Shown: in pieces, positions 1 to 64,000 of the stretch
Layout of the letters: the number at the start of each line of letters is the position of its first letter
Position numbering within the stretch: position 1 is the first letter of the stretch
Source of the DNA: a virus
Virus record (IMG/VR): IMGVR_UViG_3300008450_000005
Location: 52,158 to 116,157 of that record
Reading direction: 5' to 3' (one strand)
DNA: 64,000 nucleotides
The notes under the pieces: generated by a model
Seen by the model: only the letters and a program-made list of their open reading frames with translations
Told to the model about the DNA's origin: nothing
Databases searched by the model: none
Translations under genes and position numbers: made by a program

Positions 1-25
1 TGACATTGGTCAGATTTTCTTTGGA

Positions 26-2485
26 ATGGCTAAGGAAAGAAAAGTTTCTGCCATCCAAGGTTTAATCCCGAACACTCCAGTTGTTAATACCACAGACTTC
101 AAAGTTGTCCAGATCAATAAGCAATTAACGGATAACACAAGTACCACGCAACTGAATGATCTGCTGGCTCAGAAATCTCAATTAAAAAGCGAAATTTCAG
201 AGCTTGACCAGGCAATCAATAGAGTGAGATCTCAAGTGAATACCTTACAGGGTTCGGTTGGCGTTTCTTCGCTTCCAACAAGTGGATTATCTTTGACCAG
301 TCCGGTTTCAACGGTTCAAACGTCAGGTTTATCTTCTTTGGTGGCTATAACTCAGCCTTCCTTCAACCAGGTATCGGATCCTTCTCAGGTAAATTCTTTA
401 CAGTCACAATTAAATAGCTTAACAATTCAAAGGAATCAAAAATCTCAACTTTATGATTCCGTTGTTCAGTCTATCAGAACAACGTCTTTGGATGTACCTC
501 AGCTTTCTGAACCACCTAAATATCGTGTAAGAGGTTTTTGGCCTATTCCCGAGCCAAAGGAAAGTCCAGAAACGGGTCCACAGGCTGTTATTCAATTCCA
601 AATCCGTTACAGGTATAGAAGCCAATCGGGTGCGGTTCAACCAACCGAACAAATCGAATACCAAGATTTAAATGGCGAAAGAAAAACAGGAGCTTTTTCT
701 AACTGGGTAGTTATTAAAACTGAGGTTAGAAAAAAGATCTATAATATTGAATCGGGAACTTATGTTTGGGCGGATGAAAATCCAGATAATGCAGACGTTG
801 TCAACATCAATCAGCTAGATATTGCTATCACTAAAGGTGAGCAGTTAGAGATCCAGATCTTATCGATCTCAGAAGCTGGATGGCCAGACAATCCTCTCCT
901 TTCTCCATACTCTAATTCTGTTATTGTTACATTCCCAGAGAATTTAACAACTGAATCGCAATTAACTACAGTATTAAACAATAGCACGGATCAAGCATTG
1001 GTCATCATGAAGCAGGAATTATCTGCTCAAGGATTGAACTCTCACTTGTCCGAGCAATTTGAGACTAATAATAGAACCTTCTATCACACAGCAAACGGAA
1101 TTGCTTCCGGTTTCTTTGGTAATGATGGAACGGTTATTAATCTCTACCAAAAATTGGTCGACCTTCAGAATCAGGTTGACGCATTACGTGCACTTGTTAA
1201 CCAGCAGGTTGGGGAATTGGCAGTGGAGATCATCAGCTCAGATCTGCAGATCCCTGCGGGTTCTGTTGCTCCCGGATCGACAGTTTCATTGGAAGTTCAA
1301 CCATTTTCAAATGTTTACCAGAATCCTTTAACAACAGACGCAGGAAAGATCAGTACCACTACATTAAGCTTGAAGATTTCGAATGTAGCAGCAAGTCCTC
1401 TTGAATTATCTTCTTTGCTGCCAGGTTCTATGAGTGTTAAGGTTTCTGATTCTATCCCGCCGTTAATTGGTTATGCTCAGAATCTCAGATACGAGGATGT
1501 ACCTGTAAGCCAAAGATCTTTGGAACCAGCCGATATTATCGGTCCTACAGGAAGTCCTGACAACATGTCAACCTCACAAGCACCTCCATATGCTTCAGCA
1601 AACTTATACAGCCAATGGATGTATCCAAGATACAAATCCGTTGGAGGTGATAGAACACTCTATGTAATTAATGATGCCGCTTATGCATCAAATTATGATT
1701 ATGCGGGAGCGGTTCCTGTAAACGGTAACCAGCTAATTCCTCATGATCCTACCTTGATCAGTCCAAGTGGATCTTTAAGTGGCGGATCTAACGCTTCTGT
1801 TTGGTCAGGCGGATATACAGGTGGCACCGGGGCAAGAACACCTATCGGTAATGGTCCATTATCAGAATTCAGCGTGCATATTAATCATCCTTCACTTAAT
1901 AACGGGAATGGAACTGCATTCCAGGAATTAGTTAAGCCTAATTATGCAAACGGTACTATCGTTTATCCTGCGTTCAGACAATCTCTTTATTTCGAGACCG
2001 ACGTAAATCAGAATGATTACTACAAACAGCTAGGTTACAGACAGGTTAATACTCCTTTTGTTACCGGTCCTTCTGGTTCTAATAGAACAGATTCGATGTA
2101 TCCGATGAAATTGGGATTTGAACAGAATGACGAGTTCTTAATAGGTAAATACTCTTGTGGTTCTTATCTGTTCTTAGCACCAGCTACTAATTCGTCGATC
2201 CAAGTTCCTGGAACAACTTCTTTATCTACAACAATTATTGGGACTGGAATTTCCAATTCAATTATCATCCCAGTGATATTCCAATTCAGACCAGTGGACA
2301 AGCTTGGTTACATAGGAGGATTTAGATTAAATGGTAATTTAACTAATATTACTTATTCAAAAACTATCGGAATTGATATCAAACCCAGATATTCTGACGT
2401 TTTCTCTTTCGATGTAAAAGTAACAGGAAGATTCAAGACCGATGATTTACGCTCTCCATTAACAAATGTCTCACCGAGTCTATAA
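26..2485 (+). CDS. Large virion structural protein, FN3-like domain (5' end uncertain)
   Basis: Protein of 819 residues if the first ATG in the window is used. The same frame is open back to base 2, so the true start may lie before the window. Residues about 28-75 and 371-405 are heptad-rich coiled coils. Residues about 165-300 read as a beta-sandwich resembling fibronectin type III, containing the stretch SNWVVIKTEVRKK. The C-terminal half is rich in Gly, Ser, Asn and Thr, as in phage adhesion and baseplate proteins. It is followed after 18 bases by another giant structural gene. I do not recognise the family; a baseplate or tail-fibre-connector role is inferred from composition and position. 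Confidence 0.6.
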   Translation: MAKERKVSAIQGLIPNTPVVNTTDFKVVQINKQLTDNTSTTQLNDLLAQKSQLKSEISELDQAINRVRSQVNTLQGSVGVSSLPTSGLSLTSPVSTVQTSGLSSLVAITQPSFNQVSDPSQVNSLQSQLNSLTIQRNQKSQLYDSVVQSIRTTSLDVPQLSEPPKYRVRGFWPIPEPKESPETGPQAVIQFQIRYRYRSQSGAVQPTEQIEYQDLNGERKTGAFSNWVVIKTEVRKKIYNIESGTYVWADENPDNADVVNINQLDIAITKGEQLEIQILSISEAGWPDNPLLSPYSNSVIVTFPENLTTESQLTTVLNNSTDQALVIMKQELSAQGLNSHLSEQFETNNRTFYHTANGIASGFFGNDGTVINLYQKLVDLQNQVDALRALVNQQVGELAVEIISSDLQIPAGSVAPGSTVSLEVQPFSNVYQNPLTTDAGKISTTTLSLKISNVAASPLELSSLLPGSMSVKVSDSIPPLIGYAQNLRYEDVPVSQRSLEPADIIGPTGSPDNMSTSQAPPYASANLYSQWMYPRYKSVGGDRTLYVINDAAYASNYDYAGAVPVNGNQLIPHDPTLISPSGSLSGGSNASVWSGGYTGGTGARTPIGNGPLSEFSVHINHPSLNNGNGTAFQELVKPNYANGTIVYPAFRQSLYFETDVNQNDYYKQLGYRQVNTPFVTGPSGSNRTDSMYPMKLGFEQNDEFLIGKYSCGSYLFLAPATNSSIQVPGTTSLSTTIIGTGISNSIIIPVIFQFRPVDKLGYIGGFRLNGNLTNITYSKTIGIDIKPRYSDVFSFDVKVTGRFKTDDLRSPLTNVSPSL

Positions 2486-2488
2486 AAC

Positions 2489-2497
2489 GTTATATAG
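2489..2497 (+). promoter_or_regulatory. Late-type promoter motif (TTATATAG variant)
   Basis: GTTATATAG lies 7 bases before the ATG at 2504. It is a variant of the GATATATA motif that recurs before genes in this window. Confidence 0.4.
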
Positions 2498-2503
2498 AGC
2501 ATA

Positions 2504-5500
2504 ATGGCAGGAGAAAAATTATACGATAGTAATACTTCGTTTCAAATTCTTAGAACGAATCCTAAACTAACTGGGAATTTCCGCATCGCGGTGGATTCCC
2601 AGAATAAAGTTTGGCTGAATTCTTTGGATGTAAACACCACGCTATCAAATAATAGGTACAAAAAATTTGAGGTTACAGGTCAGCAATCTTATGCTACTGA
2701 TGTCTTCAATTTTTTTCAAAGAGGATCAACCCCTAACGAGGTTATCTTCGAGTCTGCCAGTCTAACAGACGGAAACCTACAGTCGAGCACCACCTTCAAC
2801 GATCAGTATGATTTTTTCTACGCGTCTGGTGCTTCAACTCTGGTTGATAAAAACTATCCGGAAAATTTCAGATACTTTGCTCCTTTATGGATTAAAGATG
2901 TTATTCCTGATTACTTTGTTATATTCAAAGTTCCAAACCCACTTTCTTTTCCTTACACAACAAACGTAACAAGTATTGTTGCTGGGAAAACATATAAAGT
3001 GATCCAAAACCCTACTTCTTCTGATGTATTTTCTGTTAGCTATGGAATCGATTTATCTGGTAATCCAGTAACTTACACAGCGGGACAGTTTATCACCGGT
3101 GTAGATTCTTATTCAACTTATACAATCATTTCTGGACAGGGTAACGTTGCGCTTTTTGACGAGCTTGCATTTTATCCTGAGGTTAGCGATGTTTCTGCGT
3201 ATTTCGAAGATCAGATACTTCCTAATTGTCAGAGTATTGCTACTTTTGATCTTAGAGAGGGAACAACAATCGGAAATTATATCCGTAATCTGTACCGAGA
3301 CCAGAATTATAACCAATCTCCGGTTACTTTCGGAATGGGCAATGCCTACACGTATTGGAATGGTGTAAACCTGACCTCCGGAGTGCTAGGACAAAAAGGA
3401 GAAATCCTTGATTCTTATTTTAGAAGCACGAGTTCGATCCCTATGATCGACTTCGAAGCCACAATGACTGGAGGATTTGAAAGAAATGGGATAGTTTGTG
3501 CCAATCTTTTGAATCTAGAATTCTATTTTGATGACGACGATTCTGATCTTTACACGATCAATCGTTACTTCGGAGCATACGTTTCTAGAAATGATACAGG
3601 ATCTTTTAAATTAAATGGTGATTTCTTCTGGGATTACAAAGATGAACCCGGAAATTTAAATCTACCCAAACCCACCAGAGACAATTTAGGATATTACTAT
3701 AACAATGTTAGTGCTTTCCAGAGTTCAACCGGCGGTGTTCGTCTCTATTACGAGGGAGCAACCGGATGGATTCCTGGTGCATTGGACATTAACCAGAATA
3801 ATCCAGATAAGCTTTTCTATATTACTGATAAGCTGGATAGATTATATTCTTTGAAAAGAACACCGGAAGCTTCCATTCCAGATTATGCTGAATTCGGACC
3901 TTGGCTGGGCATAACAGGAGGATTTGGTACCACAGGTTTTGTTGGTGCGACTTCTGGAAGTCTAGTTATTGGTGATCAGCAAGTAAATCTATTGGACTTC
4001 ACCGGTCCAGACGATAAGTTAGGATCATTCAACGGATCTACCCCTGTTGATGCAGGATGCTCTTATATCTCAATCACATTTAAGAATGAGATACCAGTTA
4101 GCAAAAAAATAGTTTTTAGAATTGCTTGGCCGGAAGGAAGCAGAGGAACGCTTCAAGAAAAATTCGATCTCGTAGAGAATGGGGATTTTTCCGGATCGCA
4201 AATACGCTGGATCCCTGGTGATTCTTATGCCGTTGGTAATGATTATTACTTCAATGGTTTAATTGGCCAAGGTGGAACCGGTGATATTGCTAAAAGTTTT
4301 TCCGGAGCAGCTGGAGAGATTACTTCGATTGGCTGGATTTCAGCACCATCTGGGACTGATTCAGTTATTCGCTTAGTCGTACCTGGAAGTTACGGAAACA
4401 AAACTTACAGAGTTTCTGTCCACGACGATTATCAAATTTTTGCTACAAGCTATGTGGGCGATTGGAATACAACCTCATTTTATCCCACCGGCGTAATTGT
4501 TTTATATGGAGGAGAGTATTGGCAATCGATCGCCTCTGTTCCCTCTACTATCACGGGAAATCTTACCCCCGATAGTGATCCAGTTTTTTGGCAAAAATAC
4601 TATTCATTAAGTGATACGTCACTTTCTGATACAATCTTTTTGGATGGTAAGGACGCTACTTCAATTTCAGGTCCTGTCCATTTTAGAGGAGGAACTGATT
4701 CTAACCAGATTAGAGTAGTTTTTGGCAAGGAGAATGATCTTTCCGTTGTAAAAGGTAATTGGATCGAAACCACCACAGGATTCTCAATAATCAAGCAGGT
4801 TGACAAATACGTTGACTCACCTTCATTCACGAACGGATTTCCTAGCGGATGGAATGGATACAATAGTTTATCTGTAGCGGTTTTGGCTGATCAAAATGCC
4901 ATCGTGAGTTTCGGTACCAATAGGCAATTCAACGCCTTTAAGATGACCGAACTTTCAACAGGTGTATTTACATTTTTTGACGTTAGAGATCTTGATTTCG
5001 ATTTCTATTCATCTGTTTATGCAACGACTCCAACACCGGAATTCTATAGATATTTCCAGCTTATTTCTAATCAGGCAGGAAACATCATTAATGGCGTAAA
5101 ATATCTGGTTCAGACTGGTTCTATCACTTACAATGGAACGGTTTATACACCTGGTAAAATATTCATAGGAACCAGCTCTGCAAATCTTTTCATAGATAAC
5201 ATTCAGAGCGGACCAAAATCAATTGTTGTACCGGCGGAATTTACTAAGCTTGTTTATAGTGATTCTTCGGCAACGTATAACGTTCCAGTTGATGCTGAGA
5301 ACAATATTGGGAAATTCCAAGGATTTATCGGGATTGAATCAATTTCTACCATAAATCGTGATCCCAATCTTACACCAAAAGAATATCAATTCGAAGGGAA
5401 TAAACTCACGAATGAGTATGATTATCTCGAAGAGAACTATACGACCGGCAGAGCCAATTTTTCTCGTATCGTTCCGATCGTAAATAAATGGGTTTATACA

Positions 5501-7975
5501 GGCGGTACGGATGCACGTGGAAACATGTACAGACTAAATCTGACACCTGCTTTCTCCACTACAAACTTTTCACCTAGTTTAGAGAAAGAAACACCAGATC
5601 CTAACTATTTAACCCACGAATGGTTTGTTTTAGAGGGATTACCACAGCAATACCCTCCTTCAGCTCTAGAAAATCAAAATAGCTATCTACCATATAAAGT
5701 AGATCTAGATACTTTGAGAAGCGCTGATCCTACTAATTCTCTGTATTTCAGCGATACCTTCACAGTCGAGGGAACAGACTATCTAGGGGCTTATTCGAAT
5801 TCGACTTTACCAACGAAAGAATTTTTCACTCCTCTATATTTCAATAAATCCAATGGTTTTTATGAAACACTATTCAGAGGGGTAAAGATCCAATTCAGAA
5901 AAAGATCAACCTTAACCAACCCGACTAACGATCTTGATCGGTATGTTCCTAATTATCGTGGATACGAAGGATATAAATTTTCAGCTATCTTACGGATAGT
6001 AGAAGAGGATAGCACCTCAATCCAAAGTCCGGTACAGTATGAGGTAATCGAAAATGCAACCCAGCAATTTGTTCTTCTGGTTTGCTACGTTACGATTAAT
6101 GACTACCGTGCTAATGTATTAGGACACACCGGTGCAACCGGTTTTTCACCGTATCTGGATTACCTCTTGATGTATTCTCTGATAGACAAGAAGAAAAATA
6201 GCGGTATAGGTTTAACCGCTAGCACACCTCAAGAACTTTATAAGATAGGAGACACAAAGCTCAGCGTAGCTCTTGATTTGAGCGTGACGTCTGGAAGCTC
6301 AGTTACTTCGTTCACTGATCCGGGTGTTATCTATTCGATTCCGAACCCAGATTATGATAGTGATTTGAGAGAAGAGATTAATCTTTTCTACCCACAAGGA
6401 GCAAATACTCTGATTGGATCAACCGGGGCTGGAAGTTTTTCGGTTCCTAGCAACACATCAACCTATCCTTGGCCAACCGGAAGATCTATTTCTTTTGTTA
6501 ATTTTGGACCAATTGATTCTCTCAATTATACTTTTAATATTCCGTTCTCACCAACCTCACCAGCGACAATCCCTCTCGGATCAAAGCTCACTTATGAGGA
6601 TAAACCGGTTTTCCAATTATCGGGCGGAGAGAACTACTTTGATTTCATTATAAAAAGGATATCCACTGCAGAGATTGCAAAAAGGTTTAATAACTTAAAC
6701 CCCTATATCTCATATAATTCGTACTATTGGGATTCAGCCACATCTTCTACTTTGGTAGATACCCAATCATTGAACATGAACTTCTTGAAGCCTAGTTATC
6801 TTTCAAGAAATACTGGTTTAAGACCGGCTCCATCAGTTCAAGGACCATCTACCCTGGGTGTTTCTACGATTACAACTTACGACATTGTTGATGGTGGAAT
6901 ACAATATGCTTCTGACCTAGCTCGTTATAATGGTGGGTATGAGCCTTTAACTCGCAAAAGCATTCTATTCAAAAACGATAAGACTGATACTATTGTTGGA
7001 TACACCGCTATAGATCTTTCTTTCAGAAATTGTACTTTCGCTCCTAACCAGAAGGGATTTGGACTAATCAAGAATTTGTGTTATACCAAGGTGAGCACGA
7101 ATAAGGGATTGCTGGACAAGGCCGCTAATCTCCCTCAGGGACCTGTTTATCCATTGGTTGGTTTAACCCCAGTGGCTAAAAAGGATTTCTCGATCTTCCA
7201 ATCCAATTGGGAATCTGGCTATTATAATTTATTCAGCGACGTTTTTTCTGAAACACCAGTTGCTGGAACCAGGTCTATGAAAGAATATAACTCTTTCTTT
7301 GGCTCGAAGATGATGAGAACCCCTGATAATATTTTGGCTTCTACATTCATCACATTGCCAGTTTCACGTTTGAGCGGTAATAGTAATGTTGATGAAATAA
7401 ATCTCGCTGCAGCAGCTGCAGTTACCCAGATCCAAAATATGCCTATCACATCCAGCGGGACTGGAATAGGACAATTGGACACTGCTTTTGTTTCAGTAGA
7501 TCTTCAGGTTCTTGATCTGAACATATATCCTGATGTTGAAGTATTCTATCAGCTTCTTGATTCGAACCAATTATTCGGTATTATCAGATTAGATAGAATT
7601 CTAAGAAGATTCTTGTTGAATGCTGGAGTAAAGAATGTTTTCCAGCAGAATATGATATCTGAATTTGGTGTGGGCAATCCAAACAGCATTGAAGATGATA
7701 TCAGAGAATATATCGCATTGAACGTAATTCCGATCTTCACTGCACAATCATTTAACCTCTATGTCAAGCAGGTTTCCGATCCATCCACAGATAATGGCGG
7801 TCTGCGTTACGTAGTAGGTGATATTTTAGGTAAGGATAGATACAAGGAAGGCTATAAACCGGAGGATGGTTTAAGCCTGGTTAAAATAAGTGAATTGGTT
7901 TACACGTTCACTTATGATGTACCAGCAACCTCTAATTGGTCTCTAAACTTCAGTTTTGGAATACAAAAAATTTAA
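2504..7975 (+). CDS. Giant virion structural protein (1823 aa)
   Basis: The longest gene in the window. The sequence is rich in Tyr, Asn, Gly, Ser and Thr with almost no Cys and no signal peptide, typical of beta-rich tail or baseplate proteins. Scattered GATG/TGATGF triplets resemble those of the collagen-like fibre genes that follow. The last 250 residues are more alpha-helical, with an Ala-rich stretch (AAAAAVTQIQ) and the segment LFGIIRLDRILRRFLLN. It stops 3 bases before the first fibre gene, so it is probably co-transcribed with the fibres. No enzymatic motif was found and no family is recognised; a fibre-attachment or baseplate role is only inference. Confidence 0.6.
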   Translation: MAGEKLYDSNTSFQILRTNPKLTGNFRIAVDSQNKVWLNSLDVNTTLSNNRYKKFEVTGQQSYATDVFNFFQRGSTPNEVIFESASLTDGNLQSSTTFNDQYDFFYASGASTLVDKNYPENFRYFAPLWIKDVIPDYFVIFKVPNPLSFPYTTNVTSIVAGKTYKVIQNPTSSDVFSVSYGIDLSGNPVTYTAGQFITGVDSYSTYTIISGQGNVALFDELAFYPEVSDVSAYFEDQILPNCQSIATFDLREGTTIGNYIRNLYRDQNYNQSPVTFGMGNAYTYWNGVNLTSGVLGQKGEILDSYFRSTSSIPMIDFEATMTGGFERNGIVCANLLNLEFYFDDDDSDLYTINRYFGAYVSRNDTGSFKLNGDFFWDYKDEPGNLNLPKPTRDNLGYYYNNVSAFQSSTGGVRLYYEGATGWIPGALDINQNNPDKLFYITDKLDRLYSLKRTPEASIPDYAEFGPWLGITGGFGTTGFVGATSGSLVIGDQQVNLLDFTGPDDKLGSFNGSTPVDAGCSYISITFKNEIPVSKKIVFRIAWPEGSRGTLQEKFDLVENGDFSGSQIRWIPGDSYAVGNDYYFNGLIGQGGTGDIAKSFSGAAGEITSIGWISAPSGTDSVIRLVVPGSYGNKTYRVSVHDDYQIFATSYVGDWNTTSFYPTGVIVLYGGEYWQSIASVPSTITGNLTPDSDPVFWQKYYSLSDTSLSDTIFLDGKDATSISGPVHFRGGTDSNQIRVVFGKENDLSVVKGNWIETTTGFSIIKQVDKYVDSPSFTNGFPSGWNGYNSLSVAVLADQNAIVSFGTNRQFNAFKMTELSTGVFTFFDVRDLDFDFYSSVYATTPTPEFYRYFQLISNQAGNIINGVKYLVQTGSITYNGTVYTPGKIFIGTSSANLFIDNIQSGPKSIVVPAEFTKLVYSDSSATYNVPVDAENNIGKFQGFIGIESISTINRDPNLTPKEYQFEGNKLTNEYDYLEENYTTGRANFSRIVPIVNKWVYTGGTDARGNMYRLNLTPAFSTTNFSPSLEKETPDPNYLTHEWFVLEGLPQQYPPSALENQNSYLPYKVDLDTLRSADPTNSLYFSDTFTVEGTDYLGAYSNSTLPTKEFFTPLYFNKSNGFYETLFRGVKIQFRKRSTLTNPTNDLDRYVPNYRGYEGYKFSAILRIVEEDSTSIQSPVQYEVIENATQQFVLLVCYVTINDYRANVLGHTGATGFSPYLDYLLMYSLIDKKKNSGIGLTASTPQELYKIGDTKLSVALDLSVTSGSSVTSFTDPGVIYSIPNPDYDSDLREEINLFYPQGANTLIGSTGAGSFSVPSNTSTYPWPTGRSISFVNFGPIDSLNYTFNIPFSPTSPATIPLGSKLTYEDKPVFQLSGGENYFDFIIKRISTAEIAKRFNNLNPYISYNSYYWDSATSSTLVDTQSLNMNFLKPSYLSRNTGLRPAPSVQGPSTLGVSTITTYDIVDGGIQYASDLARYNGGYEPLTRKSILFKNDKTDTIVGYTAIDLSFRNCTFAPNQKGFGLIKNLCYTKVSTNKGLLDKAANLPQGPVYPLVGLTPVAKKDFSIFQSNWESGYYNLFSDVFSETPVAGTRSMKEYNSFFGSKMMRTPDNILASTFITLPVSRLSGNSNVDEINLAAAAAVTQIQNMPITSSGTGIGQLDTAFVSVDLQVLDLNIYPDVEVFYQLLDSNQLFGIIRLDRILRRFLLNAGVKNVFQQNMISEFGVGNPNSIEDDIREYIALNVIPIFTAQSFNLYVKQVSDPSTDNGGLRYVVGDILGKDRYKEGYKPEDGLSLVKISELVYTFTYDVPATSNWSLNFSFGIQKI

Positions 7976-7978
7976 CAG

Positions 7979-9505
7979 ATGGCTGAACCAAGTATACTAT
8001 CATTTAATTATTCCGACGATCAGTTAGAGATTGTAAGAAAATTAAATTACAATTTCGAGCAGATCTCCGCCGCAGATGGTGGGGTTCAAGGACCAATCGG
8101 CCCAACTGGTGCTACTGGATTAATAGGACAGATCGGTCCAATTGGTCCAACCGGTAATACCGGTCCGAGAGGAAGTAGATGGTTTGTAGGCGGGATTGAA
8201 GCACCGACTGGAGGATATGGAGATGTAACGGTTGAAGGAGACTACTGGATCGATACCGATGCTATAGAAAAAACTCTTTATGTTTTTGGTCCATCGGGAT
8301 GGCTTGATACAGGCTATGACTTGATACCCGAGGACGAGTTTAAGTTTATCCCTGATCTAATTACAGCCACTGGTGCAACTTCTAATTTTTTGGCAATTGT
8401 CCAGAACACTCTTTTACCATCGTCAAACACATTCGTTTTAAGCGACGGTAATCCATCTATTGAATTAACCAATCCCGATTATACAAATTTCCTGATCACG
8501 ACAGACCCTGGGGTTAATCAGTATCCGATCATGGAGTTCTCTCGCAGCGATGCGACTATAATTGGAGCTTCAGGTTATTTCAAAAGACCAATTTGGAGAT
8601 GGACTGGCGGGGATAATGACTATAACTTGGCTTTCGCTGTCCCTAGCGATAGGCTAACTATTTTGACCAAGTCGGGAATAACCGGAACCGTCACAAATAA
8701 GGCAAATTTCCAGGCGGATGATTCACTCTTTTTGACCAGCAAATCAACAATAGATTTCACTTCAGGAGGTCCTTCATTCTTCAATACTCCCGGATCTTTG
8801 GGTATTACAGCATCAAATTTATCACTAAATAGTACAAGGCTGGAAACTGATGTTGATTTGAAAATCCAGACTATACCTGGTAAATCTCCATCAAATGATC
8901 CAGTTTTCGGTAATTACTCTCTCTGGATAGACAACCCTTCAGGGACATCCTTATTCTTGGGAGCAACCGGTATTGCCACAGGTGGCAATCATTTAATGGT
9001 TGCAAAGAAGGATCAAACCAATTTACTCGAAGTTAGAAGCGATGGAGTATTTTACGCTAAGAAAAGAACCACATACAATAAAAGGCCGGTTTTCAATTCT
9101 TCAAATTCTATCTCAATAGATTATGGAAGTGGATTGATAATCTCCTGGTATTTCATAACTGCATCTAGCCTGTCCTACAATAATACATTCCTTATTGATG
9201 TAAATCCGGCCAACGATATCGGTGTGGCCGTTAACGTAAGATCTGGAGACGGTGATAACGTTATGAACTTGCTAGAAAAATACCAGTCCATGAAAATAAA
9301 CGTTCTAACTAGCACGAACGATCCGATGAAAAAAATCAAATATCTAGGATATTACACTGGTTCTCCACCATTGGTAGGCCAATATATAAAATTTGGCTCA
9401 GGATTGAACCAGGCTGAATTGGAAGTTCTCAGAGGAGACGGTATCACAGCAACTAGCAGTAGAATTCTTTATTCATCGAATCAGGGGTCGGGTAGATTGC
9501 TTTAA
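7979..9505 (+). CDS. Collagen-like tail fibre protein, paralogue 1
   Basis: 508 residues. The N-terminal 30 residues contain a conserved KLNYNFEQI segment, followed by a collagen-like Gly-x-y run (about residues 37-65, with GPTGATG and GPTGNTG units), then an RGSRWFV motif and a GDYWID motif. The same order of elements occurs in the next two large genes (NFGRI, RGSKWFV; NFDQI, RGSNWYQ), so the three are tandem paralogues. The remainder is beta-rich and Ser/Thr/Asn-rich, as expected of a fibre shaft and receptor-binding tip. Collagen-like stretches in phage fibres are known trimerisation elements. The receptor is unknown. Confidence 0.75.
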
Positions 9506-9507
9506 TA

Positions 9508-9514
9508 GATAAAT
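9508..9514 (+). promoter_or_regulatory. Late-type promoter motif (GATAAAT)
   Basis: TAGATAAAT ends 2 bases before the ATG at 9517, a GATAAATA variant placed almost on the start codon. Confidence 0.35.
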
Positions 9515-9516
9515 TT

Positions 9517-9702
9517 ATGTTGACTTGCGGAAATTCATGCGACATCAAATGGGAAATCTCGGTCTTACATGAGACGAAAGATGGTTTACTAGTTATGACA
9601 CCAAACGGTGACCTGAACTGGATGAGCCATATAGATTATCAAAATTTTTTAAACCAAAGGAAGTTAAGATCCAAATCCGTGCTGGAAGAAGATGATAATT
9701 AA
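9517..9702 (+). CDS. Small hypothetical protein between fibre genes
   Basis: 61 residues with three N-terminal-half Cys/Trp-rich positions (CGNSCDIKW) and an acidic C-terminus (LEEDDN). It sits between two fibre paralogues with 11 and 37 base gaps. No family is recognised. Position suggests a small fibre accessory protein or chaperone, but nothing in the sequence proves this. Confidence 0.5.
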   Translation: MLTCGNSCDIKWEISVLHETKDGLLVMTPNGDLNWMSHIDYQNFLNQRKLRSKSVLEEDDN

Positions 9703-9726
9703 TAATAGGGCCGTTTAGAGATTATC

Positions 9727-9738
9727 GATATATAAATA
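9727..9738 (+). promoter_or_regulatory. Late-type promoter motif abutting a start codon
   Basis: GATATATAAATA is followed by a single C and then the ATG at 9740. The 12-mer ATAAATACATGG is repeated exactly at 12894-12905. A transcript from here would start at or beyond the ATG unless start-site spacing is very short, so a leaderless mRNA is likely. Confidence 0.5.
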
Positions 9739-9739
9739 C

Positions 9740-11347
9740 ATGGCCGATTTAAAGCTTGTTCGGATTACAAAAGGAGATACCCAAACGGTACTCATAAATA
9801 AATTAAATCAAAATTTCGGAAGGATACTTTCTTCCGGCGGAGGAACCTATGGAAGGACTGGACAGGCAGGAACAATTGGCAACCCTGGGCTAACAGGTCC
9901 AACTGGAGACTATGGATCACCTGGTATCAGAGGATCTAAATGGTTTGTCTCGAATCTAGAACCACCCACAGGACTAACCGGATATTATGATGGTGACCAT
10001 TGGGTAGTATCAACTGATGACTTCAAAGATTACATTTTAACTGGCGGGGTTTGGACTCCAAGCGGTTTATTTCTAACCGGAACTCAGTTTTTCACCAAAA
10101 TCGAAGACATCAAGGATAGAACCGGCGATCAGACTAAAAATGCAATCGTCGAATTCACATCTACCCCATCTTCAACAACCATGGTTTTGTCTGATACCAC
10201 CACGAGTACTTCGTATGGTAACAGTCAATATTCAAAATTCCAAATATCCACTATTGGATCAGCTGGTAGAAATGTCCTAGAATTCTCTAAATCTGAATTA
10301 CAGGACGGAACCGGTGCGGAAGCTTCGAAACATCCATATTTTGCATGGGAATTTGATGCAACACCGAATGATTACAGTCTAGTTTGGGGAATGACCGGCG
10401 GAGGATTCTTTTTGTCTGCTTCTGATTTGGCTATGATATCCCAAACTTCTGACTTTGAAATAGGAGTTACCGGAGCGATCATTTTTGATAATTCAAGTTC
10501 TCTGTTTCAATTTTCTAAAGAAAACATTGAGGTATCAACCGGGTCAGATTTTTATCTTTCATCAACAAGCACAAGTTTAGGAGCTACCGGTCTATCACTC
10601 TCCGGCAGTTTAAAGATTAACTCGGATTCAGCAACGGTTCCGGGAGTTACTTCAGATTCGTATATTACTGACGGTGGAAATGTTAGAATAACCTACACTA
10701 CACCAAGCTCACTCAATCTACAGGATTCTCAAATCTCCTTAGTTAACGTAGTCCACGATTCAATCACAAACCCACTGTTCTTAAGCACAGCAGACGGCGA
10801 AACGAGATTTGCAAATTTATCTGAATCATATAACCAGGACCTAACCGTTTTATCTGGCGCAACGGGAGCATATACCCGTGGTGGCACTGGATATTATATA
10901 AATTGGGCATCGGTTTCTCCAGCACCGGTCGGACCTACTGCCGATCGTTCTCTTGCATACTTTAACACCGTAATAGTAAGTCCTTCGGGATTAACAGGTG
11001 GTGGAACAGCGGGCAATCCATTTAATGGGGTCAGCTTTTTAGGCACTTACGGATCAGGAATGAATAATAACCCTCTTGCTAAGATGATCGAAGAAAATAG
11101 ATCATTCTCCCTCACTGTAACAGGGACTACGCAAGACCATTCATTTAAAGCTGTTGGGATTGGAACTTATTCTAATCCAGCATCTCCTTTCCCGAATCCG
11201 TCAGTTGGTTCCGAATGGCAGATTTTACCATTTGCGTCACCGGCTGTTACTTTCCATGTCATGAGATTACCAAACAACGGAGCAACTGGTAGCTGGAGGG
11301 TTTTCTTCGAGGCTAATAAATTTTCAGGATTACTTTACGAGGCATGA
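9740..11347 (+). CDS. Collagen-like tail fibre protein, paralogue 2
   Basis: 535 residues with the module order of its neighbours: KLNQNFGRI near residue 25, a Gly-x-y collagen-like stretch (about 34-66), RGSKWFV, then GDHWV. The body is Ser/Thr/Gly-rich and beta-rich. The C-terminal 130 residues (from about GGTGYYINW) resemble a compact globular tip. Its stop overlaps the next fibre gene as ATGA, which argues for translational coupling of the two fibres. A late-type motif lies directly before its start. Confidence 0.75.
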   Translation: MADLKLVRITKGDTQTVLINKLNQNFGRILSSGGGTYGRTGQAGTIGNPGLTGPTGDYGSPGIRGSKWFVSNLEPPTGLTGYYDGDHWVVSTDDFKDYILTGGVWTPSGLFLTGTQFFTKIEDIKDRTGDQTKNAIVEFTSTPSSTTMVLSDTTTSTSYGNSQYSKFQISTIGSAGRNVLEFSKSELQDGTGAEASKHPYFAWEFDATPNDYSLVWGMTGGGFFLSASDLAMISQTSDFEIGVTGAIIFDNSSSLFQFSKENIEVSTGSDFYLSSTSTSLGATGLSLSGSLKINSDSATVPGVTSDSYITDGGNVRITYTTPSSLNLQDSQISLVNVVHDSITNPLFLSTADGETRFANLSESYNQDLTVLSGATGAYTRGGTGYYINWASVSPAPVGPTADRSLAYFNTVIVSPSGLTGGGTAGNPFNGVSFLGTYGSGMNNNPLAKMIEENRSFSLTVTGTTQDHSFKAVGIGTYSNPASPFPNPSVGSEWQILPFASPAVTFHVMRLPNNGATGSWRVFFEANKFSGLLYEA

Positions 11348-12852
11348 AAATTAACAATAAATATATTAGAACAGGCGACCCTGCTTCTACAATCATCGAT
11401 AAATCGAATTTCAACTTCGATCAAATTCTAGCGAGTGGATTTGGTGGAACCGGCTTCAATGGAGTTAAGGGACCAACCGGCGTAATAGGAAAAATTGGGC
11501 CTGATGGACCACAAGGAGCTACAGGTGTAAGAGGTTCTAATTGGTATCAGCAGAACACTTCTCCTTCAACAGCAGGAGCAAGTCCTTATGATTACTGGAT
11601 AAATACTTCTAGCACGAATCAAGACCAGGTTTATTACTATGCCGGACCAACTTCTGGTTGGGTTGATTCGGGAGCATCTCTCAGAACTAATGGGGTCTTT
11701 GCTGGTGTTCAATCACTTTTGGGACCAGAAGGAGCTACAGGTTATTCCGCAATTGTTATTAACGGCACTGGCGGAAGCCAAGCCAGAACTACTTTTGTCT
11801 ATTCTGACACTGTATTTTCGGCTATCAACGCCAATCCCAATTTAGCGAAGGTTTTAATTAGTACTGATAGCGAATCGAACGATGGAGCGATCCTCGGATT
11901 TTCTAAGACAACCACGAATGCACCAGGTTATCCAAGTTTCTATTGGGCTTCTACCGGAACAGATTACAGTCTTTCGTTCGAAACCAATTCTGCTTTGAGC
12001 ATTACATCAGGCAAAGAATTTGGAATACATTCAGATTCAACTTTTTATCTTTCTTCTTCCGTCCTAGATTTTAAATCAGGAGGAGTTTTTTCTCTAGGAG
12101 CAACTGGAAACATTTCAATAACATCCGATCCTTCTATCCAGATAACTTCCACCGAATTAAGCTTTAGAGGAAATCAAAACACTTTGAACGTTCCTCTTAT
12201 CTTGAGCAAAGCAATAGGATCAACCGGCTCATACAAGATCGATGTCGAGGGCAGCCTATTCAAAAGTGGATTGATACTGACGTCAGCGGGTGCAACATCT
12301 AGCCCAGATTTATTAAAAATCAACAATACTGATGGCATAAACCTTCTTAAGACCAAGCAGAATTCACAGACTGTAATTGGGCTTACCGGGTCAACCGGTG
12401 CACACATCGTTGATGGCTTCAGAAGCATCGATTGCAAGTTTATCCCAACCGGATCAACTGGATCAATCACTTATGGTATTGTCGATTTGACAAGTCCCGA
12501 TTACTTCAACGTCAATAAAATCTATTTGGCTTTCCCGTCGAACATAAACACGTCATACGTCGATCCCAGATTTTACGTTTCACTTCCTTCACCATCTTTA
12601 GACATAAAGATATCCAATCCCGGACATGTTTCTGTTTATAAGATTTTTAATGGTGGGACCGGTTACAAATTGAATGGCATTGCATATCAGGAAAAGAAAA
12701 ACATTGGTAATAATGCTGTTATACTGGAAAGGAGAATAGATTTTCCAAATCCAGATGACGTAGAAATCCTAACTTTAACATATACAGGAGATCAATCCTC
12801 ATTCTTTTATAATATTGGAGCGACCGGTGCTTTTGTTAATATGAACGCTTAG
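11344..12852 (+). CDS. Collagen-like tail fibre protein, paralogue 3
   Basis: 502 residues. N-terminal KSNFNFDQI, a collagen-like run (about residues 33-62, GPTGVIGKIGPDGPQGATG), RGSNWYQ, then PYDYWIN: the same architecture as the two upstream fibres. A second short Gly-rich region occurs near residues 340-375 (GLTGSTGAH, PTGSTGS). The start codon overlaps the upstream stop (ATGA). The three shaft and tip regions differ more than the N-terminal module, consistent with a conserved attachment end and divergent receptor-binding ends. Confidence 0.75.
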   Translation: MKINNKYIRTGDPASTIIDKSNFNFDQILASGFGGTGFNGVKGPTGVIGKIGPDGPQGATGVRGSNWYQQNTSPSTAGASPYDYWINTSSTNQDQVYYYAGPTSGWVDSGASLRTNGVFAGVQSLLGPEGATGYSAIVINGTGGSQARTTFVYSDTVFSAINANPNLAKVLISTDSESNDGAILGFSKTTTNAPGYPSFYWASTGTDYSLSFETNSALSITSGKEFGIHSDSTFYLSSSVLDFKSGGVFSLGATGNISITSDPSIQITSTELSFRGNQNTLNVPLILSKAIGSTGSYKIDVEGSLFKSGLILTSAGATSSPDLLKINNTDGINLLKTKQNSQTVIGLTGSTGAHIVDGFRSIDCKFIPTGSTGSITYGIVDLTSPDYFNVNKIYLAFPSNINTSYVDPRFYVSLPSPSLDIKISNPGHVSVYKIFNGGTGYKLNGIAYQEKKNIGNNAVILERRIDFPNPDDVEILTLTYTGDQSSFFYNIGATGAFVNMNA

Positions 12853-12892
12853 TGGAAACTAAATATTAGATAACTGGATACAATGGATGAAA

Positions 12893-12900
12893 GATAAATA
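12893..12900 (+). promoter_or_regulatory. Late-type promoter motif (GATAAATA)
   Basis: GATAAATA is followed by C and ATG (12902), the same arrangement as at 9727-9742. It overlaps codons 3-5 of the alternative start at 12887, which favours the 12902 start. Confidence 0.45.
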
Positions 12901-12901
12901 C

Positions 12902-13168
12902 ATGGGACAAAAATTAGAAAAAGAAGATCTGGACAAAGTAAAATTATTGATGCTTAAATACAAAGAATGTCACGACGAGATTAAGGGGTTGGAGCAAAAA
13001 ATGGAGGAAATCTCGAATGACATGAATTTTAAACTAAGCGATCTCAATGGTTTGAGAGACGAAGAAAGAATTCTTTACGAAAAATTGGCTCAAACTCACG
13101 GATCGGGATATCTCGATACGCAAAATTTAGAATGGATAAACCAAAACGATGAAAACAGCATACACTAG
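12902..13168 (+). CDS. Small coiled-coil protein
   Basis: 88 residues from the preferred start (93 if ATG 12887 is used). Nearly all of residues 5-65 is a charged amphipathic helix (KLEKEDLDKVKLLMLKYKE, then KGLEQKMEEIS), predicting a coiled coil. The last 20 bases overlap the next gene in another frame. No family is recognised; it may be a virion assembly factor, judged only by its place inside the structural block. Confidence 0.5.
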   Translation: MGQKLEKEDLDKVKLLMLKYKECHDEIKGLEQKMEEISNDMNFKLSDLNGLRDEERILYEKLAQTHGSGYLDTQNLEWINQNDENSIH

Positions 13169-13940
13169 CTTATTATTCTTGGCTATAGGAATTTTAGCTT
13201 TCTTACTACTAAAACAATGTAACTCAAGTTCTGCGGCCGAGGAAGAATTGGCAAGATTGCAGAGAAATGCTCTGGCTATGTCTGACACTTTGAAGATTAT
13301 TAAATCTGAGAATGGCAGAATGGTTGTAGAAAAAAGTTCTTTAGAGCTCAAAGTTTCCGAACTCAATTCAGATCAAAAAGCTTTGATTAAAAGATTGGAA
13401 TTTTCCAATGCTAAGCAGCCTGAGATGATTATTCAGACTGAAGTGGTTTACAGAGACACCGGTATTAAGGCAACTTCTACCGTGGCGAAGACAACCGATT
13501 CGACAGGAAACTTTAAATTAGCTTACACACCAACACTTCCAGGCAAAAATAAATTTGCTATTTCAGGAGATGTACCTTATCTTCTCCGAAAATTGAGGGA
13601 TAGCGGATCATTATCAAAATATGCTGTGTTTCCAAACGGAGACGCCAAGCTAACAGTTGAACAAACCATCGATGTTGTTGCTGGGCTATACACAGATCCA
13701 GAAACTAAGCTTCTCAAAATCAGATTATCGACAGATTTCCCGGGCATCAGCTTCGCAAACGTCAACGGAATTAAAATAGTTGACAACGCTGAAAGCAGAA
13801 GAGCTCTGAGAGATAGTCGGAAAAATTTCGGAGTAGGATTCAATCTTGGATATGGCTTGGGCTTCACCCCAAGCGGCTATAATCTTGGCCCATATCTTGG
13901 AATTGGAATACACTATTCACCTAAAATCTTACAATTCTAA
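13149..13940 (+). CDS. Membrane-anchored coiled-coil protein
   Basis: 263 residues. Residues 7-22 are an N-terminal membrane helix (LLFLAIGILAFLLL) followed by a Cys that does not sit in a convincing lipobox. Residues about 30-100 form a long coiled coil. The rest is beta-rich, ending in a Gly-rich segment (GVGFNLGYGLGF) like a small barrel or glycine-zipper. An N-anchored periplasmic coiled coil would fit a spanin-like or envelope-spanning role, but the protein is longer than typical i-spanins and lies inside the structural cluster. The stop shares a base with the next start (TAATG). Confidence 0.5.
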   Translation: MKTAYTSLLFLAIGILAFLLLKQCNSSSAAEEELARLQRNALAMSDTLKIIKSENGRMVVEKSSLELKVSELNSDQKALIKRLEFSNAKQPEMIIQTEVVYRDTGIKATSTVAKTTDSTGNFKLAYTPTLPGKNKFAISGDVPYLLRKLRDSGSLSKYAVFPNGDAKLTVEQTIDVVAGLYTDPETKLLKIRLSTDFPGISFANVNGIKIVDNAESRRALRDSRKNFGVGFNLGYGLGFTPSGYNLGPYLGIGIHYSPKILQF

Positions 13941-16336
13941 TGGCAACATATTCAACGACATCTAAATACGTTCAGCTGACCTCCTGGTTGTTGATGGAGT
14001 ACATGTATGCGGACAATCCAAATCCCGAGGTGTACACAACAAATGACGTTGGATATAATAGAATCGTCAACGGGTACAGAGATAATGATGTCCAGGCTTT
14101 CAACCTGAATGGTGACTATACTCAAACCCAAAATACAGCTGCAGTTTCTGTAGTACAGGTCAGCGATCAGAGATTTGTTACACTTAACCAAGATCTGATT
14201 GTTCCTTATAACGATTACACATCACAGCTAACACCTTCGTCACAGATGACCGTGTCATTTCCTTCGAATCTATCAATAACTTACGATTCGGTAAGATATT
14301 GGATACTTGCAGGATATAACCTTTCAAACATCGATGGTGTTATCGTTCAGATACAAGCTCAGGACCAGGATTTAAGTTTCGTGACATTGTCACAGATTCT
14401 ACTTAGAAGAACTAGCGCTGATCTCTATACTTTTTCTCCTAGTCCTCTTTCAGTTGGATCGAGCATCTACGACAAATATTTCGAGATAAGCATTCCGAGT
14501 TTACCGTCCATGATGAACTCATACGAAGCGGCTCCGGCTGGTAGTAAGAGTGCTCAGTTAGCATCGAAGATCTCCAAGAGTGGCTTTGGATTTGTAACGA
14601 ATTCACCTCTTAGAATTACAGCTTTCCAGGTAGGTTCGATTCAAACCGTTGATGGTTATGATAACTATTTAACCCAAACAATTGATACCCTAAGTCTCGA
14701 AGCTGAAGATCCATTCTCAGAAGTTGCAGCTTACATTGCACCATCAGTTAATGGACAGTTTTTTGAATACTTTGCCACTTACGATGGCGGATTCATTGAA
14801 GATTTTATTCTCTTCCAGAATTCAATCGGAAACGCTTATGTGATTTCCCACCAGATTGAAGTTTTGGAGCAGATCGGAGCAGCTTTGATTGAAACTTCCA
14901 ATTTCACATCTCTTCAGACAACCGGATACGATATACCAAATCTTTACCGTCCGATCATCAGAAATGCAGCGGTTGCAGTTTCTTTCACATTAAAGTATAC
15001 TATGACCCTTGTCAATAACGCAAATCAACAGCGTGTTGTCAGAGTAAGCTCATACACCAGCACTGATCCACATTCATACGGTACCACAATTCAGCCAATA
15101 ACGCTGTCTAATGCACCTCAGGTTCAGAAAATCTATAATAAGATTCTTTCAGCACCTGCCATTCAGCTATCATCTGACGTGTTTAACTCTCAGCTGGGAG
15201 CTAGGGAGGTTATCCGTATCAATAACGTTTTTGTAGATAATACGAATGTTAATCTAGGCATAACCAATCTTGCGATTAATAATAATTCAATCACCCCTGA
15301 TCCATCTGGAAGTTCTACCTCGGCTAGAATTATCTATTATGGAAAGGGCAAATCAGAGATTGATATTTCTCCGTTCGATAATTACTTTAAGTTTACTGTC
15401 ATTCTTGGCTCAACAGGCACAACACCTAAAGCCATGAATTTCGACACTGGTGGTACTTATTACATCCAATTCATTGATAACAACGGAAAGAAATTATCAA
15501 TACCTAATATTTCGAATTCAAATATTGCTAATCCAGCCAAAGGTGAGTTGGCTTTTAAAATAGACGAGACTTTCTCGACAAAGATACTTCAGTTTACTGA
15601 TCGTACCTTCTATATCACAAATAGATCTCCGCAGCCAGGGGAAGATAATCAGGTTAAGGATAATACTGTCTCTACCGCGGTATCGATTCAAGATGTTCGT
15701 GCTACTACAACGTCTTCAAATAACATATCTCTAAATAATATCTTCGGCATCCCCGCTTCTTCAGTGGTTTATTGGGGATATTGGAAATCTGAAAAAGAAT
15801 CTTCAAGATTTATTGGAGCAACCGGAGCAACCGGTCCGATCAGAAGTACTAGACCATTCGGTCCTACAGGACCTATAGCTGCTTCCAATCAGCCCGACGG
15901 TGTTAATCTATTAAGAAATACACCTCCTGTCGCTGCAGCCGGTTTAACTGGTGGTTCAGCAATAGGCAGATCCGGTGGAAGCCGTCCTCTTAACACATCC
16001 AATCTAACTCTCGATGAAAAACTCTCTGCAGTTTCTGCTTCAGTTGAAGGATTTGTAGACAAGGGGTGGACAATAGAACGCATAATTGCATACTTCTTGA
16101 AGCCAGGTGAAATTGGATATCGCTTATACAACTTATCCAAAGAGGACTTCAAATTAGCTGTTGTGGGGATTTTCTCTGCTGCTGATCTAGGTCTAATCGA
16201 TAACTTTGGCAACACGCAGAGCGGAAGAACAAATGGTGGACAGGCAGCAAATAAAGGGAGAGTAACTCAAACCGGTGGTGGAAATACATCAAATGATCTT
16301 GAAAATAGAGCAACAAAGGGAGGTAGAATGCTATGA
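13940..16336 (+). CDS. Large virion structural protein with short collagen-like patch
   Basis: 798 residues, beta-rich, with Asn, Ser, Thr and Tyr enrichment and no signal peptide. A short collagen-like patch occurs at about residues 630-655 (GATGATGPI, FGPTGPIA). The last 110 residues are different: a helical domain (LDEKLSAVSASVEGFVDKG to IFSAADLGLIDNFG) followed by a Gly/Asn-rich tail. It overlaps the downstream tube-like gene by ATGA. A baseplate or tail-tip role is inferred from position; no family is recognised. Confidence 0.6.
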   Translation: MATYSTTSKYVQLTSWLLMEYMYADNPNPEVYTTNDVGYNRIVNGYRDNDVQAFNLNGDYTQTQNTAAVSVVQVSDQRFVTLNQDLIVPYNDYTSQLTPSSQMTVSFPSNLSITYDSVRYWILAGYNLSNIDGVIVQIQAQDQDLSFVTLSQILLRRTSADLYTFSPSPLSVGSSIYDKYFEISIPSLPSMMNSYEAAPAGSKSAQLASKISKSGFGFVTNSPLRITAFQVGSIQTVDGYDNYLTQTIDTLSLEAEDPFSEVAAYIAPSVNGQFFEYFATYDGGFIEDFILFQNSIGNAYVISHQIEVLEQIGAALIETSNFTSLQTTGYDIPNLYRPIIRNAAVAVSFTLKYTMTLVNNANQQRVVRVSSYTSTDPHSYGTTIQPITLSNAPQVQKIYNKILSAPAIQLSSDVFNSQLGAREVIRINNVFVDNTNVNLGITNLAINNNSITPDPSGSSTSARIIYYGKGKSEIDISPFDNYFKFTVILGSTGTTPKAMNFDTGGTYYIQFIDNNGKKLSIPNISNSNIANPAKGELAFKIDETFSTKILQFTDRTFYITNRSPQPGEDNQVKDNTVSTAVSIQDVRATTTSSNNISLNNIFGIPASSVVYWGYWKSEKESSRFIGATGATGPIRSTRPFGPTGPIAASNQPDGVNLLRNTPPVAAAGLTGGSAIGRSGGSRPLNTSNLTLDEKLSAVSASVEGFVDKGWTIERIIAYFLKPGEIGYRLYNLSKEDFKLAVVGIFSAADLGLIDNFGNTQSGRTNGGQAANKGRVTQTGGGNTSNDLENRATKGGRML

Positions 16337-16896
16337 TTTTAAATTCTAGAGCCAGTAGTTTCTACTTTGTTTTCCCTAAGGGATTTTTTCCGGAGGTCGT
16401 TGTTGAGAAATATATGCCCTATGTTAAGAGCTTGCAAACTCCGTTTGATACCTTGACGCAGTTCATGAATTCTACTATTCAGAGTATAAATTTTCCAGGC
16501 ATGAGCATGGGATCAACCCAGCAGGTTAGATATCTTGGCAAAAAGGTGGTTTATAAGGACGCAACCCCGGTTCAGGATCTATTCAATCAGGAATTTTCTG
16601 TTAGCTTTAGAATGACTGATGGATTTGTAAATTATTGGATTATGCTAGATACGATTTTGAATTTCCAAAATTTCAAAAACGAGCAGCTCTATGTTCCAAC
16701 TTTGCCACTCCGTTTTTTGAACACAAATGGTGATATTTTGGTTACGAACAACTTCGAAAACGTTATAATTAGCTCCATTTCGGACGTTCAGCTCAATTAC
16801 ACACAGAATTCACCCCAGGTCAGCACATTCAGTGTCGGCTTCAAAAGTAATTTCATGCACATCCAACTTCACATGGATCAAAAAGTTACTGGGTAA
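16333..16896 (+). CDS. Tail-tube-like / baseplate protein (gp19-fold candidate)
   Basis: 187 residues, close to the T4 tube protein gp19 (163 aa). The order of features resembles the gp19/gp48/gp54 tube fold: an early FPGMSMG turn (near residue 56, equivalent to the conserved Pro-Gly of tube proteins), a middle beta strand, a FVNYWIMLDTILNFQ helix, and a final beta hairpin (VQLNYTQNSPQVSTFSVGFKS). That last strand pair is where tube proteins carry a conserved D-x-x motif. Similarity is by pattern only. It is translationally coupled to the large structural gene upstream. Confidence 0.5.
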   Translation: MILNSRASSFYFVFPKGFFPEVVVEKYMPYVKSLQTPFDTLTQFMNSTIQSINFPGMSMGSTQQVRYLGKKVVYKDATPVQDLFNQEFSVSFRMTDGFVNYWIMLDTILNFQNFKNEQLYVPTLPLRFLNTNGDILVTNNFENVIISSISDVQLNYTQNSPQVSTFSVGFKSNFMHIQLHMDQKVTG

Positions 16897-16903
16897 GAGT
16901 TTA

Positions 16904-16912
16904 GATATATAG
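16904..16912 (+). promoter_or_regulatory. Late-type promoter motif (GATATATAG)
   Basis: GATATATAG starts in the 43-base gap after the tube-like gene, 27 bases before the ATG at 16940. Confidence 0.5.
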
Positions 16913-16939
16913 TAAACAAATAGAAATAAAAGCAAGACA

Positions 16940-17173
16940 ATGAAAACGTTTTCCCAAATACAGAGACTTAATGAAATGAAGTACGGACAACCTTTGTACG
17001 ACGAGAAGGATCTGATGAAAAACCATCTTATCACTGCAGCAGGAAACGATGTAAGAGTATTGAACGACATCGTAGCTTGTTTAAGTGAGGATCAGATGAA
17101 GAAGTGTTACGATAAACTTGTTAAAGAATACGCTTTCACTGGCAAACAAGGTGAAAACGTACCAAGCAAATAA
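16940..17173 (+). CDS. Small protein with capsid-targeting-like N-terminus
   Basis: 77 residues. It begins MKTFSQIQRLNEM, a variant of the MKxxxxF...NE leader seen at the start of about ten proteins here and similar to the T4 capsid-targeting sequence MKTYQEFxxE. Removal after LNE would leave a 65-residue helical protein with two Cys. A late-type promoter motif lies upstream, as expected of a virion component. No family is recognised. Confidence 0.5.
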   Translation: MKTFSQIQRLNEMKYGQPLYDEKDLMKNHLITAAGNDVRVLNDIVACLSEDQMKKCYDKLVKEYAFTGKQGENVPSK

Positions 17174-17176
17174 TGA

Positions 17177-17518
17177 ATGTCTGGTCTCGTTGGAATAATC
17201 TATGGCTGGGATAGCTCCGGTAAGACCCTATCGGTTTTAATTAATCCCGATTTGGTTACAACCACGGAATCTACTTCTACGACTTTCTCTATCGTTTCTA
17301 AAGCTGTTAACTCCACGGTTGATCTATCTGTGACCAACCCCGGTCATGAAGCTTATGGTACTGCTTATAATTTTACTGGTCCGGCGGGAAGCGGTGATTT
17401 TATGAATTCATCATGGCAAAAAGCTGTTAACAATACAACATCAACACAAACGTTCATCTTTTTAGATTTCGCTTCTCAAGGTTACATCACGCAGAAAAGA
17501 ATTTTAATATATCCCTAA
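17177..17518 (+). CDS. Hypothetical structural protein, small
   Basis: 113 residues, Ser/Thr-rich (TTTESTSTTF) and beta-rich with a GPAGSG turn. It begins 3 bases after the preceding stop and ends 4 bases before the C1q-like protein gene, so these form one short operon. Composition and neighbours suggest a fibre or decoration protein; the family is not recognised. Confidence 0.5.
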   Translation: MSGLVGIIYGWDSSGKTLSVLINPDLVTTTESTSTTFSIVSKAVNSTVDLSVTNPGHEAYGTAYNFTGPAGSGDFMNSSWQKAVNNTTSTQTFIFLDFASQGYITQKRILIYP

Positions 17519-17522
17519 GATA

Positions 17523-18347
17523 ATGGAATATGTTCAATTCATACTGAATACAAATAGTTCGGGACAGAACACTACCCAATCATTCCCGCTGGAAGCAATT
17601 TCGGAGATATATTCAACCGAGGATGCTGTGGTTCTATTTTTCGATTCAGTTTCTGCAACTTTAGCTGGTGAGATAAACAGTAGAAAATACTATTACGGAA
17701 CTAGAATTACCCTTTTCAAAACTGGAAATGGCAACAATATTCTTGGTGGTTTATTAAACGCTCTATCTAAAGCTTATTGGTCCGATGCTGTTTTCCCTAC
17801 CATTATAAATTTAACACAACTTACAAATACCATAACCGTTGAAGATATTGTTGGTTCTAGCTATCCTGCGGGAGGAACCGGCGCATTCATGCCATGCGGG
17901 TCATTTTATGATACAACATCACAGCTGAGCGGTGGTATAACTGCTGCTAATATTATTACATTTAACACCACGACTATAACCAATGGCGTTTATGTGACTG
18001 GCGGATCCAGGATGACCGTACAGTATCCCGGAATTTATAATATCCAATTCTCCGCACAAATAGACAAAACGGATAGCGGTATCGATTTCGTAGATCTTTG
18101 GCTCTCTAAAAATGGAGCAAACCTCCCCGATAGTAACACCTCCCTGTACCTTCCTGGAAATAACGCTAAAGTGGTTGCCGCATGGAACTTCGTGATCGCG
18201 GCTTCGGGCGGAGATTATTTTGAATTAGTTTGGTCTTCGACCGACGAAGATGTTTTATTGTATTATCAAGGACCTACCTCAGGTCCATTACGTCCGGCAA
18301 TCCCCTCTGTCATTGCATCGGTGACCTGGGCGGGAGCTACAGCTTAA
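17523..18347 (+). CDS. Fibre/receptor-binding protein with C1q/TNF-like jelly roll
   Basis: 274 residues. The C-terminal 145 residues read as a C1q/TNF-type jelly roll: an N-terminal strand pair around MPCGSFYDTTSQ, then GVYVTGGSRMTVQYPGIYNI, a FVDLWLSKNGA strand, and VAAWNFVIAASGGDYFELVW. The motif order of aromatic strand, PG-x-Y and D/W-L-x-K-N-G is typical of C1q-like domains used by phages as trimeric receptor-binding tips. The first 120 residues are an unrelated small domain, probably for attachment. It closes the structural block. Confidence 0.6.
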   Translation: MEYVQFILNTNSSGQNTTQSFPLEAISEIYSTEDAVVLFFDSVSATLAGEINSRKYYYGTRITLFKTGNGNNILGGLLNALSKAYWSDAVFPTIINLTQLTNTITVEDIVGSSYPAGGTGAFMPCGSFYDTTSQLSGGITAANIITFNTTTITNGVYVTGGSRMTVQYPGIYNIQFSAQIDKTDSGIDFVDLWLSKNGANLPDSNTSLYLPGNNAKVVAAWNFVIAASGGDYFELVWSSTDEDVLLYYQGPTSGPLRPAIPSVIASVTWAGATA

Positions 18348-18362
18348 ATTGTAAAAATTCGC

Positions 18363-19097
18363 ATGAACAACACCTGCTATATAGGAATAGATTTTTCACT
18401 CAACTCCCCAGCTTTTTGTATAATTACTGAAAAAGAAACAATGTGGGGCAGTTTGACCCGCACGGATAGGACCTCCGAATCTCTAAAAAAATCTAAGGAC
18501 AAGCCCTATGCCATTTTGGATGGATTTGAACAGTTCGATCTTTTCTTTCTTGATAAGAAGGAATTGCCGGATGATTACAGTCAGAAGGAAAGGGTTAAAA
18601 TCGCATACTTTCAGGAGCTTGTTGAAGTTTTCTGGAATAAAATACTAAGCCATGTAGACGTAACCAACGCTTACGTAGCTATGGAAGGACTAAGTTTTAT
18701 GTCGGCTGGAAATGCTCTGATAGACATTTCCATGGCCACCGCTTTGATCCGAAAAAAAATCATTGACTCTATAGATAGCGAGAGGTTCCACGTTTTTTCG
18801 CCAACAGAAATAAAAAAATTCGCCGGAAAGGGCAACTTTAAGAAGGATGAGATGTATGATTCTCTAATAGCTTCCAAAAGAATTCCCTTGCTCTGCGACA
18901 TACTTGAAAAAAATCGAAACAATTGGATAACCCCATCTCTACAGATTAATAAACCGGTAGACGATTTAGTTGATGCCACATGGATATCACTCTTTTTAAA
19001 AGACATCGTTGAAGGAAATTTTGAACAAATTGAAACCAAAAAGAAAAAAACAATTAAAAAGAAAACAACAAAAACAAAAAAAATTGAGAAATTATGA
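18363..19097 (+). CDS. RuvC-like Holliday junction resolvase (RNase H fold)
   Basis: 244 residues. Asp10 in YIGIDFSLNSPA matches the first catalytic Asp of the RuvC fold (GIDxS/GLxxTG). Glu108 in VAMEGLSF matches the second acidic residue, and the pair DD at 200-201 with Asp204 (KPVDDLVDAT) the C-terminal acidic site. The last 25 residues are almost all Lys and Thr, likely a DNA-binding tail. It overlaps the ssDNA-binding protein gene by ATGA, so branch resolution is co-expressed with recombination proteins. T4 uses an unrelated enzyme (gp49, endonuclease VII) for this step, so this is a functional replacement by inference. Confidence 0.75.
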   Translation: MNNTCYIGIDFSLNSPAFCIITEKETMWGSLTRTDRTSESLKKSKDKPYAILDGFEQFDLFFLDKKELPDDYSQKERVKIAYFQELVEVFWNKILSHVDVTNAYVAMEGLSFMSAGNALIDISMATALIRKKIIDSIDSERFHVFSPTEIKKFAGKGNFKKDEMYDSLIASKRIPLLCDILEKNRNNWITPSLQINKPVDDLVDATWISLFLKDIVEGNFEQIETKKKKTIKKKTTKTKKIEKL

Positions 19098-20092
19098 GTA
19101 ATTTAAATGACATCTTCAATCTGAGCAACGACATGTTCGTTACCCAAACACAACAAAAAGAATCAAGAGATCTTGAATTTTACAAACCCTATGCTGAAAA
19201 TGGCAAAGATGGCGTGTACAAATCCCTGATCAGATTCGTTCCGAATCCTGTTGAACCTGCTAAAAGCAAAATCCACAAGTACTATGTGTATTTGAAAGAT
19301 CCCGTTACCGGAGACGCTTTTTCAGTTGATTGTCCTAGCACAGTAGGAAAGAAAAGTGTCTTGAAAGATCTTTTCTGGAAGCTAAAGCAATCCCATTCGG
19401 CAGCAGATCAAGAATTATCAAAAAGCTTCTCACGTAAAGAAGATTTTTATTCTTTGATCCAAATCGTGAAGGATCCTAATAAACCCGAATTGGAAGGCAA
19501 AGTGATGCTTTGGAAATTCGGTAAGAAAGTAAATGATATGATCGAATCTCAGTTAAAGCCTGAGTATGGAGAAGCTTGCAATCCTTACGATCTTTTTGAT
19601 GGTAAACTTTTCGCTGTCCATGTAAGAAAGGTTGGCGATTGGAACAACTACGATCTTTGCCAATTTATCGGCGAAAGAACTTCAATCGAAGTTGAGGGTC
19701 AAAAAATGCAGAAAAAACAGGACGACATGGAAAAGATCGTTGAGTATCTTAAGACCGGTCCTTCTAACCTAACAAGTTTCGATTATAAAGATTGGGATGA
19801 CGAATTGACCGAGAAAGTTATGACGGTTATTCGTAACACAGTCCCAGACGGTAGGTTGATCAACGAGATCACAAGCGGAGCAAGCAGTCAAAAATCTAGC
19901 TCTTCGTCTTATTCCCAGCCTAAACAAAATACATCTCCATCAGCACCCGCTAAAAATGAGACTAAGGAAACCGGCATTGACGATTTCTTTAACTCTTCAG
20001 AAACACCAGCGGCAAAGTCACAGCCATCTAATTCAGGCTCGAACAGCGATGATAAGATGTCTTCTCTCGAGGATTTATACGCTGATTTATAA
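19094..20092 (+). CDS. 32: ssDNA-binding protein, T4 gp32 family
   Basis: 332 residues against 301 for T4 gp32. The OB-fold core is recognisable (YKSLIRFVPNP, HKYYVYL, VMLWKFGKKVNDMI, FAVHVRKVGDWNNYDLCQF), and the C-terminal 70 residues are a Ser/Pro/Asn linker leading to an acidic tail (DDFFNSS, SLEDLYADL) as used by gp32 to bind replication partners. The H-C-C-C zinc site of T4 gp32 is not visible: only Cys80 is found where the zinc ribbon should be, so the domain seems to have lost metal. It is coupled to the RuvC-like gene and followed by a strong terminator. Confidence 0.85.
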   Translation: MSNLNDIFNLSNDMFVTQTQQKESRDLEFYKPYAENGKDGVYKSLIRFVPNPVEPAKSKIHKYYVYLKDPVTGDAFSVDCPSTVGKKSVLKDLFWKLKQSHSAADQELSKSFSRKEDFYSLIQIVKDPNKPELEGKVMLWKFGKKVNDMIESQLKPEYGEACNPYDLFDGKLFAVHVRKVGDWNNYDLCQFIGERTSIEVEGQKMQKKQDDMEKIVEYLKTGPSNLTSFDYKDWDDELTEKVMTVIRNTVPDGRLINEITSGASSQKSSSSSYSQPKQNTSPSAPAKNETKETGIDDFFNSSETPAAKSQPSNSGSNSDDKMSSLEDLYADL

Positions 20093-20110
20093 TTCTGATT
20101 GTTCATCGAA

Positions 20111-20140
20111 AAGCCTGCCCTTCAGGGTGGGCTTTTTTTT
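20111..20140 (+). terminator. Intrinsic terminator after gene 32
   Basis: A 10 bp stem (20111-20120 with 20125-20134, two G-T pairs), loop TTCA, then eight T residues. It separates the highly expressed ssDNA-binding gene from the primase gene. Confidence 0.85.
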
Positions 20141-20146
20141 CCCCTA

Positions 20147-21217
20147 ATGATGGATATTAACAGAGTTCAATCGCTCGTACAGGATATTCTAGCCAGCGAA
20201 TTTCCTAATGATGCGAGAAGGCAAAAGGTCTATGTCTCCGGAAATAGACTAAACTTCTCCTGTCCTTATTGTGGAGATTCAAAATCAGGTCACAAGAAAA
20301 GGGGTAATTTCTATCTGGATACGCTTAGTTTCAAGTGCTACAATGGTGGATGCTCTATATTCAAGGATGGCATAACTTTCCTGAAGGATTTTAGAAAATT
20401 TGATAATCTTAATTCTGGTGAAAAGACGGATATACTTTTCCAGATACGTGAGAACAAAGAAAAGAGGGTAACCAGATATGGTGATTTTGATGTTTTTGAG
20501 GTATTGGATGGTGATTTTAGCGATATTGTAATTCCTAGATCTTTCCTGATGAAAAAACTTTCTCTCGTTTCCGTCATAGGAACAGAGATTGAAGGGTATA
20601 TCAGATCCAGAAATCAAGTTCCAGATGATAGGTTCCTATGGGATGCATACGGAAAGAGAATATTCATTCTGAATCTCACAAAGGATAAAAACATACTGGG
20701 TCTCCAGACAAGAAACATGGAAAGCAGATATCCCGGATCTTCCAAATATCTGACCTATAAGCTTTCTGGAATCTGGACTAAAATGCTAAAAGCAACGGAT
20801 AGTGAATTCATAGAAAAAACTTATCGGCTAGATCCCATTTCGAGTATCTTTGGGATAGGTACTGTTAATCTATCACTACCGGTTACAGTGTTTGAAGGAC
20901 CTCTCGATTCTTTCCTTTATCCAAACTCGATTGCAACATGCTCTGTAGAAAACAAGGTTCCTTTCGAGATGGATGGACTCCGATTCTGGGATGACTGGGA
21001 CGACGCGGGAAGAAGTAAATCAACCGAAAGATTAATGAATGGCGAATTTGTATTCAATTGGGGGAAATTCTTAGCTGACCATTCCATATCGACTAATGGG
21101 AAATGGGATTTGAATGATCTGGTGAATTATTTAAGATCCACCGGGACTAAGATAAAAAGATTCGAAGGATACTTCACAAACGATAAATTGGATATTAGAT
21201 GGTTTATAGAAGGATAA
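20147..21217 (+). CDS. 61: DNA primase, gp61-like, zinc finger plus TOPRIM
   Basis: 356 residues from ATG 20147; an upstream in-frame ATG at 20099 would run through the terminator and is rejected. A zinc ribbon is visible as Cys39, Cys42, Cys64 and Cys69 (CPYCG ... CYNGGC). The TOPRIM catalytic Glu is likely E250 in VFEGPLDS and the acidic pair D282-D286 in WDDWDDAG. The length fits T4 gp61 (342 aa). It makes RNA primers for lagging-strand synthesis, normally with a gp41 helicase that is not in the window. It runs directly into the UvsY/UvsW cluster. Confidence 0.8.
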   Translation: MMDINRVQSLVQDILASEFPNDARRQKVYVSGNRLNFSCPYCGDSKSGHKKRGNFYLDTLSFKCYNGGCSIFKDGITFLKDFRKFDNLNSGEKTDILFQIRENKEKRVTRYGDFDVFEVLDGDFSDIVIPRSFLMKKLSLVSVIGTEIEGYIRSRNQVPDDRFLWDAYGKRIFILNLTKDKNILGLQTRNMESRYPGSSKYLTYKLSGIWTKMLKATDSEFIEKTYRLDPISSIFGIGTVNLSLPVTVFEGPLDSFLYPNSIATCSVENKVPFEMDGLRFWDDWDDAGRSKSTERLMNGEFVFNWGKFLADHSISTNGKWDLNDLVNYLRSTGTKIKRFEGYFTNDKLDIRWFIEG

Positions 21218-21221
21218 ATAG
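21212..21221 (+). promoter_or_regulatory. Late-type promoter motif (GGATAAATAG)
   Basis: Overlaps the primase stop codon and lies 16 bases before the ATG at 21238. Confidence 0.4.
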
Positions 21222-21237
21222 AAGAATAGTTTCTGTA

Positions 21238-21459
21238 ATGGAACACGAAGGAATAGATGCTCAGAACAATTGGGAGGATTCGCTTGAGAAAGATTCTAAG
21301 CCGAAGTTCAGATTCCCACTTTTTTTCAGCGAAGAAAAATTTGACAACATTAAATTAGAATTTCCGGTCCCTGAAATTAGAGAGCCGGAGAAGCCACGTA
21401 ATATGAACAAAGTAAAAACCATACAGTTGGGTAAAAAAGGTAAAGGAGGATTATTCTGA
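21238..21459 (+). CDS. Small hypothetical protein before UvsY
   Basis: 73 residues using the ATG downstream of the GATAAATAG motif (the frame is open from 21199). Acidic N-terminus, Pro-rich centre (FPVPEIREPEKPR) and a basic Gly/Lys tail (GKKGKGGLF). It overlaps the next gene by TGATG. Unstructured composition suggests a binding partner peptide; function unknown. Confidence 0.45.
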   Translation: MEHEGIDAQNNWEDSLEKDSKPKFRFPLFFSEEKFDNIKLEFPVPEIREPEKPRNMNKVKTIQLGKKGKGGLF

Positions 21460-21902
21460 TGACCGAAATAAAAGAGGATTTTTCTAAAATTTTTGATGAT
21501 GAAAGAGCTGAGTGGACTGAGAAGATCAAAGTCTATGCTCTTCACCTGAAAGATATAAGGACCGTAGCGACAGCCCAGGTTGATCTGTTCGGAGCCCGCC
21601 AAATACTGCTGGAGTATTCGTACAAATTGGCTAAAATATATTCCAGGCTGAATACCAAATACAAAACTGACAAAGCAAGAAAACTCCGTGAGATCAGCGA
21701 GAATGCGGATTATAAATACGGGAGTAATGAAAAAACAATGATCCTCGACGGCTTACTCAGCGAGATAGTTTCCAAGATGGAACTAGTTGATGGTCATAGA
21801 AAATTTATAGATCAAACAGTACAAACTGTTGATCACATGCTATACGGCATACGTCAAAGAATCGCTCTGGAGGAATACCTCCGCGGCAGCACAGTAAAGT
21901 AA
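21459..21902 (+). CDS. uvsY: UvsY-like recombination mediator (candidate)
   Basis: 147 residues, all-helical, against 137 for T4 UvsY. A central segment (YSYKLAKIYSRLNTKYKTDKARK, then a NADYKYGSNEKTMILDG stretch, then a long C-terminal helix) resembles the order seen in UvsY, where conserved Tyr and Lys residues flank the K-T-x-L-x-x-D motif. It lies directly before the UvsW gene, and uvsY and uvsW are neighbours in T4. UvsY loads the UvsX recombinase on gp32-coated DNA. The match is by pattern and context; no UvsX gene is in this window. Confidence 0.55.
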   Translation: MTEIKEDFSKIFDDERAEWTEKIKVYALHLKDIRTVATAQVDLFGARQILLEYSYKLAKIYSRLNTKYKTDKARKLREISENADYKYGSNEKTMILDGLLSEIVSKMELVDGHRKFIDQTVQTVDHMLYGIRQRIALEEYLRGSTVK

Positions 21903-21906
21903 TTTT

Positions 21907-23430
21907 ATGCTGAAATTCGTAGTAACAGATGATAGAAAATGGTTGCAGCTCGTTCACTTCGACGAAGAAGTGGAGAGGAAGCAGATTGAGCTTTCTTTAA
22001 CTAAAAAAATACACAATCACTTTTTTCATCCCCTTGTGAAGAAAAAATTGTGGGACGGGGCTATTTGCTTCGTCGATAAGAAGGGACCGCAGTGGCGTGT
22101 TCCGATTGGTCTATGGAGGGAGATCCTACAGATTGCAGAAGACTATTCTTTAACTATTGAGGTTGAAGGTAAAAGCAGAATATTTCACAACGAATTGACC
22201 CTGGAGCATTTTACGAATTGGGTAAACAAATTTTTTGAGGACTCCACTTATAAGCCTAGAGACTATCAAATAGATTCCGCATGGAGAATATTGAAATATA
22301 GGTATTCGGTCAGCGAGATCGCTACCTCCTCTGGAAAGACATTGATCTCTTTTCTTGTTCTGGCTTATCTAAAGTCGAACAATCTGATCAGAAAATTCCT
22401 GATGATCGTACCTAATACAAACCTCGTAATCCAAGGAACAGAGGATTTCGTAGATTTCGGTTTACATAAATTGGGATGCAAAATCCAGCAAATAGGTGGT
22501 GGAGCAAAGCAGCGTGGTGACTGCGATATTATCATAGGAACATATCAATCACTTGTTAAATTTGATGAGGAATTTTTCACCGAGATTGATGCGGTTTTTG
22601 TCGATGAGGCACACGGTACATCATCAATGTCGATCAAGAAGATAATATCAAAATGCTTGGACTCCGGATGGCGTTTCGGATTAACCGGTACCCTAACTAA
22701 AAGAGGATCTGCTGAATACCTAACTATCCAGCAATTTCTGGGTCCATTGGTTATGGAGATTACACCTAAATTTCTTTTCGATAACAATTATGCAACTCCG
22801 GTTTCGGTGAAAGTTGTGATTATGGACTGGCTAGATGACGAGATCAAAAATAAATTAGCCGATCTAAAATTAAACTCGAATAACATTGAGGGAAATGAAG
22901 TTTACAATCTCGAACGAAAACTGGTGATCGAATCTAAGAAAAGACTTGATTTCATTGTTGATTTTATAATTAAGGCCAACAAGAATTCGTTGGTTCTTTT
23001 CCAGTCGGTTATGAATGAATACGGTAAGCAGATATTTCACAAGATAAGAGAATCTAGCCAAGGCAAGGAAGTATTCTATGTGGATGGAGATACGGAGGAG
23101 AAAATACGGGAAGAATATAAATCAAGGATGGAGAAAGGCGACAACAAGATACTGATTGCCACCTATGGTACTTTTTCAACTGGTATTTCGATTAAAAACA
23201 TCCATAACATCTTTCTGGTAGAATCATACAAGAGCGAAGTGCTAATTAAGCAGTCTTTGGGAAGAGGTATGCGTCAGATGGAAGGCAAGGAGAAAGTTAA
23301 TGTAATCGATTTCGTTGATGATTTCTCTAGCGGCAAGTATGAGAATTATCTGATGAGACATTCCAAGGCAAGGATAGACATTTACAAGAGGGAAAGATTT
23401 GAATACAAGATATTCAATGTGAAATTGTAA
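21907..23430 (+). CDS. uvsW: UvsW-type DNA/RNA-DNA helicase
   Basis: 507 residues, as in T4 UvsW (503). Superfamily 2 motifs are complete: Q-like element RDYQ (118-121), Walker A SSGKT (141-145), DEAH box (233-236), motif III GLTGT (258-262), and motif VI QSLGRGMRQMEG near the C-terminus. The N-terminal 110 residues match the small UvsW substrate-binding domain. UvsW unwinds R-loops and branched DNA and moves phage replication from origin to recombination mode. It lies 4 bases after the UvsY-like gene. Confidence 0.9.
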   Translation: MLKFVVTDDRKWLQLVHFDEEVERKQIELSLTKKIHNHFFHPLVKKKLWDGAICFVDKKGPQWRVPIGLWREILQIAEDYSLTIEVEGKSRIFHNELTLEHFTNWVNKFFEDSTYKPRDYQIDSAWRILKYRYSVSEIATSSGKTLISFLVLAYLKSNNLIRKFLMIVPNTNLVIQGTEDFVDFGLHKLGCKIQQIGGGAKQRGDCDIIIGTYQSLVKFDEEFFTEIDAVFVDEAHGTSSMSIKKIISKCLDSGWRFGLTGTLTKRGSAEYLTIQQFLGPLVMEITPKFLFDNNYATPVSVKVVIMDWLDDEIKNKLADLKLNSNNIEGNEVYNLERKLVIESKKRLDFIVDFIIKANKNSLVLFQSVMNEYGKQIFHKIRESSQGKEVFYVDGDTEEKIREEYKSRMEKGDNKILIATYGTFSTGISIKNIHNIFLVESYKSEVLIKQSLGRGMRQMEGKEKVNVIDFVDDFSSGKYENYLMRHSKARIDIYKRERFEYKIFNVKL

Positions 23431-23435
23431 AATCC

Positions 23436-23445
23436 GATATATAAG
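23436..23445 (+). promoter_or_regulatory. Late-type promoter motif (GATATATAAG)
   Basis: In the 51-base gap after uvsW, 36 bases before the preferred ATG at 23482. Confidence 0.45.
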
Positions 23446-23481
23446 TCTACCCAGATTATAAAAATCTTGAAGACTCATACA

Positions 23482-23937
23482 ATGGAAAATCAATCACTAG
23501 CACATATTAATCCTCAGGAGATGATTTTTGGAAGCATTGTATTTTTCAGTGGAGAAGTTCCTTCGAAAATCCTAAATGGCGAAGAAGGGGTTATCTTCCT
23601 CACCAAAGAAGAGGAGATCGGTGAATTCATCAGGAATGACAAGTCTTGGGAAATGTGGATCGGCGGTGAGCTTCAGTATAAACTTGAACCAGCGATCTAT
23701 GATTTTATTACCAGAGAGATTAAAATCTCTTCTTTATCTGATTCTAAGCAAACAATAAAGGAACTTCTTTTGAATCCAAATATACAATATAAATCTAAAA
23801 TATTTCTTTCCATAATTTACGATCAACTCCTCAGAATGATAATATTTGGTAACAATAACGGGATTCATAAAATGGATACTCTTCCATTTGCTATAGCTAA
23901 AACTAAATGTGGGATTTTCATATCTTGCTTAAATTAA
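23482..23937 (+). CDS. Hypothetical protein
   Basis: 151 residues from ATG 23482 (an in-frame ATG at 23467 adds MKTHT). Mixed alpha/beta sequence with no clear motif; the middle is acidic and the C-terminal third is hydrophobic (IFLSIIYDQLLRMIIFG). It ends 1 base before the ligase fusion gene. No family is recognised. Confidence 0.45.
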   Translation: MENQSLAHINPQEMIFGSIVFFSGEVPSKILNGEEGVIFLTKEEEIGEFIRNDKSWEMWIGGELQYKLEPAIYDFITREIKISSLSDSKQTIKELLLNPNIQYKSKIFLSIIYDQLLRMIIFGNNNGIHKMDTLPFAIAKTKCGIFISCLN

Positions 23938-23938
23938 T

Positions 23939-25834
23939 ATGTCTGGGATAAATCACTTATACGATATCTACAAAAAGAAAGGTGAGGATTTCCTCAAGGA
24001 ATTATTCAACTCTGAAGTTACCATCAACGAAAAGATGGATGGATCATGCTTCAGCTTTGAAAAAACACCATCCGGAAAATTCCTATTTTTCAAAAGAGAC
24101 CAAAGCAGCCCTATAACTCTGGTTGATCGTACTTTAATGAAGTACTACGAGAAACCGATTCGCTATGTCGAATCTCTTCCACCTTATGTGATTTCTAAAA
24201 TCCCAGTTGGCTGGAGATTTGGTACCGAGTATTTCTCATCATCCAAACCGCAGGAGATTGAATATGACGAGCTTCCTAAGAATAATCTAATTCTTTCTTA
24301 CATTCATAAGAGAGATCAGAATGGGAATATCGTTGAGACCATCCACGACAAGGAAAAACTCGATCTTTGGGCTGAGGTCTTAGGTATATCTAAACCTCCG
24401 ATTGTTTTCCAAGGTAAATTGAGCGAGGATCAAAAACAATCCATTTTGGAATTTGTTAATACCCCTCTTTCCGATCTCGTTGAAGAATTTCAAACCAAAA
24501 GTTTCGTGAGATTCATTCTTTCGATCCTCAATCCGGAAATGGAGAAAAGCACACTTAACAGCGATTTGGATAAACCCATAGAAGGATTGGTTTTTAGATT
24601 CGGAAACGAGGAAAAAGATCCGGTAGTAGCCAAAATGGTAGATCCTGTTTTTTCAGAAATTGCCCGGTCAAAAGAACCCATCGGTGGACACAAGAAATCA
24701 AATGATATCCTGGCTATAGTGGTTTTGGATGTGATGAATTTTATACTCAGTAAAGGATTAAAATCATTTTCCATTGAAGGTGAAACCGACGACGAAAGAT
24801 ACGTTAGCTTCATCTCTGATGTTTTTGTGAAATTCATGAATGAGTATTCCGATCGCTACCAAGGTATGGATCTCAATGAGCCAGAGCATCTGAAAAAAGA
24901 GGAATTCGGACTTAATTCAGAAATGCTAAAATCCAGAGCAGCAAGAAAATGGGTTCAGGAAGACGATTCTTTTGAAAGCCTATTCAAGCTGATCTTAAAT
25001 TCTTTCCGCAAAATCAGAAAGAAGCCCGGCAGCATTGTTACACCAGACATGCTGGGTCAATTCAACATTTTGGTTAAGGATATTGAAAAATACGTAAGAA
25101 CTCCTGAAAAAGCTATCACCGAATCTGAAATAGAGTTCACAGATTTCTTGAGCTTCAGACAGAAGTATATTAATGAGAAAGTAGATTACCTGACAGAGGA
25201 AGACGATGAAAATTCTACTTCCGATAAATTTATCGATGCGATAGAAAGTCAGGATAAAGAGAAGACCAAAATTTTACCGATGAAGAAGCCTTCATCCGAG
25301 AATGAGGTGAATCTTATCATCGGGAAATTCCAGCCGTTCGATAATTTAGATCTGAAGATAATCGATCATCTCTACGAACAAAATGGGTTGAAAACAATTA
25401 TCTGTATCGTTCATCCTGGATTTGACCACGAAGGCGAATTCCCTATTTCATACCCAACGATTAAGGATTCTATAGATTCTCTAGCATCATCAAATGATAA
25501 GATTCAGGGCGTAATTAGGACTAAGAAGCATCTTTTGACTAATGCACTAGAAGATTGCTATGAAAAAAATCTGCATCCTAAGTTGATTGGAACAGAGACG
25601 AAAAATCTAGAAGATTTCAAGAAGCAGTTGGAATACTTCAATAAATTATATTCTTTCCCTGACGGTGTAGAAAAACCAGAGATCGCAGACCTCAAATTAC
25701 CAACGAGGGACGAAAGCATTTTGAAACTGATTAAAGAGGGTAACTATACACTATTTAAGAAGCTGGTTCCAAAAGCTATCCATGTTAATTTCTTCGAAAA
25801 GTTCAAGCAAGAGCTTGATTCGAAAGAAAGTTAA
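23939..25834 (+). CDS. RNA ligase-like / NadM-like nucleotidyltransferase fusion
   Basis: 631 residues in two parts. Residues 1-260 carry ligase motifs: motif I K32-M-D-G, a strand with FFKRD (50-54), motif III-like FGTEYF (94-99), motif IV EGLVFRF (215-221) and a short motif V AKMVDP (231-236). Residues about 300-450 are a helical linker. Residues 455-625 resemble NadM-type NMN adenylyltransferases: IIGKFQPF (460-467) equals the GRFQPFH start of the fold, and RDESILKLIKEGNYTLFKKLVPKAI (590-613, shown here as two halves RDESILKLIKEG and NYTLFKKLVPKAI) equals the C-terminal region. The HxGH histidines are replaced (DNLD, 468-471), so this domain is probably not a normal adenylyltransferase. 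Confidence 0.65.
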   Translation: MSGINHLYDIYKKKGEDFLKELFNSEVTINEKMDGSCFSFEKTPSGKFLFFKRDQSSPITLVDRTLMKYYEKPIRYVESLPPYVISKIPVGWRFGTEYFSSSKPQEIEYDELPKNNLILSYIHKRDQNGNIVETIHDKEKLDLWAEVLGISKPPIVFQGKLSEDQKQSILEFVNTPLSDLVEEFQTKSFVRFILSILNPEMEKSTLNSDLDKPIEGLVFRFGNEEKDPVVAKMVDPVFSEIARSKEPIGGHKKSNDILAIVVLDVMNFILSKGLKSFSIEGETDDERYVSFISDVFVKFMNEYSDRYQGMDLNEPEHLKKEEFGLNSEMLKSRAARKWVQEDDSFESLFKLILNSFRKIRKKPGSIVTPDMLGQFNILVKDIEKYVRTPEKAITESEIEFTDFLSFRQKYINEKVDYLTEEDDENSTSDKFIDAIESQDKEKTKILPMKKPSSENEVNLIIGKFQPFDNLDLKIIDHLYEQNGLKTIICIVHPGFDHEGEFPISYPTIKDSIDSLASSNDKIQGVIRTKKHLLTNALEDCYEKNLHPKLIGTETKNLEDFKKQLEYFNKLYSFPDGVEKPEIADLKLPTRDESILKLIKEGNYTLFKKLVPKAIHVNFFEKFKQELDSKES

Positions 25835-25894
25835 CTCATTGAAAATGAAATTTTTCTAAGTTTTTTACTAAGAATAGTAACCGATTTAACGATC

Positions 25895-25903
25895 GGATAA
25901 ATA
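25895..25903 (+). promoter_or_regulatory. Late-type promoter motif (GGATAAATA)
   Basis: Lies 13 bases before the ATG at 25917 in an 82-base gap. A CCGAT...ATCGG inverted repeat (25881-25896) overlaps its upstream edge. Confidence 0.45.
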
Positions 25904-25916
25904 TCTTATTCAATTT

Positions 25917-27419
25917 ATGGCAAAAGTTATTCTACCAGCTCTGGTTGGAAAGTACTCCGATGAAATTTTAGATCTGAACGAAAAAGGTTACTCCTCATCA
26001 CAGATTGCTAAAATCTTAGTTTCCGAATTCGATATAGATTTAGGAAATTATCAAATTGACTCGCTCCGAAGAGCTATTAGTTCGTATGTTAAATCAATCG
26101 AGGATGGCAAATTCGTAGAAGCACTAATCGATGAAACACTTGAGAGCGAATTAGATCCTGATGATTTGGACGAAAAATATTCTCCTTCATACCAGCATCA
26201 CAGTTCTTACTACTACGACGATGCAAAAGATCTCTACATAGTTTACATTAAATCGAAGCCTTACAAATTCACAGGAACGATAATCCGTGATATGAAGTCT
26301 AGATACTCAAACATGGACGGTTCTCCGGAATCAATCAACCAGATTTGTAGGAACTTCGAAATACCCAGAAACATCTTTACCCAACTGAAAACCATCCTTG
26401 GATGGAGCCATGATTCAGAACCTTTCACTGACGAGGAAATGATGAATCGTGACGAGGAGGAAATGGTGAGAGATGCCTTGCAAAAGAGAAAGTTTTCTTT
26501 CTTCCAGAAATACACTAGGAAGGAAGAGAAGATGATCCGGGACGCTGCTAACAATTGGTGGGCTTTCAAGGGATTAACTCTAAACCCTTTGATCGAGAAG
26601 CTGGAGGAAACCCTGGCAAGTCCTATCGTTCCGAAACTCCAATTGCCTCCGGGCGAAAAACATGCTGTAGTCATCAGTCCTTTCGACCTACACTACGGCA
26701 AGTATGCTTGGGGAGGTGAAGTCATGGAGGAATACAATCGTCAAATTGCGCGTGATCTCCTCATCTCAAAAACTAACGAGTTAATTAGCGACATCGTGAA
26801 ATATGATGTTGATAAAGTGATCATTCCAGTAGGGTCCGATTTTTTTCATATCGATACACTTTCGGGCACCACAACAAAAGGAACACCACAGGACTGCGAC
26901 GGAACATTTATCCAAATCATGGTCGAAGGACAAAAATTGATGATAGAGTTCATTGAGATGATGAGAAAAATTGCTGACGTTGAGATCATTCTCACCGCAG
27001 GAAATCACGATTTCACATTATCACACGTTCTGCTCGAGCATTTAGCCGCTTATTACAGACAGTGCACCGATGTAACTGTTACCAAGTGTCATAGATTCAG
27101 ACAATACTTCAACTACGGAAACACCTTGATGGGATTCACGCACGGGGATTCTACGAAATTAACCGATCTTCCATATAGAATGGCAGCGGAAGCACCAGAA
27201 CTTTGGTCCAAAGCCAAATACAAAGCGTTCTTCACAGGTCATTTACATCACGAGATGGTTAAAGATATCAACGGTGTTAAAGTGTTCCAGATGCCAAGTT
27301 TATCAGGATCTGATAGATGGCACCACAATAATGGATACGAAGGATCAACAAGATCTTTACATGCTTATGTCGTCCACAAGGAAAAAGGAATTAGATCTAC
27401 CCTGATGGCAAATGTCTAG
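25917..27419 (+). CDS. Calcineurin-like metallophosphoesterase with HTH-like N-terminus
   Basis: 500 residues. The C-terminal 250 residues hold the full metallophosphoesterase signature: DLHYGK (257-262), GSDFFH (near 305), GNHDF (near 362), THGD (near 405) and GHLHHE (near 437). Residues 1-220 are helical and acidic; the segment YSSSQIAKILVSEF resembles a helix-turn-helix and suggests nucleic-acid recruitment. Related phage proteins are annotated as DNA repair exonucleases or phosphatases, but the SbcD capping arrangement is not evident. The substrate is unknown. Confidence 0.7.
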   Translation: MAKVILPALVGKYSDEILDLNEKGYSSSQIAKILVSEFDIDLGNYQIDSLRRAISSYVKSIEDGKFVEALIDETLESELDPDDLDEKYSPSYQHHSSYYYDDAKDLYIVYIKSKPYKFTGTIIRDMKSRYSNMDGSPESINQICRNFEIPRNIFTQLKTILGWSHDSEPFTDEEMMNRDEEEMVRDALQKRKFSFFQKYTRKEEKMIRDAANNWWAFKGLTLNPLIEKLEETLASPIVPKLQLPPGEKHAVVISPFDLHYGKYAWGGEVMEEYNRQIARDLLISKTNELISDIVKYDVDKVIIPVGSDFFHIDTLSGTTTKGTPQDCDGTFIQIMVEGQKLMIEFIEMMRKIADVEIILTAGNHDFTLSHVLLEHLAAYYRQCTDVTVTKCHRFRQYFNYGNTLMGFTHGDSTKLTDLPYRMAAEAPELWSKAKYKAFFTGHLHHEMVKDINGVKVFQMPSLSGSDRWHHNNGYEGSTRSLHAYVVHKEKGIRSTLMANV

Positions 27420-27425
27420 ATCGAT

Positions 27426-27436
27426 GATATATAGAG
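27426..27436 (+). promoter_or_regulatory. Late-type promoter motif (GATATATAGAG)
   Basis: Lies 10 bases before the ATG at 27447 in a 27-base gap. Confidence 0.5.
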
Positions 27437-27446
27437 AATACGTTTT

Positions 27447-27989
27447 ATGACAAAGCACATTCTTTCTTACGATTCTTTCCTCACCAACGGGGTGAATGAG
27501 TCCGATGGGTTCGGAACTCTCCCATTTTTGGAGAAAAGAACCGGCAACATCTACAACTACTTTTTCAAGGTTGAAGATGAGGATCAGAGCGAGAATTGCT
27601 TCTTCCTGTCATTGGGTAAATACTCGGAATTCCAAGACACACCCGGTCCTAAAAACTCTTATACTGTTATGAGATTGAACAAGATCTCTGAGCAATTATT
27701 AGAGGACCTAGCAATAGATAAAGCCGATGTGCCTCTATTGAATAAGGAGAAATTTGTGGTTAAAGGAATGATGGCTACGAGATTATTGGAAACTTGCGCA
27801 CAAGCTTTGCTCGATTACCTCCAGAATAATCCTCAGGTTATCAGAATTTTCGATGAAATGCAGGTCAATGCTGATTTCCCAGATCGTGACTATATAGATG
27901 ACATGAAGGTAACCGCATCACAATTTCTTGGTGATGAGTGGTCAGTACAGCAGGGTCCAAACCCTGAAAGTTTGATAATCAGTCGTTGA
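27447..27989 (+). CDS. Hypothetical protein with capsid-targeting-like N-terminus
   Basis: 180 residues. The start MTKHILSYDSFLTNGVNES has the hydrophobic-aromatic-acidic-Phe pattern and the (V/L)NE end shared by the capsid-targeting-like leaders here. The body is a mixed alpha/beta domain with an acidic C-terminus. A late-type motif lies 10 bases upstream. No family is recognised. Confidence 0.5.
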   Translation: MTKHILSYDSFLTNGVNESDGFGTLPFLEKRTGNIYNYFFKVEDEDQSENCFFLSLGKYSEFQDTPGPKNSYTVMRLNKISEQLLEDLAIDKADVPLLNKEKFVVKGMMATRLLETCAQALLDYLQNNPQVIRIFDEMQVNADFPDRDYIDDMKVTASQFLGDEWSVQQGPNPESLIISR

Positions 27990-28015
27990 TTTTTGAAACT
28001 TTTCGGTTATTTTTG
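27985..28015 (+). promoter_or_regulatory. Bacteroidota-type promoter upstream of Hc1-like gene
   Basis: TTG at 27986-27988, 19 bp spacer, then TATTTTTG at 28008-28015, matching the -33/-7 pattern (TTG/TTTG and TAnnTTTG) of the Bacteroidota primary sigma factor. It would allow transcription by unmodified host polymerase early in infection. The -33 part overlaps the end of the upstream gene. Confidence 0.6.
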
Positions 28016-28043
28016 CTAAAGTAATCAAATAAATTACAAACAG

Positions 28044-28223
28044 ATGGAGAAATTCAATCAATTAAAAGCGTTGTTGGAATCTGCAGAGCAGGATGCTATC
28101 AAGTTCTACGACAAGGGTAACAGCAGCGCAGGCACACGTCTTCGCACTTCTTTGCAACAGATCAAAAAGCTTTCGCAGGATCTGCGTTTGGAAGTACAAG
28201 AAATTAAGAACAAAGTAGCTTAG
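28044..28223 (+). CDS. Histone H1-like (Hc1 family) nucleoid protein
   Basis: 59 residues, too short for a long-ORF search. It begins MEKFNQLKALLESAE, continues FYDKGNSSAGTRLRTSLQQI, and ends EVQEIKNKVA. The order ExF..LK, then KFYxKGN-xAGTRxR, then a basic helix is the signature of the Bacteroidota histone-H1-like (Hc1) proteins of about 55-60 residues, which bind DNA. It stands alone between a host-type promoter and a strong terminator, and its codons are more GC-rich than its neighbours (AGCAGCGCAGGC), both consistent with capture from a host. A role in host nucleoid or phage DNA compaction is inference. Confidence 0.75.
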   Translation: MEKFNQLKALLESAEQDAIKFYDKGNSSAGTRLRTSLQQIKKLSQDLRLEVQEIKNKVA

Positions 28224-28248
28224 GTTTAGTCACAAGTTCTTATTCTCA

Positions 28249-28276
28249 AAAAAAGCAGTCTTCGGACTGCTTTTTT
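28249..28276 (+). terminator. Intrinsic terminator after Hc1-like gene
   Basis: Perfect 12 bp stem AAAAAAGCAGTC with GACTGCTTTTTT around a TTCG tetraloop, with the T run in the stem. It isolates the small gene from the late genes downstream. Confidence 0.85.
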
Positions 28277-28281
28277 GTTGT

Positions 28282-28291
28282 GGATATATAG
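28282..28291 (+). promoter_or_regulatory. Late-type promoter motif (GGATATATAG)
   Basis: Placed between the terminator and the ATG at 28297, only 5 bases before the start codon. Confidence 0.5.
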
Positions 28292-28296
28292 CAAGT

Positions 28297-28503
28297 ATGG
28301 CTTATTACAACACAAAAGTAAACATTGACACAGGCGAGTTAAATCGCAAAGGAGAACCGGCTTACACCAAAGCTGAATTTTTAGTGGTAGCTGAATCTGT
28401 TCTAGAAGTAGAAACGAAAGTTGCCGAGCATTTTAGAGAAACAACGATGTCTTATGAGGTCGTGAATGTAGCAAAGAGTAAAATAGAAGCAGTACTAGAT
28501 TAA
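28297..28503 (+). CDS. Small hypothetical protein (DUF4494-like pattern)
   Basis: 68 residues. It begins MAYYNTKVNIDTGELNRKG and has a single beta-alpha-beta layout (KAEFLVVAES, then VETKVAEHF, then YEVVNVAKSKI) resembling the small DUF4494 proteins of Bacteroidota, although the match is weak. It is the first gene after a terminator and promoter motif and ends 2 bases before the next start. Confidence 0.5.
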   Translation: MAYYNTKVNIDTGELNRKGEPAYTKAEFLVVAESVLEVETKVAEHFRETTMSYEVVNVAKSKIEAVLD

Positions 28504-28505
28504 TC

Positions 28506-29459
28506 ATGAGTGATAAATCTTATCTCCCACCACAGTCTCCAATCCTTATCCAGCCAGGAGATAAAGGATTTGAAACAGTTGGTAAAGCATACAACCGTAT
28601 GATCTGGACCTATGGAGATTGGGCAAAACGAAAGAAAAAGATCGTTAACCCTAATAAACTCTGGGACAAATACGGTAAGAAAATGACCAAAAAGGAGATG
28701 GATGCTGTTCTTAAGAATGCTTACCTCGAATCGGCTAATCCCGATGGAATCAATGAATCATCAGAAAACAAAAATTACACTAACAACATGTATCAAATGA
28801 ATGAAAAGTCCGTTTCATCAGCTCAGCAAAGATTGATGGGACAAGCTTGGGCTTTAAGAACAGGAGAAATTGATGCTGAAGACATCAATCCAATCTATCG
28901 CGATGCTATTGAAAAGATTGCATTCGGAGATATGACCGATAAAGAACTGAAGAAATTCGCTCAGACCAAGACTAAAGCTCTCCCACATCACGTGAGAGAT
29001 AATGGGCCTCAGCCCGGTCCTGCTGGTGTTGAAGAAACAGCATCACCTAAGCAGATTCCTTCTAATTACATTGGAGCAGTTCCAGGCGGATCCTCTGATC
29101 TACAAACAACACCTAATTTCAATTGGGACGCGGGGAAGGGAAAATCCTGGTGGGAAAACACCGGAAAAAAAGCTCCTTCGAGAATGAAGTTTATCAAAGA
29201 GTTTGATAATTTTTTAAATACCCACGGGGTCAACGAAATGCGCATGTCAGAAAGAGATAAGGTTGATGCTTTAATTGACCACTTAAAAGAAGTTCTTGAT
29301 CCATTCAGCTTCAGAGTAGCTTATGATAAAATGTTAGGATTGGTTATTGATCTAATGATCCCCGATTACGAAACGTTTTTCAATCGCTTCAAAAGCGTAC
29401 TTACCCGCGACGTTATTGAAGGTATTCCTGGATCCCTTAAACCAAGCACTGCAAAATGA
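28506..29459 (+). CDS. Hypothetical protein, possible head/core component
   Basis: 317 residues with three parts: a basic helical start (GDWAKRKKKIVNPNKLWDKYGKK), a Pro/Gly/Asn-rich linker (about 155-215, with GPQPGPAG and GAVPGGSS), and a helical C-terminal domain. An internal copy of the leader-like element occurs at about residues 223-240 (MKFIKEFDNFLNTHGVNEM), and an INES site near residue 83. These NE sites could be prohead-protease sites if the protein is packaged; this is inference. It overlaps the next gene by ATGA. Confidence 0.5.
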   Translation: MSDKSYLPPQSPILIQPGDKGFETVGKAYNRMIWTYGDWAKRKKKIVNPNKLWDKYGKKMTKKEMDAVLKNAYLESANPDGINESSENKNYTNNMYQMNEKSVSSAQQRLMGQAWALRTGEIDAEDINPIYRDAIEKIAFGDMTDKELKKFAQTKTKALPHHVRDNGPQPGPAGVEETASPKQIPSNYIGAVPGGSSDLQTTPNFNWDAGKGKSWWENTGKKAPSRMKFIKEFDNFLNTHGVNEMRMSERDKVDALIDHLKEVLDPFSFRVAYDKMLGLVIDLMIPDYETFFNRFKSVLTRDVIEGIPGSLKPSTAK

Positions 29460-29866
29460 GACATCTGAGGGTCTTCGAAAAATATAGCCCATTTAAAGAA
29501 TATAAGGCCGATAGTCGTCGTTCATTGGATCTTGAAAAAGTCCGTTCGATGCAGGAGTATCGGGACATTATTGATTTGGGATTCAAAGAAGACACCTCGT
29601 TTCAGCAAGAGTTGAATAACACCATCAAGTTTGTTCGTTCGAGACATAAACAGTCAGAGGACGGATTTGGTGAGGTGTTTTACACTATCCATCCATCTGG
29701 TTCTATTAGAAGATACAACCCGCCGAAAAGCGAGGAAACCCCTGCAGGTAGCGGAAATGTATTATTCAAATATCCAAAATTTAAGGACGAATCGGATTAT
29801 AGAAGAGCTTTTTTGTTCCTATGGCAATACCTTAGGCGCAAAGCAAACCTTGGCGATTTCAGATAA
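29456..29866 (+). CDS. Hypothetical protein with capsid-targeting-like N-terminus
   Basis: 136 residues. It starts MRHLRVFEKYSPFKEY, which matches the MRHLTLYENF and MKNLMLFEDF leaders of other genes here. The rest is basic and alpha/beta with many Arg and Lys residues (RSRHKQ, RRKANLGDFR). It is coupled to the genes on both sides (ATGA upstream, TAATG downstream). No family is recognised. Confidence 0.5.
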   Translation: MRHLRVFEKYSPFKEYKADSRRSLDLEKVRSMQEYRDIIDLGFKEDTSFQQELNNTIKFVRSRHKQSEDGFGEVFYTIHPSGSIRRYNPPKSEETPAGSGNVLFKYPKFKDESDYRRAFLFLWQYLRRKANLGDFR

Positions 29867-30093
29867 TGTGTAATTGTAATAGACGGGCACAGGAATATTC
29901 AAAAGCGGATCATGCAAAATACGCTGAGCCATTTCGCTTGGAAAAAAAGACCGTGATCGACTATAAAGGGAATGAGCTTTTGATACTAGAGGCAATTAGA
30001 GATTCATATCGAGACATCGTGGGATATATAGCAATAGATAAAGGCGGTCAAACAGTTAGGATCGCCCAGAACTTAATCACAAAAATTCTATAA
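29866..30093 (+). CDS. Small hypothetical protein with N-terminal Cys pair
   Basis: 75 residues with MCNCNRR at the start and a beta-rich remainder (KKTVIDYKGNELLILEAIRD, GYIAIDKGGQTVRI). It is coupled to its neighbours. The motif GGATATATAG occurs inside its coding sequence at 30022-30031 and is probably chance. No family is recognised. Confidence 0.45.
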   Translation: MCNCNRRAQEYSKADHAKYAEPFRLEKKTVIDYKGNELLILEAIRDSYRDIVGYIAIDKGGQTVRIAQNLITKIL

Positions 30094-30094
30094 T

Positions 30095-30775
30095 ATGTTC
30101 TATCCAACAGGAAAAACAACAGGAGGAAGAATCATCGTTTGCAAATGCTGTAACGAAGATGAGATGGCCCCAATTAAATCAAATGATACAATAGCTCTTC
30201 ATGAGCTTAACAAATGGTTAGATGAGAACAACTACTGCATGGAAACATGGCAGGTCAAGGAGTATCTCAACGAGATGGGTATTGCTTCGGAAGAGGTTAA
30301 CGAGACCATGAATGAATATGAAGAGGAAGTAAGATTTAGATTCTTGAATAAGTCAGCTGAGGAGTCTTTCGAAGGCTCTGATCTGTATTCTATGGCTGAT
30401 CTTAATGAGGAAGGTGATTTCGTTGCAGACAAAAAGACTTTTAATGCTATCAGCACATACCTTCAGCAGGAAGGATATAATTCATCAGATTATGAGGTTT
30501 TAGTTGGAGAGGATTCTGCTTCTGCAGCAGCTCCTGGAGCGCCCGCTGCTGGATATGCAACAGTAGCAACAGTTCAAGGTATGGGAGACGTTGTTTCTCC
30601 TACTAATACAGGAACAAACGCATCTTTTTACGATCCCTCAGCAGTTGGATCAGGTGATAGATTAGATGCCAGAGGAATGTATAAATTGCCTAAGGGCAAA
30701 AAGGACAAGCCAAAAAAATATCTTGCAATAAAGAACTTTGATGATTTCATCGCTACAATGAAGAAAATGCAATAA
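30095..30775 (+). CDS. Hypothetical protein with C-terminal FDDF motif
   Basis: 226 residues. N-terminal Cys cluster CKCC (near 18-21), an acidic helical middle (EEVNETMNEYEEEV), an Ala/Pro/Gly-rich linker (AAAPGAPAAG, then VSPTNTGTN), a basic patch KGKKDKPKK, and a final YLAIKNFDDFIATMKKMQ. That last element resembles the leader motif of other proteins here, but at the C-terminus. The linker style is common in phage head-associated proteins. Function unknown. Confidence 0.5.
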   Translation: MFYPTGKTTGGRIIVCKCCNEDEMAPIKSNDTIALHELNKWLDENNYCMETWQVKEYLNEMGIASEEVNETMNEYEEEVRFRFLNKSAEESFEGSDLYSMADLNEEGDFVADKKTFNAISTYLQQEGYNSSDYEVLVGEDSASAAAPGAPAAGYATVATVQGMGDVVSPTNTGTNASFYDPSAVGSGDRLDARGMYKLPKGKKDKPKKYLAIKNFDDFIATMKKMQ

Positions 30776-30784
30776 TTTTCATTG

Positions 30785-31036
30785 ATGGCAGAATTCAGCA
30801 AACAGTACGACGAAGCTTTTGGCTTCGGCTTAAATGATTTCGATTACCAGGAAATCTTCAATACTTTAGAAAACAATCATTACCAATCCCAAATTTGTGA
30901 GGGGCTTGGAACTTATGCTGTTGCTAAATCAACAGAAGGTAAAATGCTTCTTGCAGTTGATTCTCAAGAAGACTCGGATATGTTTGAATGGGTTTCCCTA
31001 GAGGAAGCAATCTCCCGAGCAACCGATCATTCTTAA
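30785..31036 (+). CDS. Small acidic hypothetical protein
   Basis: 83 residues from ATG 30785 (a TTG codon directly before it is not needed). Acidic and aromatic start (FSKQYDEAFGFGLNDFDYQEIF), then a short beta domain (GTYAVAKSTEGKMLLAVDSQ). It is the last gene before the dnaK control region. No family is recognised. Confidence 0.45.
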   Translation: MAEFSKQYDEAFGFGLNDFDYQEIFNTLENNHYQSQICEGLGTYAVAKSTEGKMLLAVDSQEDSDMFEWVSLEEAISRATDHS

Positions 31037-31039
31037 TTT

Positions 31040-31132
31040 AAGAAATTTTGTCACCTCAAGATTTCAAAAATCTTGATTTCTAAGAGATTTTGTCACCTTT
31101 TTGGGACGAAATTTCTAATATTTCCTGGTGGC
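31040..31132 (+). promoter_or_regulatory. Repeat-rich control region upstream of dnaK
   Basis: Two direct repeats, AAGAAATTTTGTCACCT (31040-31056) and AAGAGATTTTGTCACCT (31082-31098), differ at one position and start 42 bp apart, four helical turns. Between them is a perfect 9 bp inverted repeat with a 3-base loop (31056-31064 with 31068-31076). A third, degenerate copy in inverted orientation lies at about 31116-31132 (GGTGGCACAAATTTTT). The layout suggests a protein-binding array controlling dnaK. It does not match CIRCE. Confidence 0.5.
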
Positions 31133-31172
31133 ACAAATTTTTCAATAAGCTTATTAAAAATTAGAAAAAATT

Positions 31173-33071
31173 ATGAGTAATAAAATTATCGGTATTGATT
31201 TAGGAACAACAAATTCTTGTGTTTCCGTCTTAGAGGGTGGAAAACCTGTAGTAATCGTTAACAACGAAGGAAAGAGAACAACTCCAAGTATTGTGAGTTT
31301 TAAAAATGGAGAAATTAAAATCGGCGATCCAGCAAAACGTCAGGCCGTGACCAACCCAACTGAAACATTATTTTCTGTAAAAAGATTTATCGGGTCTAAA
31401 TTCTCTGAGCTGAAGAAGGAAGCTCAAAGAATGCCTTACAAGGTTAAAAAAGGAACTGGTGATAAAGTTTTGATCGAAGCAAACCAGAAGGAGTATATCC
31501 CTCAAGAGATTTCTGCTATGGTTTTACAGAATCTGAAAAAGACTGCGGAAGATTACCTGGGAGAAACAGTTTCCAAAGCAGTGATCACCGTGCCTGCTTA
31601 TTTCAACGACAGTCAGAGACAGGCAACAAAAGAAGCGGGCGAAATTGCTGGATTGGAAGTTTTGAGAATTATCAACGAGCCAACCGCTGCAGCACTAGCC
31701 TATGGATTGGACAGAAAAGACAAAGACCAAAAGGTAGTTGTTTTTGACATCGGCGGAGGTACCCACGACGTTTCAATTCTAGAAATTGGTTCTGGTGTAT
31801 TCGAGGTTCTTTCAACCAGCGGGGATACTCATTTGGGTGGTGATGATTTTGACGAGAGAATTGTTGACTGGATCATATCAGAATTTAAAAACGAAAGCGG
31901 GATCGATATTGGTCAGGATGCAATGGCTTTACAGAGGGTTAGAGAATCAGCGGAGAAGGCAAAGGTTGAACTTTCCTCTTCTGTTGAAGCTGAGATCAAT
32001 TTACCATACCTTTCAGCAGGAAGCGAAGGTCCTAAACACTTCGTCTCTAAATTAACAAGAGTAAAATTTGAGCAGATGATAGATGATCTAATTAAGCGAT
32101 CATTGGCTCCTTGCTCAACAGCAATGGTAGAAGCAGGATTGTTAAATTCGGATATTGATGAAGTGATCCTGGTTGGTGGAACAAGTAGAATCCCTAAGAT
32201 CCAGGAGGAGGTCGAAAAATTCTTTGGTAAAAAACCAAGTAAGAGCGTAAATCCAGATGAAGTGGTTAGTCTCGGTGCAGCAATTCAAGGAGGAGTTTTA
32301 GGTGGAGAGGTTAAAGACGTACTACTTCTTGACGTTACACCATTAAGCTTGGGTATTGAAACTATGGGTGGTGTATTTACAAAACTAATTGAATCTAATA
32401 CAACAATCCCAACGAAGAAAAGCCAAATGTTCTCAACCGCTGTGGATAATCAGCCAGCAGTTGATATCCACGTTCTACAGGGAGAACGCCCCATGGCATC
32501 AGACAACCGAACACTAGGAAGATTTCAGCTTACAGATATCCCACCTTCAATGAGAGGAATCCCTCAGATCGAGGTTACCTTCGATATTGACTCCAATGGT
32601 ATTTTGAGCGTGACTGCTTTGGACAAAGGAACTGGAAAAAAACAAAACGTGAGGATCGAATCAGGATCAAAGCTTTCTGAAGAGGAAATCGAAAGACTAA
32701 AAAACGAGGCAAGAGAAAACGAGGAGGAAGATAAGAAAAGACTGAGAAAATCCCAGATTATTAATGATGCTGAGAATGCTTGCATGCAGTCGGAAAAGGC
32801 TTTGGATGATTTCGGGAACAAAGTTTCCGATGACGAAAAATCAAAAATCAATGACAAGATATCCGAAATCAGGAAATTGAAAGATGCCGAGAATATCGAT
32901 ATGTTAGAAAAAGAAATTGATGAGTGTATGAAATTGATGAACGCGATTTCTGCTAGTATCTACTCAACTCCAAATTCTGAAAGCGAAAGCACGAGTACAA
33001 CCGGGACCCAAGAGGGTCAAGAGAATTTCGAGGATGTAGAATTCGAAGAAGTAGGCTCCAAATCAAAATAA
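31173..33071 (+). CDS. dnaK: Hsp70 chaperone DnaK
   Basis: 632 residues, full length. The ATPase signatures are intact: [13 protein letters not shown] (7-19), the [12 protein letters not shown] phosphate loop and [14 protein letters not shown]. The substrate-binding domain follows ([17 protein letters not shown]), then a helical lid and an acidic tail ending EDVEFEEV rather than EEVD. It folds proteins with DnaJ, and a dnaJ gene lies 13 kb downstream. Phage-borne dnaK is uncommon. Close similarity to bacterial DnaK throughout suggests acquisition from a host. It has its own repeat-rich upstream region and its own terminator. Confidence 0.95.
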
Positions 33072-33096
33072 TCGGATCACTCATACAAGCAAGTTC

Positions 33097-33125
33097 AAAA
33101 GTCGGCTTAATGCCGACTTTTTTTT
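33097..33125 (+). terminator. Intrinsic terminator after dnaK
   Basis: Perfect 10 bp stem AAAAGTCGGC with GCCGACTTTT, loop TTAAT, followed by a T run. Confidence 0.85.
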
Positions 33126-33135
33126 AGTAAATTCT

Positions 33136-33147
33136 GATATATAGATA
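33136..33147 (+). promoter_or_regulatory. Late-type promoter motif (GATATATAGATA)
   Basis: Between the dnaK terminator and the ferritin-like gene, 14 bases before the ATG at 33162. Confidence 0.5.
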
Positions 33148-33161
33148 AAACAAGGAAATTC

Positions 33162-33725
33162 ATGGAATCATTTAAGCACTTCAAAGGTAATAATAACGAG
33201 GCAATCGAATTGAGTATGGTGGCTATGCCCGAAATTACAAAGCCTAAAACTTTACCTGCGGACATCGTAACAGAGATCGAAAAAAGAATTGCAGGAGAAT
33301 ATAACGCACATTATACCTACAGAAATGCAGCTAACTGGTGCAAGAATATGAACTACAAAAAGGCTGCGGCATTCTTCGAAGCTGAGGCAGCTTACGAATT
33401 GGAGCATGCTAACATGTTGATGGATTACCTTACCCAATGGAATATCATTCCTAAGATGATGCCTGTAGATCCAAACATTCAATTCAAATCATTGGTTGGA
33501 ATCGTTGATGTAGCTTACGATGTTGAATATAATCTATTGCTTAATTATTCAGCGATGCAGAGTGCATTGTCTGATACACATCCAGCAACTTTCAATTTCA
33601 TTCAGAAATTCGTTGATATCCAAAACGAATCAGTAGCAGAATATTCTGATCTATTGAATGCTCTCGAGCTTGTGAATATCAATAACAAATTCGAGATCCT
33701 TTACTTCGAACAAACTTATTTCTAA
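33162..33725 (+). CDS. Ferritin-like diiron protein
   Basis: 187 residues forming a four-helix pattern. Glu46 (AGEYNAHYTYRNAANWC), Glu79 and His82 in the ExxH of AYELEHANML, Glu122 and the Q-N-E-S-V-A-E segment (154-160) line up with the ferroxidase ligands of bacterial non-haem ferritins such as FtnA. The helix order and the AAAFFEAEAAYELEHA run are characteristic. The first 20 residues (MESFKHFKGNNNEAIE) are extra and resemble the capsid-targeting-like leaders of other genes. It sits alone between two terminators behind a late-type motif. Iron storage or protection is inferred; virion packaging is speculative. Confidence 0.75.
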   Translation: MESFKHFKGNNNEAIELSMVAMPEITKPKTLPADIVTEIEKRIAGEYNAHYTYRNAANWCKNMNYKKAAAFFEAEAAYELEHANMLMDYLTQWNIIPKMMPVDPNIQFKSLVGIVDVAYDVEYNLLLNYSAMQSALSDTHPATFNFIQKFVDIQNESVAEYSDLLNALELVNINNKFEILYFEQTYF

Positions 33726-33747
33726 TTCTAAATACTTTTTATTAAAG

Positions 33748-33783
33748 AAAGATTTCCATAATTTCGTGGAAATCTTTTTTTTT
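33748..33783 (+). terminator. Intrinsic terminator after ferritin-like gene
   Basis: Perfect 11 bp stem AAAGATTTCCA with TGGAAATCTTT, loop of 8 bases, then a T run reaching the next start codon. Confidence 0.8.
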
Positions 33784-33785
33784 GT

Positions 33786-34199
33786 ATGCAGGATTTTTTT
33801 GAAACGGAAAGGCTAATTCAGGAAGAATACATCCATGATAAATGGAAGATGGTCGTTGTCTGCATACTATTAAATCAAACCAACAATAAACAGGTTAGGC
33901 CTATACTCGAAGATCTGTTTAAGCTCATCCCAGATGCTGGAAAGGCATCAGCAACGGGTATCCAACAGATAGCTGAAATAATCAGACCGACAGGATTTCA
34001 AAATGTGAAAGCCGACCGCATCGTAAAGATGAGTAAAAAGTGGGCATCGGGTGATCAAGAAATTTCAAAACTTCCTGGTGTTGGTAAATATGCACTAGAG
34101 TCCTGGAGAATTTTTGTTGACAGGGACTTTGGATTCACTCCAACCGATAAAAAATTAAATATTTTTTTGCAGGAAGGTGGTAACGATCGGTTACCTTAA
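33786..34199 (+). CDS. HhH-GPD DNA glycosylase, MBD4-like, minimal
   Basis: 137 residues. The start of the fold (WKMVVVCILLNQTNNKQV, 20-37), the helix-hairpin-helix LPGVGKYALESW (96-107) and the catalytic Asp121 in TPTDKKLNIFL match the MBD4/endonuclease-III-like superfamily. MBD4 has the same GIGKYGNDSYRIF and PEDHKLNKY arrangement. No iron-sulfur Cys cluster is present. It begins 3 bases after the preceding terminator T run. A role in excising mismatched or damaged bases is inferred; in a phage with modified pyrimidines this could be protective. Confidence 0.7.
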   Translation: MQDFFETERLIQEEYIHDKWKMVVVCILLNQTNNKQVRPILEDLFKLIPDAGKASATGIQQIAEIIRPTGFQNVKADRIVKMSKKWASGDQEISKLPGVGKYALESWRIFVDRDFGFTPTDKKLNIFLQEGGNDRLP

Positions 34200-34498
34200 G
34201 AGAGGTGCTTGGTGTAAAGCCAATCTTTAATAAATTCGATAACCTTCTTAGCACCCAATCCTTCTGAGCGTAAAAGATTGACGAAGTCCTCGTTAGTTGA
34301 TAACTCATCGAGGTGGATATAGATTTTATCCTTTTCAAACATGGGGTCAATTACCATCGGAAGAGGCTGTTTCTTATCTACATAATTAACAGAATTTACA
34401 TTGTCTTTATACCATTCGCCAGGGACTACAACCGATCCAGGCGATGCTGAAATGTAATATTCTGCAACATAATTTTCGAAACTTTCGACTATCCTCAT
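34196..34498 (-). CDS. Small minus-strand protein with capsid-targeting-like N-terminus
   Basis: 100 residues, one of two credible minus-strand genes here. It starts MRIVESFENYVAEYY, with the same FExY and terminal (V)AE pattern as the leaders of other genes. The body is mixed alpha/beta with a helical end. Its last 4 bases overlap the glycosylase gene tail to tail, and it diverges from the polymerase gene with an 8-base gap. No convincing promoter motif was seen upstream. Function unknown. Confidence 0.5.
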   Translation of the reverse strand: MRIVESFENYVAEYYISASPGSVVVPGEWYKDNVNSVNYVDKKQPLPMVIDPMFEKDKIYIHLDELSTNEDFVNLLRSEGLGAKKVIEFIKDWLYTKHLS

Positions 34499-34506
34499 AA
34501 TAATGT

Positions 34507-35922
34507 ATGTATCCAGATATGATAGTTGATATTGAAGCTAAGAAAGACCACCTGCACATTTCTACTTTTACCGAAGAGGGGGAACCAACATTCATCAACG
34601 TTCCAATCCCAGAAGAGGAAAGGTTCGTCTGGGAGAAGTGCCCGCATAATGACGCCAAGAAAGATCCTGTTTGGAGATCTTGGGACGGCGGCCATGTCAA
34701 AAAAGTAAAGTCTAACAAATTAGACAAATACCGCATTGCACAAATACTCGAGGAAGCTGATCGGGAATTAACTGCTCCACTATGGGCACACCAAAATCCT
34801 CGCAAATACTTTGTCGATATTGAGGTTGAGATTACTGAGGAGATGAAAGATGCATTGGACACAGAAAACGCCAAAAATCGAGTTCTCAGTATCGGTATAG
34901 CAACGGACAAGAACAAGATGATTGTCTTGGGTCTCGATGATCTATCAAGCGAGCAGATCGGATCGATTCATAAAAAGCTTAACACGCATTTTGAAAAGTT
35001 CGGAGAGGAATGGAGTTTCAAATACAGAAAGTTCGTTTCAGAATTCGACATGCTCTATACGTTCTTTAAAGATCTAGCTCCCAAAATGGCTTTGATTACT
35101 GGATGGAACTGGTTCGGATATGACTGGCCCTATTTGGTTAATAGAGCAAAAAGACTCAATATCGACCCTGCTATTATTTCAGCTTCCAGATATCTAATTG
35201 GAAAGAATCAATTACCCCAACACTTACTAATGGTCGATTATCTCGATATCTATAAAAAGTGGGACAGGGTGATCAAGATCAAAGAAAGCAATCGATTGGA
35301 CTACGTTGGAGAAAAAGCTATCGGTCTGAAGAAGATTGAATACAGCGGAAGTCTTAGAGATCTTTATCAATCGGACTTCGAAAAATTCATTTTCTATAAC
35401 GCGGTTGACTGTGTTCTTCTGCACTACATCGATCAGAAGCTGAAAACAATGCTGACGTATTTTAAGATTGCCGGAGTAACTGGAGTGGAGATATCCCGTG
35501 CACTTTCGCCAGTCTGGTCAACGGAGGTAATGATGCTGAGAAAATTTTTAGAGAGAAAACAGGTTTTGCTGAATATCCCTAAAGATGATAATCACGTCAA
35601 GTTCGCTGGTGGTTACGTAAAGGAACCAACTGTAGGATTACATGAATGGGTAGCTTGTTACGATTTTGCATCACTTTATCCTAACGCTATCGTGCAGTGG
35701 GGGATTTCGCCGGAAGCATATAAGGGAAAGAATGTAGCGGATCCAAAAGAAGAATGGGTAAGAACTGCTTCAGGAGCATATTTTGGAGGGGAGGAAGAAA
35801 AACCTATTCTCCGCACGATTGTAAAAGATCTATACTCAAAAAGAAGAAAAACCAAGGATCAAATGTTAGCACTTCAGTTAGAAATTGACAAATTACAAAA
35901 AGAATTGGAAAATTTCAAATAG
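34507..35922 (+). CDS. 43: DNA polymerase family B, N-terminal half (exonuclease and motif A)
   Basis: 471 residues holding the first half of a T4 gp43-type polymerase. Exo I is DIE at D104/E106, exo II is GWNWFGYDWPYL (199-210, Asp206), exo III is YNAVD (Tyr297 to Asp301), and palm motif A is DFASLYPNAI (386-395). The protein stops after a charged fingers helix (DKLQKELENFK) where intact enzymes continue to motif B. Motifs B and C are supplied by the gene at 49576-50733, 13.6 kb away. Together the halves total about 856 residues against 898 for T4 gp43. The stop is clean, so this is a split gene and not an obvious frameshift. Confidence 0.9.
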   Translation: MYPDMIVDIEAKKDHLHISTFTEEGEPTFINVPIPEEERFVWEKCPHNDAKKDPVWRSWDGGHVKKVKSNKLDKYRIAQILEEADRELTAPLWAHQNPRKYFVDIEVEITEEMKDALDTENAKNRVLSIGIATDKNKMIVLGLDDLSSEQIGSIHKKLNTHFEKFGEEWSFKYRKFVSEFDMLYTFFKDLAPKMALITGWNWFGYDWPYLVNRAKRLNIDPAIISASRYLIGKNQLPQHLLMVDYLDIYKKWDRVIKIKESNRLDYVGEKAIGLKKIEYSGSLRDLYQSDFEKFIFYNAVDCVLLHYIDQKLKTMLTYFKIAGVTGVEISRALSPVWSTEVMMLRKFLERKQVLLNIPKDDNHVKFAGGYVKEPTVGLHEWVACYDFASLYPNAIVQWGISPEAYKGKNVADPKEEWVRTASGAYFGGEEEKPILRTIVKDLYSKRRKTKDQMLALQLEIDKLQKELENFK

Positions 35923-35946
35923 GGGTGGGGACAAAAAAATGGGGTT

Positions 35947-35956
35947 GATATATAAT
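35947..35956 (+). promoter_or_regulatory. Late-type promoter motif (GATATATAAT)
   Basis: In the 86-base gap after the polymerase half gene, just after a G-rich patch and 52 bases before the ATG at 36009. Confidence 0.4.
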
Positions 35957-36008
35957 CATCCCAAACGATTCTCACATCATTTTTAAAACAAAGAAAACGG
36001 AAAATAAG

Positions 36009-36494
36009 ATGGAACAAAATTTAACAAATTTTCAAGAGTGCTCTCATTTAGAGATCGAGGATCACTATTCAAACAGCACCGACACGCTGAACGAATTATT
36101 AACTATGCAAAAGAATATTCAGGAGGGTGTGTACGGTTACGACTTTGAAAAAATCAGAGAAACTTTGGGGTCATTGAAATCATTTTGTGATATGAATTAT
36201 CACGCAGATCAGGACGAGTGGAGAGAATTTTTCAACGCTCTAGGAGGTGTTCACTCACACGGTGCAGCAATTTGGAAACCCTGGAAGAGTAAACACAAAG
36301 AGGCACAAGAAAAAAAGTTTACAGACCTAACTCCTGAAGAATTAAAAGAATTGCAAATGGAAGTAGTCGACCGTTGGCATTTCTTATTTAACGTAACTCT
36401 TGCGGTCGGCTTAGACGCAAAAACTCTTTTCAATTATTATGTTGCTAAAAACAAGCACAACATAGAAAGACAGCAAAGACCAGGGGGTTACTAA
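36009..36494 (+). CDS. dUTPase-like all-alpha NTP pyrophosphatase
   Basis: 161 residues. The N-terminal LNELLTMQKNIQEGVYG and the C-terminal ELQMEVVDRWHFLFNVTLAVGLDAKTLFNYYVAKNKHNIERQ (two adjoining segments: ELQMEVVDRWHFLFN and VTLAVGLDAKTLF) match the all-alpha dUTPase_2/MazG-type fold, with the ExxxD and H-F-x-x-N metal/nucleotide motif. The gene lies directly upstream of nrdB and nrdA. dUTP or dCTP hydrolysis to keep uracil out of DNA or to feed pyrimidine modification is inferred. Which nucleotide it prefers cannot be read from the sequence. Confidence 0.65.
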   Translation: MEQNLTNFQECSHLEIEDHYSNSTDTLNELLTMQKNIQEGVYGYDFEKIRETLGSLKSFCDMNYHADQDEWREFFNALGGVHSHGAAIWKPWKSKHKEAQEKKFTDLTPEELKELQMEVVDRWHFLFNVTLAVGLDAKTLFNYYVAKNKHNIERQQRPGGY

Positions 36495-36521
36495 TCCAAA
36501 AAAATTTAATATAAAAAAGAT

Positions 36522-37493
36522 ATGACGGAACAGAGTTATTCAGGGACCGAGCCCATTCTTGTCGAGAATCCGCACCGGTTTGTTATTTTCCCAATCCAAT
36601 ACGATGATATTTGGGAATTCTATAAACAGCACCAAGCTGCCTTTTGGACTGCGGAGGAGATTGACTTAACTAACGATTTGAAAGACTGGGATTCCCTTTC
36701 TGACAACGAAAGATTTTTCATCAAGAACGTTTTGAGTTTCTTTGCTGCTAGTGATGGAATTGTTAACGAGAATCTGGCTGAGAATTTTTATCGAGAGGTC
36801 CAATACCCAGAAGCTAAATTCTTCTACGGATTCCAGCTGGCGATGGAAAATATCCATTCGCTTATGTACAGTCTTTTGATTGACACATACATCTCTAACC
36901 ACAAAGAAAAATTGGAATGCTTCACAGCTATTGAGCATTTACCTGCGGTTCAAAAGAAAGCTAGTTGGGCTTTGAATTGGATTGAGAATGCATCCTTCCA
37001 AGAAAGATTAGTTGCATTTGCTGCAGTTGAAGGTATTTTCTTTTCAGGATCTTTTTGCTCCATCTTCTGGTTGAAAAATAGAGGTTTGATGCCCGGTCTT
37101 TGCAACGCAAACTCGCTGATTTTCAAAGACGAAAATTTGCATTGCGATTTTGCGATCCATCTTCTGAATAACCATTGTGTCACCAGGCCCAGCGAAAAAA
37201 GGATCAAAGAGATTCTACTTTCTGCTTTGGAGATTGAAAAAGAATTTATTACAGAGAGTTTGCCTGTGTCCCTAATAGGAATGAATTCCAATCTGATGAA
37301 ACAGTATTTGGAATTTGTCGTTGATGGATTGCTCGTAAAATTCAACTGTTCAAAAGAGTTTAAAGTGGAGAATCCTTTCAAATTCATGGAACAGATTGCT
37401 GTTGAAACTAAAGGAAATTTCTTTGAAGGTCGCACCGTTGAATATCAGAAGGTGAAACTGAACGAAGGATTTTCAATCGATGAGGATTTCTAA
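36522..37493 (+). CDS. nrdB: Ribonucleotide reductase class Ia small subunit
   Basis: 323 residues, of the eukaryote-like R2 type. The radical-site segment [15 protein letters not shown] contains the H-S-x-M-Y pattern, so the tyrosyl-radical Tyr is present. Iron ligands are visible in [12 protein letters not shown] and in [11 protein letters not shown]. It pairs with the R1 subunit encoded immediately downstream after 18 bases. Function: dNTP synthesis for phage replication. Confidence 0.93.
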
Positions 37494-37511
37494 AAAAAAT
37501 TATTAAGCACT

Positions 37512-39932
37512 ATGTTTTTGAAAATTATCAAAAGAAACGGAGAAGAGACATCATTCAACCCACAAAAAATTTATACTAGAATTAAGAGATCGTCGAAAGG
37601 ATTATCTGTTAACCCAGACGAGATTTTTATCGCCGTCATCACCTCGGTTCCGACAGAGGGTGAGATCACCACAAAGCAATTGGATAAATTGATTGCCGAC
37701 ATTTCAGCCTCGTACACTGGTACACACCATGACTATTCGAGATTAGCGGCACAAACATCGATTTCTTCATTCCACAAAGAAACACTTCCTAGTTTTTCTG
37801 AGACTATGAAAGTCCTCTTTGAAGAAGGTATCATTAATGCTACCTTCCACGAAAGAATTCAAAGCTATGGACCGGAAAAAATCGATGCTTTGGTAAACCA
37901 CGAGAACGATTTCAATTTTGATTACTTTGCATGGAGATCTCTGTACGAGATGTACCTGCTAAAGAAATCTAATGGGCAAGTTTTCGAAAGACCCCAGCAC
38001 ATGTATATGAGAGTTGCTCTTTGGGTTACAGATTCCTTTGAGAGCGCAGCGGATTATTACAATTCATTATCTAATCAGCTCATCTCACCTGCGACTCCTA
38101 TTATGATCAACTCAGGAACAAAGATTCCTCAGCTTTCATCTTGTGTTCTCCATTATAATGATGGCGATTCACGTGAAGGTTTGTTGAACACAATGAGAGA
38201 CATTTCAACCTATTCATCTGACGCAGCTGGAATTGGTCTTTGCATGTCGAACATTCGAAGCAAAGAAAGCAGAATCGCTGGTTCGGGAGGTTATGCAGGA
38301 GGTCTTTTGAAGTATCTAAAGATCGTCAACGAATCACTGAGATTCTTCAATCAGCAGGGTAGAAGACCTGGCTCGGCTGCGATTTACATCGAGCCTTGGC
38401 ACAAGGATATTTTCGACCTTCTTGAGATCAAGAAAAATACCGGTGCTGATGAATTGAGAGCACGTGATCTGTTCACCGCATTATGGATTCCTGATAACTT
38501 CATGGAAGCTGTTAAGGACGGTGGGGATTGGTACCTATTCTGTCCTAACGATATTCTAAAGGCTGGTATCAAGCCACTTCAGGAATGCTACGGTTCAGAA
38601 TACGAATCCAACTACAACAAGGCTGTTGAAATGGGATTGGGTAAAAAAGTGAAAGCTCAGGACGTTTGGTTCAAGATCATCGAATCTCAGGTAGAAACAG
38701 GAGTTCCTTACTTGGCATCAAAAGATAGTGCCAACAGGAAAACCAACCACCAAAACATCGGTGTTATCCGTCAATCCAATCTTTGCATCGAAATCTTCCA
38801 AGCAACTGATGAAAAAACCACAGCCATCTGCACACTTTCATCTTTAGTTCTGAAGAATTTTGTAGATAAAACCAGAGGGTCTTTCAACTTAACAAAATTG
38901 TTTGAAGAAACCAGAAAGATCGTCAGAGCTCTTAATATTGTAATCGATGTAAACTCCTATTCAACCAAGAAAGGTGAGAAAGGAGGATTTGAACAAAGAG
39001 CTATTGGAATTGGTACTCAAGGTCTAGCTGATGTATTCTTCCTCATGGATGTAATCTTTGATTCAGAAGAGGCAAAAAGTTTGAACAAGAATATCTTTGA
39101 AACGATCTATTATGCTGCTCTTTTCGAATCTAACGAATTGGTTAAGGGTGGCAAATACAAACCATATGATTACTTCAAAGGATCACCTGTTTCCGAAGGC
39201 GTATTCCAGTTCAACATGTGGGGATTGAGTAGTTCAGATCTTTGCGGCCTGTGGGATTGGGAAAGCTTGAAAAATGATATTGCAGAATACGGAATTTGTA
39301 ATAGCTTGGTAACTGCCCAGATGCCCGTCGCATCTTCTGCTAAGGTTACAGGATCTTTCGAAATGACTGAACCAGCACACTCAGCTCTTTTTAACCGAAG
39401 AGTGGTTGGCGGTGAAATCATGATAGTGAATAAATATCTGATTCAGGATTTTGAAAAGATCGGAATATGGTGCGAGGATCTGAAAAACGAGATTATCATG
39501 AATGATGGATCGGTCCAAAATATCAATTTCAACAATTACCTGGATTCGGAGGATAAGAACTACAACAAAAGAGTTCAAAGAATAGAATTCTTGATTCAGA
39601 AGTACAGAACCATTTGGGAAATACCTCAGAGATCTTTGATCGATATGGCAGCCGACCGTGCACCTTTCATAGACCAATCACAGTCGATGAACCTGTACAT
39701 GGCAAATCCAAGTGTTTCGAAGATATCTTCCGCTCACTTCTATTCATGGAGCAAGGGACTGAAAACTCTCTCCTATTACATCAGAACCAAAGCTATCTCA
39801 ACAGGAGCTAAGCATTTGGCGATGGATATCGAGAAGAAAGAAAAACCCAAAGCGATTGAGAGCAAGCCCGAAATAGTGCAAAACTCCAGACCGGAGAATA
39901 GCGATTTCGAATGCTTCGGTTGCTCTGCTTAA
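37512..39932 (+). CDS. nrdA: Ribonucleotide reductase class Ia large subunit
   Basis: 806 residues. N-terminal ATP-cone (IIKRNGEETSFNPQKIYTRI), substrate cysteine in QLSSCVLHYND, active-site segment NLCIEIFQATDEKTTAICTLSS (as NLCIEIFQATDEK then TTAICTLSS), and a C-terminal redox tail ending ECFGCSA with the CxxC pair. All key elements are retained, so the enzyme should be active. It overlaps no neighbour and is followed by a strong terminator, ending the nucleotide operon. Confidence 0.95.
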   Translation: MFLKIIKRNGEETSFNPQKIYTRIKRSSKGLSVNPDEIFIAVITSVPTEGEITTKQLDKLIADISASYTGTHHDYSRLAAQTSISSFHKETLPSFSETMKVLFEEGIINATFHERIQSYGPEKIDALVNHENDFNFDYFAWRSLYEMYLLKKSNGQVFERPQHMYMRVALWVTDSFESAADYYNSLSNQLISPATPIMINSGTKIPQLSSCVLHYNDGDSREGLLNTMRDISTYSSDAAGIGLCMSNIRSKESRIAGSGGYAGGLLKYLKIVNESLRFFNQQGRRPGSAAIYIEPWHKDIFDLLEIKKNTGADELRARDLFTALWIPDNFMEAVKDGGDWYLFCPNDILKAGIKPLQECYGSEYESNYNKAVEMGLGKKVKAQDVWFKIIESQVETGVPYLASKDSANRKTNHQNIGVIRQSNLCIEIFQATDEKTTAICTLSSLVLKNFVDKTRGSFNLTKLFEETRKIVRALNIVIDVNSYSTKKGEKGGFEQRAIGIGTQGLADVFFLMDVIFDSEEAKSLNKNIFETIYYAALFESNELVKGGKYKPYDYFKGSPVSEGVFQFNMWGLSSSDLCGLWDWESLKNDIAEYGICNSLVTAQMPVASSAKVTGSFEMTEPAHSALFNRRVVGGEIMIVNKYLIQDFEKIGIWCEDLKNEIIMNDGSVQNINFNNYLDSEDKNYNKRVQRIEFLIQKYRTIWEIPQRSLIDMAADRAPFIDQSQSMNLYMANPSVSKISSAHFYSWSKGLKTLSYYIRTKAISTGAKHLAMDIEKKEKPKAIESKPEIVQNSRPENSDFECFGCSA

Positions 39933-39937
39933 AATAC

Positions 39938-39971
39938 ACAAATCCCCCTTCTTTTCAGGAGGGGGATTTTT
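39938..39971 (+). terminator. Intrinsic terminator after nrdA
   Basis: GC-rich stem AAATCCCCCT with AGGGGGATTT (about 39940-39949 and 39960-39969), loop of 10 bases, then T residues. Confidence 0.85.
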
Positions 39972-39973
39972 GT

Positions 39974-39984
39974 GGATATATAGA
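39974..39984 (+). promoter_or_regulatory. Late-type promoter motif (GGATATATAGA)
   Basis: Directly after the terminator and 6 bases before the ATG at 39991; this position rules out the in-frame upstream start at 39970. Confidence 0.5.
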
Positions 39985-39990
39985 TTGGAT

Positions 39991-40626
39991 ATGAAAAATA
40001 TATTGGACTTTTCATCATTTCTTTTTGAGAGAGAATTACCTGATTCACAGGGAAAAATTATAGTGATTTTAGGCCCTCCAGGATCTGGTAAAGGAACAGT
40101 CACAAAAATTCTGAAAAACGATTACGAATTTCAGGAGGTCAAAGTGAAAGAGCTGATGACCAGCGATCCTACGAAAGCTTCCAAAGACAACGTGGTAACA
40201 GAAAGAGGAATGATGGATCTTTTGAAAGAGAGAATCAAATCATTGGATCTTAGCAAAAATATAGTTTTTGACGGATTTCCTAGAACCAGAAAGCAATCGG
40301 TTATTCTGGATAAGGTTTTGGGGGAAATGGGGATAGGCTTAAATCATGCAGTTTTCCTTGATATAGAAAAAGACGTTGCTGTGAATCGTCTAAGAAAGAA
40401 AGCTGAGAAAGATGGAAAGAAATTTGATTCCGCAGCTGTAGAAGAAAAATTCCAAGATTACGAAGTTCGTACCCTTCCGGTAATAGACCAATATAAGAAG
40501 AGCAGGAAAATGATCGAGATTAAAGATCTCGGTGATGCTGAAAAGGTTTCCGAAAAGATTGTCAAAAGACTGAAGATCAAAAAGATCGCAAGCGAAAAAC
40601 CGGAAGCCGAAAACAAGAAGGCCTAA
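39991..40626 (+). CDS. Adenylate kinase-like protein with capsid-targeting-like leader
   Basis: 211 residues. Walker A GPPGSGKGT (28-36), a NMP-binding segment (VVTERGMMDLLKERI), the DGFPRT motif of adenylate kinases, and the R-L-R-K-K-A and DYEVRTLPVIDQY lid/R-rich region are all recognisable. The first 20 residues (MKNILDFSSFLFERELPDS) precede the P-loop and resemble the MKxLxxFxxF leader of several unrelated proteins here. The C-terminus is a Lys/Glu-rich tail. A host-type Adk would start nearer the P-loop. Nucleotide phosphorylation is the likely activity; packaging in the head is speculative. Confidence 0.8.
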   Translation: MKNILDFSSFLFERELPDSQGKIIVILGPPGSGKGTVTKILKNDYEFQEVKVKELMTSDPTKASKDNVVTERGMMDLLKERIKSLDLSKNIVFDGFPRTRKQSVILDKVLGEMGIGLNHAVFLDIEKDVAVNRLRKKAEKDGKKFDSAAVEEKFQDYEVRTLPVIDQYKKSRKMIEIKDLGDAEKVSEKIVKRLKIKKIASEKPEAENKKA

Positions 40627-40694
40627 ACTTTTCTGAGTACACACGAAAACATTTCTAATTTGTTCGGTATAATCTGTGTTTCAATACATTCTAT

Positions 40695-41921
40695 ATGTCT
40701 TTAGCACCCAACCAAACAGATTCAATCGTTATCACGGAACACGTCGTTCCGACAAACAGTTCAAAACAAGAAATCGAACTTTGCTTAGTGATGATAGTAA
40801 AGGACGAAGAAGACAGCATTGAAAAATGCTTGAAGTCAGTTGCTCCTTACATTTCATACTGGGTGATTGTTGATACAGGATCTTCCGATGATACGCTCAA
40901 CGTAATCAAGAAGGTAACTGAAGAATTGGGCATCCCTGGCGAATTGCACGAAAGACCATGGGTAAATTTCGAAGTAAATAGAACTGAATCGCTGGAACTT
41001 GCAAAAGGCAAGTGCGATTTCAGATGGATCATCGATGCGGATGATGAATTTATAGTGGAGGATGGCGTTAAAAATCCTTTTGCTGGATTAAGTGGAGAAG
41101 GTATTGACTGCTTCCAGTTGAAGTACAAATTGAGCGGACTCCAATATTACCGAGCACAGATCGTTGAATCCGGTCAGGAATGGTGCTACAAAGGTGTTTT
41201 ACATGAATATTTGCATTCCGACAAGGAACAGCAGAATCATGCTCAGGTCAAAGGATGCTACGTTAAGGCTGATATCTCCCCGCTCAAAAGAGCTTCTTCT
41301 GTCGAGGAAAAATATGCAAATGACGCAAAAATTCTCGAGAAAGCTTTAGATGCAGAGCCTGAAAATCACAGATACATGTTCTATCTTGCTCAAAGCTACC
41401 GCGATTCACAGCAAGACGATAAAGCTTACGCTGCTTACAAAAAAAGAGCAGAGGCTGGAGGATGGGAAGAGGAAGTTTATTATTCACTTTATATGATGGC
41501 CAAGATTAAAGAAAAATTGAAGGCATCATCTGATGATATTATTACGCATTATTCAAAAGCATGGGAATATAGACCGCAAAGATTAGAGGCTGCATTTCAT
41601 ACGATGCGAAAGCTGCGTGAGCAAAAAAGATTTGTCCTAGCATTTGCATACGGAAACGTTGCTACGAAGAGCCCAGGATGCTCCGATATCTTGTTCGTAG
41701 AGCCTGAAATGTGGCAATGGAGACTTCTTGATGAATATGCTCTAGCTGCATATTACACAGGAAATCCAGAGATTTCGATTGAGAAAACCACAGCTATAGT
41801 TGAGTCGGATTTTTTCAAAACTCTGAACCCTAAGGAGCAAGAAAGACTCACCAGAAATTTAGATCTTTATAAAAGAGGTTTTGATGCGAAAAAAAGTAAG
41901 GTAGGATCATTGAAAAGTTAA
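40695..41921 (+). CDS. Glycosyltransferase family 2 with TPR-like C-terminus
   Basis: 408 residues. Residues 28-140 contain the GT2 start (ELCLVMIVKDEEDSIEKCL), the VDTGSSDDT turn, the AKGKCDFRWIIDADDEF motif with the metal-binding DAD(D), and a later W-C-Y-K-G-V-L-H-E acceptor-site-like segment. Residues about 200-350 look like TPR helices (KYANDAKILEKALDAEPENHRYMFYLAQSYRDS in part). It resembles SunS/SPBc2-type phage glycosyltransferases. The acceptor (modified DNA base, virion protein or host glycan) cannot be told from sequence. Confidence 0.75.
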   Translation: MSLAPNQTDSIVITEHVVPTNSSKQEIELCLVMIVKDEEDSIEKCLKSVAPYISYWVIVDTGSSDDTLNVIKKVTEELGIPGELHERPWVNFEVNRTESLELAKGKCDFRWIIDADDEFIVEDGVKNPFAGLSGEGIDCFQLKYKLSGLQYYRAQIVESGQEWCYKGVLHEYLHSDKEQQNHAQVKGCYVKADISPLKRASSVEEKYANDAKILEKALDAEPENHRYMFYLAQSYRDSQQDDKAYAAYKKRAEAGGWEEEVYYSLYMMAKIKEKLKASSDDIITHYSKAWEYRPQRLEAAFHTMRKLREQKRFVLAFAYGNVATKSPGCSDILFVEPEMWQWRLLDEYALAAYYTGNPEISIEKTTAIVESDFFKTLNPKEQERLTRNLDLYKRGFDAKKSKVGSLKS

Positions 41922-41939
41922 ACATTTTTATTATATTTG
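41910..41939 (+). promoter_or_regulatory. Bacteroidota-type promoter
   Basis: TTG (41910-41912), 19 bp spacer, TATATTTG (41932-41939): the same geometry as the promoter before the Hc1-like gene. It overlaps the end of the glycosyltransferase gene and precedes a late-type motif, so the downstream gene may be transcribed early and late. Confidence 0.55.
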
Positions 41940-41947
41940 CTTTTCTC

Positions 41948-41966
41948 TCGTTTAATTTTTAAACGA
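41948..41966 (+). repeat. Inverted repeat between two promoters
   Basis: TCGTTTA (41948-41954) and TAAACGA (41960-41966), 5-base spacer. It lies between the host-type promoter and the late-type motif, so it could be an operator or a weak hairpin. Confidence 0.45.
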
Positions 41967-41976
41967 AGATATATAA
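41967..41976 (+). promoter_or_regulatory. Late-type promoter motif (AGATATATAA)
   Basis: Immediately downstream of the inverted repeat and 38 bases before the ATG at 42015. Confidence 0.45.
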
Positions 41977-42014
41977 AGATAGAAAAACCTAAGCTAATCT
42001 AAAATATAAAGAGA

Positions 42015-42539
42015 ATGAGACACTTAACCCTTTACGAAAATTTTTCTGTCAAAGAGGTATTCGAAGCCGCTATTCCAGTTTACAATGAATTGGAAGTGTC
42101 AGCATCGGGTGCTGCTGAGCCAGATTTCACCGCCAAGTATTCTGAACTGATCGACATCATCGAAGAATTCTTGGAAAGAAAGAAAGCCGGAGAGATCGAA
42201 GAGATCACCGTTGTTGCTGATGTCCCCACACAGGGAAAAGGTGCACCTGACTACGTTCAGGACATCATCAGAAAAGAAAGAGAAAGAATTGCTACACAAA
42301 TGCGTTCACAGGGCTACGATCCTGAAGAAGACGACATCGACATCGACCGTTTCGGCGATAAGAGAAATATCTTCTTCGATTCAGAATTCGTAGTTGATTC
42401 AGTTGAAAAAGATGCTGATGGAAAAGGTGGAAAAATTATTGCAATTCCATATTCTTTCTACAAAAAAGGTGACTACACCAAGAAAGCTCACATCGATCCA
42501 TTGAAAATAGACGAGGTATTCTACAAGCCAAAAGCTTAA
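42015..42539 (+). CDS. Acidic hypothetical protein with capsid-targeting-like N-terminus
   Basis: 174 residues, strongly acidic. It begins MRHLTLYENFSVKEVFEAA, one of the clearest copies of the shared leader. Helical segment around EFLERKKAGEIEEITVVAD, Asp/Glu cluster DPEEDDIDIDRFGDKR, then a beta-rich end. It has its own tandem promoters and terminator, so it is a separately regulated unit. Function unknown; internal head protein is a hypothesis. Confidence 0.55.
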   Translation: MRHLTLYENFSVKEVFEAAIPVYNELEVSASGAAEPDFTAKYSELIDIIEEFLERKKAGEIEEITVVADVPTQGKGAPDYVQDIIRKERERIATQMRSQGYDPEEDDIDIDRFGDKRNIFFDSEFVVDSVEKDADGKGGKIIAIPYSFYKKGDYTKKAHIDPLKIDEVFYKPKA

Positions 42540-42562
42540 TACCTTATAACTTCATTATTTTT

Positions 42563-42586
42563 AAAAGGCCGGCAACGGCCTTTTTC
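42563..42586 (+). terminator. Intrinsic terminator
   Basis: Perfect 9 bp stem AAAAGGCCG with CGGCCTTTT around the GNRA-type loop GCAA, followed by T residues. Confidence 0.85.
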
Positions 42587-42625
42587 TTTGAAATAAAATC
42601 GTGATATCACAATAAAATATTTGGA

Positions 42626-44401
42626 ATGAAGAAAGCATCGAAAGAAATTAAAGTTTTATCAGATTTTGAACACATCGTTACCAGACCCACCTTATATGTT
42701 GGATCGGTGAAAATCAGCGAGGAAACTATTCCTATACTGAAAGGATCCCGGATACATCTTGAGGATAGAAAAGTCTCGGTTGGGATGTACAAATTATTCG
42801 ATGAGATTTTTTCGAACTGCGTGGATGAGGCCAAGAGAATGACTAAGCAGATGAAATCTATTGATGTGTCTGTGAATTCAGCAACTAACATGATTGAAAT
42901 CTGTGATTCTGGCGACGGCTTTCAGAATGGATCAGCGATTAATTCAAAGAGCGGGATGAGCAACGTTGCTACCGCTGTATCGATGTTGAGAGCAGGATCA
43001 AATTTTGATAATGACGGTATTGAAGAAACATTGATCGGTACAAATGGACTTGGTGTTTCGTTGGTGAATGCGTTGAGCGAGACATTCAAAATCTGCACTA
43101 GCAATTCATCCGAAACGTATGAGCAGGAATGGAAACGATTTGAATCCACCCAACCTAAGATTAAGAAGAGAAAAAATTCTTCCACCGGGACAGCAGTTTC
43201 GTTCGTTCCCAGATCGGATGTATTTGATAACTGCTCTTGGGAGAAGGAGATTATTTACACAACTCTCGTTCTGAAGAAAAGAGTTTTACAGAGTGATCCT
43301 AAGACTTCCAAGATCAAAATAAATTTCACATGGGATGGCGATCCAATTGAAATAGATACAAACCTTCCCGATTACATAGCTTATCCTCACGAGCTTGGCG
43401 AATTATTGCTAGCAAAGTCTTTCGAAGGTTCTGGCACAATCTCCTTCGTAAATTCGGCGATCTGTACCGGTGTCCATATTAAGATCGTGCAGGATCAAAT
43501 CAATAGAGTATTGGATGATTCTTTAGGACACCACTTTTATGATATGATTCTTATTCTTAACCTGCCACCGATTATGGTTAGATTTGGTGATCAGAATAAG
43601 ACAAAATTTGTCACTAAAAGGGAAGAGATTGAAACCACCATCTTGCACTCGCTCGGAAACAAGCTTTCCCAATTCTACAAGACCCCTCTGTTTAAAGAAA
43701 TAAAACAAGAGGTAGATCAGAGAAAAAAATCGGAGGAGATAAAGAAGATTAGGAAGGAAAGGAAGAATATCAATGTGAAATTTTCGCATAAGTATTTTCC
43801 TGCCTCGACAAAATCACCAGAAAATCTTTTTATCGTAGAAGGCCTTTCTGCCAGCGGATCAATCCTTCAGAAAAGGCAACCGCATAAAGACGCTGTCTAT
43901 GCACTAAAGGGTAAAATAAAGAATGCCAGATCTCTCGGCGATCTTTCAACGAACAAGGAAATTCTGGAACTGATGCAGATCTTAAATTTGGACCCGGAGA
44001 ACTCTAAATTGGAGTGTCCTTTCCAAAAGATTGTTATAGCTACAGATGCTGACTATGATGGTTACCACATCAGATCCTTGATCATTAATTTGTTTACTGC
44101 CTGGTTCCCCTGGATTGTGGAGCAGGGAAAAATCTATATTATGGAAACACCCATTATAACGATCGGGGATCGAACTAAAAAGTATTTCTATTCCGTAGAC
44201 GAATTTCTCAATTTCAAGGGTCAGAAATCATCGGTTAGATACTTAAAAGGACTGGGTTCTCTTTCTATCCAAGACTGGGATTACGTGATGGCTGATAAGC
44301 TACTCATCCAAATTAAGAAGGATGCTAAGGGAACGAAGAATCTGGATATGGCTTTTGGTAAGTTCTCTTCACTCAGAAAAGATTGGTTATCCTCGAAATA
44401 A
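42626..44401 (+). CDS. 39: Type II DNA topoisomerase, ATPase/TOPRIM subunit (gp39-like)
   Basis: 591 residues. GHKL ATPase motifs: DEIFSNCVDEA (N-box), IEICDSGDGF (G1), and TNGLGVSLVNALS (G2-type). The TOPRIM part has FIVEGLSASG (acidic Glu) and TDADYDGYHIRSLI (DxD). The gene encodes a GyrB-like subunit. It works with the breakage-reunion subunit at 47291-48697. T4 gp39 is 516 residues and lacks part of TOPRIM, which is on gp60; here ATPase and TOPRIM are on one chain. It relieves supercoils at phage forks. Confidence 0.9.
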   Translation: MKKASKEIKVLSDFEHIVTRPTLYVGSVKISEETIPILKGSRIHLEDRKVSVGMYKLFDEIFSNCVDEAKRMTKQMKSIDVSVNSATNMIEICDSGDGFQNGSAINSKSGMSNVATAVSMLRAGSNFDNDGIEETLIGTNGLGVSLVNALSETFKICTSNSSETYEQEWKRFESTQPKIKKRKNSSTGTAVSFVPRSDVFDNCSWEKEIIYTTLVLKKRVLQSDPKTSKIKINFTWDGDPIEIDTNLPDYIAYPHELGELLLAKSFEGSGTISFVNSAICTGVHIKIVQDQINRVLDDSLGHHFYDMILILNLPPIMVRFGDQNKTKFVTKREEIETTILHSLGNKLSQFYKTPLFKEIKQEVDQRKKSEEIKKIRKERKNINVKFSHKYFPASTKSPENLFIVEGLSASGSILQKRQPHKDAVYALKGKIKNARSLGDLSTNKEILELMQILNLDPENSKLECPFQKIVIATDADYDGYHIRSLIINLFTAWFPWIVEQGKIYIMETPIITIGDRTKKYFYSVDEFLNFKGQKSSVRYLKGLGSLSIQDWDYVMADKLLIQIKKDAKGTKNLDMAFGKFSSLRKDWLSSK

Positions 44402-44436
44402 TTTTTCCTATCGCGATTTTTAATTATTTTTGACAT

Positions 44437-45360
44437 ATGAGATATGGGTACTGCTGCATCAATCTTTCCATTAACGAAGGGAAAAAAGATTCTGAAAGAA
44501 TTTACACCAACCGGTCGCTCACAAAAAAGACCTTTCTTGAAGGCGGATTGAAGAAAGCTTCTGAGCTTGCTTTAAAGAACGTTCAAGATCTGGAACATAT
44601 CATAGAGTGGAACAGGGACAATGGAATAATGATGTTCCGGATGAGCTCTGATCTATTCCCGTGGTGCTCGGAATATGAGCTTTCGGATCTTCCCGACTTC
44701 GAGGAGATCAAGAAAGCACTCATGTGGTGTGGGGCAAAATCTAAAATATACAAACAGAGATTAACATTCCACCCGTCTCACTTTTGTGTTATTTCTTCTC
44801 TACGGGAAGACGTTGTAAAAAACTCAATTAAAGAATTGAGACAACATGCTGAGATTATGGATCTGATGGGACTTGAACAGAATTTCAACTATCCGATTAA
44901 TATCCATATAAATACCACCAAGCCTGATAAGGAATCTGCAGCAGCTAGATTCTGTGAAGCCTATTCACAGCTTCCAGAGAATGTTAGAAAAAGATTGGTT
45001 CTGGAAAACGACGATAAGCCTAGCGAATTTAACCCTTTCGATCTGTATGAATTGGTTCACCAGAAAGTAGGGATACCATTGACGTTTGATTATCTGCACT
45101 ACTTCTGTAACCCTCGAGATGGACATTCCGAAAAAGAAGCATTGCAGGTTTCAATATCTACATGGCCGGAGGGGATTACACCAATCACTCATTATTCAGA
45201 ATCCCGTAAATTGAACGAGGACGAAAGCAGCAAATTGCTTGCACACACCGATTGGATTTGGAGCCGAAATATCGAAACTTATGGGTTTGAAATAGATATA
45301 GAATTCGAGGTCAAAATGAAAGATCTCGCATTATTAAAATATCTTAAAAACCAAGCATGA
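44437..45360 (+). CDS. UV damage endonuclease UvdE/UvsE-like
   Basis: 307 residues, the usual size. It starts RYGYCCINLSI as in UVDE enzymes. Metal-site motifs appear in RLTFHPSHFCVIS, ENDDKP, TFDYLHYF and THYSESR, giving the His and Glu ligands of the TIM-barrel active site. It nicks next to UV photoproducts and some abasic sites. It is coupled by ATGA to a small gene. A TATTTTTG at 44425-44432 is close to a host-type -7 box but has no good -33 partner. Confidence 0.85.
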   Translation: MRYGYCCINLSINEGKKDSERIYTNRSLTKKTFLEGGLKKASELALKNVQDLEHIIEWNRDNGIMMFRMSSDLFPWCSEYELSDLPDFEEIKKALMWCGAKSKIYKQRLTFHPSHFCVISSLREDVVKNSIKELRQHAEIMDLMGLEQNFNYPINIHINTTKPDKESAAARFCEAYSQLPENVRKRLVLENDDKPSEFNPFDLYELVHQKVGIPLTFDYLHYFCNPRDGHSEKEALQVSISTWPEGITPITHYSESRKLNEDESSKLLAHTDWIWSRNIETYGFEIDIEFEVKMKDLALLKYLKNQA

Positions 45361-45602
45361 GCGACGAAAAAATCCAAGAAGCATATCAGAGATTTGACGA
45401 TTTCGAAAAACAACTCCTAGGTGTTAAAGAGGTAACTTGGACACCCGACGAGGAGATCACTTCAAAAATCCATTACGATATCTTATCAGAGAATTTTGGG
45501 GAGGAAGAGGTGCAGAAAACTTTAGAAACCAACGGCATAGAAATCAAATACCTCTCAAACCACGATACATTTCTGAAAATTTTTGAAATGTTGAAGCAAT
45601 GA
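45357..45602 (+). CDS. Small acidic hypothetical protein
   Basis: 81 residues, acidic and helical with one short beta segment (GIEIKYLSNHDTFLKIFEML). It is coupled by ATGA to both the UV endonuclease and the next small gene. No family is recognised. Confidence 0.5.
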   Translation: MSDEKIQEAYQRFDDFEKQLLGVKEVTWTPDEEITSKIHYDILSENFGEEEVQKTLETNGIEIKYLSNHDTFLKIFEMLKQ

Positions 45603-45940
45603 GTTTGCCGTTTCTCAATAGTCCATTCTCGAGGTTCCCATCGGACCATCCACAAATTGAGCTGATCAAATCTCATCTTGTGCGTGCGATGCAGGACCTA
45701 TTTCTGATCAGCATTAGAAATCTAGACGATGAATTCATGCTGATATTCGACTCAGAGGAAGAGATCGACGAATTCTGTGACGGAATAATCAAGTACAGAG
45801 AAAGTATAGAAGAGTATGAGGTATGTAACGAGATCCTGGATACCAAGCCACAGCTTCTTGAAAAATGGAAGAAATTCAATTCTAAACCACTCAAAAAAGG
45901 TTTTGACGACATCAAAGCCTGGTTAAAATCAACTATCTAA
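45599..45940 (+). CDS. Small protein with EEYExC helix motif
   Basis: 113 residues. Residues 71-79 read EEYEVCNEI with Cys76, the motif shared with four other small proteins in the window (50920, 59742, 61295, 61482). Before it is a short beta-alpha unit (ISIRNLDDEFMLIFDSEEEIDEFCDGI). It lies 2 bases before dnaJ. Function unknown. Confidence 0.5.
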   Translation: MSLPFLNSPFSRFPSDHPQIELIKSHLVRAMQDLFLISIRNLDDEFMLIFDSEEEIDEFCDGIIKYRESIEEYEVCNEILDTKPQLLEKWKKFNSKPLKKGFDDIKAWLKSTI

Positions 45941-45942
45941 TA

Positions 45943-46962
45943 ATGAAGGACTATTACGCAACATTAGGGGTAGATCGGAACGCAACTCCGGAGCAGATCA
46001 AAAAGGCATACCGTAAGCTAGCCATCCAATACCACCCGGATAAAACTGGTGGAGACCCTGAGTTAAATCAAAAATTTACTGACCTGACAGAGGCTTACGA
46101 TACTCTTTCGGATCCAGCTAAAAAACAAAAATACGATAATCCCGTTAGTGGATGGGGTCCATTCCAAGGGATGGAAGACATCTTCAATTTCAATATGGGA
46201 GATATTTTCAGTGGTGGAAATCGAAGATCTAAATCTGTTAAAGGTCCTAACCTGATGATCATGGTTAATCTGACTTTGGAAGAAATGGCCACCGGTTCAA
46301 AAAAGGAAATCGAACTCCGAAAAAGAACGATGTGCGTTCCGTGCAGCGGAACGGGAGCTGATAATGGACAAGCTCAAACTTGTAACCAGTGTATGGGATT
46401 AGGATTCAGAAGGAAGTCTATTAATTCGGGTTTTGGTCAGATCACTATGGACGAGGCATGCCCACATTGCGCAGGTGAAGGAAAAATAGTTACCAACGCT
46501 TGTATCTCTTGCTTTGGAAACGGATTCGTGCACGCCAATGAAAGAATAGAGGTTAAAATACCAGCTGGATTTGTCCCAGGTATGAACTTCATCTTGACTG
46601 GCAAGGGAGAATGGGTTAGAGGTTGCACAATTCCAGGCGACGTAACTGTCAAAATAGAAGAATATGCTCACCCAACTTTCGAGAGATCAAATTTAGATTT
46701 GATCTGCAATAAGAAAGTATCATTTACTAAAGCTTGCCTTGGCGGGGATCTGGAAATACCAAATCTTCTTGGCGGGTCTTTTAAATTCAACATCCCTGAA
46801 TTAACTGCACCAGGAAGAATTTTTAGACTGCAAGGCAAGGGATTGCCAAATCACTCCAATGGAGTTAAAGGCGATATAATTGTTAAGATAGTTCTTGAAA
46901 TGCCAAAGGAACTTAACGAAGAAAAAATCTCAAAATTGAGAGAACTAGAAGAAATTTTATGA
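45943..46962 (+). CDS. dnaJ: Hsp40 co-chaperone DnaJ
   Basis: 339 residues. J domain with HPD at 31-33 (AIQYHPDKTGG), a Gly/Phe segment (FNMGDIFSGG), four zinc-ribbon repeats (CVPCSGTG, CNQCMGLG, CPHCAGEG, CISCFGNG) and a C-terminal client-binding domain. All key residues are present, so it should stimulate the phage-encoded or host DnaK. It is coupled to a small membrane protein gene. No grpE is seen in the window. Confidence 0.95.
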   Translation: MKDYYATLGVDRNATPEQIKKAYRKLAIQYHPDKTGGDPELNQKFTDLTEAYDTLSDPAKKQKYDNPVSGWGPFQGMEDIFNFNMGDIFSGGNRRSKSVKGPNLMIMVNLTLEEMATGSKKEIELRKRTMCVPCSGTGADNGQAQTCNQCMGLGFRRKSINSGFGQITMDEACPHCAGEGKIVTNACISCFGNGFVHANERIEVKIPAGFVPGMNFILTGKGEWVRGCTIPGDVTVKIEEYAHPTFERSNLDLICNKKVSFTKACLGGDLEIPNLLGGSFKFNIPELTAPGRIFRLQGKGLPNHSNGVKGDIIVKIVLEMPKELNEEKISKLRELEEIL

Positions 46963-47270
46963 TTTTACTAATACTATTATTTAACGCCTGGTCGATCGCT
47001 AATATCATTGTGCATGGCTCGATTTTTTCAGGGGCGAGAAAATTCTTGCTTTTGAATTCACCATTTTGGGGAAGCATGGTAACCTGTATGATGTGCGCTT
47101 CAGTTTATGTAGGACTGGCCCAGGCATTAATACTCAACTTTTCCGATGTCCTAATTATTTTTCCAGATAGTCCATGGTTGGATATTTTCATCCTTACATT
47201 CTGCAGCAGCGGATTTTCGTACATCGCAGACATGATCATTTGGAAATTTTTCATAAGTGATAAAATATAA
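46959..47270 (+). CDS. Small inner-membrane protein with CMMC motif
   Basis: 103 residues with three likely membrane helices (residues 1-20, about 43-62 and 75-95). The segment WGSMVTCMMCASVYVG has a C-x-x-C pair typical of the DUF1360-like phage membrane proteins, though the match is weak. It overlaps dnaJ by ATGA. Confidence 0.5.
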   Translation: MILLILLFNAWSIANIIVHGSIFSGARKFLLLNSPFWGSMVTCMMCASVYVGLAQALILNFSDVLIIFPDSPWLDIFILTFCSSGFSYIADMIIWKFFISDKI

Positions 47271-47290
47271 ACCATCATAATTGCAAATAG

Positions 47291-48697
47291 GTGGAAAAAT
47301 ATATTACTATCACAGATCAGATCAACAGTCAGTATAGAAGCTATGCTCTGTATGTTCTACAATCAAGAGGAATTCCTAATTTTTACGACGGTCTAACCCC
47401 GGTTCAGAGACTGATCGTTCAGCACGCTCCCAAAACATTTAACAAAACGCTAGGACTAGTAGGTGAGGTAATCAGAACTGGATTATACCACCACTCAGAT
47501 TCATCGTTAGCAGGTGCAGTATCCAAGCTTGCAAGGCCATTCGGATGCTCTCACCAAATTCTGGAAGGAGATGGATTTTTCGGATCCCCAGTGAACCCGA
47601 ACCCTTCTGCTCCAAGATACACATCGGTTAGGGTTAACCCCAGATCTTCGGAAATTCTTTTCAGACATCTGGATCTTAACGAAAAAAACAAAGAGGGAGG
47701 ATACGATTGGCTTCATACTGAACTTCCCATCGGTCTAGTTACACATGTTGTTGGAATCGCTGTCGGATACAGATCAAATATACTTCCCAGAAAATTAGAG
47801 GATGTGGTGGAATACATTCAAGGGCAGAATAAGCTGCTCAAGCCACACTTTAAAGATTTTAGCGGAAAGATTACTAAACTGCAGGGATCTGAGAAATGCT
47901 GGCTATTGGAGGGGAATTTTAAGGAAGATAAATCCAGGAAGGCAGTAGAGATTCAGGATTTACCTCCGCTCATGAGATATGATAACTTTATCATTAAGCT
48001 CACAACGAAGCTGGAAATGATGGGATATGAGTACACTATCCGCAACAAATCCCAATCGACCGTTAACATTGAAATCCTTTTCAAGAAGATAACTCCAAAG
48101 GAATTTGATTACGTTTCTGCCCAAATCAAAAAATTGACTCAGATCGTAGTCAATGAAAATATAGTGCTGATCAAAGATGGAGGTGTCAAAGAGTATGATT
48201 CAATCAAGGAATATCTCGACGAGTTCAAGGAGCACTACAATCGTGTTCTATTGAAAAGAATTCTGAAGGATCTCGATGATGCCACTAACGAAATCTCTTA
48301 CCTCAAAGCCAAACTTGAATTTCTAGTATTCATGTCTGGTCCAAAAAGAACATCGAAAGAAATTACAGACTTTATTTCTAAATATCCTGATTGGATTGCT
48401 AGAAGACTTTCTAAAATTGAATTGGTTAGACTCTCCAATGACACCATCAACGAGGTTAAAAAACAGATACAGGAGCTTGAAGGCCAGAAGAAGAAATTAA
48501 CCAAAGAAGCAAAAGATCAGGAAAAAATTTGGAAGTCATTCACGGTAAAACCCACTGTTGCACTTAAAAAGGCCATGGCTTTATTTGGAGAGGAAGATTA
48601 CACAGAGAAAACAGTAACAGATGACGGAATCGAGATTTACCAGCCTGAGGTAGAAGCAGAGGAAGAATCTTTCCCTGAAGAAGATGAAAATATTTAA
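47291..48697 (+). CDS. 52: Type II DNA topoisomerase, DNA-cleavage subunit (gp52-like)
   Basis: 468 residues starting at GTG 47291. GyrA-type winged helix with the catalytic tyrosine in the segment APRYTSVRV, a preceding GLTPVQRLI region, and a long coiled coil (about 380-430) ending in an acidic tail. T4 gp52 is 442 residues. It lacks the GyrA C-terminal wrapping domain. Partner of the ATPase subunit at 42626-44401; the two are separated by repair and chaperone genes. Confidence 0.88.
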   Translation: MEKYITITDQINSQYRSYALYVLQSRGIPNFYDGLTPVQRLIVQHAPKTFNKTLGLVGEVIRTGLYHHSDSSLAGAVSKLARPFGCSHQILEGDGFFGSPVNPNPSAPRYTSVRVNPRSSEILFRHLDLNEKNKEGGYDWLHTELPIGLVTHVVGIAVGYRSNILPRKLEDVVEYIQGQNKLLKPHFKDFSGKITKLQGSEKCWLLEGNFKEDKSRKAVEIQDLPPLMRYDNFIIKLTTKLEMMGYEYTIRNKSQSTVNIEILFKKITPKEFDYVSAQIKKLTQIVVNENIVLIKDGGVKEYDSIKEYLDEFKEHYNRVLLKRILKDLDDATNEISYLKAKLEFLVFMSGPKRTSKEITDFISKYPDWIARRLSKIELVRLSNDTINEVKKQIQELEGQKKKLTKEAKDQEKIWKSFTVKPTVALKKAMALFGEEDYTEKTVTDDGIEIYQPEVEAEEESFPEEDENI

Positions 48698-48722
48698 AAC
48701 CTTATAGCTATAATTAAAAAAT

Positions 48723-49478
48723 ATGAATTTACGCATCACTAGCATTCCGAATCTTATCGAGTTTTTAAGAAAACTTAAAGCAGTTGATAAGAGTGTATTA
48801 TTGGAGATGAACACCCAAGATCTTTTCTCCAAGATTCACACACCAGATAAATCAGTCATGAAGTCTGTTAAAACCCCAATATCACAGGTTTTTGACGGAG
48901 TTATTGATACGGGCAATTACGATCGTATTAAGATCGGTATGGTTGACGTTTCAAGATTCATTGATTGCTTCAAAAATTTCAAGCCAACAGACATCGTTCA
49001 TCTGGAGATTGTAACTTCCGAAGCCGATGGAGAATTCGTGGCCACTTCATTGAAGGTGTATACCGACATGATGAAGATCAATTTCGTTTGCGCTGATTTA
49101 GCTCTCATGTCTTACGTTGAAGATGCTATCGTAGCAATGGTTCACGGAACTGAAGAATCGCTCGGTAATTTCCGACTTTACAGATCAGATTTTGAAACGC
49201 TTGGTTCTCTATGCGGATTAGAAAATAATTCGGAAGAACTCTTGGAATTCACAATCAATTCAGAAAGCGTAACTACATCCGGTCAGTCATTCGAATATAA
49301 ACTAAACATCGGAACATCGGACATATCAGCTGAAGAAGATATGGTTGTCTATATTTACAAGAAGCAGCTTGGCTATGTAGACTTAGAGCAATCGGTTATC
49401 TACATCCACGAAAACAGAATGATCTTTAAATCTGAAGAAAAATCAAACACCATTGCTATTGGGTTAATCCAGAAGTAA
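48723..49478 (+). CDS. 45: Sliding clamp, gp45-like
   Basis: 251 residues against 228 for T4 gp45. All-beta with helices placed as in clamp proteins: LIEFLRKLKAVDKSVLLEM, then VSRFIDCFKNFKPTDIVHLEI, then a repeat of the same pattern in the C-terminal half. No enzyme motif. It is followed by the C-terminal polymerase half, which fits a clamp-polymerase pair. The clamp loader genes (gp44/62) are not in the window. Assignment is by pattern and context. Confidence 0.6.
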   Translation: MNLRITSIPNLIEFLRKLKAVDKSVLLEMNTQDLFSKIHTPDKSVMKSVKTPISQVFDGVIDTGNYDRIKIGMVDVSRFIDCFKNFKPTDIVHLEIVTSEADGEFVATSLKVYTDMMKINFVCADLALMSYVEDAIVAMVHGTEESLGNFRLYRSDFETLGSLCGLENNSEELLEFTINSESVTTSGQSFEYKLNIGTSDISAEEDMVVYIYKKQLGYVDLEQSVIYIHENRMIFKSEEKSNTIAIGLIQK

Positions 49479-49500
49479 TTTGTATGATATCATAGATGGG

Positions 49501-49525
49501 AAAGCCTCTTATAGAGGCTTTTCTT
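49501..49525 (+). terminator. Intrinsic terminator after clamp gene
   Basis: Perfect 9 bp stem AAAGCCTCT with AGAGGCTTT, loop TAT, then TTCTTTT. Confidence 0.8.
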
Positions 49526-49575
49526 TTGAAAAATGATCAAGTGGAGGAACATAAAAAGTAATTGGTATAAAATAC

Positions 49576-50733
49576 ATGATGGAGATGGAAACAAAAACAA
49601 AGGATGATCTCAGAAAAGAAATAGAACGTCTAACCAATCTTAAGAATGAACTGAAGAACGAAGAGCAGGCGGTTAAGCTAACGATGAATTCGATTTATGG
49701 AGCTGTAGGAAACTCGTTTTTCGTTTGTCAGAATCCCGATGTGGCGGAAGCTGTAACATTGCAGGGACAAGACTTGATTAAGTTTGCGGAGAAGATTATC
49801 AATAGGTATTTCAATGAACATTGGCATATAGACAAGGAGTTACACGAGAAGATTGGTCTGACAGAGGTTCGAAGAATTGCTAGACCTCTAGTAATATACA
49901 TTGACACTGATTCGAACTATGTTTCTTTTGAGGAGGTTGTCAAATCGTGTGATTGGAATGGAACTCCAATGGATTTGATCTTAAAAATAAACGAGTACCG
50001 TATAAACGATTATCTCAAGAATTGCTTGAATATCTACGCTAAAAAATGGGGCACAGAAAACTGCCAGGATTTTGAGCTTGAGACATTATCACACAATGCT
50101 ATCTTCTTAGGAAAAAAGAAATACGTTGTCAACCTCGCTTATGACTCTGGGATAACTATCCAGAGTTTGAAAGAATTGAAATTCACTGGTGTTGAGATGG
50201 TAAAGGGCGGTACGCCTCCTTTTGTTCGGGAGAAGCTGATTTACTTAACCAAATACATCTTTACTCATGGTTCAAAATTTGAGTTAAAGAATTTCGTTAA
50301 AGAGATCAAAGATATCAAGAAGGAATTCAAGATTCAAGAACCCGATAGAATTTCTGCAGGTATCACATCTAATAACTACGAGAAGTTTATACTCAACGAT
50401 TCGACCTCTCTCGAGGTAGCAGGCAGCTGTCCTATCCACGTAAGAGCTTCGGGATTCCACAATTTCCTTCTGAATAATTCTAAATACAAAAGTAAATACC
50501 CGCTAATACAGAGTGGAGAAAAGGTCAGATGGTATTTCGTTAAAACCAAAAAAGTCACAGACTGCAATGTTTTTGCTTATTCACAAGGAACATACCCATA
50601 CGAATTTGCACCGGCGATTGACTATGATATGCAATTCACCAAAACGATTCTAGATCCGATAAATAGATTCATTGAAGCAATGGGTCATAATCCTATCAGT
50701 CCTAATTTATTTACCATAACAGCCTTATTCTAA
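49576..50733 (+). CDS. 43: DNA polymerase family B, C-terminal half (motifs B and C)
   Basis: 385 residues. It starts with a charged helix (ETKTKDDLRKEIERLTNLKN) then motif B KLTMNSIYGAVGN (34-46) and motif C YIDTDS (108-113), the palm catalytic Asp110 and Asp112. The thumb follows, with KKYVVN and the FTGVEMVKGGTPPFVR segment typical of gp43. No exonuclease or motif A is present; these are in the gene at 34507-35922. The helix before motif B resembles the helix that ends the N-terminal half, so both halves keep a fingers helix. Directly downstream of the clamp gene and its terminator. The gene must act in trans with the other half if active. Confidence 0.9.
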   Translation: MMEMETKTKDDLRKEIERLTNLKNELKNEEQAVKLTMNSIYGAVGNSFFVCQNPDVAEAVTLQGQDLIKFAEKIINRYFNEHWHIDKELHEKIGLTEVRRIARPLVIYIDTDSNYVSFEEVVKSCDWNGTPMDLILKINEYRINDYLKNCLNIYAKKWGTENCQDFELETLSHNAIFLGKKKYVVNLAYDSGITIQSLKELKFTGVEMVKGGTPPFVREKLIYLTKYIFTHGSKFELKNFVKEIKDIKKEFKIQEPDRISAGITSNNYEKFILNDSTSLEVAGSCPIHVRASGFHNFLLNNSKYKSKYPLIQSGEKVRWYFVKTKKVTDCNVFAYSQGTYPYEFAPAIDYDMQFTKTILDPINRFIEAMGHNPISPNLFTITALF

Positions 50734-50930
50734 TGTCATTTAATCGCAGAATACTTCCAGAAGTTGAAAAACTTGTCAAGCTGAGAGAGAAAGCTCAAAA
50801 TGATGAGGAATTCATCAAGAGCTTGTATAGAGGTGCAGATGCACTACAAGGTTCCACCGAATCATTCAACTACGTAGCACAGGTCAAGTACGAAATAGAA
50901 AATAAGATAAATAAGAGGGATGAAAATTAA
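50733..50930 (+). CDS. Small hypothetical protein
   Basis: 65 residues, mostly a charged helix (EVEKLVKLREKAQNDEEFIKSL) with a short linker. Start overlaps the polymerase stop (TAATG). No family is recognised. Confidence 0.45.
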   Translation: MSFNRRILPEVEKLVKLREKAQNDEEFIKSLYRGADALQGSTESFNYVAQVKYEIENKINKRDEN

Positions 50931-51195
50931 TTTGCTCAATACAGACGATCTCAACATCGAGGATTTTGAAGCTTATTGCGAAAATATGTACGATGGATTT
51001 GATATCATCCAGAAGAATCACTATTCATTCGTTAAATATCGTGGTATAGACGAAACCCTCAAAATGCATCTTCTTCAGGAGATGTTCGATTTTTTTTACT
51101 TGGAGGAAGATTATGATCGCTGCGGGGAGCTCAACAAATGGATGAGTCTCGTCTACACCCAAGAATGGATTAGATCCTGGATATATAAGAAATAA
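50920..51195 (+). CDS. Small protein with EEDYDRC helix motif
   Basis: 91 residues. EEDYDRCGEL (62-71, Cys68) is one of the five EEYExC-type motifs. Preceded by a short alpha/beta domain and followed by W-rich helices (SLVYTQEWIRSWIYKK). It starts 11 bases inside the previous gene. The last codons contain a late-type motif (51179-51189). Function unknown. Confidence 0.5.
   Translation: MKINLLNTDDLNIEDFEAYCENMYDGFDIIQKNHYSFVKYRGIDETLKMHLLQEMFDFFYLEEDYDRCGELNKWMSLVYTQEWIRSWIYKK
51179..51189 (+). promoter_or_regulatory. Late-type promoter motif (GGATATATAAG)
   Basis: Overlaps the end of the previous gene and lies 22 bases before the ATG at 51212. Confidence 0.35.
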
Positions 51196-51211
51196 AATTA
51201 ATCTTAACGAC

Positions 51212-51397
51212 ATGTCTTCAGAACAAGAAAAAACCGAAAAAATCCAGGTATTGCTGAGCAGATCAGATCTGAACGATTTGAGCAAAAGAATCGCAAAAGA
51301 GTCTATCACTACAGGTGAGCCTCCAGTAAGTATCTCCCACTATGTAAGAAAGCTGATCCGTAGAAATCTAGGTAAGTCAACTTCTGCTGGAGAATAA
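51212..51397 (+). CDS. Ribbon-helix-helix-like small DNA-binding protein
   Basis: 61 residues. A short strand (KIQVLLSRSDL) followed by two helices (LSKRIAKESI, then SISHYVRKLIRRNL) gives the RHH layout of phage and plasmid repressors. A late-type motif is upstream. A regulator of nearby genes is likely but targets are unknown. Confidence 0.55.
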   Translation: MSSEQEKTEKIQVLLSRSDLNDLSKRIAKESITTGEPPVSISHYVRKLIRRNLGKSTSAGE

Positions 51398-51432
51398 TTT
51401 ATCAACTAACCGGCATTTTAATCCGAAAATAC

Positions 51433-51819
51433 ATGAGTGAAACAGTAAGCCCCGTCCTAGAGGGGGATAAAAAAAACTATTTGATCGATATCGACGGAAC
51501 AATCACGGATGATGTTCCGAACGAGGAACCGGAAAGAATGAAGCACTGTCTTCCCTACCCGGGATCAAATGAGATTATCAACCAATGGTATGAAGAGGGA
51601 CACGTTATAACCTTTTTCACATCCAGAACCGAAGATCTAAGAGGGATCACGGAAACCTGGTTAAATGGAAACGGGTATAAATATCACCATCTACTGATGA
51701 ATAAACCCAGAGGAGGAAATTATCATTGGATAGATAACCATATTGTGAGAGCGACGACATATAAAGGAAAATGGACACCGCTGGTAACAAAGGAAATGAA
51801 AATACAAGTCTTCGAATGA
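51433..51819 (+). CDS. HAD-superfamily phosphatase
   Basis: 128 residues. Motif I DIDGT (19-23), motif II region FFTSRTEDL, and a KPRGGNYHWIDN segment (motif III-like Lys and acidic D). The fold matches the compact HAD family of phage polynucleotide or sugar phosphatases; no cap domain is present. Its TGA overlaps the next start. Substrate unknown. Confidence 0.6.
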   Translation: MSETVSPVLEGDKKNYLIDIDGTITDDVPNEEPERMKHCLPYPGSNEIINQWYEEGHVITFFTSRTEDLRGITETWLNGNGYKYHHLLMNKPRGGNYHWIDNHIVRATTYKGKWTPLVTKEMKIQVFE

Positions 51820-52148
51820 AACACATGAAAGAATACACCGACTACATTTTGAATTTAGAGCTGTCAAACCTCGACAGATCAAAGATTGATAGTTGGCTGG
51901 ATCAGAACGAAAAAGCATACCAGTTTTCTGGTGATGTACAACTAGATCAGTCCTTGGATTCGATTGTTCAAAATTTAATGCAAGAATTGAATTTTCCGGC
52001 TGATAAAAAAGACGAGATCACATCTTATGTTTCTGATCGAATGGCGATCAAGGATGATGAAGCATTTCCCATGCTCATCATGAGTCCTAATGCCATGCTG
52101 AAGTATTCCGACTTTGTTGACGGATTATCAAGATACGAAATCAACTAA
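51816..52148 (+). CDS. Hypothetical protein coupled to HAD phosphatase
   Basis: 110 residues from ATG 51816, which overlaps the upstream TGA (ATGA). Helical with acidic segments (NLELSNLDRSKIDSWLDQNEK). It runs directly into the next small gene by TAATG. No family is recognised. Confidence 0.45.
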   Translation: MKHMKEYTDYILNLELSNLDRSKIDSWLDQNEKAYQFSGDVQLDQSLDSIVQNLMQELNFPADKKDEITSYVSDRMAIKDDEAFPMLIMSPNAMLKYSDFVDGLSRYEIN

Positions 52149-52480
52149 TGAACGCTAGGAAGAAACTTCTAGAGCATCTTATGATGCTTCACCAAAACCG
52201 AGATTTAAGCGGAATTAACTTTTCGCATCCGGTAGAAACCGAGGAAGGAAGATTCAGTTTGATTTGTTGTGTAACAGAGCCTGATAAATCCTTTTGCAAG
52301 ATTGTCTGCAAAGTAATTGACGAAAATAAAATAGGGGTTAACTTCTTACCGCTTCATAAGATCAACGAGACTGGCGGTTACGTTCCGGTTCCAACAAACG
52401 TGAAAGATATCTATTCACAATATTTTCAGCCTATTCAGGTTCAAACAATGATGGCAAACGACCGGATGATGGTCGGGTAA
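52148..52480 (+). CDS. Hypothetical protein
   Basis: 110 residues. Alpha/beta with a central FSLICCVTEPDKSFCKIVCKVID strand region containing four Cys (written here as FSLICCVTEPD and KSFCKIVCKVID). It ends 2 bases from the minus-strand gene, tail to tail. No family is recognised. Confidence 0.45.
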   Translation: MNARKKLLEHLMMLHQNRDLSGINFSHPVETEEGRFSLICCVTEPDKSFCKIVCKVIDENKIGVNFLPLHKINETGGYVPVPTNVKDIYSQYFQPIQVQTMMANDRMMVG

Positions 52481-52482
52481 TT

Positions 52483-52761
52483 TTAGCTATTTTTATAGAT
52501 AAAATCGTCCAATGCTTTTTCAGCACCAACCGTTAGACCTTTCTTTGCAAGAAATCTCAAAGCATTCTCCTTAAAACTGTTTCCAGTTCTGGCTGAAGTC
52601 CAAAGTGCAGAGGCTATAGTTGAGGTAATCTCGTCAGAATCCATCCACACATTCGAAAGAAACTCTTTCTCTTCTTCAGGCATCTTTTTGATACGCTCTA
52701 AAAACGATTCATATTTGTCGCTCTCGTTGAGAAAATCTTCGAATATCTTAAGGTTCTTCAT
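52483..52761 (-). CDS. Small minus-strand protein with capsid-targeting-like N-terminus
   Basis: 92 residues, start MKNLKIFEDFLNESDKYES, the clearest match to the shared leader (NES follows). All-helical. It reads opposite to nearly all other genes, yet has its own late-type motif (GGATATATAAT) 5-10 bases before its ATG on the minus strand. Function unknown. Confidence 0.6.
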   Translation of the reverse strand: MKNLKIFEDFLNESDKYESFLERIKKMPEEEKEFLSNVWMDSDEITSTIASALWTSARTGNSFKENALRFLAKKGLTVGAEKALDDFIYKNS

Positions 52762-52765
52762 AGCT

Positions 52766-52776
52766 ATTATATATCC
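52766..52776 (-). promoter_or_regulatory. Late-type promoter motif on minus strand
   Basis: On the minus strand the sequence reads GGATATATAAT, ending 4 bases before the start at 52761. The motif follows the direction of the gene, which supports a promoter function. Confidence 0.55.
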
Positions 52777-52802
52777 AGTTTTGACTGAAGCGTTTTGGCA
52801 GA

Positions 52803-52811
52803 GATAAATAG
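52803..52811 (+). promoter_or_regulatory. Late-type promoter motif (GATAAATAG)
   Basis: On the plus strand, 3 bases before the ATG at 52815 and back to back with the minus-strand motif at 52766-52776. Confidence 0.5.
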
Positions 52812-52814
52812 AGT

Positions 52815-53216
52815 ATGAATATGATGAATTTTGAATCTTGGAACACTCTAAACGAAAAACTTTCCCCCGAGGAAATCAAAACTGTCGAGACTTACGCTGA
52901 TAAATTATTTTCGGATGTTGGCTTGGACGTTGAGTTTAGTAAGCATTTTAAGGACAGGATCAACGACGAGAGAAATAAGAAACCAATTACATCAGCAGAA
53001 CTAATAGGTCTATTTAAACGTGCATATTCCAAGTCAGGAAAAAAGATCGCTCAGCTGCCAGTTAAAGCGGAAGCGGTTATTCAAGATATGAGAACTGACA
53101 TCAATACTCCATTCGTTATAGAGTATGATCCTAGGAGTAAAGAACTTGATCTCAAAATGAAAACAATCATGAGAAAAAAGGATTTTCAAACAACAAATCC
53201 TAAGATCAGTATTTAA
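52815..53216 (+). CDS. Hypothetical protein with capsid-targeting-like N-terminus
   Basis: 133 residues, start MNMMNFESWNTLNEKLS, ending in an LNE site like T4 leaders. The rest is alpha/beta (FSKHFKDRINDERNKK and AELIGLFKRAYSKSGKK). A late-type motif is 3 bases upstream. No family is recognised; the segment resembles a type of small phage protein seen with the leader. Confidence 0.5.
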   Translation: MNMMNFESWNTLNEKLSPEEIKTVETYADKLFSDVGLDVEFSKHFKDRINDERNKKPITSAELIGLFKRAYSKSGKKIAQLPVKAEAVIQDMRTDINTPFVIEYDPRSKELDLKMKTIMRKKDFQTTNPKISI

Positions 53217-53300
53217 TTATAGAAAAAAACTTCCCTCTTTTTTAATTCACGGCCCATTTTTTGATATTTGTTATAGTTAATAATTAAATATCAAGAATTT

Positions 53301-53642
53301 ATGGAACAGAACCAACAATTTTTCCCTGGATTGAGCATCAAGGCTCGAGCCAAAAAATCTTTCTTAGCCGGTCTTAATAAGACCTGGAATCTGGTTATTC
53401 TTATTGCGTCTATGACCATTGCGTTCTACGCTGGACTTAATTACGATAAGGTTTCCGATGGTTTAAACCCCAAGAAAGACAAGTTCCCCCAGACCAAAGG
53501 TAGAACAACAGTTTCCGTGTCTGTCAACGACAGAGGGGAATTGGTTTTTATGGATAGGGAAGAAAACAAAATAACTATCTATAATGATACGATAGGAATG
53601 ATAATCTACGATTATTATTCTTTACATTTTCCTAAGAAATGA
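53301..53642 (+). CDS. Small membrane protein next to lytic transglycosylase
   Basis: 113 residues. One membrane helix at about residues 30-46 (LVILIASMTIAFYAGLN) followed by a soluble beta-rich part. The stop overlaps the transglycosylase start (ATGA), suggesting a lysis pair in which this protein may be a holin or anchor. The holin role is inference; a second helix typical of holins is not evident. Confidence 0.5.
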   Translation: MEQNQQFFPGLSIKARAKKSFLAGLNKTWNLVILIASMTIAFYAGLNYDKVSDGLNPKKDKFPQTKGRTTVSVSVNDRGELVFMDREENKITIYNDTIGMIIYDYYSLHFPKK

Positions 53643-54151
53643 AATTTGTTAAAATAATCATATTATTCTTCGCTGTGATCTTCGCTTCTTTCGTATGGAA
53701 AGTCCGTGCGGAAAAGGACATTATTAGTATTAACGATCCCACTTCTATCGATTGGAAATCTCCTTCAGTTAGAATGTATTTCGCACTGAAGACATATTCC
53801 GAAAAATACAATGTCCCGGAAGAAATTGCATTTGCATTTGCATACCGGGAAACAGGATATCGAGGTCCCAATCATAGAAATTATGAATGGAGATTGGTTT
53901 CTTCTGCCGGAGCTCTTGGAGCTATGCAGATCATGCCGGGGTCTGCCCGTAAATTTGCTCCAAAGAAATATTCAGATTCTCTTCTTTTGAACGACATAGA
54001 TTATAACGTCGAAACATCGATGAGGATCTTGAAATACCTCAAGAAGAGATTTGGAAGATGGGATCTTGCTGCAGGAGCTTACAATACGGGACGTCCAGTC
54101 GTGAACGAATATGCGAGGCAGGTGGCTTCACTTAGCTATGATTGGCTGTGA
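53639..54151 (+). CDS. Secreted lytic transglycosylase (SLT/lysozyme-like)
   Basis: 170 residues. N-terminal hydrophobic segment (FVKIIILFFAVIFASFVW) acts as signal or anchor. Catalytic Glu71 lies in YRETGYRG, followed by SSAGALGAMQIMP (89-100) and the AAGAYNTG motif (near 142). These match goose-type/SLT transglycosylases. It cuts the peptidoglycan during lysis or entry. Export would allow sec-dependent lysis without a large holin. Confidence 0.85.
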   Translation: MKFVKIIILFFAVIFASFVWKVRAEKDIISINDPTSIDWKSPSVRMYFALKTYSEKYNVPEEIAFAFAYRETGYRGPNHRNYEWRLVSSAGALGAMQIMPGSARKFAPKKYSDSLLLNDIDYNVETSMRILKYLKKRFGRWDLAAGAYNTGRPVVNEYARQVASLSYDWL

Positions 54152-54159
54152 TATATAAT
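54150..54159 (+). promoter_or_regulatory. Late-type promoter motif (GATATATAAT)
   Basis: Overlaps the transglycosylase stop codon, 5 bases before the ATG at 54165. A short inverted repeat GTGA...TCAC encloses it. Confidence 0.5.
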
Positions 54160-54164
54160 TCACG

Positions 54165-54968
54165 ATGAAGAACCTAATGCTTTTTGAGGATTTCTCCTTG
54201 ATACCGAAGAATAATATTCTATCCAAGATATTGGACGAAATTGATCCTGATATTCATGATCTTGTTGAAAAAATAAAGAAACAATTTCAGAAAAAATTTG
54301 AAAAACCAATGTCTAAATACGACGAGGAATTAACACGTTTGACAGTTATCAGTGACCTCGTTAAATCGATTGGTAACCACACTAAGCCAGATGATAAACT
54401 CAAAGAAATTGGCACCAGTGTTTCACCTAAAGGTAATTTGGAAATTGACGCTATAATTGTTAGAGACGAAAAAGAGTATCCTTTAAGTACTGAGGTGATT
54501 TACGCAGGTGGTCACAACATCCAAAGGTTACACTATCGATACATCACCAAAACTAGATTACCCAAATCCGTGAAGAACGAGCTAGCAGAAGAGTACCAGA
54601 AGAAAATCAAAAAAATGACAGCTGCTGAAAAACTTCGCAATGAGATTGAGAGTTTTGAAAAAAGAATTGAATCAAATGATAAAAGGGTAAAAGATTCGAA
54701 GACCTATAAAGATGATGAGATATTTGCGCTAAAGCAAAAAGAGAAAGATGCTTTCGTTTGGCCAAGCTGGGAAGAGCTTGTTTCAAGGGGTGCAGATAAG
54801 AACTACGATTACAGTGAGGAGAAGTTCAATAAGGAGAAAGAAGAGAGCAGAATAAGATCGATTAATTTCTGGAAAACACAAAATATTGAATGGCCGGAGA
54901 AAAATAGCGTTGCTCTTCGGAAAGAAGTTGATAAATTAGCGAAAAAATTAGCTGCTATCGAGCAGTAA
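54165..54968 (+). CDS. Hypothetical protein with capsid-targeting-like N-terminus
   Basis: 267 residues, start MKNLMLFEDFSLIPKNN (shared leader). N-terminal alpha/beta domain (GNLEIDAIIVRDEKEYPLSTEVIYAGGHNI) with a later charged coiled coil (about residues 140-195). It lies just before the tmRNA gene. No family is recognised. A packaged, possibly protease-cleaved protein is a hypothesis. Confidence 0.5.
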   Translation: MKNLMLFEDFSLIPKNNILSKILDEIDPDIHDLVEKIKKQFQKKFEKPMSKYDEELTRLTVISDLVKSIGNHTKPDDKLKEIGTSVSPKGNLEIDAIIVRDEKEYPLSTEVIYAGGHNIQRLHYRYITKTRLPKSVKNELAEEYQKKIKKMTAAEKLRNEIESFEKRIESNDKRVKDSKTYKDDEIFALKQKEKDAFVWPSWEELVSRGADKNYDYSEEKFNKEKEESRIRSINFWKTQNIEWPEKNSVALRKEVDKLAKKLAAIEQ

Positions 54969-54982
54969 GTTCTTTAACATAT

Positions 54983-55357
54983 GGGTCCGAATTGGAATCG
55001 ATTGGCGATATCTAGTTTGGAGAAGCAGGCAGAGTTAGTATCGGAAACTCTTTAATCACCTATACAAAAATTTAAATGGCGAAACGTCAACAATGACCTT
55101 CGAAGATGCAATGTCTTTCGTTGGTGCTGAAGCTCTCGTAGCATAAGCAAAGGGCCGGTGGTTGCCCAGGAACAGAAATCCACCAAGAGGTGCTATTCTA
55201 ACCCAATAGAATGCAGAAGATTAGTTCTCAGTAAACCGAACTGCTAAAATAAGGGAATTGTGAAGTTTGCCGATTTAGAAAAATCGTCTAAGCCTGTGAA
55301 TGATTCTTCAGATGGAGTCGAGCAAGACCGGGGAGTCGGAGCCCCGCGGATCCACCA
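54983..55357 (+). ncRNA. ssrA: tmRNA (SsrA), phage-encoded
   Basis: A 375-base RNA gene. The 5' end GGGTCCG pairs with 3' CGGATCC (7 bp with one G-T) to form the tRNA-like acceptor stem, followed by an encoded ACCA. The 5' region GAATTGGAATCGATTGG and the 3' region TAAGCCTGTGAATG match conserved tmRNA sequences. A T-arm-like stem CGGGG/CCCCG precedes the acceptor. The tag frame starts at GGC 55078 and reads GETSTMTFEDAMSFVGAEAL then VA, ending with TAA at 55144-55146: 22 residues starting GE as in Bacteroidota and ending ALVA. Pseudoknot-rich sequence follows. It rescues stalled ribosomes and tags proteins for proteolysis. Confidence 0.9.
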
Positions 55358-55364
55358 CTAGGAT

Positions 55365-55403
55365 ATCCCGTATTTCGGATATATAAATTATGAAATACGG
55401 GAT
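55365..55403 (+). repeat. Perfect 12 bp inverted repeat enclosing promoter and start codon
   Basis: ATCCCGTATTTC (55365-55376) and GAAATACGGGAT (55392-55403) flank GGATATATAAATTAT, which holds the late-type motif and the first bases of the ATG at 55390. An upstream transcript would fold and hide the start codon; one starting at the late motif would lack the 5' arm. T4 genes such as e and soc use such a switch. Confidence 0.6.
55378..55389 (+). promoter_or_regulatory. Late-type promoter motif (GGATATATAAAT) abutting start codon
   Basis: Ends directly at the ATG at 55390, inside the loop of the 12 bp inverted repeat. A leaderless late mRNA is implied. Confidence 0.55.
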
Positions 55404-56064
55404 TCTTACATTATTCTTATTACCGCTGGCGTTATTTTCCCAGCACGCTTTGAACATGACTTACTCACAGGGAAGTAACGTTAAAAATTTTAATCAGTTC
55501 TCAGCTCTTTACAATTTTCAATACACAGACACCATCTCTAAAAACACTTTTGAAACTAACATCAATTTCGATTATGGTAGTCAGGATAAAGTTGTCAACT
55601 CGAGAGACTTTTCGATTTCACTCAGAGAACGATTGTACTGGGGTCCTGTGGAAGGATTTATGAACATCCAAAATGATCAATCTTTAGCTCGTGGTATCGA
55701 TAATAGAATCATGGGAGGAGTTGGATTAGAAAAACAATTAGTCAAAAAAGGAGGGTTATCCCTTTCAGTAAGCGACGGAGGTTTGTTTGAGCTTACGAAA
55801 TTTACTACCAGAGGTGAATTTTCAAAAGTTAGAAATTCTTTCAGAGTTCAGGTTAAAAACAAGGGCAAGGTTAAATTCAAAAGTAATCTGATGGTCCAAC
55901 ACAACATTAAAGATCTGAGTGATTACATCGTTATCTCCAATACTACACTAGGCATGCCTTTGAGTTCAATGATTGATTTTACCGCAAGATATTCATACAT
56001 CCAGGAAACCTTCGTAAATAAATCTACAGACTTCTTAACTTTCGGTGTGGAGATAAATTTCTAA
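55390..56064 (+). CDS. Secreted outer-membrane beta-barrel protein (DUF481-like)
   Basis: 224 residues. Signal peptide KYGILTLFLLPLALFSQHA with cleavage near LFS-QHA. The mature part alternates polar and aromatic residues in beta strands and ends with a terminal Phe (VEINF), the barrel signature. It resembles the DUF481 family of outer-membrane proteins. A phage gene of this type may change the host surface, for example by blocking superinfection, but no evidence for the target is visible. Control by the inverted repeat suggests it is only made late. Confidence 0.6.
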   Translation: MKYGILTLFLLPLALFSQHALNMTYSQGSNVKNFNQFSALYNFQYTDTISKNTFETNINFDYGSQDKVVNSRDFSISLRERLYWGPVEGFMNIQNDQSLARGIDNRIMGGVGLEKQLVKKGGLSLSVSDGGLFELTKFTTRGEFSKVRNSFRVQVKNKGKVKFKSNLMVQHNIKDLSDYIVISNTTLGMPLSSMIDFTARYSYIQETFVNKSTDFLTFGVEINF

Positions 56065-56072
56065 ATTTTTTA

Positions 56073-56080
56073 GATAAATA
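56073..56080 (+). promoter_or_regulatory. Late-type promoter motif (GATAAATA)
   Basis: In the 36-base gap after the barrel gene, 20 bases before the ATG at 56101. Confidence 0.45.
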
Positions 56081-56100
56081 ACAGAAAAAATAAATTAATT

Positions 56101-56364
56101 ATGCCTGACATTAGTAAATTTTCCTTTGCAGAAATGTGTTCTAACGAGAACGGAAAAACATCCGGAAGCGGAACCGTTGGAATCGTGGTTTCTCTTATTG
56201 GAACCTTGTGTTTCTTGCTGGGATCACTCGATAAAATGTTCTTCAGCGGAACAGTAGATATTTTGACCCAATCCATCTTGGTTATCACGATTGGAGTTGG
56301 TCTTTTGGGATATAGAAAGTCTATACCTGGTAAACCAGCTGATGATTCAGCTAAAGAAAAATAA
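56101..56364 (+). CDS. Small two-helix membrane protein
   Basis: 87 residues. Two membrane helices (GTVGIVVSLIGTLCFLLG and ILTQSILVITIGVGLLGY) with a short loop; N- and C-termini are hydrophilic. Size and layout would suit a class II holin or an envelope protein; the transglycosylase is 2 kb upstream. The role is not proven. Confidence 0.5.
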   Translation: MPDISKFSFAEMCSNENGKTSGSGTVGIVVSLIGTLCFLLGSLDKMFFSGTVDILTQSILVITIGVGLLGYRKSIPGKPADDSAKEK

Positions 56365-56382
56365 AACAAATTAAATTAACTT

Positions 56383-56964
56383 ATGAGAAACCTATTTTTT
56401 ATCGTGGGGATGCTGTTGCATCTTCAACTATTCGCACAGAAAGACACATTTGTAGTAAGACCATCATTCGAGGTTGTCTACAGCCAAAAGAAAAAGCAAC
56501 CTTTGGTTCTAACCTACAAGGTAGAGTCTCTCCCGTGTAATGCAACCCGTAAGGGAATGGATTTTTTCCCAGAGAAGGGTATCATCACTTCATTGGATCC
56601 AGACTATGCTAATAATGATTATGATAAAGGGCATTTTGCTCCTGCTGCTAGCTTTTGCCAATCAAGAGATTTAATGCTTTCAACTTTTTCTTATTTAAAT
56701 TGCGCACTCCAACACTATAAATTGAATCGTGGATCATGGAAAGAATTAGAGGAGCAGGAAAGAACTTGGGCTCAAACCGAAGTTATCAAAGTTAAAATTG
56801 AATCCTTTTATGATGCTACTCCAAACCTTTTACCAACCGGTGCAGATATTCCAGACGGCTTTACAAAAACTATTACTTTTACTAAGACTGGTCAGGTGAG
56901 AAAATACTATTTCCCCAATAAAGAATGCCCTGGAAATTTTGATCTATATAGAATAGCCAATTAA
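56383..56964 (+). CDS. Secreted DNA/RNA non-specific endonuclease
   Basis: 193 residues. Signal peptide RNLFFIVGMLLHLQLFAQ (cleavage near FAQ-KD). The catalytic motif DKGHFAPAAS (81-90, His84) corresponds to DRGHxxPA of the NucA/EndoG family, and LNRGSWKELEE (115-124) to the LNRGxWxxLE metal-binding region. A periplasmic or secreted nuclease could degrade host DNA released on lysis, DNA of competing phages, or DNA in biofilm. Export is inferred from the signal. Confidence 0.85.
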   Translation: MRNLFFIVGMLLHLQLFAQKDTFVVRPSFEVVYSQKKKQPLVLTYKVESLPCNATRKGMDFFPEKGIITSLDPDYANNDYDKGHFAPAASFCQSRDLMLSTFSYLNCALQHYKLNRGSWKELEEQERTWAQTEVIKVKIESFYDATPNLLPTGADIPDGFTKTITFTKTGQVRKYYFPNKECPGNFDLYRIAN

Positions 56965-57001
56965 AGAAAACTTTTATCAACTTTTTTATATAATACTTGA
57001 A

Positions 57002-57280
57002 ATGAACAATAATTTTGAAATTTTGAAAATGTCGGCCGACTGGTGTGGACCGTGTCAGGCAACAAAACCTACTTTTGCATCTTTCGCTACAAGCCATCCC
57101 GCTATCGCCTGTAAAGAGGTTAACGTTGATACAGAGGGCGATTTGGCAAGAAGCTATAATGTCAGGGGAATTCCTGCATTGATCTTTTTGAAAGATGGTG
57201 AAGTTGTAAATCGTCACGTCGGAGCATTTTCTTTAGCACAATTGGAGGAGTTATCCTCTGCTGCCTTTGGCACTTTATGA
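57002..57280 (+). CDS. Thioredoxin
   Basis: 92 residues, WCGPC redox motif (Cys15 and Cys18), cis-Pro segment RGIPALIFL, and a C-terminal helix. It lacks the first strand of the E. coli protein but keeps the core. It overlaps the methylglyoxal synthase by ATGA and may serve as reductant for the phage NrdA. Not the 'T7 processivity' type by context. Confidence 0.9.
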   Translation: MNNNFEILKMSADWCGPCQATKPTFASFATSHPAIACKEVNVDTEGDLARSYNVRGIPALIFLKDGEVVNRHVGAFSLAQLEELSSAAFGTL

Positions 57281-57648
57281 AAATTGCTATTATAGCACAC
57301 GATGGCATGAAAGCTCAAATGGTGAGCTTTCTTATGCACAACAGAAAATTAATTAAAAGCAGCGGAACAGAGATTGTTGCCACTGGCACCACCGGTAAGT
57401 TCGTAAAAGAAGCCGGACTGGATGTCCAGTGCGTAAAATCTGGTCCTCTGGGAGGTGATGCACAGATAGCGTCGATGATGGTAGAGGGAAAGATCGATAT
57501 GATTTTCTTTTTTCGAGATCCATTAGGGAAACATCCTCATGAGCCTGATGTACAAATGTTATTAAGGCTTTGCGATGTTCATAATGTACCATTGGCAACA
57601 AACCCAGCAACTGCCGAAAGATTAATTAAGACGCTAGAACAAATATGA
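57277..57648 (+). CDS. mgsA: Methylglyoxal synthase
   Basis: 123 residues. SGPLGGDAQI and the FFFRDPLGKHPHEPDVQMLLRLCDV segment (as FFFRDPLGKHPHEP then DVQMLLRLCDV) match MgsA, with the catalytic Asp in GGD and the substrate Asp/His in PHEPDV. E. coli MgsA is 152 residues; the core is intact. The enzyme converts dihydroxyacetone phosphate to methylglyoxal and phosphate. Phage use could be phosphate release or glycolytic overflow control during infection; unproven. ATGA-coupled to both neighbours. Confidence 0.88.
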   Translation: MKIAIIAHDGMKAQMVSFLMHNRKLIKSSGTEIVATGTTGKFVKEAGLDVQCVKSGPLGGDAQIASMMVEGKIDMIFFFRDPLGKHPHEPDVQMLLRLCDVHNVPLATNPATAERLIKTLEQI

Positions 57649-58451
57649 CCAAAACATTCCAGAAACCGTCAGATGCAATTACCTGGACAAAAAAATCCAT
57701 GTATGATTACGGTTATGAAGTAAGAACCGAAAAATGGCAAAGCGTTGATGCTCCAGATTCGATGTGGGAGAAGCTAAATCACTCTTTTGCATTTGTGGTT
57801 CCTGAGACTATTGATGAATTGGTCAAAGAGGTACGTCCAAATCTGCCATGGGCGGATGATCACTTCGCTGAAAGAGTTAGCGGGATTCCTTACAATCCTC
57901 CTCCGTCCAATGAATGGTGGCCATTCAACCAAAAGAAGAATGCTGAATTTAAGAAGGATGAAAAATTCTCACACACATATCCCGAAAGGATCTGGCCGAA
58001 ATTCGGCGGAGAGAAATTTTCAGAATCTTTAATGAGCGATCATATCGAGCAGCCACACAATGGAATCAGATTCGCTTATGGCGACTTTTACGATGTATTA
58101 GATCTATTAGAGAAAGAACCTTATACCAGGCAAGCTTATCTCCCCATGTGGTTCCCTGAGGACACTGGATCTGTCCACGGAGAAAGGGTTCCTTGCTCAC
58201 TTGGATGGCACTTTATTCGGAGAGGAGATCACTTGCACATTAACTATTACATCAGATCATGTGATTTCATCAGACACTTCCGTGATGACATCTATTTAGC
58301 CTGCCGCAAACTTCATTGGGCTTTGGATATCCTTAGGGATAAGGACCCAGAAAAGTGGAAAGATGTAAAACCAGGATGGTTTACCATGCATATTACCTCT
58401 CTGCATTGCTTTAATTCGGAGAAAGGATTATTAAAATTAGCCAAAACGTGA
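57645..58451 (+). CDS. Thymidylate-synthase-family enzyme, dCMP hydroxymethylase-like
   Basis: 268 residues. The TS core is visible: RQAYLPMWFPEDTG, catalytic Cys184 in RVPCSLGWHF, and the phosphate-binding RSCD at 204-207. Counting 11 residues from Arg204 as in E. coli ThyA (Arg166 to Asn177) gives Asp215 where TS has Asn177. In T4 dCMP hydroxymethylase the equivalent residue is Asp179 and it selects dCMP over dUMP. The protein therefore looks like a dCMP hydroxymethylase or related pyrimidine-modifying enzyme. A canonical thyA is also present at 63416. ATGA-coupled to mgsA. Confidence 0.75.
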   Translation: MTKTFQKPSDAITWTKKSMYDYGYEVRTEKWQSVDAPDSMWEKLNHSFAFVVPETIDELVKEVRPNLPWADDHFAERVSGIPYNPPPSNEWWPFNQKKNAEFKKDEKFSHTYPERIWPKFGGEKFSESLMSDHIEQPHNGIRFAYGDFYDVLDLLEKEPYTRQAYLPMWFPEDTGSVHGERVPCSLGWHFIRRGDHLHINYYIRSCDFIRHFRDDIYLACRKLHWALDILRDKDPEKWKDVKPGWFTMHITSLHCFNSEKGLLKLAKT

Positions 58452-58452
58452 C

Positions 58453-58590
58453 ATGAAAGACTCTAAATTACCCACAGAAAAAAAATTAGAACTATTCGAA
58501 AAGATCTACAATCTTATGATGGAGAAACCTAATGATTATGAACTGGGACATGAAATAAGGATGCTATTCATTAAAAACATTAAGAAGTAA
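58453..58590 (+). CDS. Very small hypothetical protein (45 aa)
   Basis: Starts 1 base after the TS-like stop: MKDSKLPTEKKLELFEKIY and ends RMLFIKNIKK. A single charged amphipathic helix pair; DYELGHEIR partly resembles the EEYExC motif but has no Cys. It ends 2 bases before the next start. Supported by tight spacing only. Confidence 0.4.
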   Translation: MKDSKLPTEKKLELFEKIYNLMMEKPNDYELGHEIRMLFIKNIKK

Positions 58591-58592
58591 AT

Positions 58593-58871
58593 ATGACAGA
58601 AGAAAAAAATTACCCCGGTCGTAAATTTAAAAAACCCTCGGATGGAATGCTGAAGTACTACGCCGACCTCTTTCTTAGGAATCAAAACAAATGGATCAGA
58701 AAGTCGATGATCAAGCCAGAACAGCTAGGGTCTAAATTCGTCCATGACGGCGTTGAGTATGAACTAGTCGGGTCAGTATCTCCCAAAGAATTCTTGATTA
58801 GAGATGCATCCGATGATTTTTTCCTTGTTTTAACGAGTATCGTAGATCCGTATCTACTACCCAAAGAATGA
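58593..58871 (+). CDS. Small hypothetical protein
   Basis: 92 residues; basic start (GRKFKKPSDGMLKYYADLFLRNQNKWI in part: GRKFKKPSDGMLKYYADLF) then a beta-rich end (GVEYELVGSVSPKEFLIRD). Overlaps the next gene by ATGA. No family is recognised. Confidence 0.45.
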   Translation: MTEEKNYPGRKFKKPSDGMLKYYADLFLRNQNKWIRKSMIKPEQLGSKFVHDGVEYELVGSVSPKEFLIRDASDDFFLVLTSIVDPYLLPKE

Positions 58872-59089
58872 ACTTTTACATTTTTTCCCATACCCCGTTC
58901 CACCATCTTCAGCTTTGTCAGATTCTAGCTAACTCTGAATGCGATATAATTGAGGATAAAATTCTGGGATTGGGGAATTTACCTTATGGGAAGTTTTTAA
59001 TTGAATCCACTGAGGATCTATATGAAGTATTAGAAGGTCTCCCAGGGATTTCAGTCCAAGATGCTGACAAGGAAATCGAGGATATATAA
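58868..59089 (+). CDS. Small hypothetical protein
   Basis: 73 residues, alpha/beta, with HTPFHHLQLCQIL near the start and an acidic C-terminus. ATGA-coupled to the previous gene; a late-type motif overlaps its stop codon. No family is recognised. Confidence 0.45.
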   Translation: MNFYIFSHTPFHHLQLCQILANSECDIIEDKILGLGNLPYGKFLIESTEDLYEVLEGLPGISVQDADKEIEDI

Positions 59090-59091
59090 GG
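59080..59091 (+). promoter_or_regulatory. Late-type promoter motif (GGATATATAAGG)
   Basis: Overlaps the previous stop codon, 24 bases before the ATG at 59116. Confidence 0.4.
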
Positions 59092-59115
59092 ACATCTACA
59101 AATAACATTTCCTAG

Positions 59116-59493
59116 ATGGAGAATTTTTCGACCACATTAGAGCACATCCTTGAAGAGCTAAAAACCATGAAGGGCAAATTGCCTAATGGTGAATTGGAAT
59201 CTATGAGCAATCAGATCAAGTATGTGAAGGAATCCCAGCAAGACTTAAAGTCTGACATCTCGGAAATAAAAAAGAAACTTTTCAATCCTGAAGACGGTAT
59301 CATAGTGAAGGTTAATGAAGCCAGAAAATATATCGTTAAACAGGAAGAGAAGGAGGACGAATACGACAGAATATTAATGGATATTGATTCATTAAAAAAA
59401 TGGCAGAGCGGGGTTAATAAAGCACTTTGGATTCTGTTCGGTGCATTAACCGGGTTAACCATTGAATTACTCATGATCTTATTTTCAAAATAA
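59116..59493 (+). CDS. Coiled-coil protein with C-terminal membrane anchor
   Basis: 125 residues. Long heptad helices (about 5-95) and one C-terminal membrane helix (ALWILFGALTGLTIELLMILF). It is a tail-anchored coiled coil, a layout seen in some holins and envelope-associated phage proteins. The stop is followed 1 base later by the next gene. Confidence 0.5.
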   Translation: MENFSTTLEHILEELKTMKGKLPNGELESMSNQIKYVKESQQDLKSDISEIKKKLFNPEDGIIVKVNEARKYIVKQEEKEDEYDRILMDIDSLKKWQSGVNKALWILFGALTGLTIELLMILFSK

Positions 59494-59494
59494 A

Positions 59495-59740
59495 ATGGAA
59501 GAAACAAATAACACACAAGAAGAGAATAAAGGATACGAATCCGATTATTCTAAAGCAGGAGAGGGCAACCATCCTCACAGTGATCACATGACCGATGACG
59601 GATTCGTTAAATGGTACGATCAGAAAAATTTCGGTACAAAAAGAGGTTCTTTCGGACTTCCACAACAAACCAATGGTAAAGCGATGACTTACACAGATTT
59701 CGTTGCTACCATTAAAAACTCGAAACTGCAAGGAGAATAA
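59495..59740 (+). CDS. Small acidic hypothetical protein
   Basis: 81 residues, disordered start rich in Asn, Glu and Gly, with a HPHSDHM cluster near residue 30, then a short ordered end (KAMTYTDFVATIKNSKLQGE). No family is recognised. Confidence 0.4.
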   Translation: MEETNNTQEENKGYESDYSKAGEGNHPHSDHMTDDGFVKWYDQKNFGTKRGSFGLPQQTNGKAMTYTDFVATIKNSKLQGE

Positions 59741-59741
59741 A

Positions 59742-60065
59742 ATGTTTGATGATCTAGATGACGACGATTCTCCTGAATTAGAATTCGGACCAGAGTTATC
59801 CGATGAGGAACAGGGAGAATTATGGGAATCCATATATTCCAAGATCTCAACAGCAGTTATCAACGATCACAATTTTGCAATCCTCTTTAACATGGTTCCG
59901 CCTGATTCTAATCCAGAAGAAGGCTCATCAGCCATTATCGAAAAAAATCAATTCGAAATCTTATTGACCAATTATCTAAAATGGTGCGAATTGAAAGAAA
60001 TGTTTGAGAGGTGCGCAGAAGTAAAGAAGCTATTACATAAACTTAAACCTACTAAACCTTTATAA
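59742..60065 (+). CDS. Small protein with MFERCAE helix motif
   Basis: 107 residues from ATG 59742 (the frame is open from 59703). Very acidic start (DDLDDDDSPELEFGPELSDEE), then a helical end with KEMFERCAEVKKL (85-97, Cys91), one of the five EEYExC-like motifs. Function unknown. Confidence 0.5.
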   Translation: MFDDLDDDDSPELEFGPELSDEEQGELWESIYSKISTAVINDHNFAILFNMVPPDSNPEEGSSAIIEKNQFEILLTNYLKWCELKEMFERCAEVKKLLHKLKPTKPL

Positions 60066-60066
60066 A

Positions 60067-60288
60067 ATGCAAGATTTTTTTAATCTACAGCAAGTAACCG
60101 TAGCTCCGATGGGTGCGTTCAGTATCCAAAAGGGAGACAGATTGAGAGACATTTTTTCCCGTAAGACCTATTACGTAGAAGGGGTATTCTTGAATGAGAA
60201 GAAGGAGCACCTTTTATTGGGCCATTATGATGATGTTCCAGGGGAGAAACTATATCTTCCGGTTAGGAATTTCGAAATGCTCAGATAA
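60067..60288 (+). CDS. Small beta-rich hypothetical protein
   Basis: 73 residues with alternating beta pattern (VTVAPMGAFSIQKGDRLRDIF, then YYVEGVFLNEKKEHLLLGHYDD in part). It begins 1 base after the previous stop. SH3-like or decoration role is a guess; no family is recognised. Confidence 0.4.
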   Translation: MQDFFNLQQVTVAPMGAFSIQKGDRLRDIFSRKTYYVEGVFLNEKKEHLLLGHYDDVPGEKLYLPVRNFEMLR

Positions 60289-60310
60289 AATTCTGATTTC
60301 TAAATTTTCC

Positions 60311-60319
60311 GATAAATAG
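60311..60319 (+). promoter_or_regulatory. Late-type promoter motif (GATAAATAG)
   Basis: In the 72-base gap before the ATG at 60361, 41 bases upstream. A short TCTCC...GGAGA inverted repeat follows it. Confidence 0.4.
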
Positions 60320-60360
60320 CATAGAATCTCCGGAACCTGGAGACCGAATAAATTGTAGAT

Positions 60361-61044
60361 ATGGCTGTACCAACTTCGGATATTAAACTTAGTGATATTT
60401 GGGCTGAAGCCAATGGGGCATACAGCTCAGGAGCTCTGAGTTTACTCGACATCTCTTTTTTCTCCTATTTTGCCGGACCCAATGGATCTAATTCCAGATC
60501 AGACAACAACTGGGGGGTACAAGAGGGAAGCGGTGATAACCGGATTTATGGAACAAACTATAAGACGGATAATTACGAAATGGGTGATTATTCGGGTCTT
60601 ACCTATTTTTACGATCAGGGAACATTTCAGGTCAATATTCAGATCACGAATAATTTAACCGTACCAACCACACCTCCAGATCCTCCGGATCTCAATGATG
60701 TGAATGTGAACATTGAACTGTGGGATTCTACTTTTTCCTACCAGTATTTAGCAGGAGGTGGGCAGGCAATGTCTGGAGGAGGGCAATACGGTCCGAGTGA
60801 CGTGAGTTCTTCCGCCGACCCCATCATATTTCGCGGATATTGGAAAGTTGTTATCTCAGGATCAAATCCTATGTTTGCCGGGTGCCTTGCGGACCTTACC
60901 ATCAATGGTAATACTATTTTTACGGGTCAGGCCGTTTCGGGAGGTCCCGGCGGAACGACCTTTGATTCCACCGGATTCAGTACAGAGGACGTTGCCCCAT
61001 TCGGCGGTGTCACTGGCTTGTGGTTTAATGTAACGGTTTACTAA
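60361..61044 (+). CDS. Gly/Asn-rich virion-type protein
   Basis: 227 residues. It starts MAVPTSDIKLSDIWAEANG, a common pattern of phage structural proteins, and continues with Gly/Ser/Asn-rich beta sequence (GGGQAMSGGGQYGPSD, GPGGTTFDSTG). A Pro-rich joint (PTTPPDPPDL) separates two beta domains. No signal peptide. The gene stands apart from the main structural block, but a late-type motif is upstream. Fibre or decoration role inferred. Confidence 0.5.
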   Translation: MAVPTSDIKLSDIWAEANGAYSSGALSLLDISFFSYFAGPNGSNSRSDNNWGVQEGSGDNRIYGTNYKTDNYEMGDYSGLTYFYDQGTFQVNIQITNNLTVPTTPPDPPDLNDVNVNIELWDSTFSYQYLAGGGQAMSGGGQYGPSDVSSSADPIIFRGYWKVVISGSNPMFAGCLADLTINGNTIFTGQAVSGGPGGTTFDSTGFSTEDVAPFGGVTGLWFNVTVY

Positions 61045-61045
61045 A

Positions 61046-61264
61046 ATGATAATTATAGATTGGATAGAAACTTACATTTTTTTAGGATATCCACCCAGTC
61101 ATCAGCTTGAGGAAGAAATTTTCAGTAAGGCTAAACAGGTTGGTTCAAGCTGGAAAAGGGGGAATCCCAAAGACCCGAATTCCTACCCATTTCTATCAAA
61201 AATATCATTCTATCCGAAGCCTTTTCTAGAGAAATATTTCCAGGACAGAGTCGGTAGTCAGTAG
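61046..61264 (+). CDS. Small hypothetical protein
   Basis: 72 residues, start 1 base after the previous stop. Hydrophobic start then basic (SKAKQVGSSWKRGN), aromatic/proline end (YPFLSKISFYPKPFL). No family is recognised. Confidence 0.4.
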   Translation: MIIIDWIETYIFLGYPPSHQLEEEIFSKAKQVGSSWKRGNPKDPNSYPFLSKISFYPKPFLEKYFQDRVGSQ

Positions 61265-61271
61265 ATAAATA
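61264..61271 (+). promoter_or_regulatory. Late-type promoter motif (GATAAATA)
   Basis: Overlaps the last base of the previous gene and lies 23 bases before the ATG at 61295. Confidence 0.4.
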
Positions 61272-61294
61272 TCCAACATAAAGATAATGATAGC

Positions 61295-61489
61295 ATGGTC
61301 AAACCTGAGGAGAGAGAAATATACGAGGATGCTATTGACATTTATATCGATTTGGTAAAGTCACAGGAGACCAGTGCATATTTAGAAAATGCCAATCAAT
61401 GTTTGCATATGTTGGAATACTTTGAAGAGTTTGAAAAGTGTAAAGAACTGATTAGCATTTTCCCACATCTTAAATACAAAAATGGATAA
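61295..61489 (+). CDS. Small protein with EEFEKC helix motif
   Basis: 64 residues, all-helical. EEFEKCKEL (44-52, Cys49) is one of five related motifs in this window. It overlaps the next gene, another member, by 8 bases, suggesting tandem duplication. Confidence 0.5.
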   Translation: MVKPEEREIYEDAIDIYIDLVKSQETSAYLENANQCLHMLEYFEEFEKCKELISIFPHLKYKNG

Positions 61490-61709
61490 CGTCGATATTT
61501 TTGAAGATGCTTTAGCTAAGCTGAGATCCGAAGGGATCAAAATTTGGATGCACCCGGTTATCCAACCTTATGCGGAAAAGATTTTTTATATGATGATTAC
61601 CCATTACGAGGAAAGAGAAGAATATGAAAATTGTTCGTTTCTAAAAACAACTTGGGAGAAATATCAGAAATGTTTAACTATCTCAAAAATTATTGGCAAT
61701 TTGAGATAA
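61482..61709 (+). CDS. Small protein with EEYENC helix motif
   Basis: 75 residues. EEYENCSFL (46-54, Cys51) belongs to the EEYExC set, with a second Cys in KYQKCL. Helical throughout. Overlaps the similar gene at 61295. Confidence 0.5.
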   Translation: MDNVDIFEDALAKLRSEGIKIWMHPVIQPYAEKIFYMMITHYEEREEYENCSFLKTTWEKYQKCLTISKIIGNLR

Positions 61710-61746
61710 TTTTTTTGCCGTATGGGTGCAAAACGAGGAACTTTGT

Positions 61747-61759
61747 GGATAGATAAAAT
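61747..61759 (+). promoter_or_regulatory. Late-type promoter motif variant (GGATAGATAAAAT)
   Basis: Variant with GATA repeated, 9 bases before the ATG at 61769. Confidence 0.35.
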
Positions 61760-61768
61760 AAAAAAAAT

Positions 61769-61942
61769 ATGTCCAAAAAATCTTCGCCTAAGTCAAACCA
61801 TTCGATCGTCGAAAACCTGAAGAGGATTCTCGCTGAAATGAAATCCAGACAATCAGTTGCTAAAAAGAAACAAGTTTTTGATGAATTTTTAAAATCCGAA
61901 TTGGAAAGATATCAGAAAGATGATATTCATATCGGGATTTAA
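61769..61942 (+). CDS. Very small basic protein (57 aa)
   Basis: Basic start MSKKSSPKSNHS, then an amphipathic helix (IVENLKRILAEMKSRQSVAKK) and a final helix (EFLKSELERYQKDDIH). It is too short for a long-ORF search but has its own motif upstream. It resembles small basic DNA-associated peptides in composition only. Confidence 0.45.
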   Translation: MSKKSSPKSNHSIVENLKRILAEMKSRQSVAKKKQVFDEFLKSELERYQKDDIHIGI

Positions 61943-61979
61943 AAATTGAAAATTTTTTCTGAGATAGATAGTGGTAATT

Positions 61980-62378
61980 ATGCCACTTGACTATTCAATT
62001 TCTTTAGATCTAATAAGCAAAAATAACATAGACGAAGAAAAATTAATCTCTGTAAAGAAGCTAGTATCCCTTAAACCGATACCAACCGAATTAAAAGAAT
62101 CTCTTGTTGAGATTTTAGAAAACCAAAAAGGGAAAAAACTAGAAATTTACATCGAGGACCTTGAAATCTCCGAGGATGCAGAAGACGATCTTCAAGATTT
62201 CATAGCAGAATTGGATGAGGAAATTATCCAATTAGCGGATGAATCGCTGTTCATTTGGGCTAGTTCTTATCCTGCTTGCCTGAAAATTTTTAAGAAGAAC
62301 GGATTTACCTGGGATTATACGGAAGAATCCGATGAGGAGTACGATTTAGACTTGCCTATTTGGGAAGACTATGAATAA
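61980..62378 (+). CDS. Acidic hypothetical protein
   Basis: 132 residues from ATG 61980 (a GTG at 61971 is an alternative). Very acidic helical middle (SEDAEDDLQDFIAELDEEI) and acidic end (ESDEEYDLDLPIWEDYE). It overlaps the glycosyltransferase gene by 8 bases. No family is recognised; the charge could suggest a DNA-mimic protein, unproven. Confidence 0.45.
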   Translation: MPLDYSISLDLISKNNIDEEKLISVKKLVSLKPIPTELKESLVEILENQKGKKLEIYIEDLEISEDAEDDLQDFIAELDEEIIQLADESLFIWASSYPACLKIFKKNGFTWDYTEESDEEYDLDLPIWEDYE

Positions 62379-63126
62379 TCCGTTAGCTGTCGGATCACCC
62401 GATTATAGACGGCTCTCCGAACTAAATAGAGCAACAGACGAACTTGATATCTCTAGGCTCGACACGAAGCAAATTCCTAATAGTAAGAGCTACCCACGGA
62501 AAATCTATGTTTTGAATCTCCCAGAGAGAGAAGACAGATGGATTCGTTTCCAAAGCATGAATCAAGAACTGTTTGAGATATTTGACGTGGTCAGATTTGA
62601 TGCACTTAAAACCTCAGATGTCCAGGATGCTATTTTCAAAAGTTTCAAAACTTGTATAGGAAAAGCAGAAGATGAGACCTTTATCGTGATGGAGGATGAT
62701 GCATTTTTGGTTGAAGGAGCAATCCAGCATCTCCACAAGATATGGGAGCAAATCCCAGGAGATTGGGATGTTTTATTTGGAAACCATTATTTCTATTCCA
62801 AGCTGGAAATTATCAACGATGTGGTAGCGAAGCCAATAGGACGGGCGTCTACAGCTAATTTCGGGATTTATTCGAAATCACTATTGCCGAAGCTAGATGA
62901 CTTATCAATGAGAGAGGACAGATCACTCAGTGAATGGGATCATTTCTTAACCGGCAATCCCTCCATTAATAACTATGTCTTGTGGCCGATGGTTTCTCGT
63001 GAGGTTGCAGGATTTTCTGATCATAGGGGAAGGGAAATGAATATTAATCTCCGATTGAGAGAACACAGATATAGGTTCAATTTTCTCGATAATGAGAAAT
63101 TCTATGAAGCAATCTGGAAAACGTAG
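62371..63126 (+). CDS. Glycosyltransferase family 25-like
   Basis: 251 residues. RKIYVLNLPEREDRW (43-57) matches the GT25 N-terminal LNLxxxxDR motif, MEDDAFL (near 108) the EDD metal-binding site, and a GDWDVLFGNHYF segment follows, as in LPS-type GT25 enzymes. The acceptor could be a modified base, virion protein or host glycan. Second glycosyltransferase in the window. Starts inside the acidic protein gene. Confidence 0.7.
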   Translation: MNNPLAVGSPDYRRLSELNRATDELDISRLDTKQIPNSKSYPRKIYVLNLPEREDRWIRFQSMNQELFEIFDVVRFDALKTSDVQDAIFKSFKTCIGKAEDETFIVMEDDAFLVEGAIQHLHKIWEQIPGDWDVLFGNHYFYSKLEIINDVVAKPIGRASTANFGIYSKSLLPKLDDLSMREDRSLSEWDHFLTGNPSINNYVLWPMVSREVAGFSDHRGREMNINLRLREHRYRFNFLDNEKFYEAIWKT

Positions 63127-63150
63127 GATATAAGATGTAATTTTACAACA

Positions 63151-63414
63151 ATGAGGAAATTTAATTTTATTGAGACTGTAATCATTGGCACGATCACATG
63201 TCTTATCGGATTGATGATTGGTTCTAAAACTTGTACTAATGATGTAACAAGGGACTGTATGGGGCGAGTTCAAAAACTTTCTTACCAGGTTGATTCTCTT
63301 TCAAACGAAAATCTGGGTCTGAAAATAGAATTGGGCAGGTATGAGATAATTCACACCAGATTGTTAGATGAGTTTCCAGAAGTTGAGGGAGAGGTAACCA
63401 AAAATTTGGAATAG
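63151..63414 (+). CDS. Small membrane-anchored coiled-coil protein
   Basis: 87 residues. N-terminal membrane helix ([15 protein letters not shown]), three Cys-containing linker, then a short coiled coil ([19 protein letters not shown]). Layout like an i-spanin or small envelope protein. It is followed immediately by thyA. Confidence 0.45.
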
Positions 63415-63415
63415 C

Positions 63416-64000
63416 ATGAGTAATAACCTAGACAAACAGTATTTGGATCTCCTTCAAGATATCCTCGATAAAGGAGTTAAAAAGGAGGACAGAACAGGTA
63501 CGGGTACGATTTCTGTTTTCGGCAGGCAAATAAGACACAAGATGTCTGAAGGATTTCCATTGCTTACAACCAAGAAAATAGCTTGGAAGACAATGGTTAC
63601 TGAGTTACTTTGGTTCTTAAGAGGCGATACAAACATCAAATACCTTGTTGATAATGATTGTCATATTTGGGATGGTGATGCGTTCAAGTACTACACAAAA
63701 AAAGTTAATGAAATTATTGATGGATATAAATGTGGTGATATCATGGGAATGCAAGACCACATTGAAAAGTTATTTAGTGACTCTGATAAATTAACACCAT
63801 TAACAATGGATGAGTTCATCAACAAAATCAAAACAGACGATGAGTTTGCTAAAGAGTGGGGTGAATTAGGACCAATTTATGGTAAGCAATGGAGAAGTTG
63901 GAGCCGAAATGCAACCCGTGATGAGAAAATAGTTGACCCTGGTGTTTATACAAAACAAATAGACCAAATCCAAAACCTAATCAACGACCTTAAAACAAAT
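63416..64000 (+). CDS. thyA: Thymidylate synthase ThyA (partial, cut by window end)
   Basis: 195 residues visible. It starts [23 protein letters not shown], with the RTGTGT loop of ThyA, then FPLLTTKK, and [12 protein letters not shown], and ends before the catalytic Cys region. An insertion (about residues 100-145) precedes [13 protein letters not shown], as in other ThyA enzymes. It makes dTMP from dUMP. It lies 1 base after the previous stop. Canonical ThyA beside the TS-like enzyme at 57645 shows that two TS-family proteins are encoded. Confidence 0.93.

Follow-up and report, generated by a model that had tools for sequence, protein, structure and literature searches.

Many unrelated proteins of a large phage and its giant relatives share a probable capsid-targeting leader resembling a scaffold repeat

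Many unrelated proteins of the phage described here and of its giant relatives begin with a similar short N-terminal stretch, and this shared N-terminus is probably (at roughly 85%) a T4-type capsid-targeting propeptide, greatly expanded, in which the tag mimics one unit of the scaffold. Judged from sequence, the tag most likely serves to pack its bearers inside the shell and is a probably removable address. The observations comprise the sequence pattern with its statistics and conservation, a link to a promoter-like motif, a protease match and scaffold repeats. They start from a window of 64,000 nucleotides, which belongs to a viral record of 116 kb. The nine N-termini quoted in a preliminary description of the window are all real translations, and the ferritin-like gene is the tenth (Table 1). 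The leader cluster placed there at positions 16940-54968 is real, while the range was drawn too narrowly, since the leader is present also in the 52 kb of the record beyond the window, in the surroundings of the capsid genes, and is enriched there as in the window.

The leader is laid out as aromatic-x-x-aromatic followed by (L/I/V)-x-Glu, and predicted leaders are approximately 9-25 residues long. The core pattern occurs at 21 of 131 N-termini, compared with a mean of 2.4 and a maximum of 9 in 1,000 draws of internal windows from the same proteins; a random gene set equally rich in leaders, named beforehand as the result that would speak against the idea, was thus not found. The i,i+3 distance is the only spacing of aromatic pairs that is clearly enriched at the N-termini of this genome (28 observed vs. 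14.8 internally), whereas three control phages pooled show no such N-terminal enrichment (101 vs. 120). Spacing 3 is prominent at the N-termini of G000, G009, G007 and LR756501, and spacings 3, 4 and 7 are all raised in LR756500. Moreover, in five family genomes Glu has an aliphatic residue two positions ahead of it in 37-44% of cases, vs. 26% in the pooled controls. The similarity might in principle reflect chance or the composition of AT-rich N-termini, given that under the loose pattern the core fits 3-5% of the contexts of internal Met residues, and core plus site 1-2%; this explanation is already refuted by the shuffles, the internal windows, the spacing controls and the control phages. 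Loose-rule matches are not significantly scarcer among replication genes (3/15) than among the other genes. A leader spread as a recent DNA cassette was considered and rejected: codons at shared leader positions differ between genes, and therefore the conservation lies at the protein level. As a separate observation, leader-like stretches show a modest excess at C-termini, with 5/110 vs. 1.2, which equals the maximum of 300 internal draws, and with 10/394 vs. 4.2 (maximum 9) in G009.

Table 1. Leader genes of the window and the minus-strand promoter-like motif (positions in the window; a slash marks the predicted cleavage site).
Feature	Position	Strand	Length (aa)	N-terminus/site	Leader	Promoter-like motif	Domain match
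Leader gene	16940..17173	+	77	MKTFSQIQRLNE/M	16940-16975	GATATATA at 16904	
Leader gene	27447..27989	+	180	MTKHILSYDSFLTNGVNE/SDGFG	27447-27500	GATATATA at 27426	
Candidate leader gene, weak	28044..28223	+	59	MEKFNQLKALLE/S		not found	
Leader gene	29456..29866	+	136	MRHLRVFEKYSPFKE, cleavage site uncertain		no GATATATA within 60 nt	
Ferritin-like protein	33162..33725	+	187	MESFKHFKGNNNE/A	33162-33200	GATATATA at 33136	PF00210, E 8.9e-20
Leader gene	34196..34498	-	100	MRIVESFENYVAE/Y	34460-34498	no GATATATA within 60 nt	
Adenylate kinase	39991..40626	+	211	MKNILDFSSFLFE/RELPDSQG	39991-40029	GATATATA at 39975	PF00406, E 2.8e-22
Leader gene	42015..42539	+	174	MRHLTLYENFSVKEVFE/AAIPVY	42015-42065	GATATATA at 41968	
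Leader gene	52483..52761	-	92	MKNLKIFEDFLNE/S	52723-52761		
Single minus-strand GATATATA of the record	52768..52775	-				14 nt upstream of 52761-	
Leader gene	52815..53216	+	133	MNMMNFESWNTLNE/K	52815-52856	GATAAATA 12 nt upstream	
Leader gene	54165..54968	+	267	MKNLMLFEDF, site degenerate		GATATATA at 54150	

The individual genes show how the leader is kept while the proteins behind it differ. The adenylate kinase starts at an ATG inside a frame that opens with TTG, and its PF00406 domain match begins at residue 26; its leader is found in 10/10 gene-bearing records (of 21 records), and in its orthologues, as in those of other leader proteins, the leader is kept with changed letters. A leader-like start is present in 5/5 cluster members of the 16940+ protein, and NE or HE precedes SDGFG in 4/5 other cluster members of the 27447+ protein, the one in G002 being called without the stretch. 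An orthologue of the 34498- protein carries the leader MKNLKNFDKFLFE with a predicted cut before W. A clean site is absent in several leaders (54165, 29456); the sole orthologue found for the 54165+ protein has MSKLKTFGQFVNE with a predicted cut before S. The ferritin-like protein 33162+ has Asn at P3, where 9/13 orthologues read have Leu, Ile, Val or Thr and 4/13 have no clear site. An AlphaFold2 model of the 42015+ protein assigns pLDDT <50 to residues 1-16 and draws the first strand at residue 19, so that in this model the fold begins just after the predicted cleavage site; no known fold was found for this protein (best PDB E 1.5, best viral E 0.05). The body of the 52815+ protein matches PHROG 23027 at that family's C-terminal end.

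The leader genes are furthermore linked to a promoter-like motif. The preliminary description had reported a late-type motif close upstream of eight leader genes including one on the minus strand, and this count holds exactly: GATA(T/A)ATA lies 12-47 nt upstream of 8/10 leader genes, which corresponds to GATATATA or GATAAATA within 60 nt. Of the ten leader genes, two (34498- and 52761-) lie on the minus strand, and of these two only 52761- has the motif. The whole 116-kb record contains 24 copies of GATATATA on the plus strand and one on the minus strand. The motif is common to leader genes and structural genes, and its link with leader genes was recovered in this phage plus five relatives (six genomes) with p-values from 1.4e-13 to 6e-3 for leader sets defined by rule, and with p 3e-6 for a curated leader set. 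The T4 late motif TATAAATA was tried as the promoter and rejected; it occurs within 80 nt upstream of only two genes and of 0/31 core-rule leader genes, and therefore GATATATA was taken as the motif instead.

The comparison with the T4 capsid-targeting sequence, drawn in the preliminary description, is supported on several levels. In T4, genetics ascribes targeting to residues 4 and 7 and processing to residues 8 and 10, and the motif is L/I-x-E, as described in PMC9026906; the layout of the leader falls on these same positions. Like the sequence of T4 IpII and IpIII (MKTYQEFIAE/A), the leader is a short N-terminal stretch on otherwise unrelated protein bodies, with an aromatic pair at i,i+3 and, at its end, (L/I)-x-E as the predicted processing site, degenerate in some members, and the length ranges are alike. 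Moreover, the genome encodes, beside the major capsid protein, a protease that matches PHROG 207 'head maturation protease' (E 4.4e-31), its relation to gp21 being taken from the family name, and the capsid protein has a site similar to that of the leaders (YCHYHSLNE/SAGA; in T4 gp23 FLTE/AEIGG). The capsid site HSLNE/SAGA is present in 79/80 relatives' loci, and the remaining locus, L007, ends before the site. The T4 sequence spans 10-19 residues; here the length is variable and some predicted leaders are longer, to approximately 25. Unlike in T4, the leader is found on roughly 20 proteins of the 116-kb record, including metabolic enzymes, and on more in several giant relatives.

A further difference from T4 is that protease and scaffold form one fusion protein, the scaffold part consisting of 14-residue repeats (SYSEYIAENLDK) with the layout of the leader. 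These repeats hold 12 of the 17 internal motif copies of the proteome (p 1e-17), and the scaffold of each of five relatives has 13 or 14 strict copies, while the leader-rich LR756500 has only 3. None of the T4 proteins has more than one strict copy, and therefore the T4 scaffold is without such repeats. No solved relative of the protease-scaffold family was found at E 0.01, and the AlphaFold2 model of the scaffold, which draws the repeat region as a long helix, is poor (pLDDT 49) and was treated as weak.

The occurrence of the motif in the scaffold itself also suits another explanation, in which the leader proteins belong to the prohead core or scaffold, as T4 gp67/gp68 do, and mostly disappear after cleavage in maturation without reaching the next host. 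Several leader genes adjoin the capsid gene (L002:10565-12397) with products that appear charged and helix-like by eye, and some of these may belong to the core instead of being cargo for delivery; for the leader proteins as a whole we regard this as unlikely, as adenylate kinase and the ferritin-like, RimK-like, poly(A)-polymerase-like and CHAP proteins belong to enzyme or storage families and not to scaffold. Slightly less unlikely is that the motif is only the extended recognition sequence of the head protease and that other protein parts dock on the core. An aromatic pair precedes the cleavable triplet in scaffold, capsid protein and leaders alike, and in the capsid protein Y-C-H-Y/F stands two residues ahead of L-N-E; however, targeting (mainly residues 4 and 7) and processing (8 and 10) are separable by mutation in T4, according to passages of PMC9026906.

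Short amphipathic N-termini can in general direct proteins elsewhere in the cell or tune translation. That the leader sends its proteins to a membrane or replication body of the infected cell, or acts on translation, is nevertheless very improbable, since the leader has Glu with an aliphatic residue two before in common with capsid protein and scaffold, and the leader genes have the promoter-like motif in common with structural genes.

The leader pattern extends to relatives of very different size. A phage of 735 kb has 59 strict leader copies vs. 3.5 expected, and within this lineage of large and giant phages the larger genomes tend to carry more leaders. G002 is not above shuffles for core plus site (5; mean 1.4, maximum 6) and weak under the strict rule (1 vs. 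0.28); G018 equals the shuffle maximum for core plus site (9) and is likewise weak under the strict rule (2 vs. 0.35). Lak-B5, pT24 and MaF61 were rejected as leader-bearing members, with core plus site not above shuffles; MaF61 has 2 strict matches vs. 0.28 expected. When viral contigs were scanned with the adenylate kinase as the sole query, nothing came up beyond a copy of the gene of this phage itself, and scans with the 27447, 42015 and 54165 proteins found 3, 2 and 2 loci, each including the own-gene copy.

Among other systems, phiKZ-type phages (SPN3US, phiKZ, 201phi2-1) are alike in that many internal head proteins are cut after x-x-Glu by a gp21 relative, but differ in having A-x-E or S/A-x-E as the motif and, in many cases, much longer propeptides, as described in passages of PMC5694885 and PMC9026906; neither feature was found here, where the residue two before Glu is aliphatic and the leaders have approximately 9-25 residues. 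The N-terminal 30 residues of DarB from phage P1 are enough to direct a reporter to the capsid (a passage of PMC9024508), although DarB is a single large antirestriction protein and is likened here by description, not by sequence. The isolate Sphingomonas phage PAU has a related capsid protein and a repeated leader such as MKTISKLYEAKLNE, with a predicted cut before A, on gp142 and gp154, two proteins with the annotation 'internal capsid protein'; it differs in its dialect (LYExKLNE), which the core rule misses, and in head proteins without YSEYIAE repeats. Within the openly available literature searched, we found neither capsid-targeting leaders described for these phages nor any leader likened to scaffold repeats; the protease-fused scaffold of 14-residue repeats with leader layout and the multiplication of leaders in giant relatives seem to be new.

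Taken together, we propose that the leader proteins would be made late in infection from GATATATA-type promoters and that the aromatic pair (F/Y-x-x-F/Y) would dock each of them on the prohead core as it grows. This core would be built from the protease-scaffold fusion, in which the 14-residue unit (Y-S-E-Y-I-A-E-N-L-D) has 12-14 strict copies. Scaffold unit and leader have the same layout, and therefore the leader probably binds as a mimic of a single unit. Cuts by the head protease after (L/I/V)-x-E would then follow in capsid protein, scaffold repeats and each leader, so that mature adenylate kinase, ferritin-like protein and the unknowns would stay within the capsid and presumably enter the host by injection along with the DNA.

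A broader reading, to which we give even odds, is that in this lineage of large and giant phages (records of 116-735 kb) the core is a polymer of 14-residue units and the unit-like leader an open loading code, by which any protein acquiring it is co-assembled and later freed by the protease. If so, infection by the largest phages may bring in tens of different enzymes and effectors, since leader number tends to follow genome size. A simple sequence rule would then list which proteins uncultured giant phages carry as cargo and tell which enzymes enter the host along with the DNA, and imitation of one scaffold unit would be a testable answer to the question how a capsid-targeting sequence works.

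The preliminary description proposed that about ten unrelated proteins share a capsid-targeting-like N-terminus, and every start that it quoted is present in the ORF lists of the window. The window covers bases 52158-116157 of the 116,157-base record, and the 52-kb remainder could serve as a held-out test because it had not been seen when the leader was described. In this remainder, leader-type starts occur around the capsid genes (MKNLVSFSDYNLNES, MIKRYNQFLNEAS, MQNLRSFSDFSINES, MNLLRYDQYRINEG, and further MKKILEYREYL, MARIYDFNNF, MKHIKHLDEFF and (V)LYRFHQYINE). The leader is real and its range extends beyond the window. It consists of an aromatic-x-x-aromatic core followed by a site, (L/I/V)-x-Glu, with the predicted cut marked here by a slash. 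The interior of the phage's own proteins is not as rich in it: the core was found at 21 of 131 N-termini, whereas internal windows drawn 1000 times from these proteins had it 2.4 times on average and never more than 9 times. For these first statistics ORFs were called mechanically and greedily, 82 of them lying in the window and 49 upstream of it; later ones used a slightly different set of 128 ORFs of at least 50 aa, and either set may contain a few spurious ORFs. Triplets of the type (L/I/V)NE ending at residues 6-22 occupy 13 of 2227 positions vs 43 of 34,145 further downstream (p 2.6e-5), the downstream set including the capsid protein and the scaffold. Counted by region with a slightly wider rule, hits amount to 8/31 ORFs for the part with the capsid and packaging genes, 1/27 for the presumed tail part and 12/71 for the right part. 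Two ORFs contain internal leader-like stretches: that in the 317-aa ORF may mark an additional start inside the gene or a docking site within the protein, and the 862-aa protein near the protease resembles a polyprotein with putative internal targeting or cleavage sites.

Coordinates of the genes discussed (window positions unless a locus or record is named; L002 is the locus of the capsid genes)
Feature	Position	Strand	Remarks
Leader gene 42015	42015-42539	+	
Leader gene 54165	54165-54968	+	
317-aa ORF	28506-29459		internal Met, then MKFIKEFDNFLNTHGVNE/M
862-aa protein	L002:4116-6704		internal LKTFEDFAADFDLLNE and LNFSSFMRIYESAELIVE
Protease-scaffold protein, 654 aa	L002:6755-8719		PHROG 207 'head maturation protease', E 4.4e-31
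DnaK-type chaperone	31173-33071		candidate by eye
DnaJ-type co-chaperone	45943-46962		candidate by eye
Family B DNA polymerase, split	34507-35922 and 49576-50733		two genes 13.7 kb apart
T4 gene 61.1	AF158101 18966-19130		annotated hypothetical; MKTFKEFIKE/D

Leaders are also frequent in relatives and in two giant phages, the 735-kb LR756501 and LR756500, of which 398 kb were examined. By capsid protein, Prevotella, Tenacibaculum, Chryseobacterium and Flavobacterium phages are among the nearest named relatives. For core plus site the observed number equals the shuffle maximum in G018 and is not above it in G002. A strict rule, F/Y-x-x-F/Y/H-(I/L/V/M)-x-E, was counted as well. The control phages pT24, Lak-B5 and MaF61 lack the leader by core plus site. 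Lak-B5 (L236-L255) has no excess of the aromatic-pair leader and no scaffold repeats, and several of its proteins have a looser N-terminal stretch that ends in LNE and then S or A, e.g., MKKFSFDKSIYKCLNES and MRTFKNNILNEA. In LR756500 (L216, L225, L226), several adjoining genes have near-identical leaders (MKYIKEYEEF... or MKYIQTYKDF...) on different or similar bodies, which suggests gene duplication under one leader.

Leader counts per genome (G000, present phage; other G numbers, relatives)
Genome	Core plus site	Shuffled N-termini, mean (maximum)	Strict rule, observed vs expected	GATATATA upstream, leaders vs others	Aromatic pairs 3 apart, N-terminal vs internal
G000	16/128	1.7 (5)	5 vs 0.3	11/28 vs 9/100, p 4e-4	28 vs 14.8
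G002	5/122	1.4 (6)	1 vs 0.3	5/11 vs 11/111, p 6e-3	
G007	24/311	3.9 (14)	8 vs 0.8	19/42 vs 16/269, p 4.7e-10	55 vs 38.5
G009	29/490	6.5 (14)	12 vs 0.7	29/65 vs 29/425, p 1.4e-13	85 vs 53
G013	11/111	1.2 (5)	2 vs 0.2	7/15 vs 9/96, p 1e-3	
G018	9/178	2.1 (9)	2 vs 0.35	9/24 vs 13/154, p 5e-4	
LR756501	99/1013	16 (31)	59 vs 3.5		258 vs 130
LR756500	37/529	11 (20)	22 vs 1.8		

Orthologues retain the leader while its letters change. A match to the adenylate kinase, whose Pfam match in the window copy begins at residue 26, was found in 10 of 21 long relatives, and the leader precedes it in all ten, two near-duplicate pairs among them (METLKYFNQFLNE/RELPD, MENIVKSFSGFLNE/RELPD, MSNENIINYEDFLFE/KKK, MDLVKNFSDFLIE/RELPD, MVDKAVDFSTFLNE/MQIPD and others). 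For the ferritin-like protein, 17 loci comprised one identical copy, three that were left out and 13 that were counted, of which nine show the (L/I/V/T)NE site clearly and four do not. The single orthologue found for 54165 reads MSKLKTFGQFVNE/S, that of 42015 from a contig scan reads MNNLKLYEEFSKSLNE/A, both with the promoter-like motif GATATATA upstream, and these sites suggest drift of the cleavage site in the copies of the window. When the 42015 protein was modelled with AlphaFold2 from 5 sequences (mean pLDDT 78.5), residues 1-16 scored below 50 and the first strand starts at residue 19, just past the predicted cut at 17. After removal of the N-termini, 1340 proteins of six genomes fell into 670 clusters, 146 of which have at least one leader-like member; in 19 clusters with three or more members, at least 70% of the starts are leader-like, a few of these clusters being false by eye (clamp-loader-like, tail, helicase). 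At the DNA level the leaders do not resemble one another.

Only a minority of the bodies behind the leaders could be named. In the window these are the adenylate kinase and the ferritin-like protein, and the relatives contribute a RimK-like ATP-grasp ligase, a poly(A)-polymerase/CCA-type enzyme, CHAP proteins, peptidoglycan-binding proteins, an OmpA-type protein and a nucleotidyltransferase; 7 of 20 chosen proteins matched at E 0.001, one of them, a second CHAP, below the curated cut-off. Among 15 genes assigned by Pfam or by eye to replication, nucleotide or chaperone functions, three are hit by a loose rule, which is not significantly fewer than elsewhere, and none of the three is leader-like by eye. 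One gene of the split polymerase encodes the exonuclease part and the start of the polymerase domain and the other the rest, with a charged, coiled-coil-like stretch on both sides of the break (by eye).

The leaders are tied to one motif. GATATATA is the top enriched 8-mer upstream of genes (20 genes vs 0.7 expected) and stands ahead of 11/19 curated leader genes vs 9/109 others (p 3e-6), the latter including the protease-scaffold gene and genes of the presumed tail region. With the rule-based leader set, the link is present in all six genomes. Among five 8-mers tested in LR756501, AATATATA (39/151 vs 105/862, p 4e-5) and TAATATAT (p 3e-5) are tied to leaders, and GATATATA shows no link (p 0.22). 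Because of the genes downstream of them, we infer that such motifs are late promoters.

In the T4 IPIII signal, an amber-suppressor scan assigned targeting mainly to residues 4 and 7 and processing to residues 8 and 10, L/I-x-E being the motif after which gp21 cleaves (as described in PMC9026906). IpII and IpIII start MKTYQEFIAE in the T4 record, which places Tyr, Phe, Ile and Glu at these four positions; in MKNLKIFEDFLNE/S of the present phage the order is the same, F-x-x-F and then L-x-E. Aromatic pairs three apart are in excess at N-termini in the present genome, G007, G009 and LR756501, other spacings giving ratios of 0.57-1.27; in LR756500 spacings 3, 4 and 7 are all raised (1.34, 1.35, 1.51), and the pooled controls pT24, Lak-B5 and MaF61 show no spacing-3 excess (101 vs 120). 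An aliphatic residue two before Glu is found in 37-44% in five family genomes vs 26% in pooled controls, with 32% in T4 and 11% in PAU. The strict rule matches three T4 N-termini (1.0 expected), IpII, IpIII and gp61.1, and does not match IpI and Alt. Judged by its start, gp61.1 is possibly an overlooked internal protein; the limited literature examined for it contained no mention of it. The isolate PAU has a dialect to which the core rule is blind: seven genes start MK...LYExKLNE or nearly so, two of which, gp142 and gp154, bear the annotation 'internal capsid protein'. By a loose pattern, MK with LYE, LFE or MFE nearby, there are 15 further genes.

The major capsid protein, encoded next to the protease gene, carries CH(Y/F)HSLNESAGA in 79 of 80 related capsid loci, the 80th, L007, beginning downstream of this stretch. 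Its pro-segment thus likely ends at an L-N-E/S site as in the leaders, with the aromatic pair Y-C-H-Y/F two residues ahead. Near the equivalent place T4 gp23 has FLTE/AEIGG, its cleavage point lying at the slash. The proposed capsid-targeting interpretation is well supported. The system is like that of T4 in the features that sequence can test, with uptake into the head and cleavage predicted.

Units of 14 residues, such as ISYSEYIAENLDKN, are arrayed along the C-terminal part of the protease-scaffold protein (DNA repeat period 42), and this one protein has 12 of the 17 internal strict copies in the whole protein set (p 1e-17). In five relatives this protein has 13 or 14 of 19-27 internal strict copies, and in four giant phages (records of 635-735 kb) 11-15 copies lie in the protein adjoining the capsid gene. 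Scaffold Y-S-E-Y-I-A-E/N, leader F-E-D-F-L-N-E/S and T4 Y-Q-E-F-I-A-E/A thus have one layout in common. The simplest mechanism would be that a leader enters the core in the manner of one scaffold unit and is then cut loose at the same site as such a unit. Against this mechanism, T4 proteins each have at most one strict copy, and LR756500, although rich in leaders, has three strict repeats only; AlphaFold2 modelled the protease-scaffold protein poorly (mean pLDDT 49), and the long helix drawn for its repeats lends weak support. The present analysis adds the spread and number of leaders in giant phages, their tie to a single promoter-like motif, and the correspondence of leader and scaffold unit.
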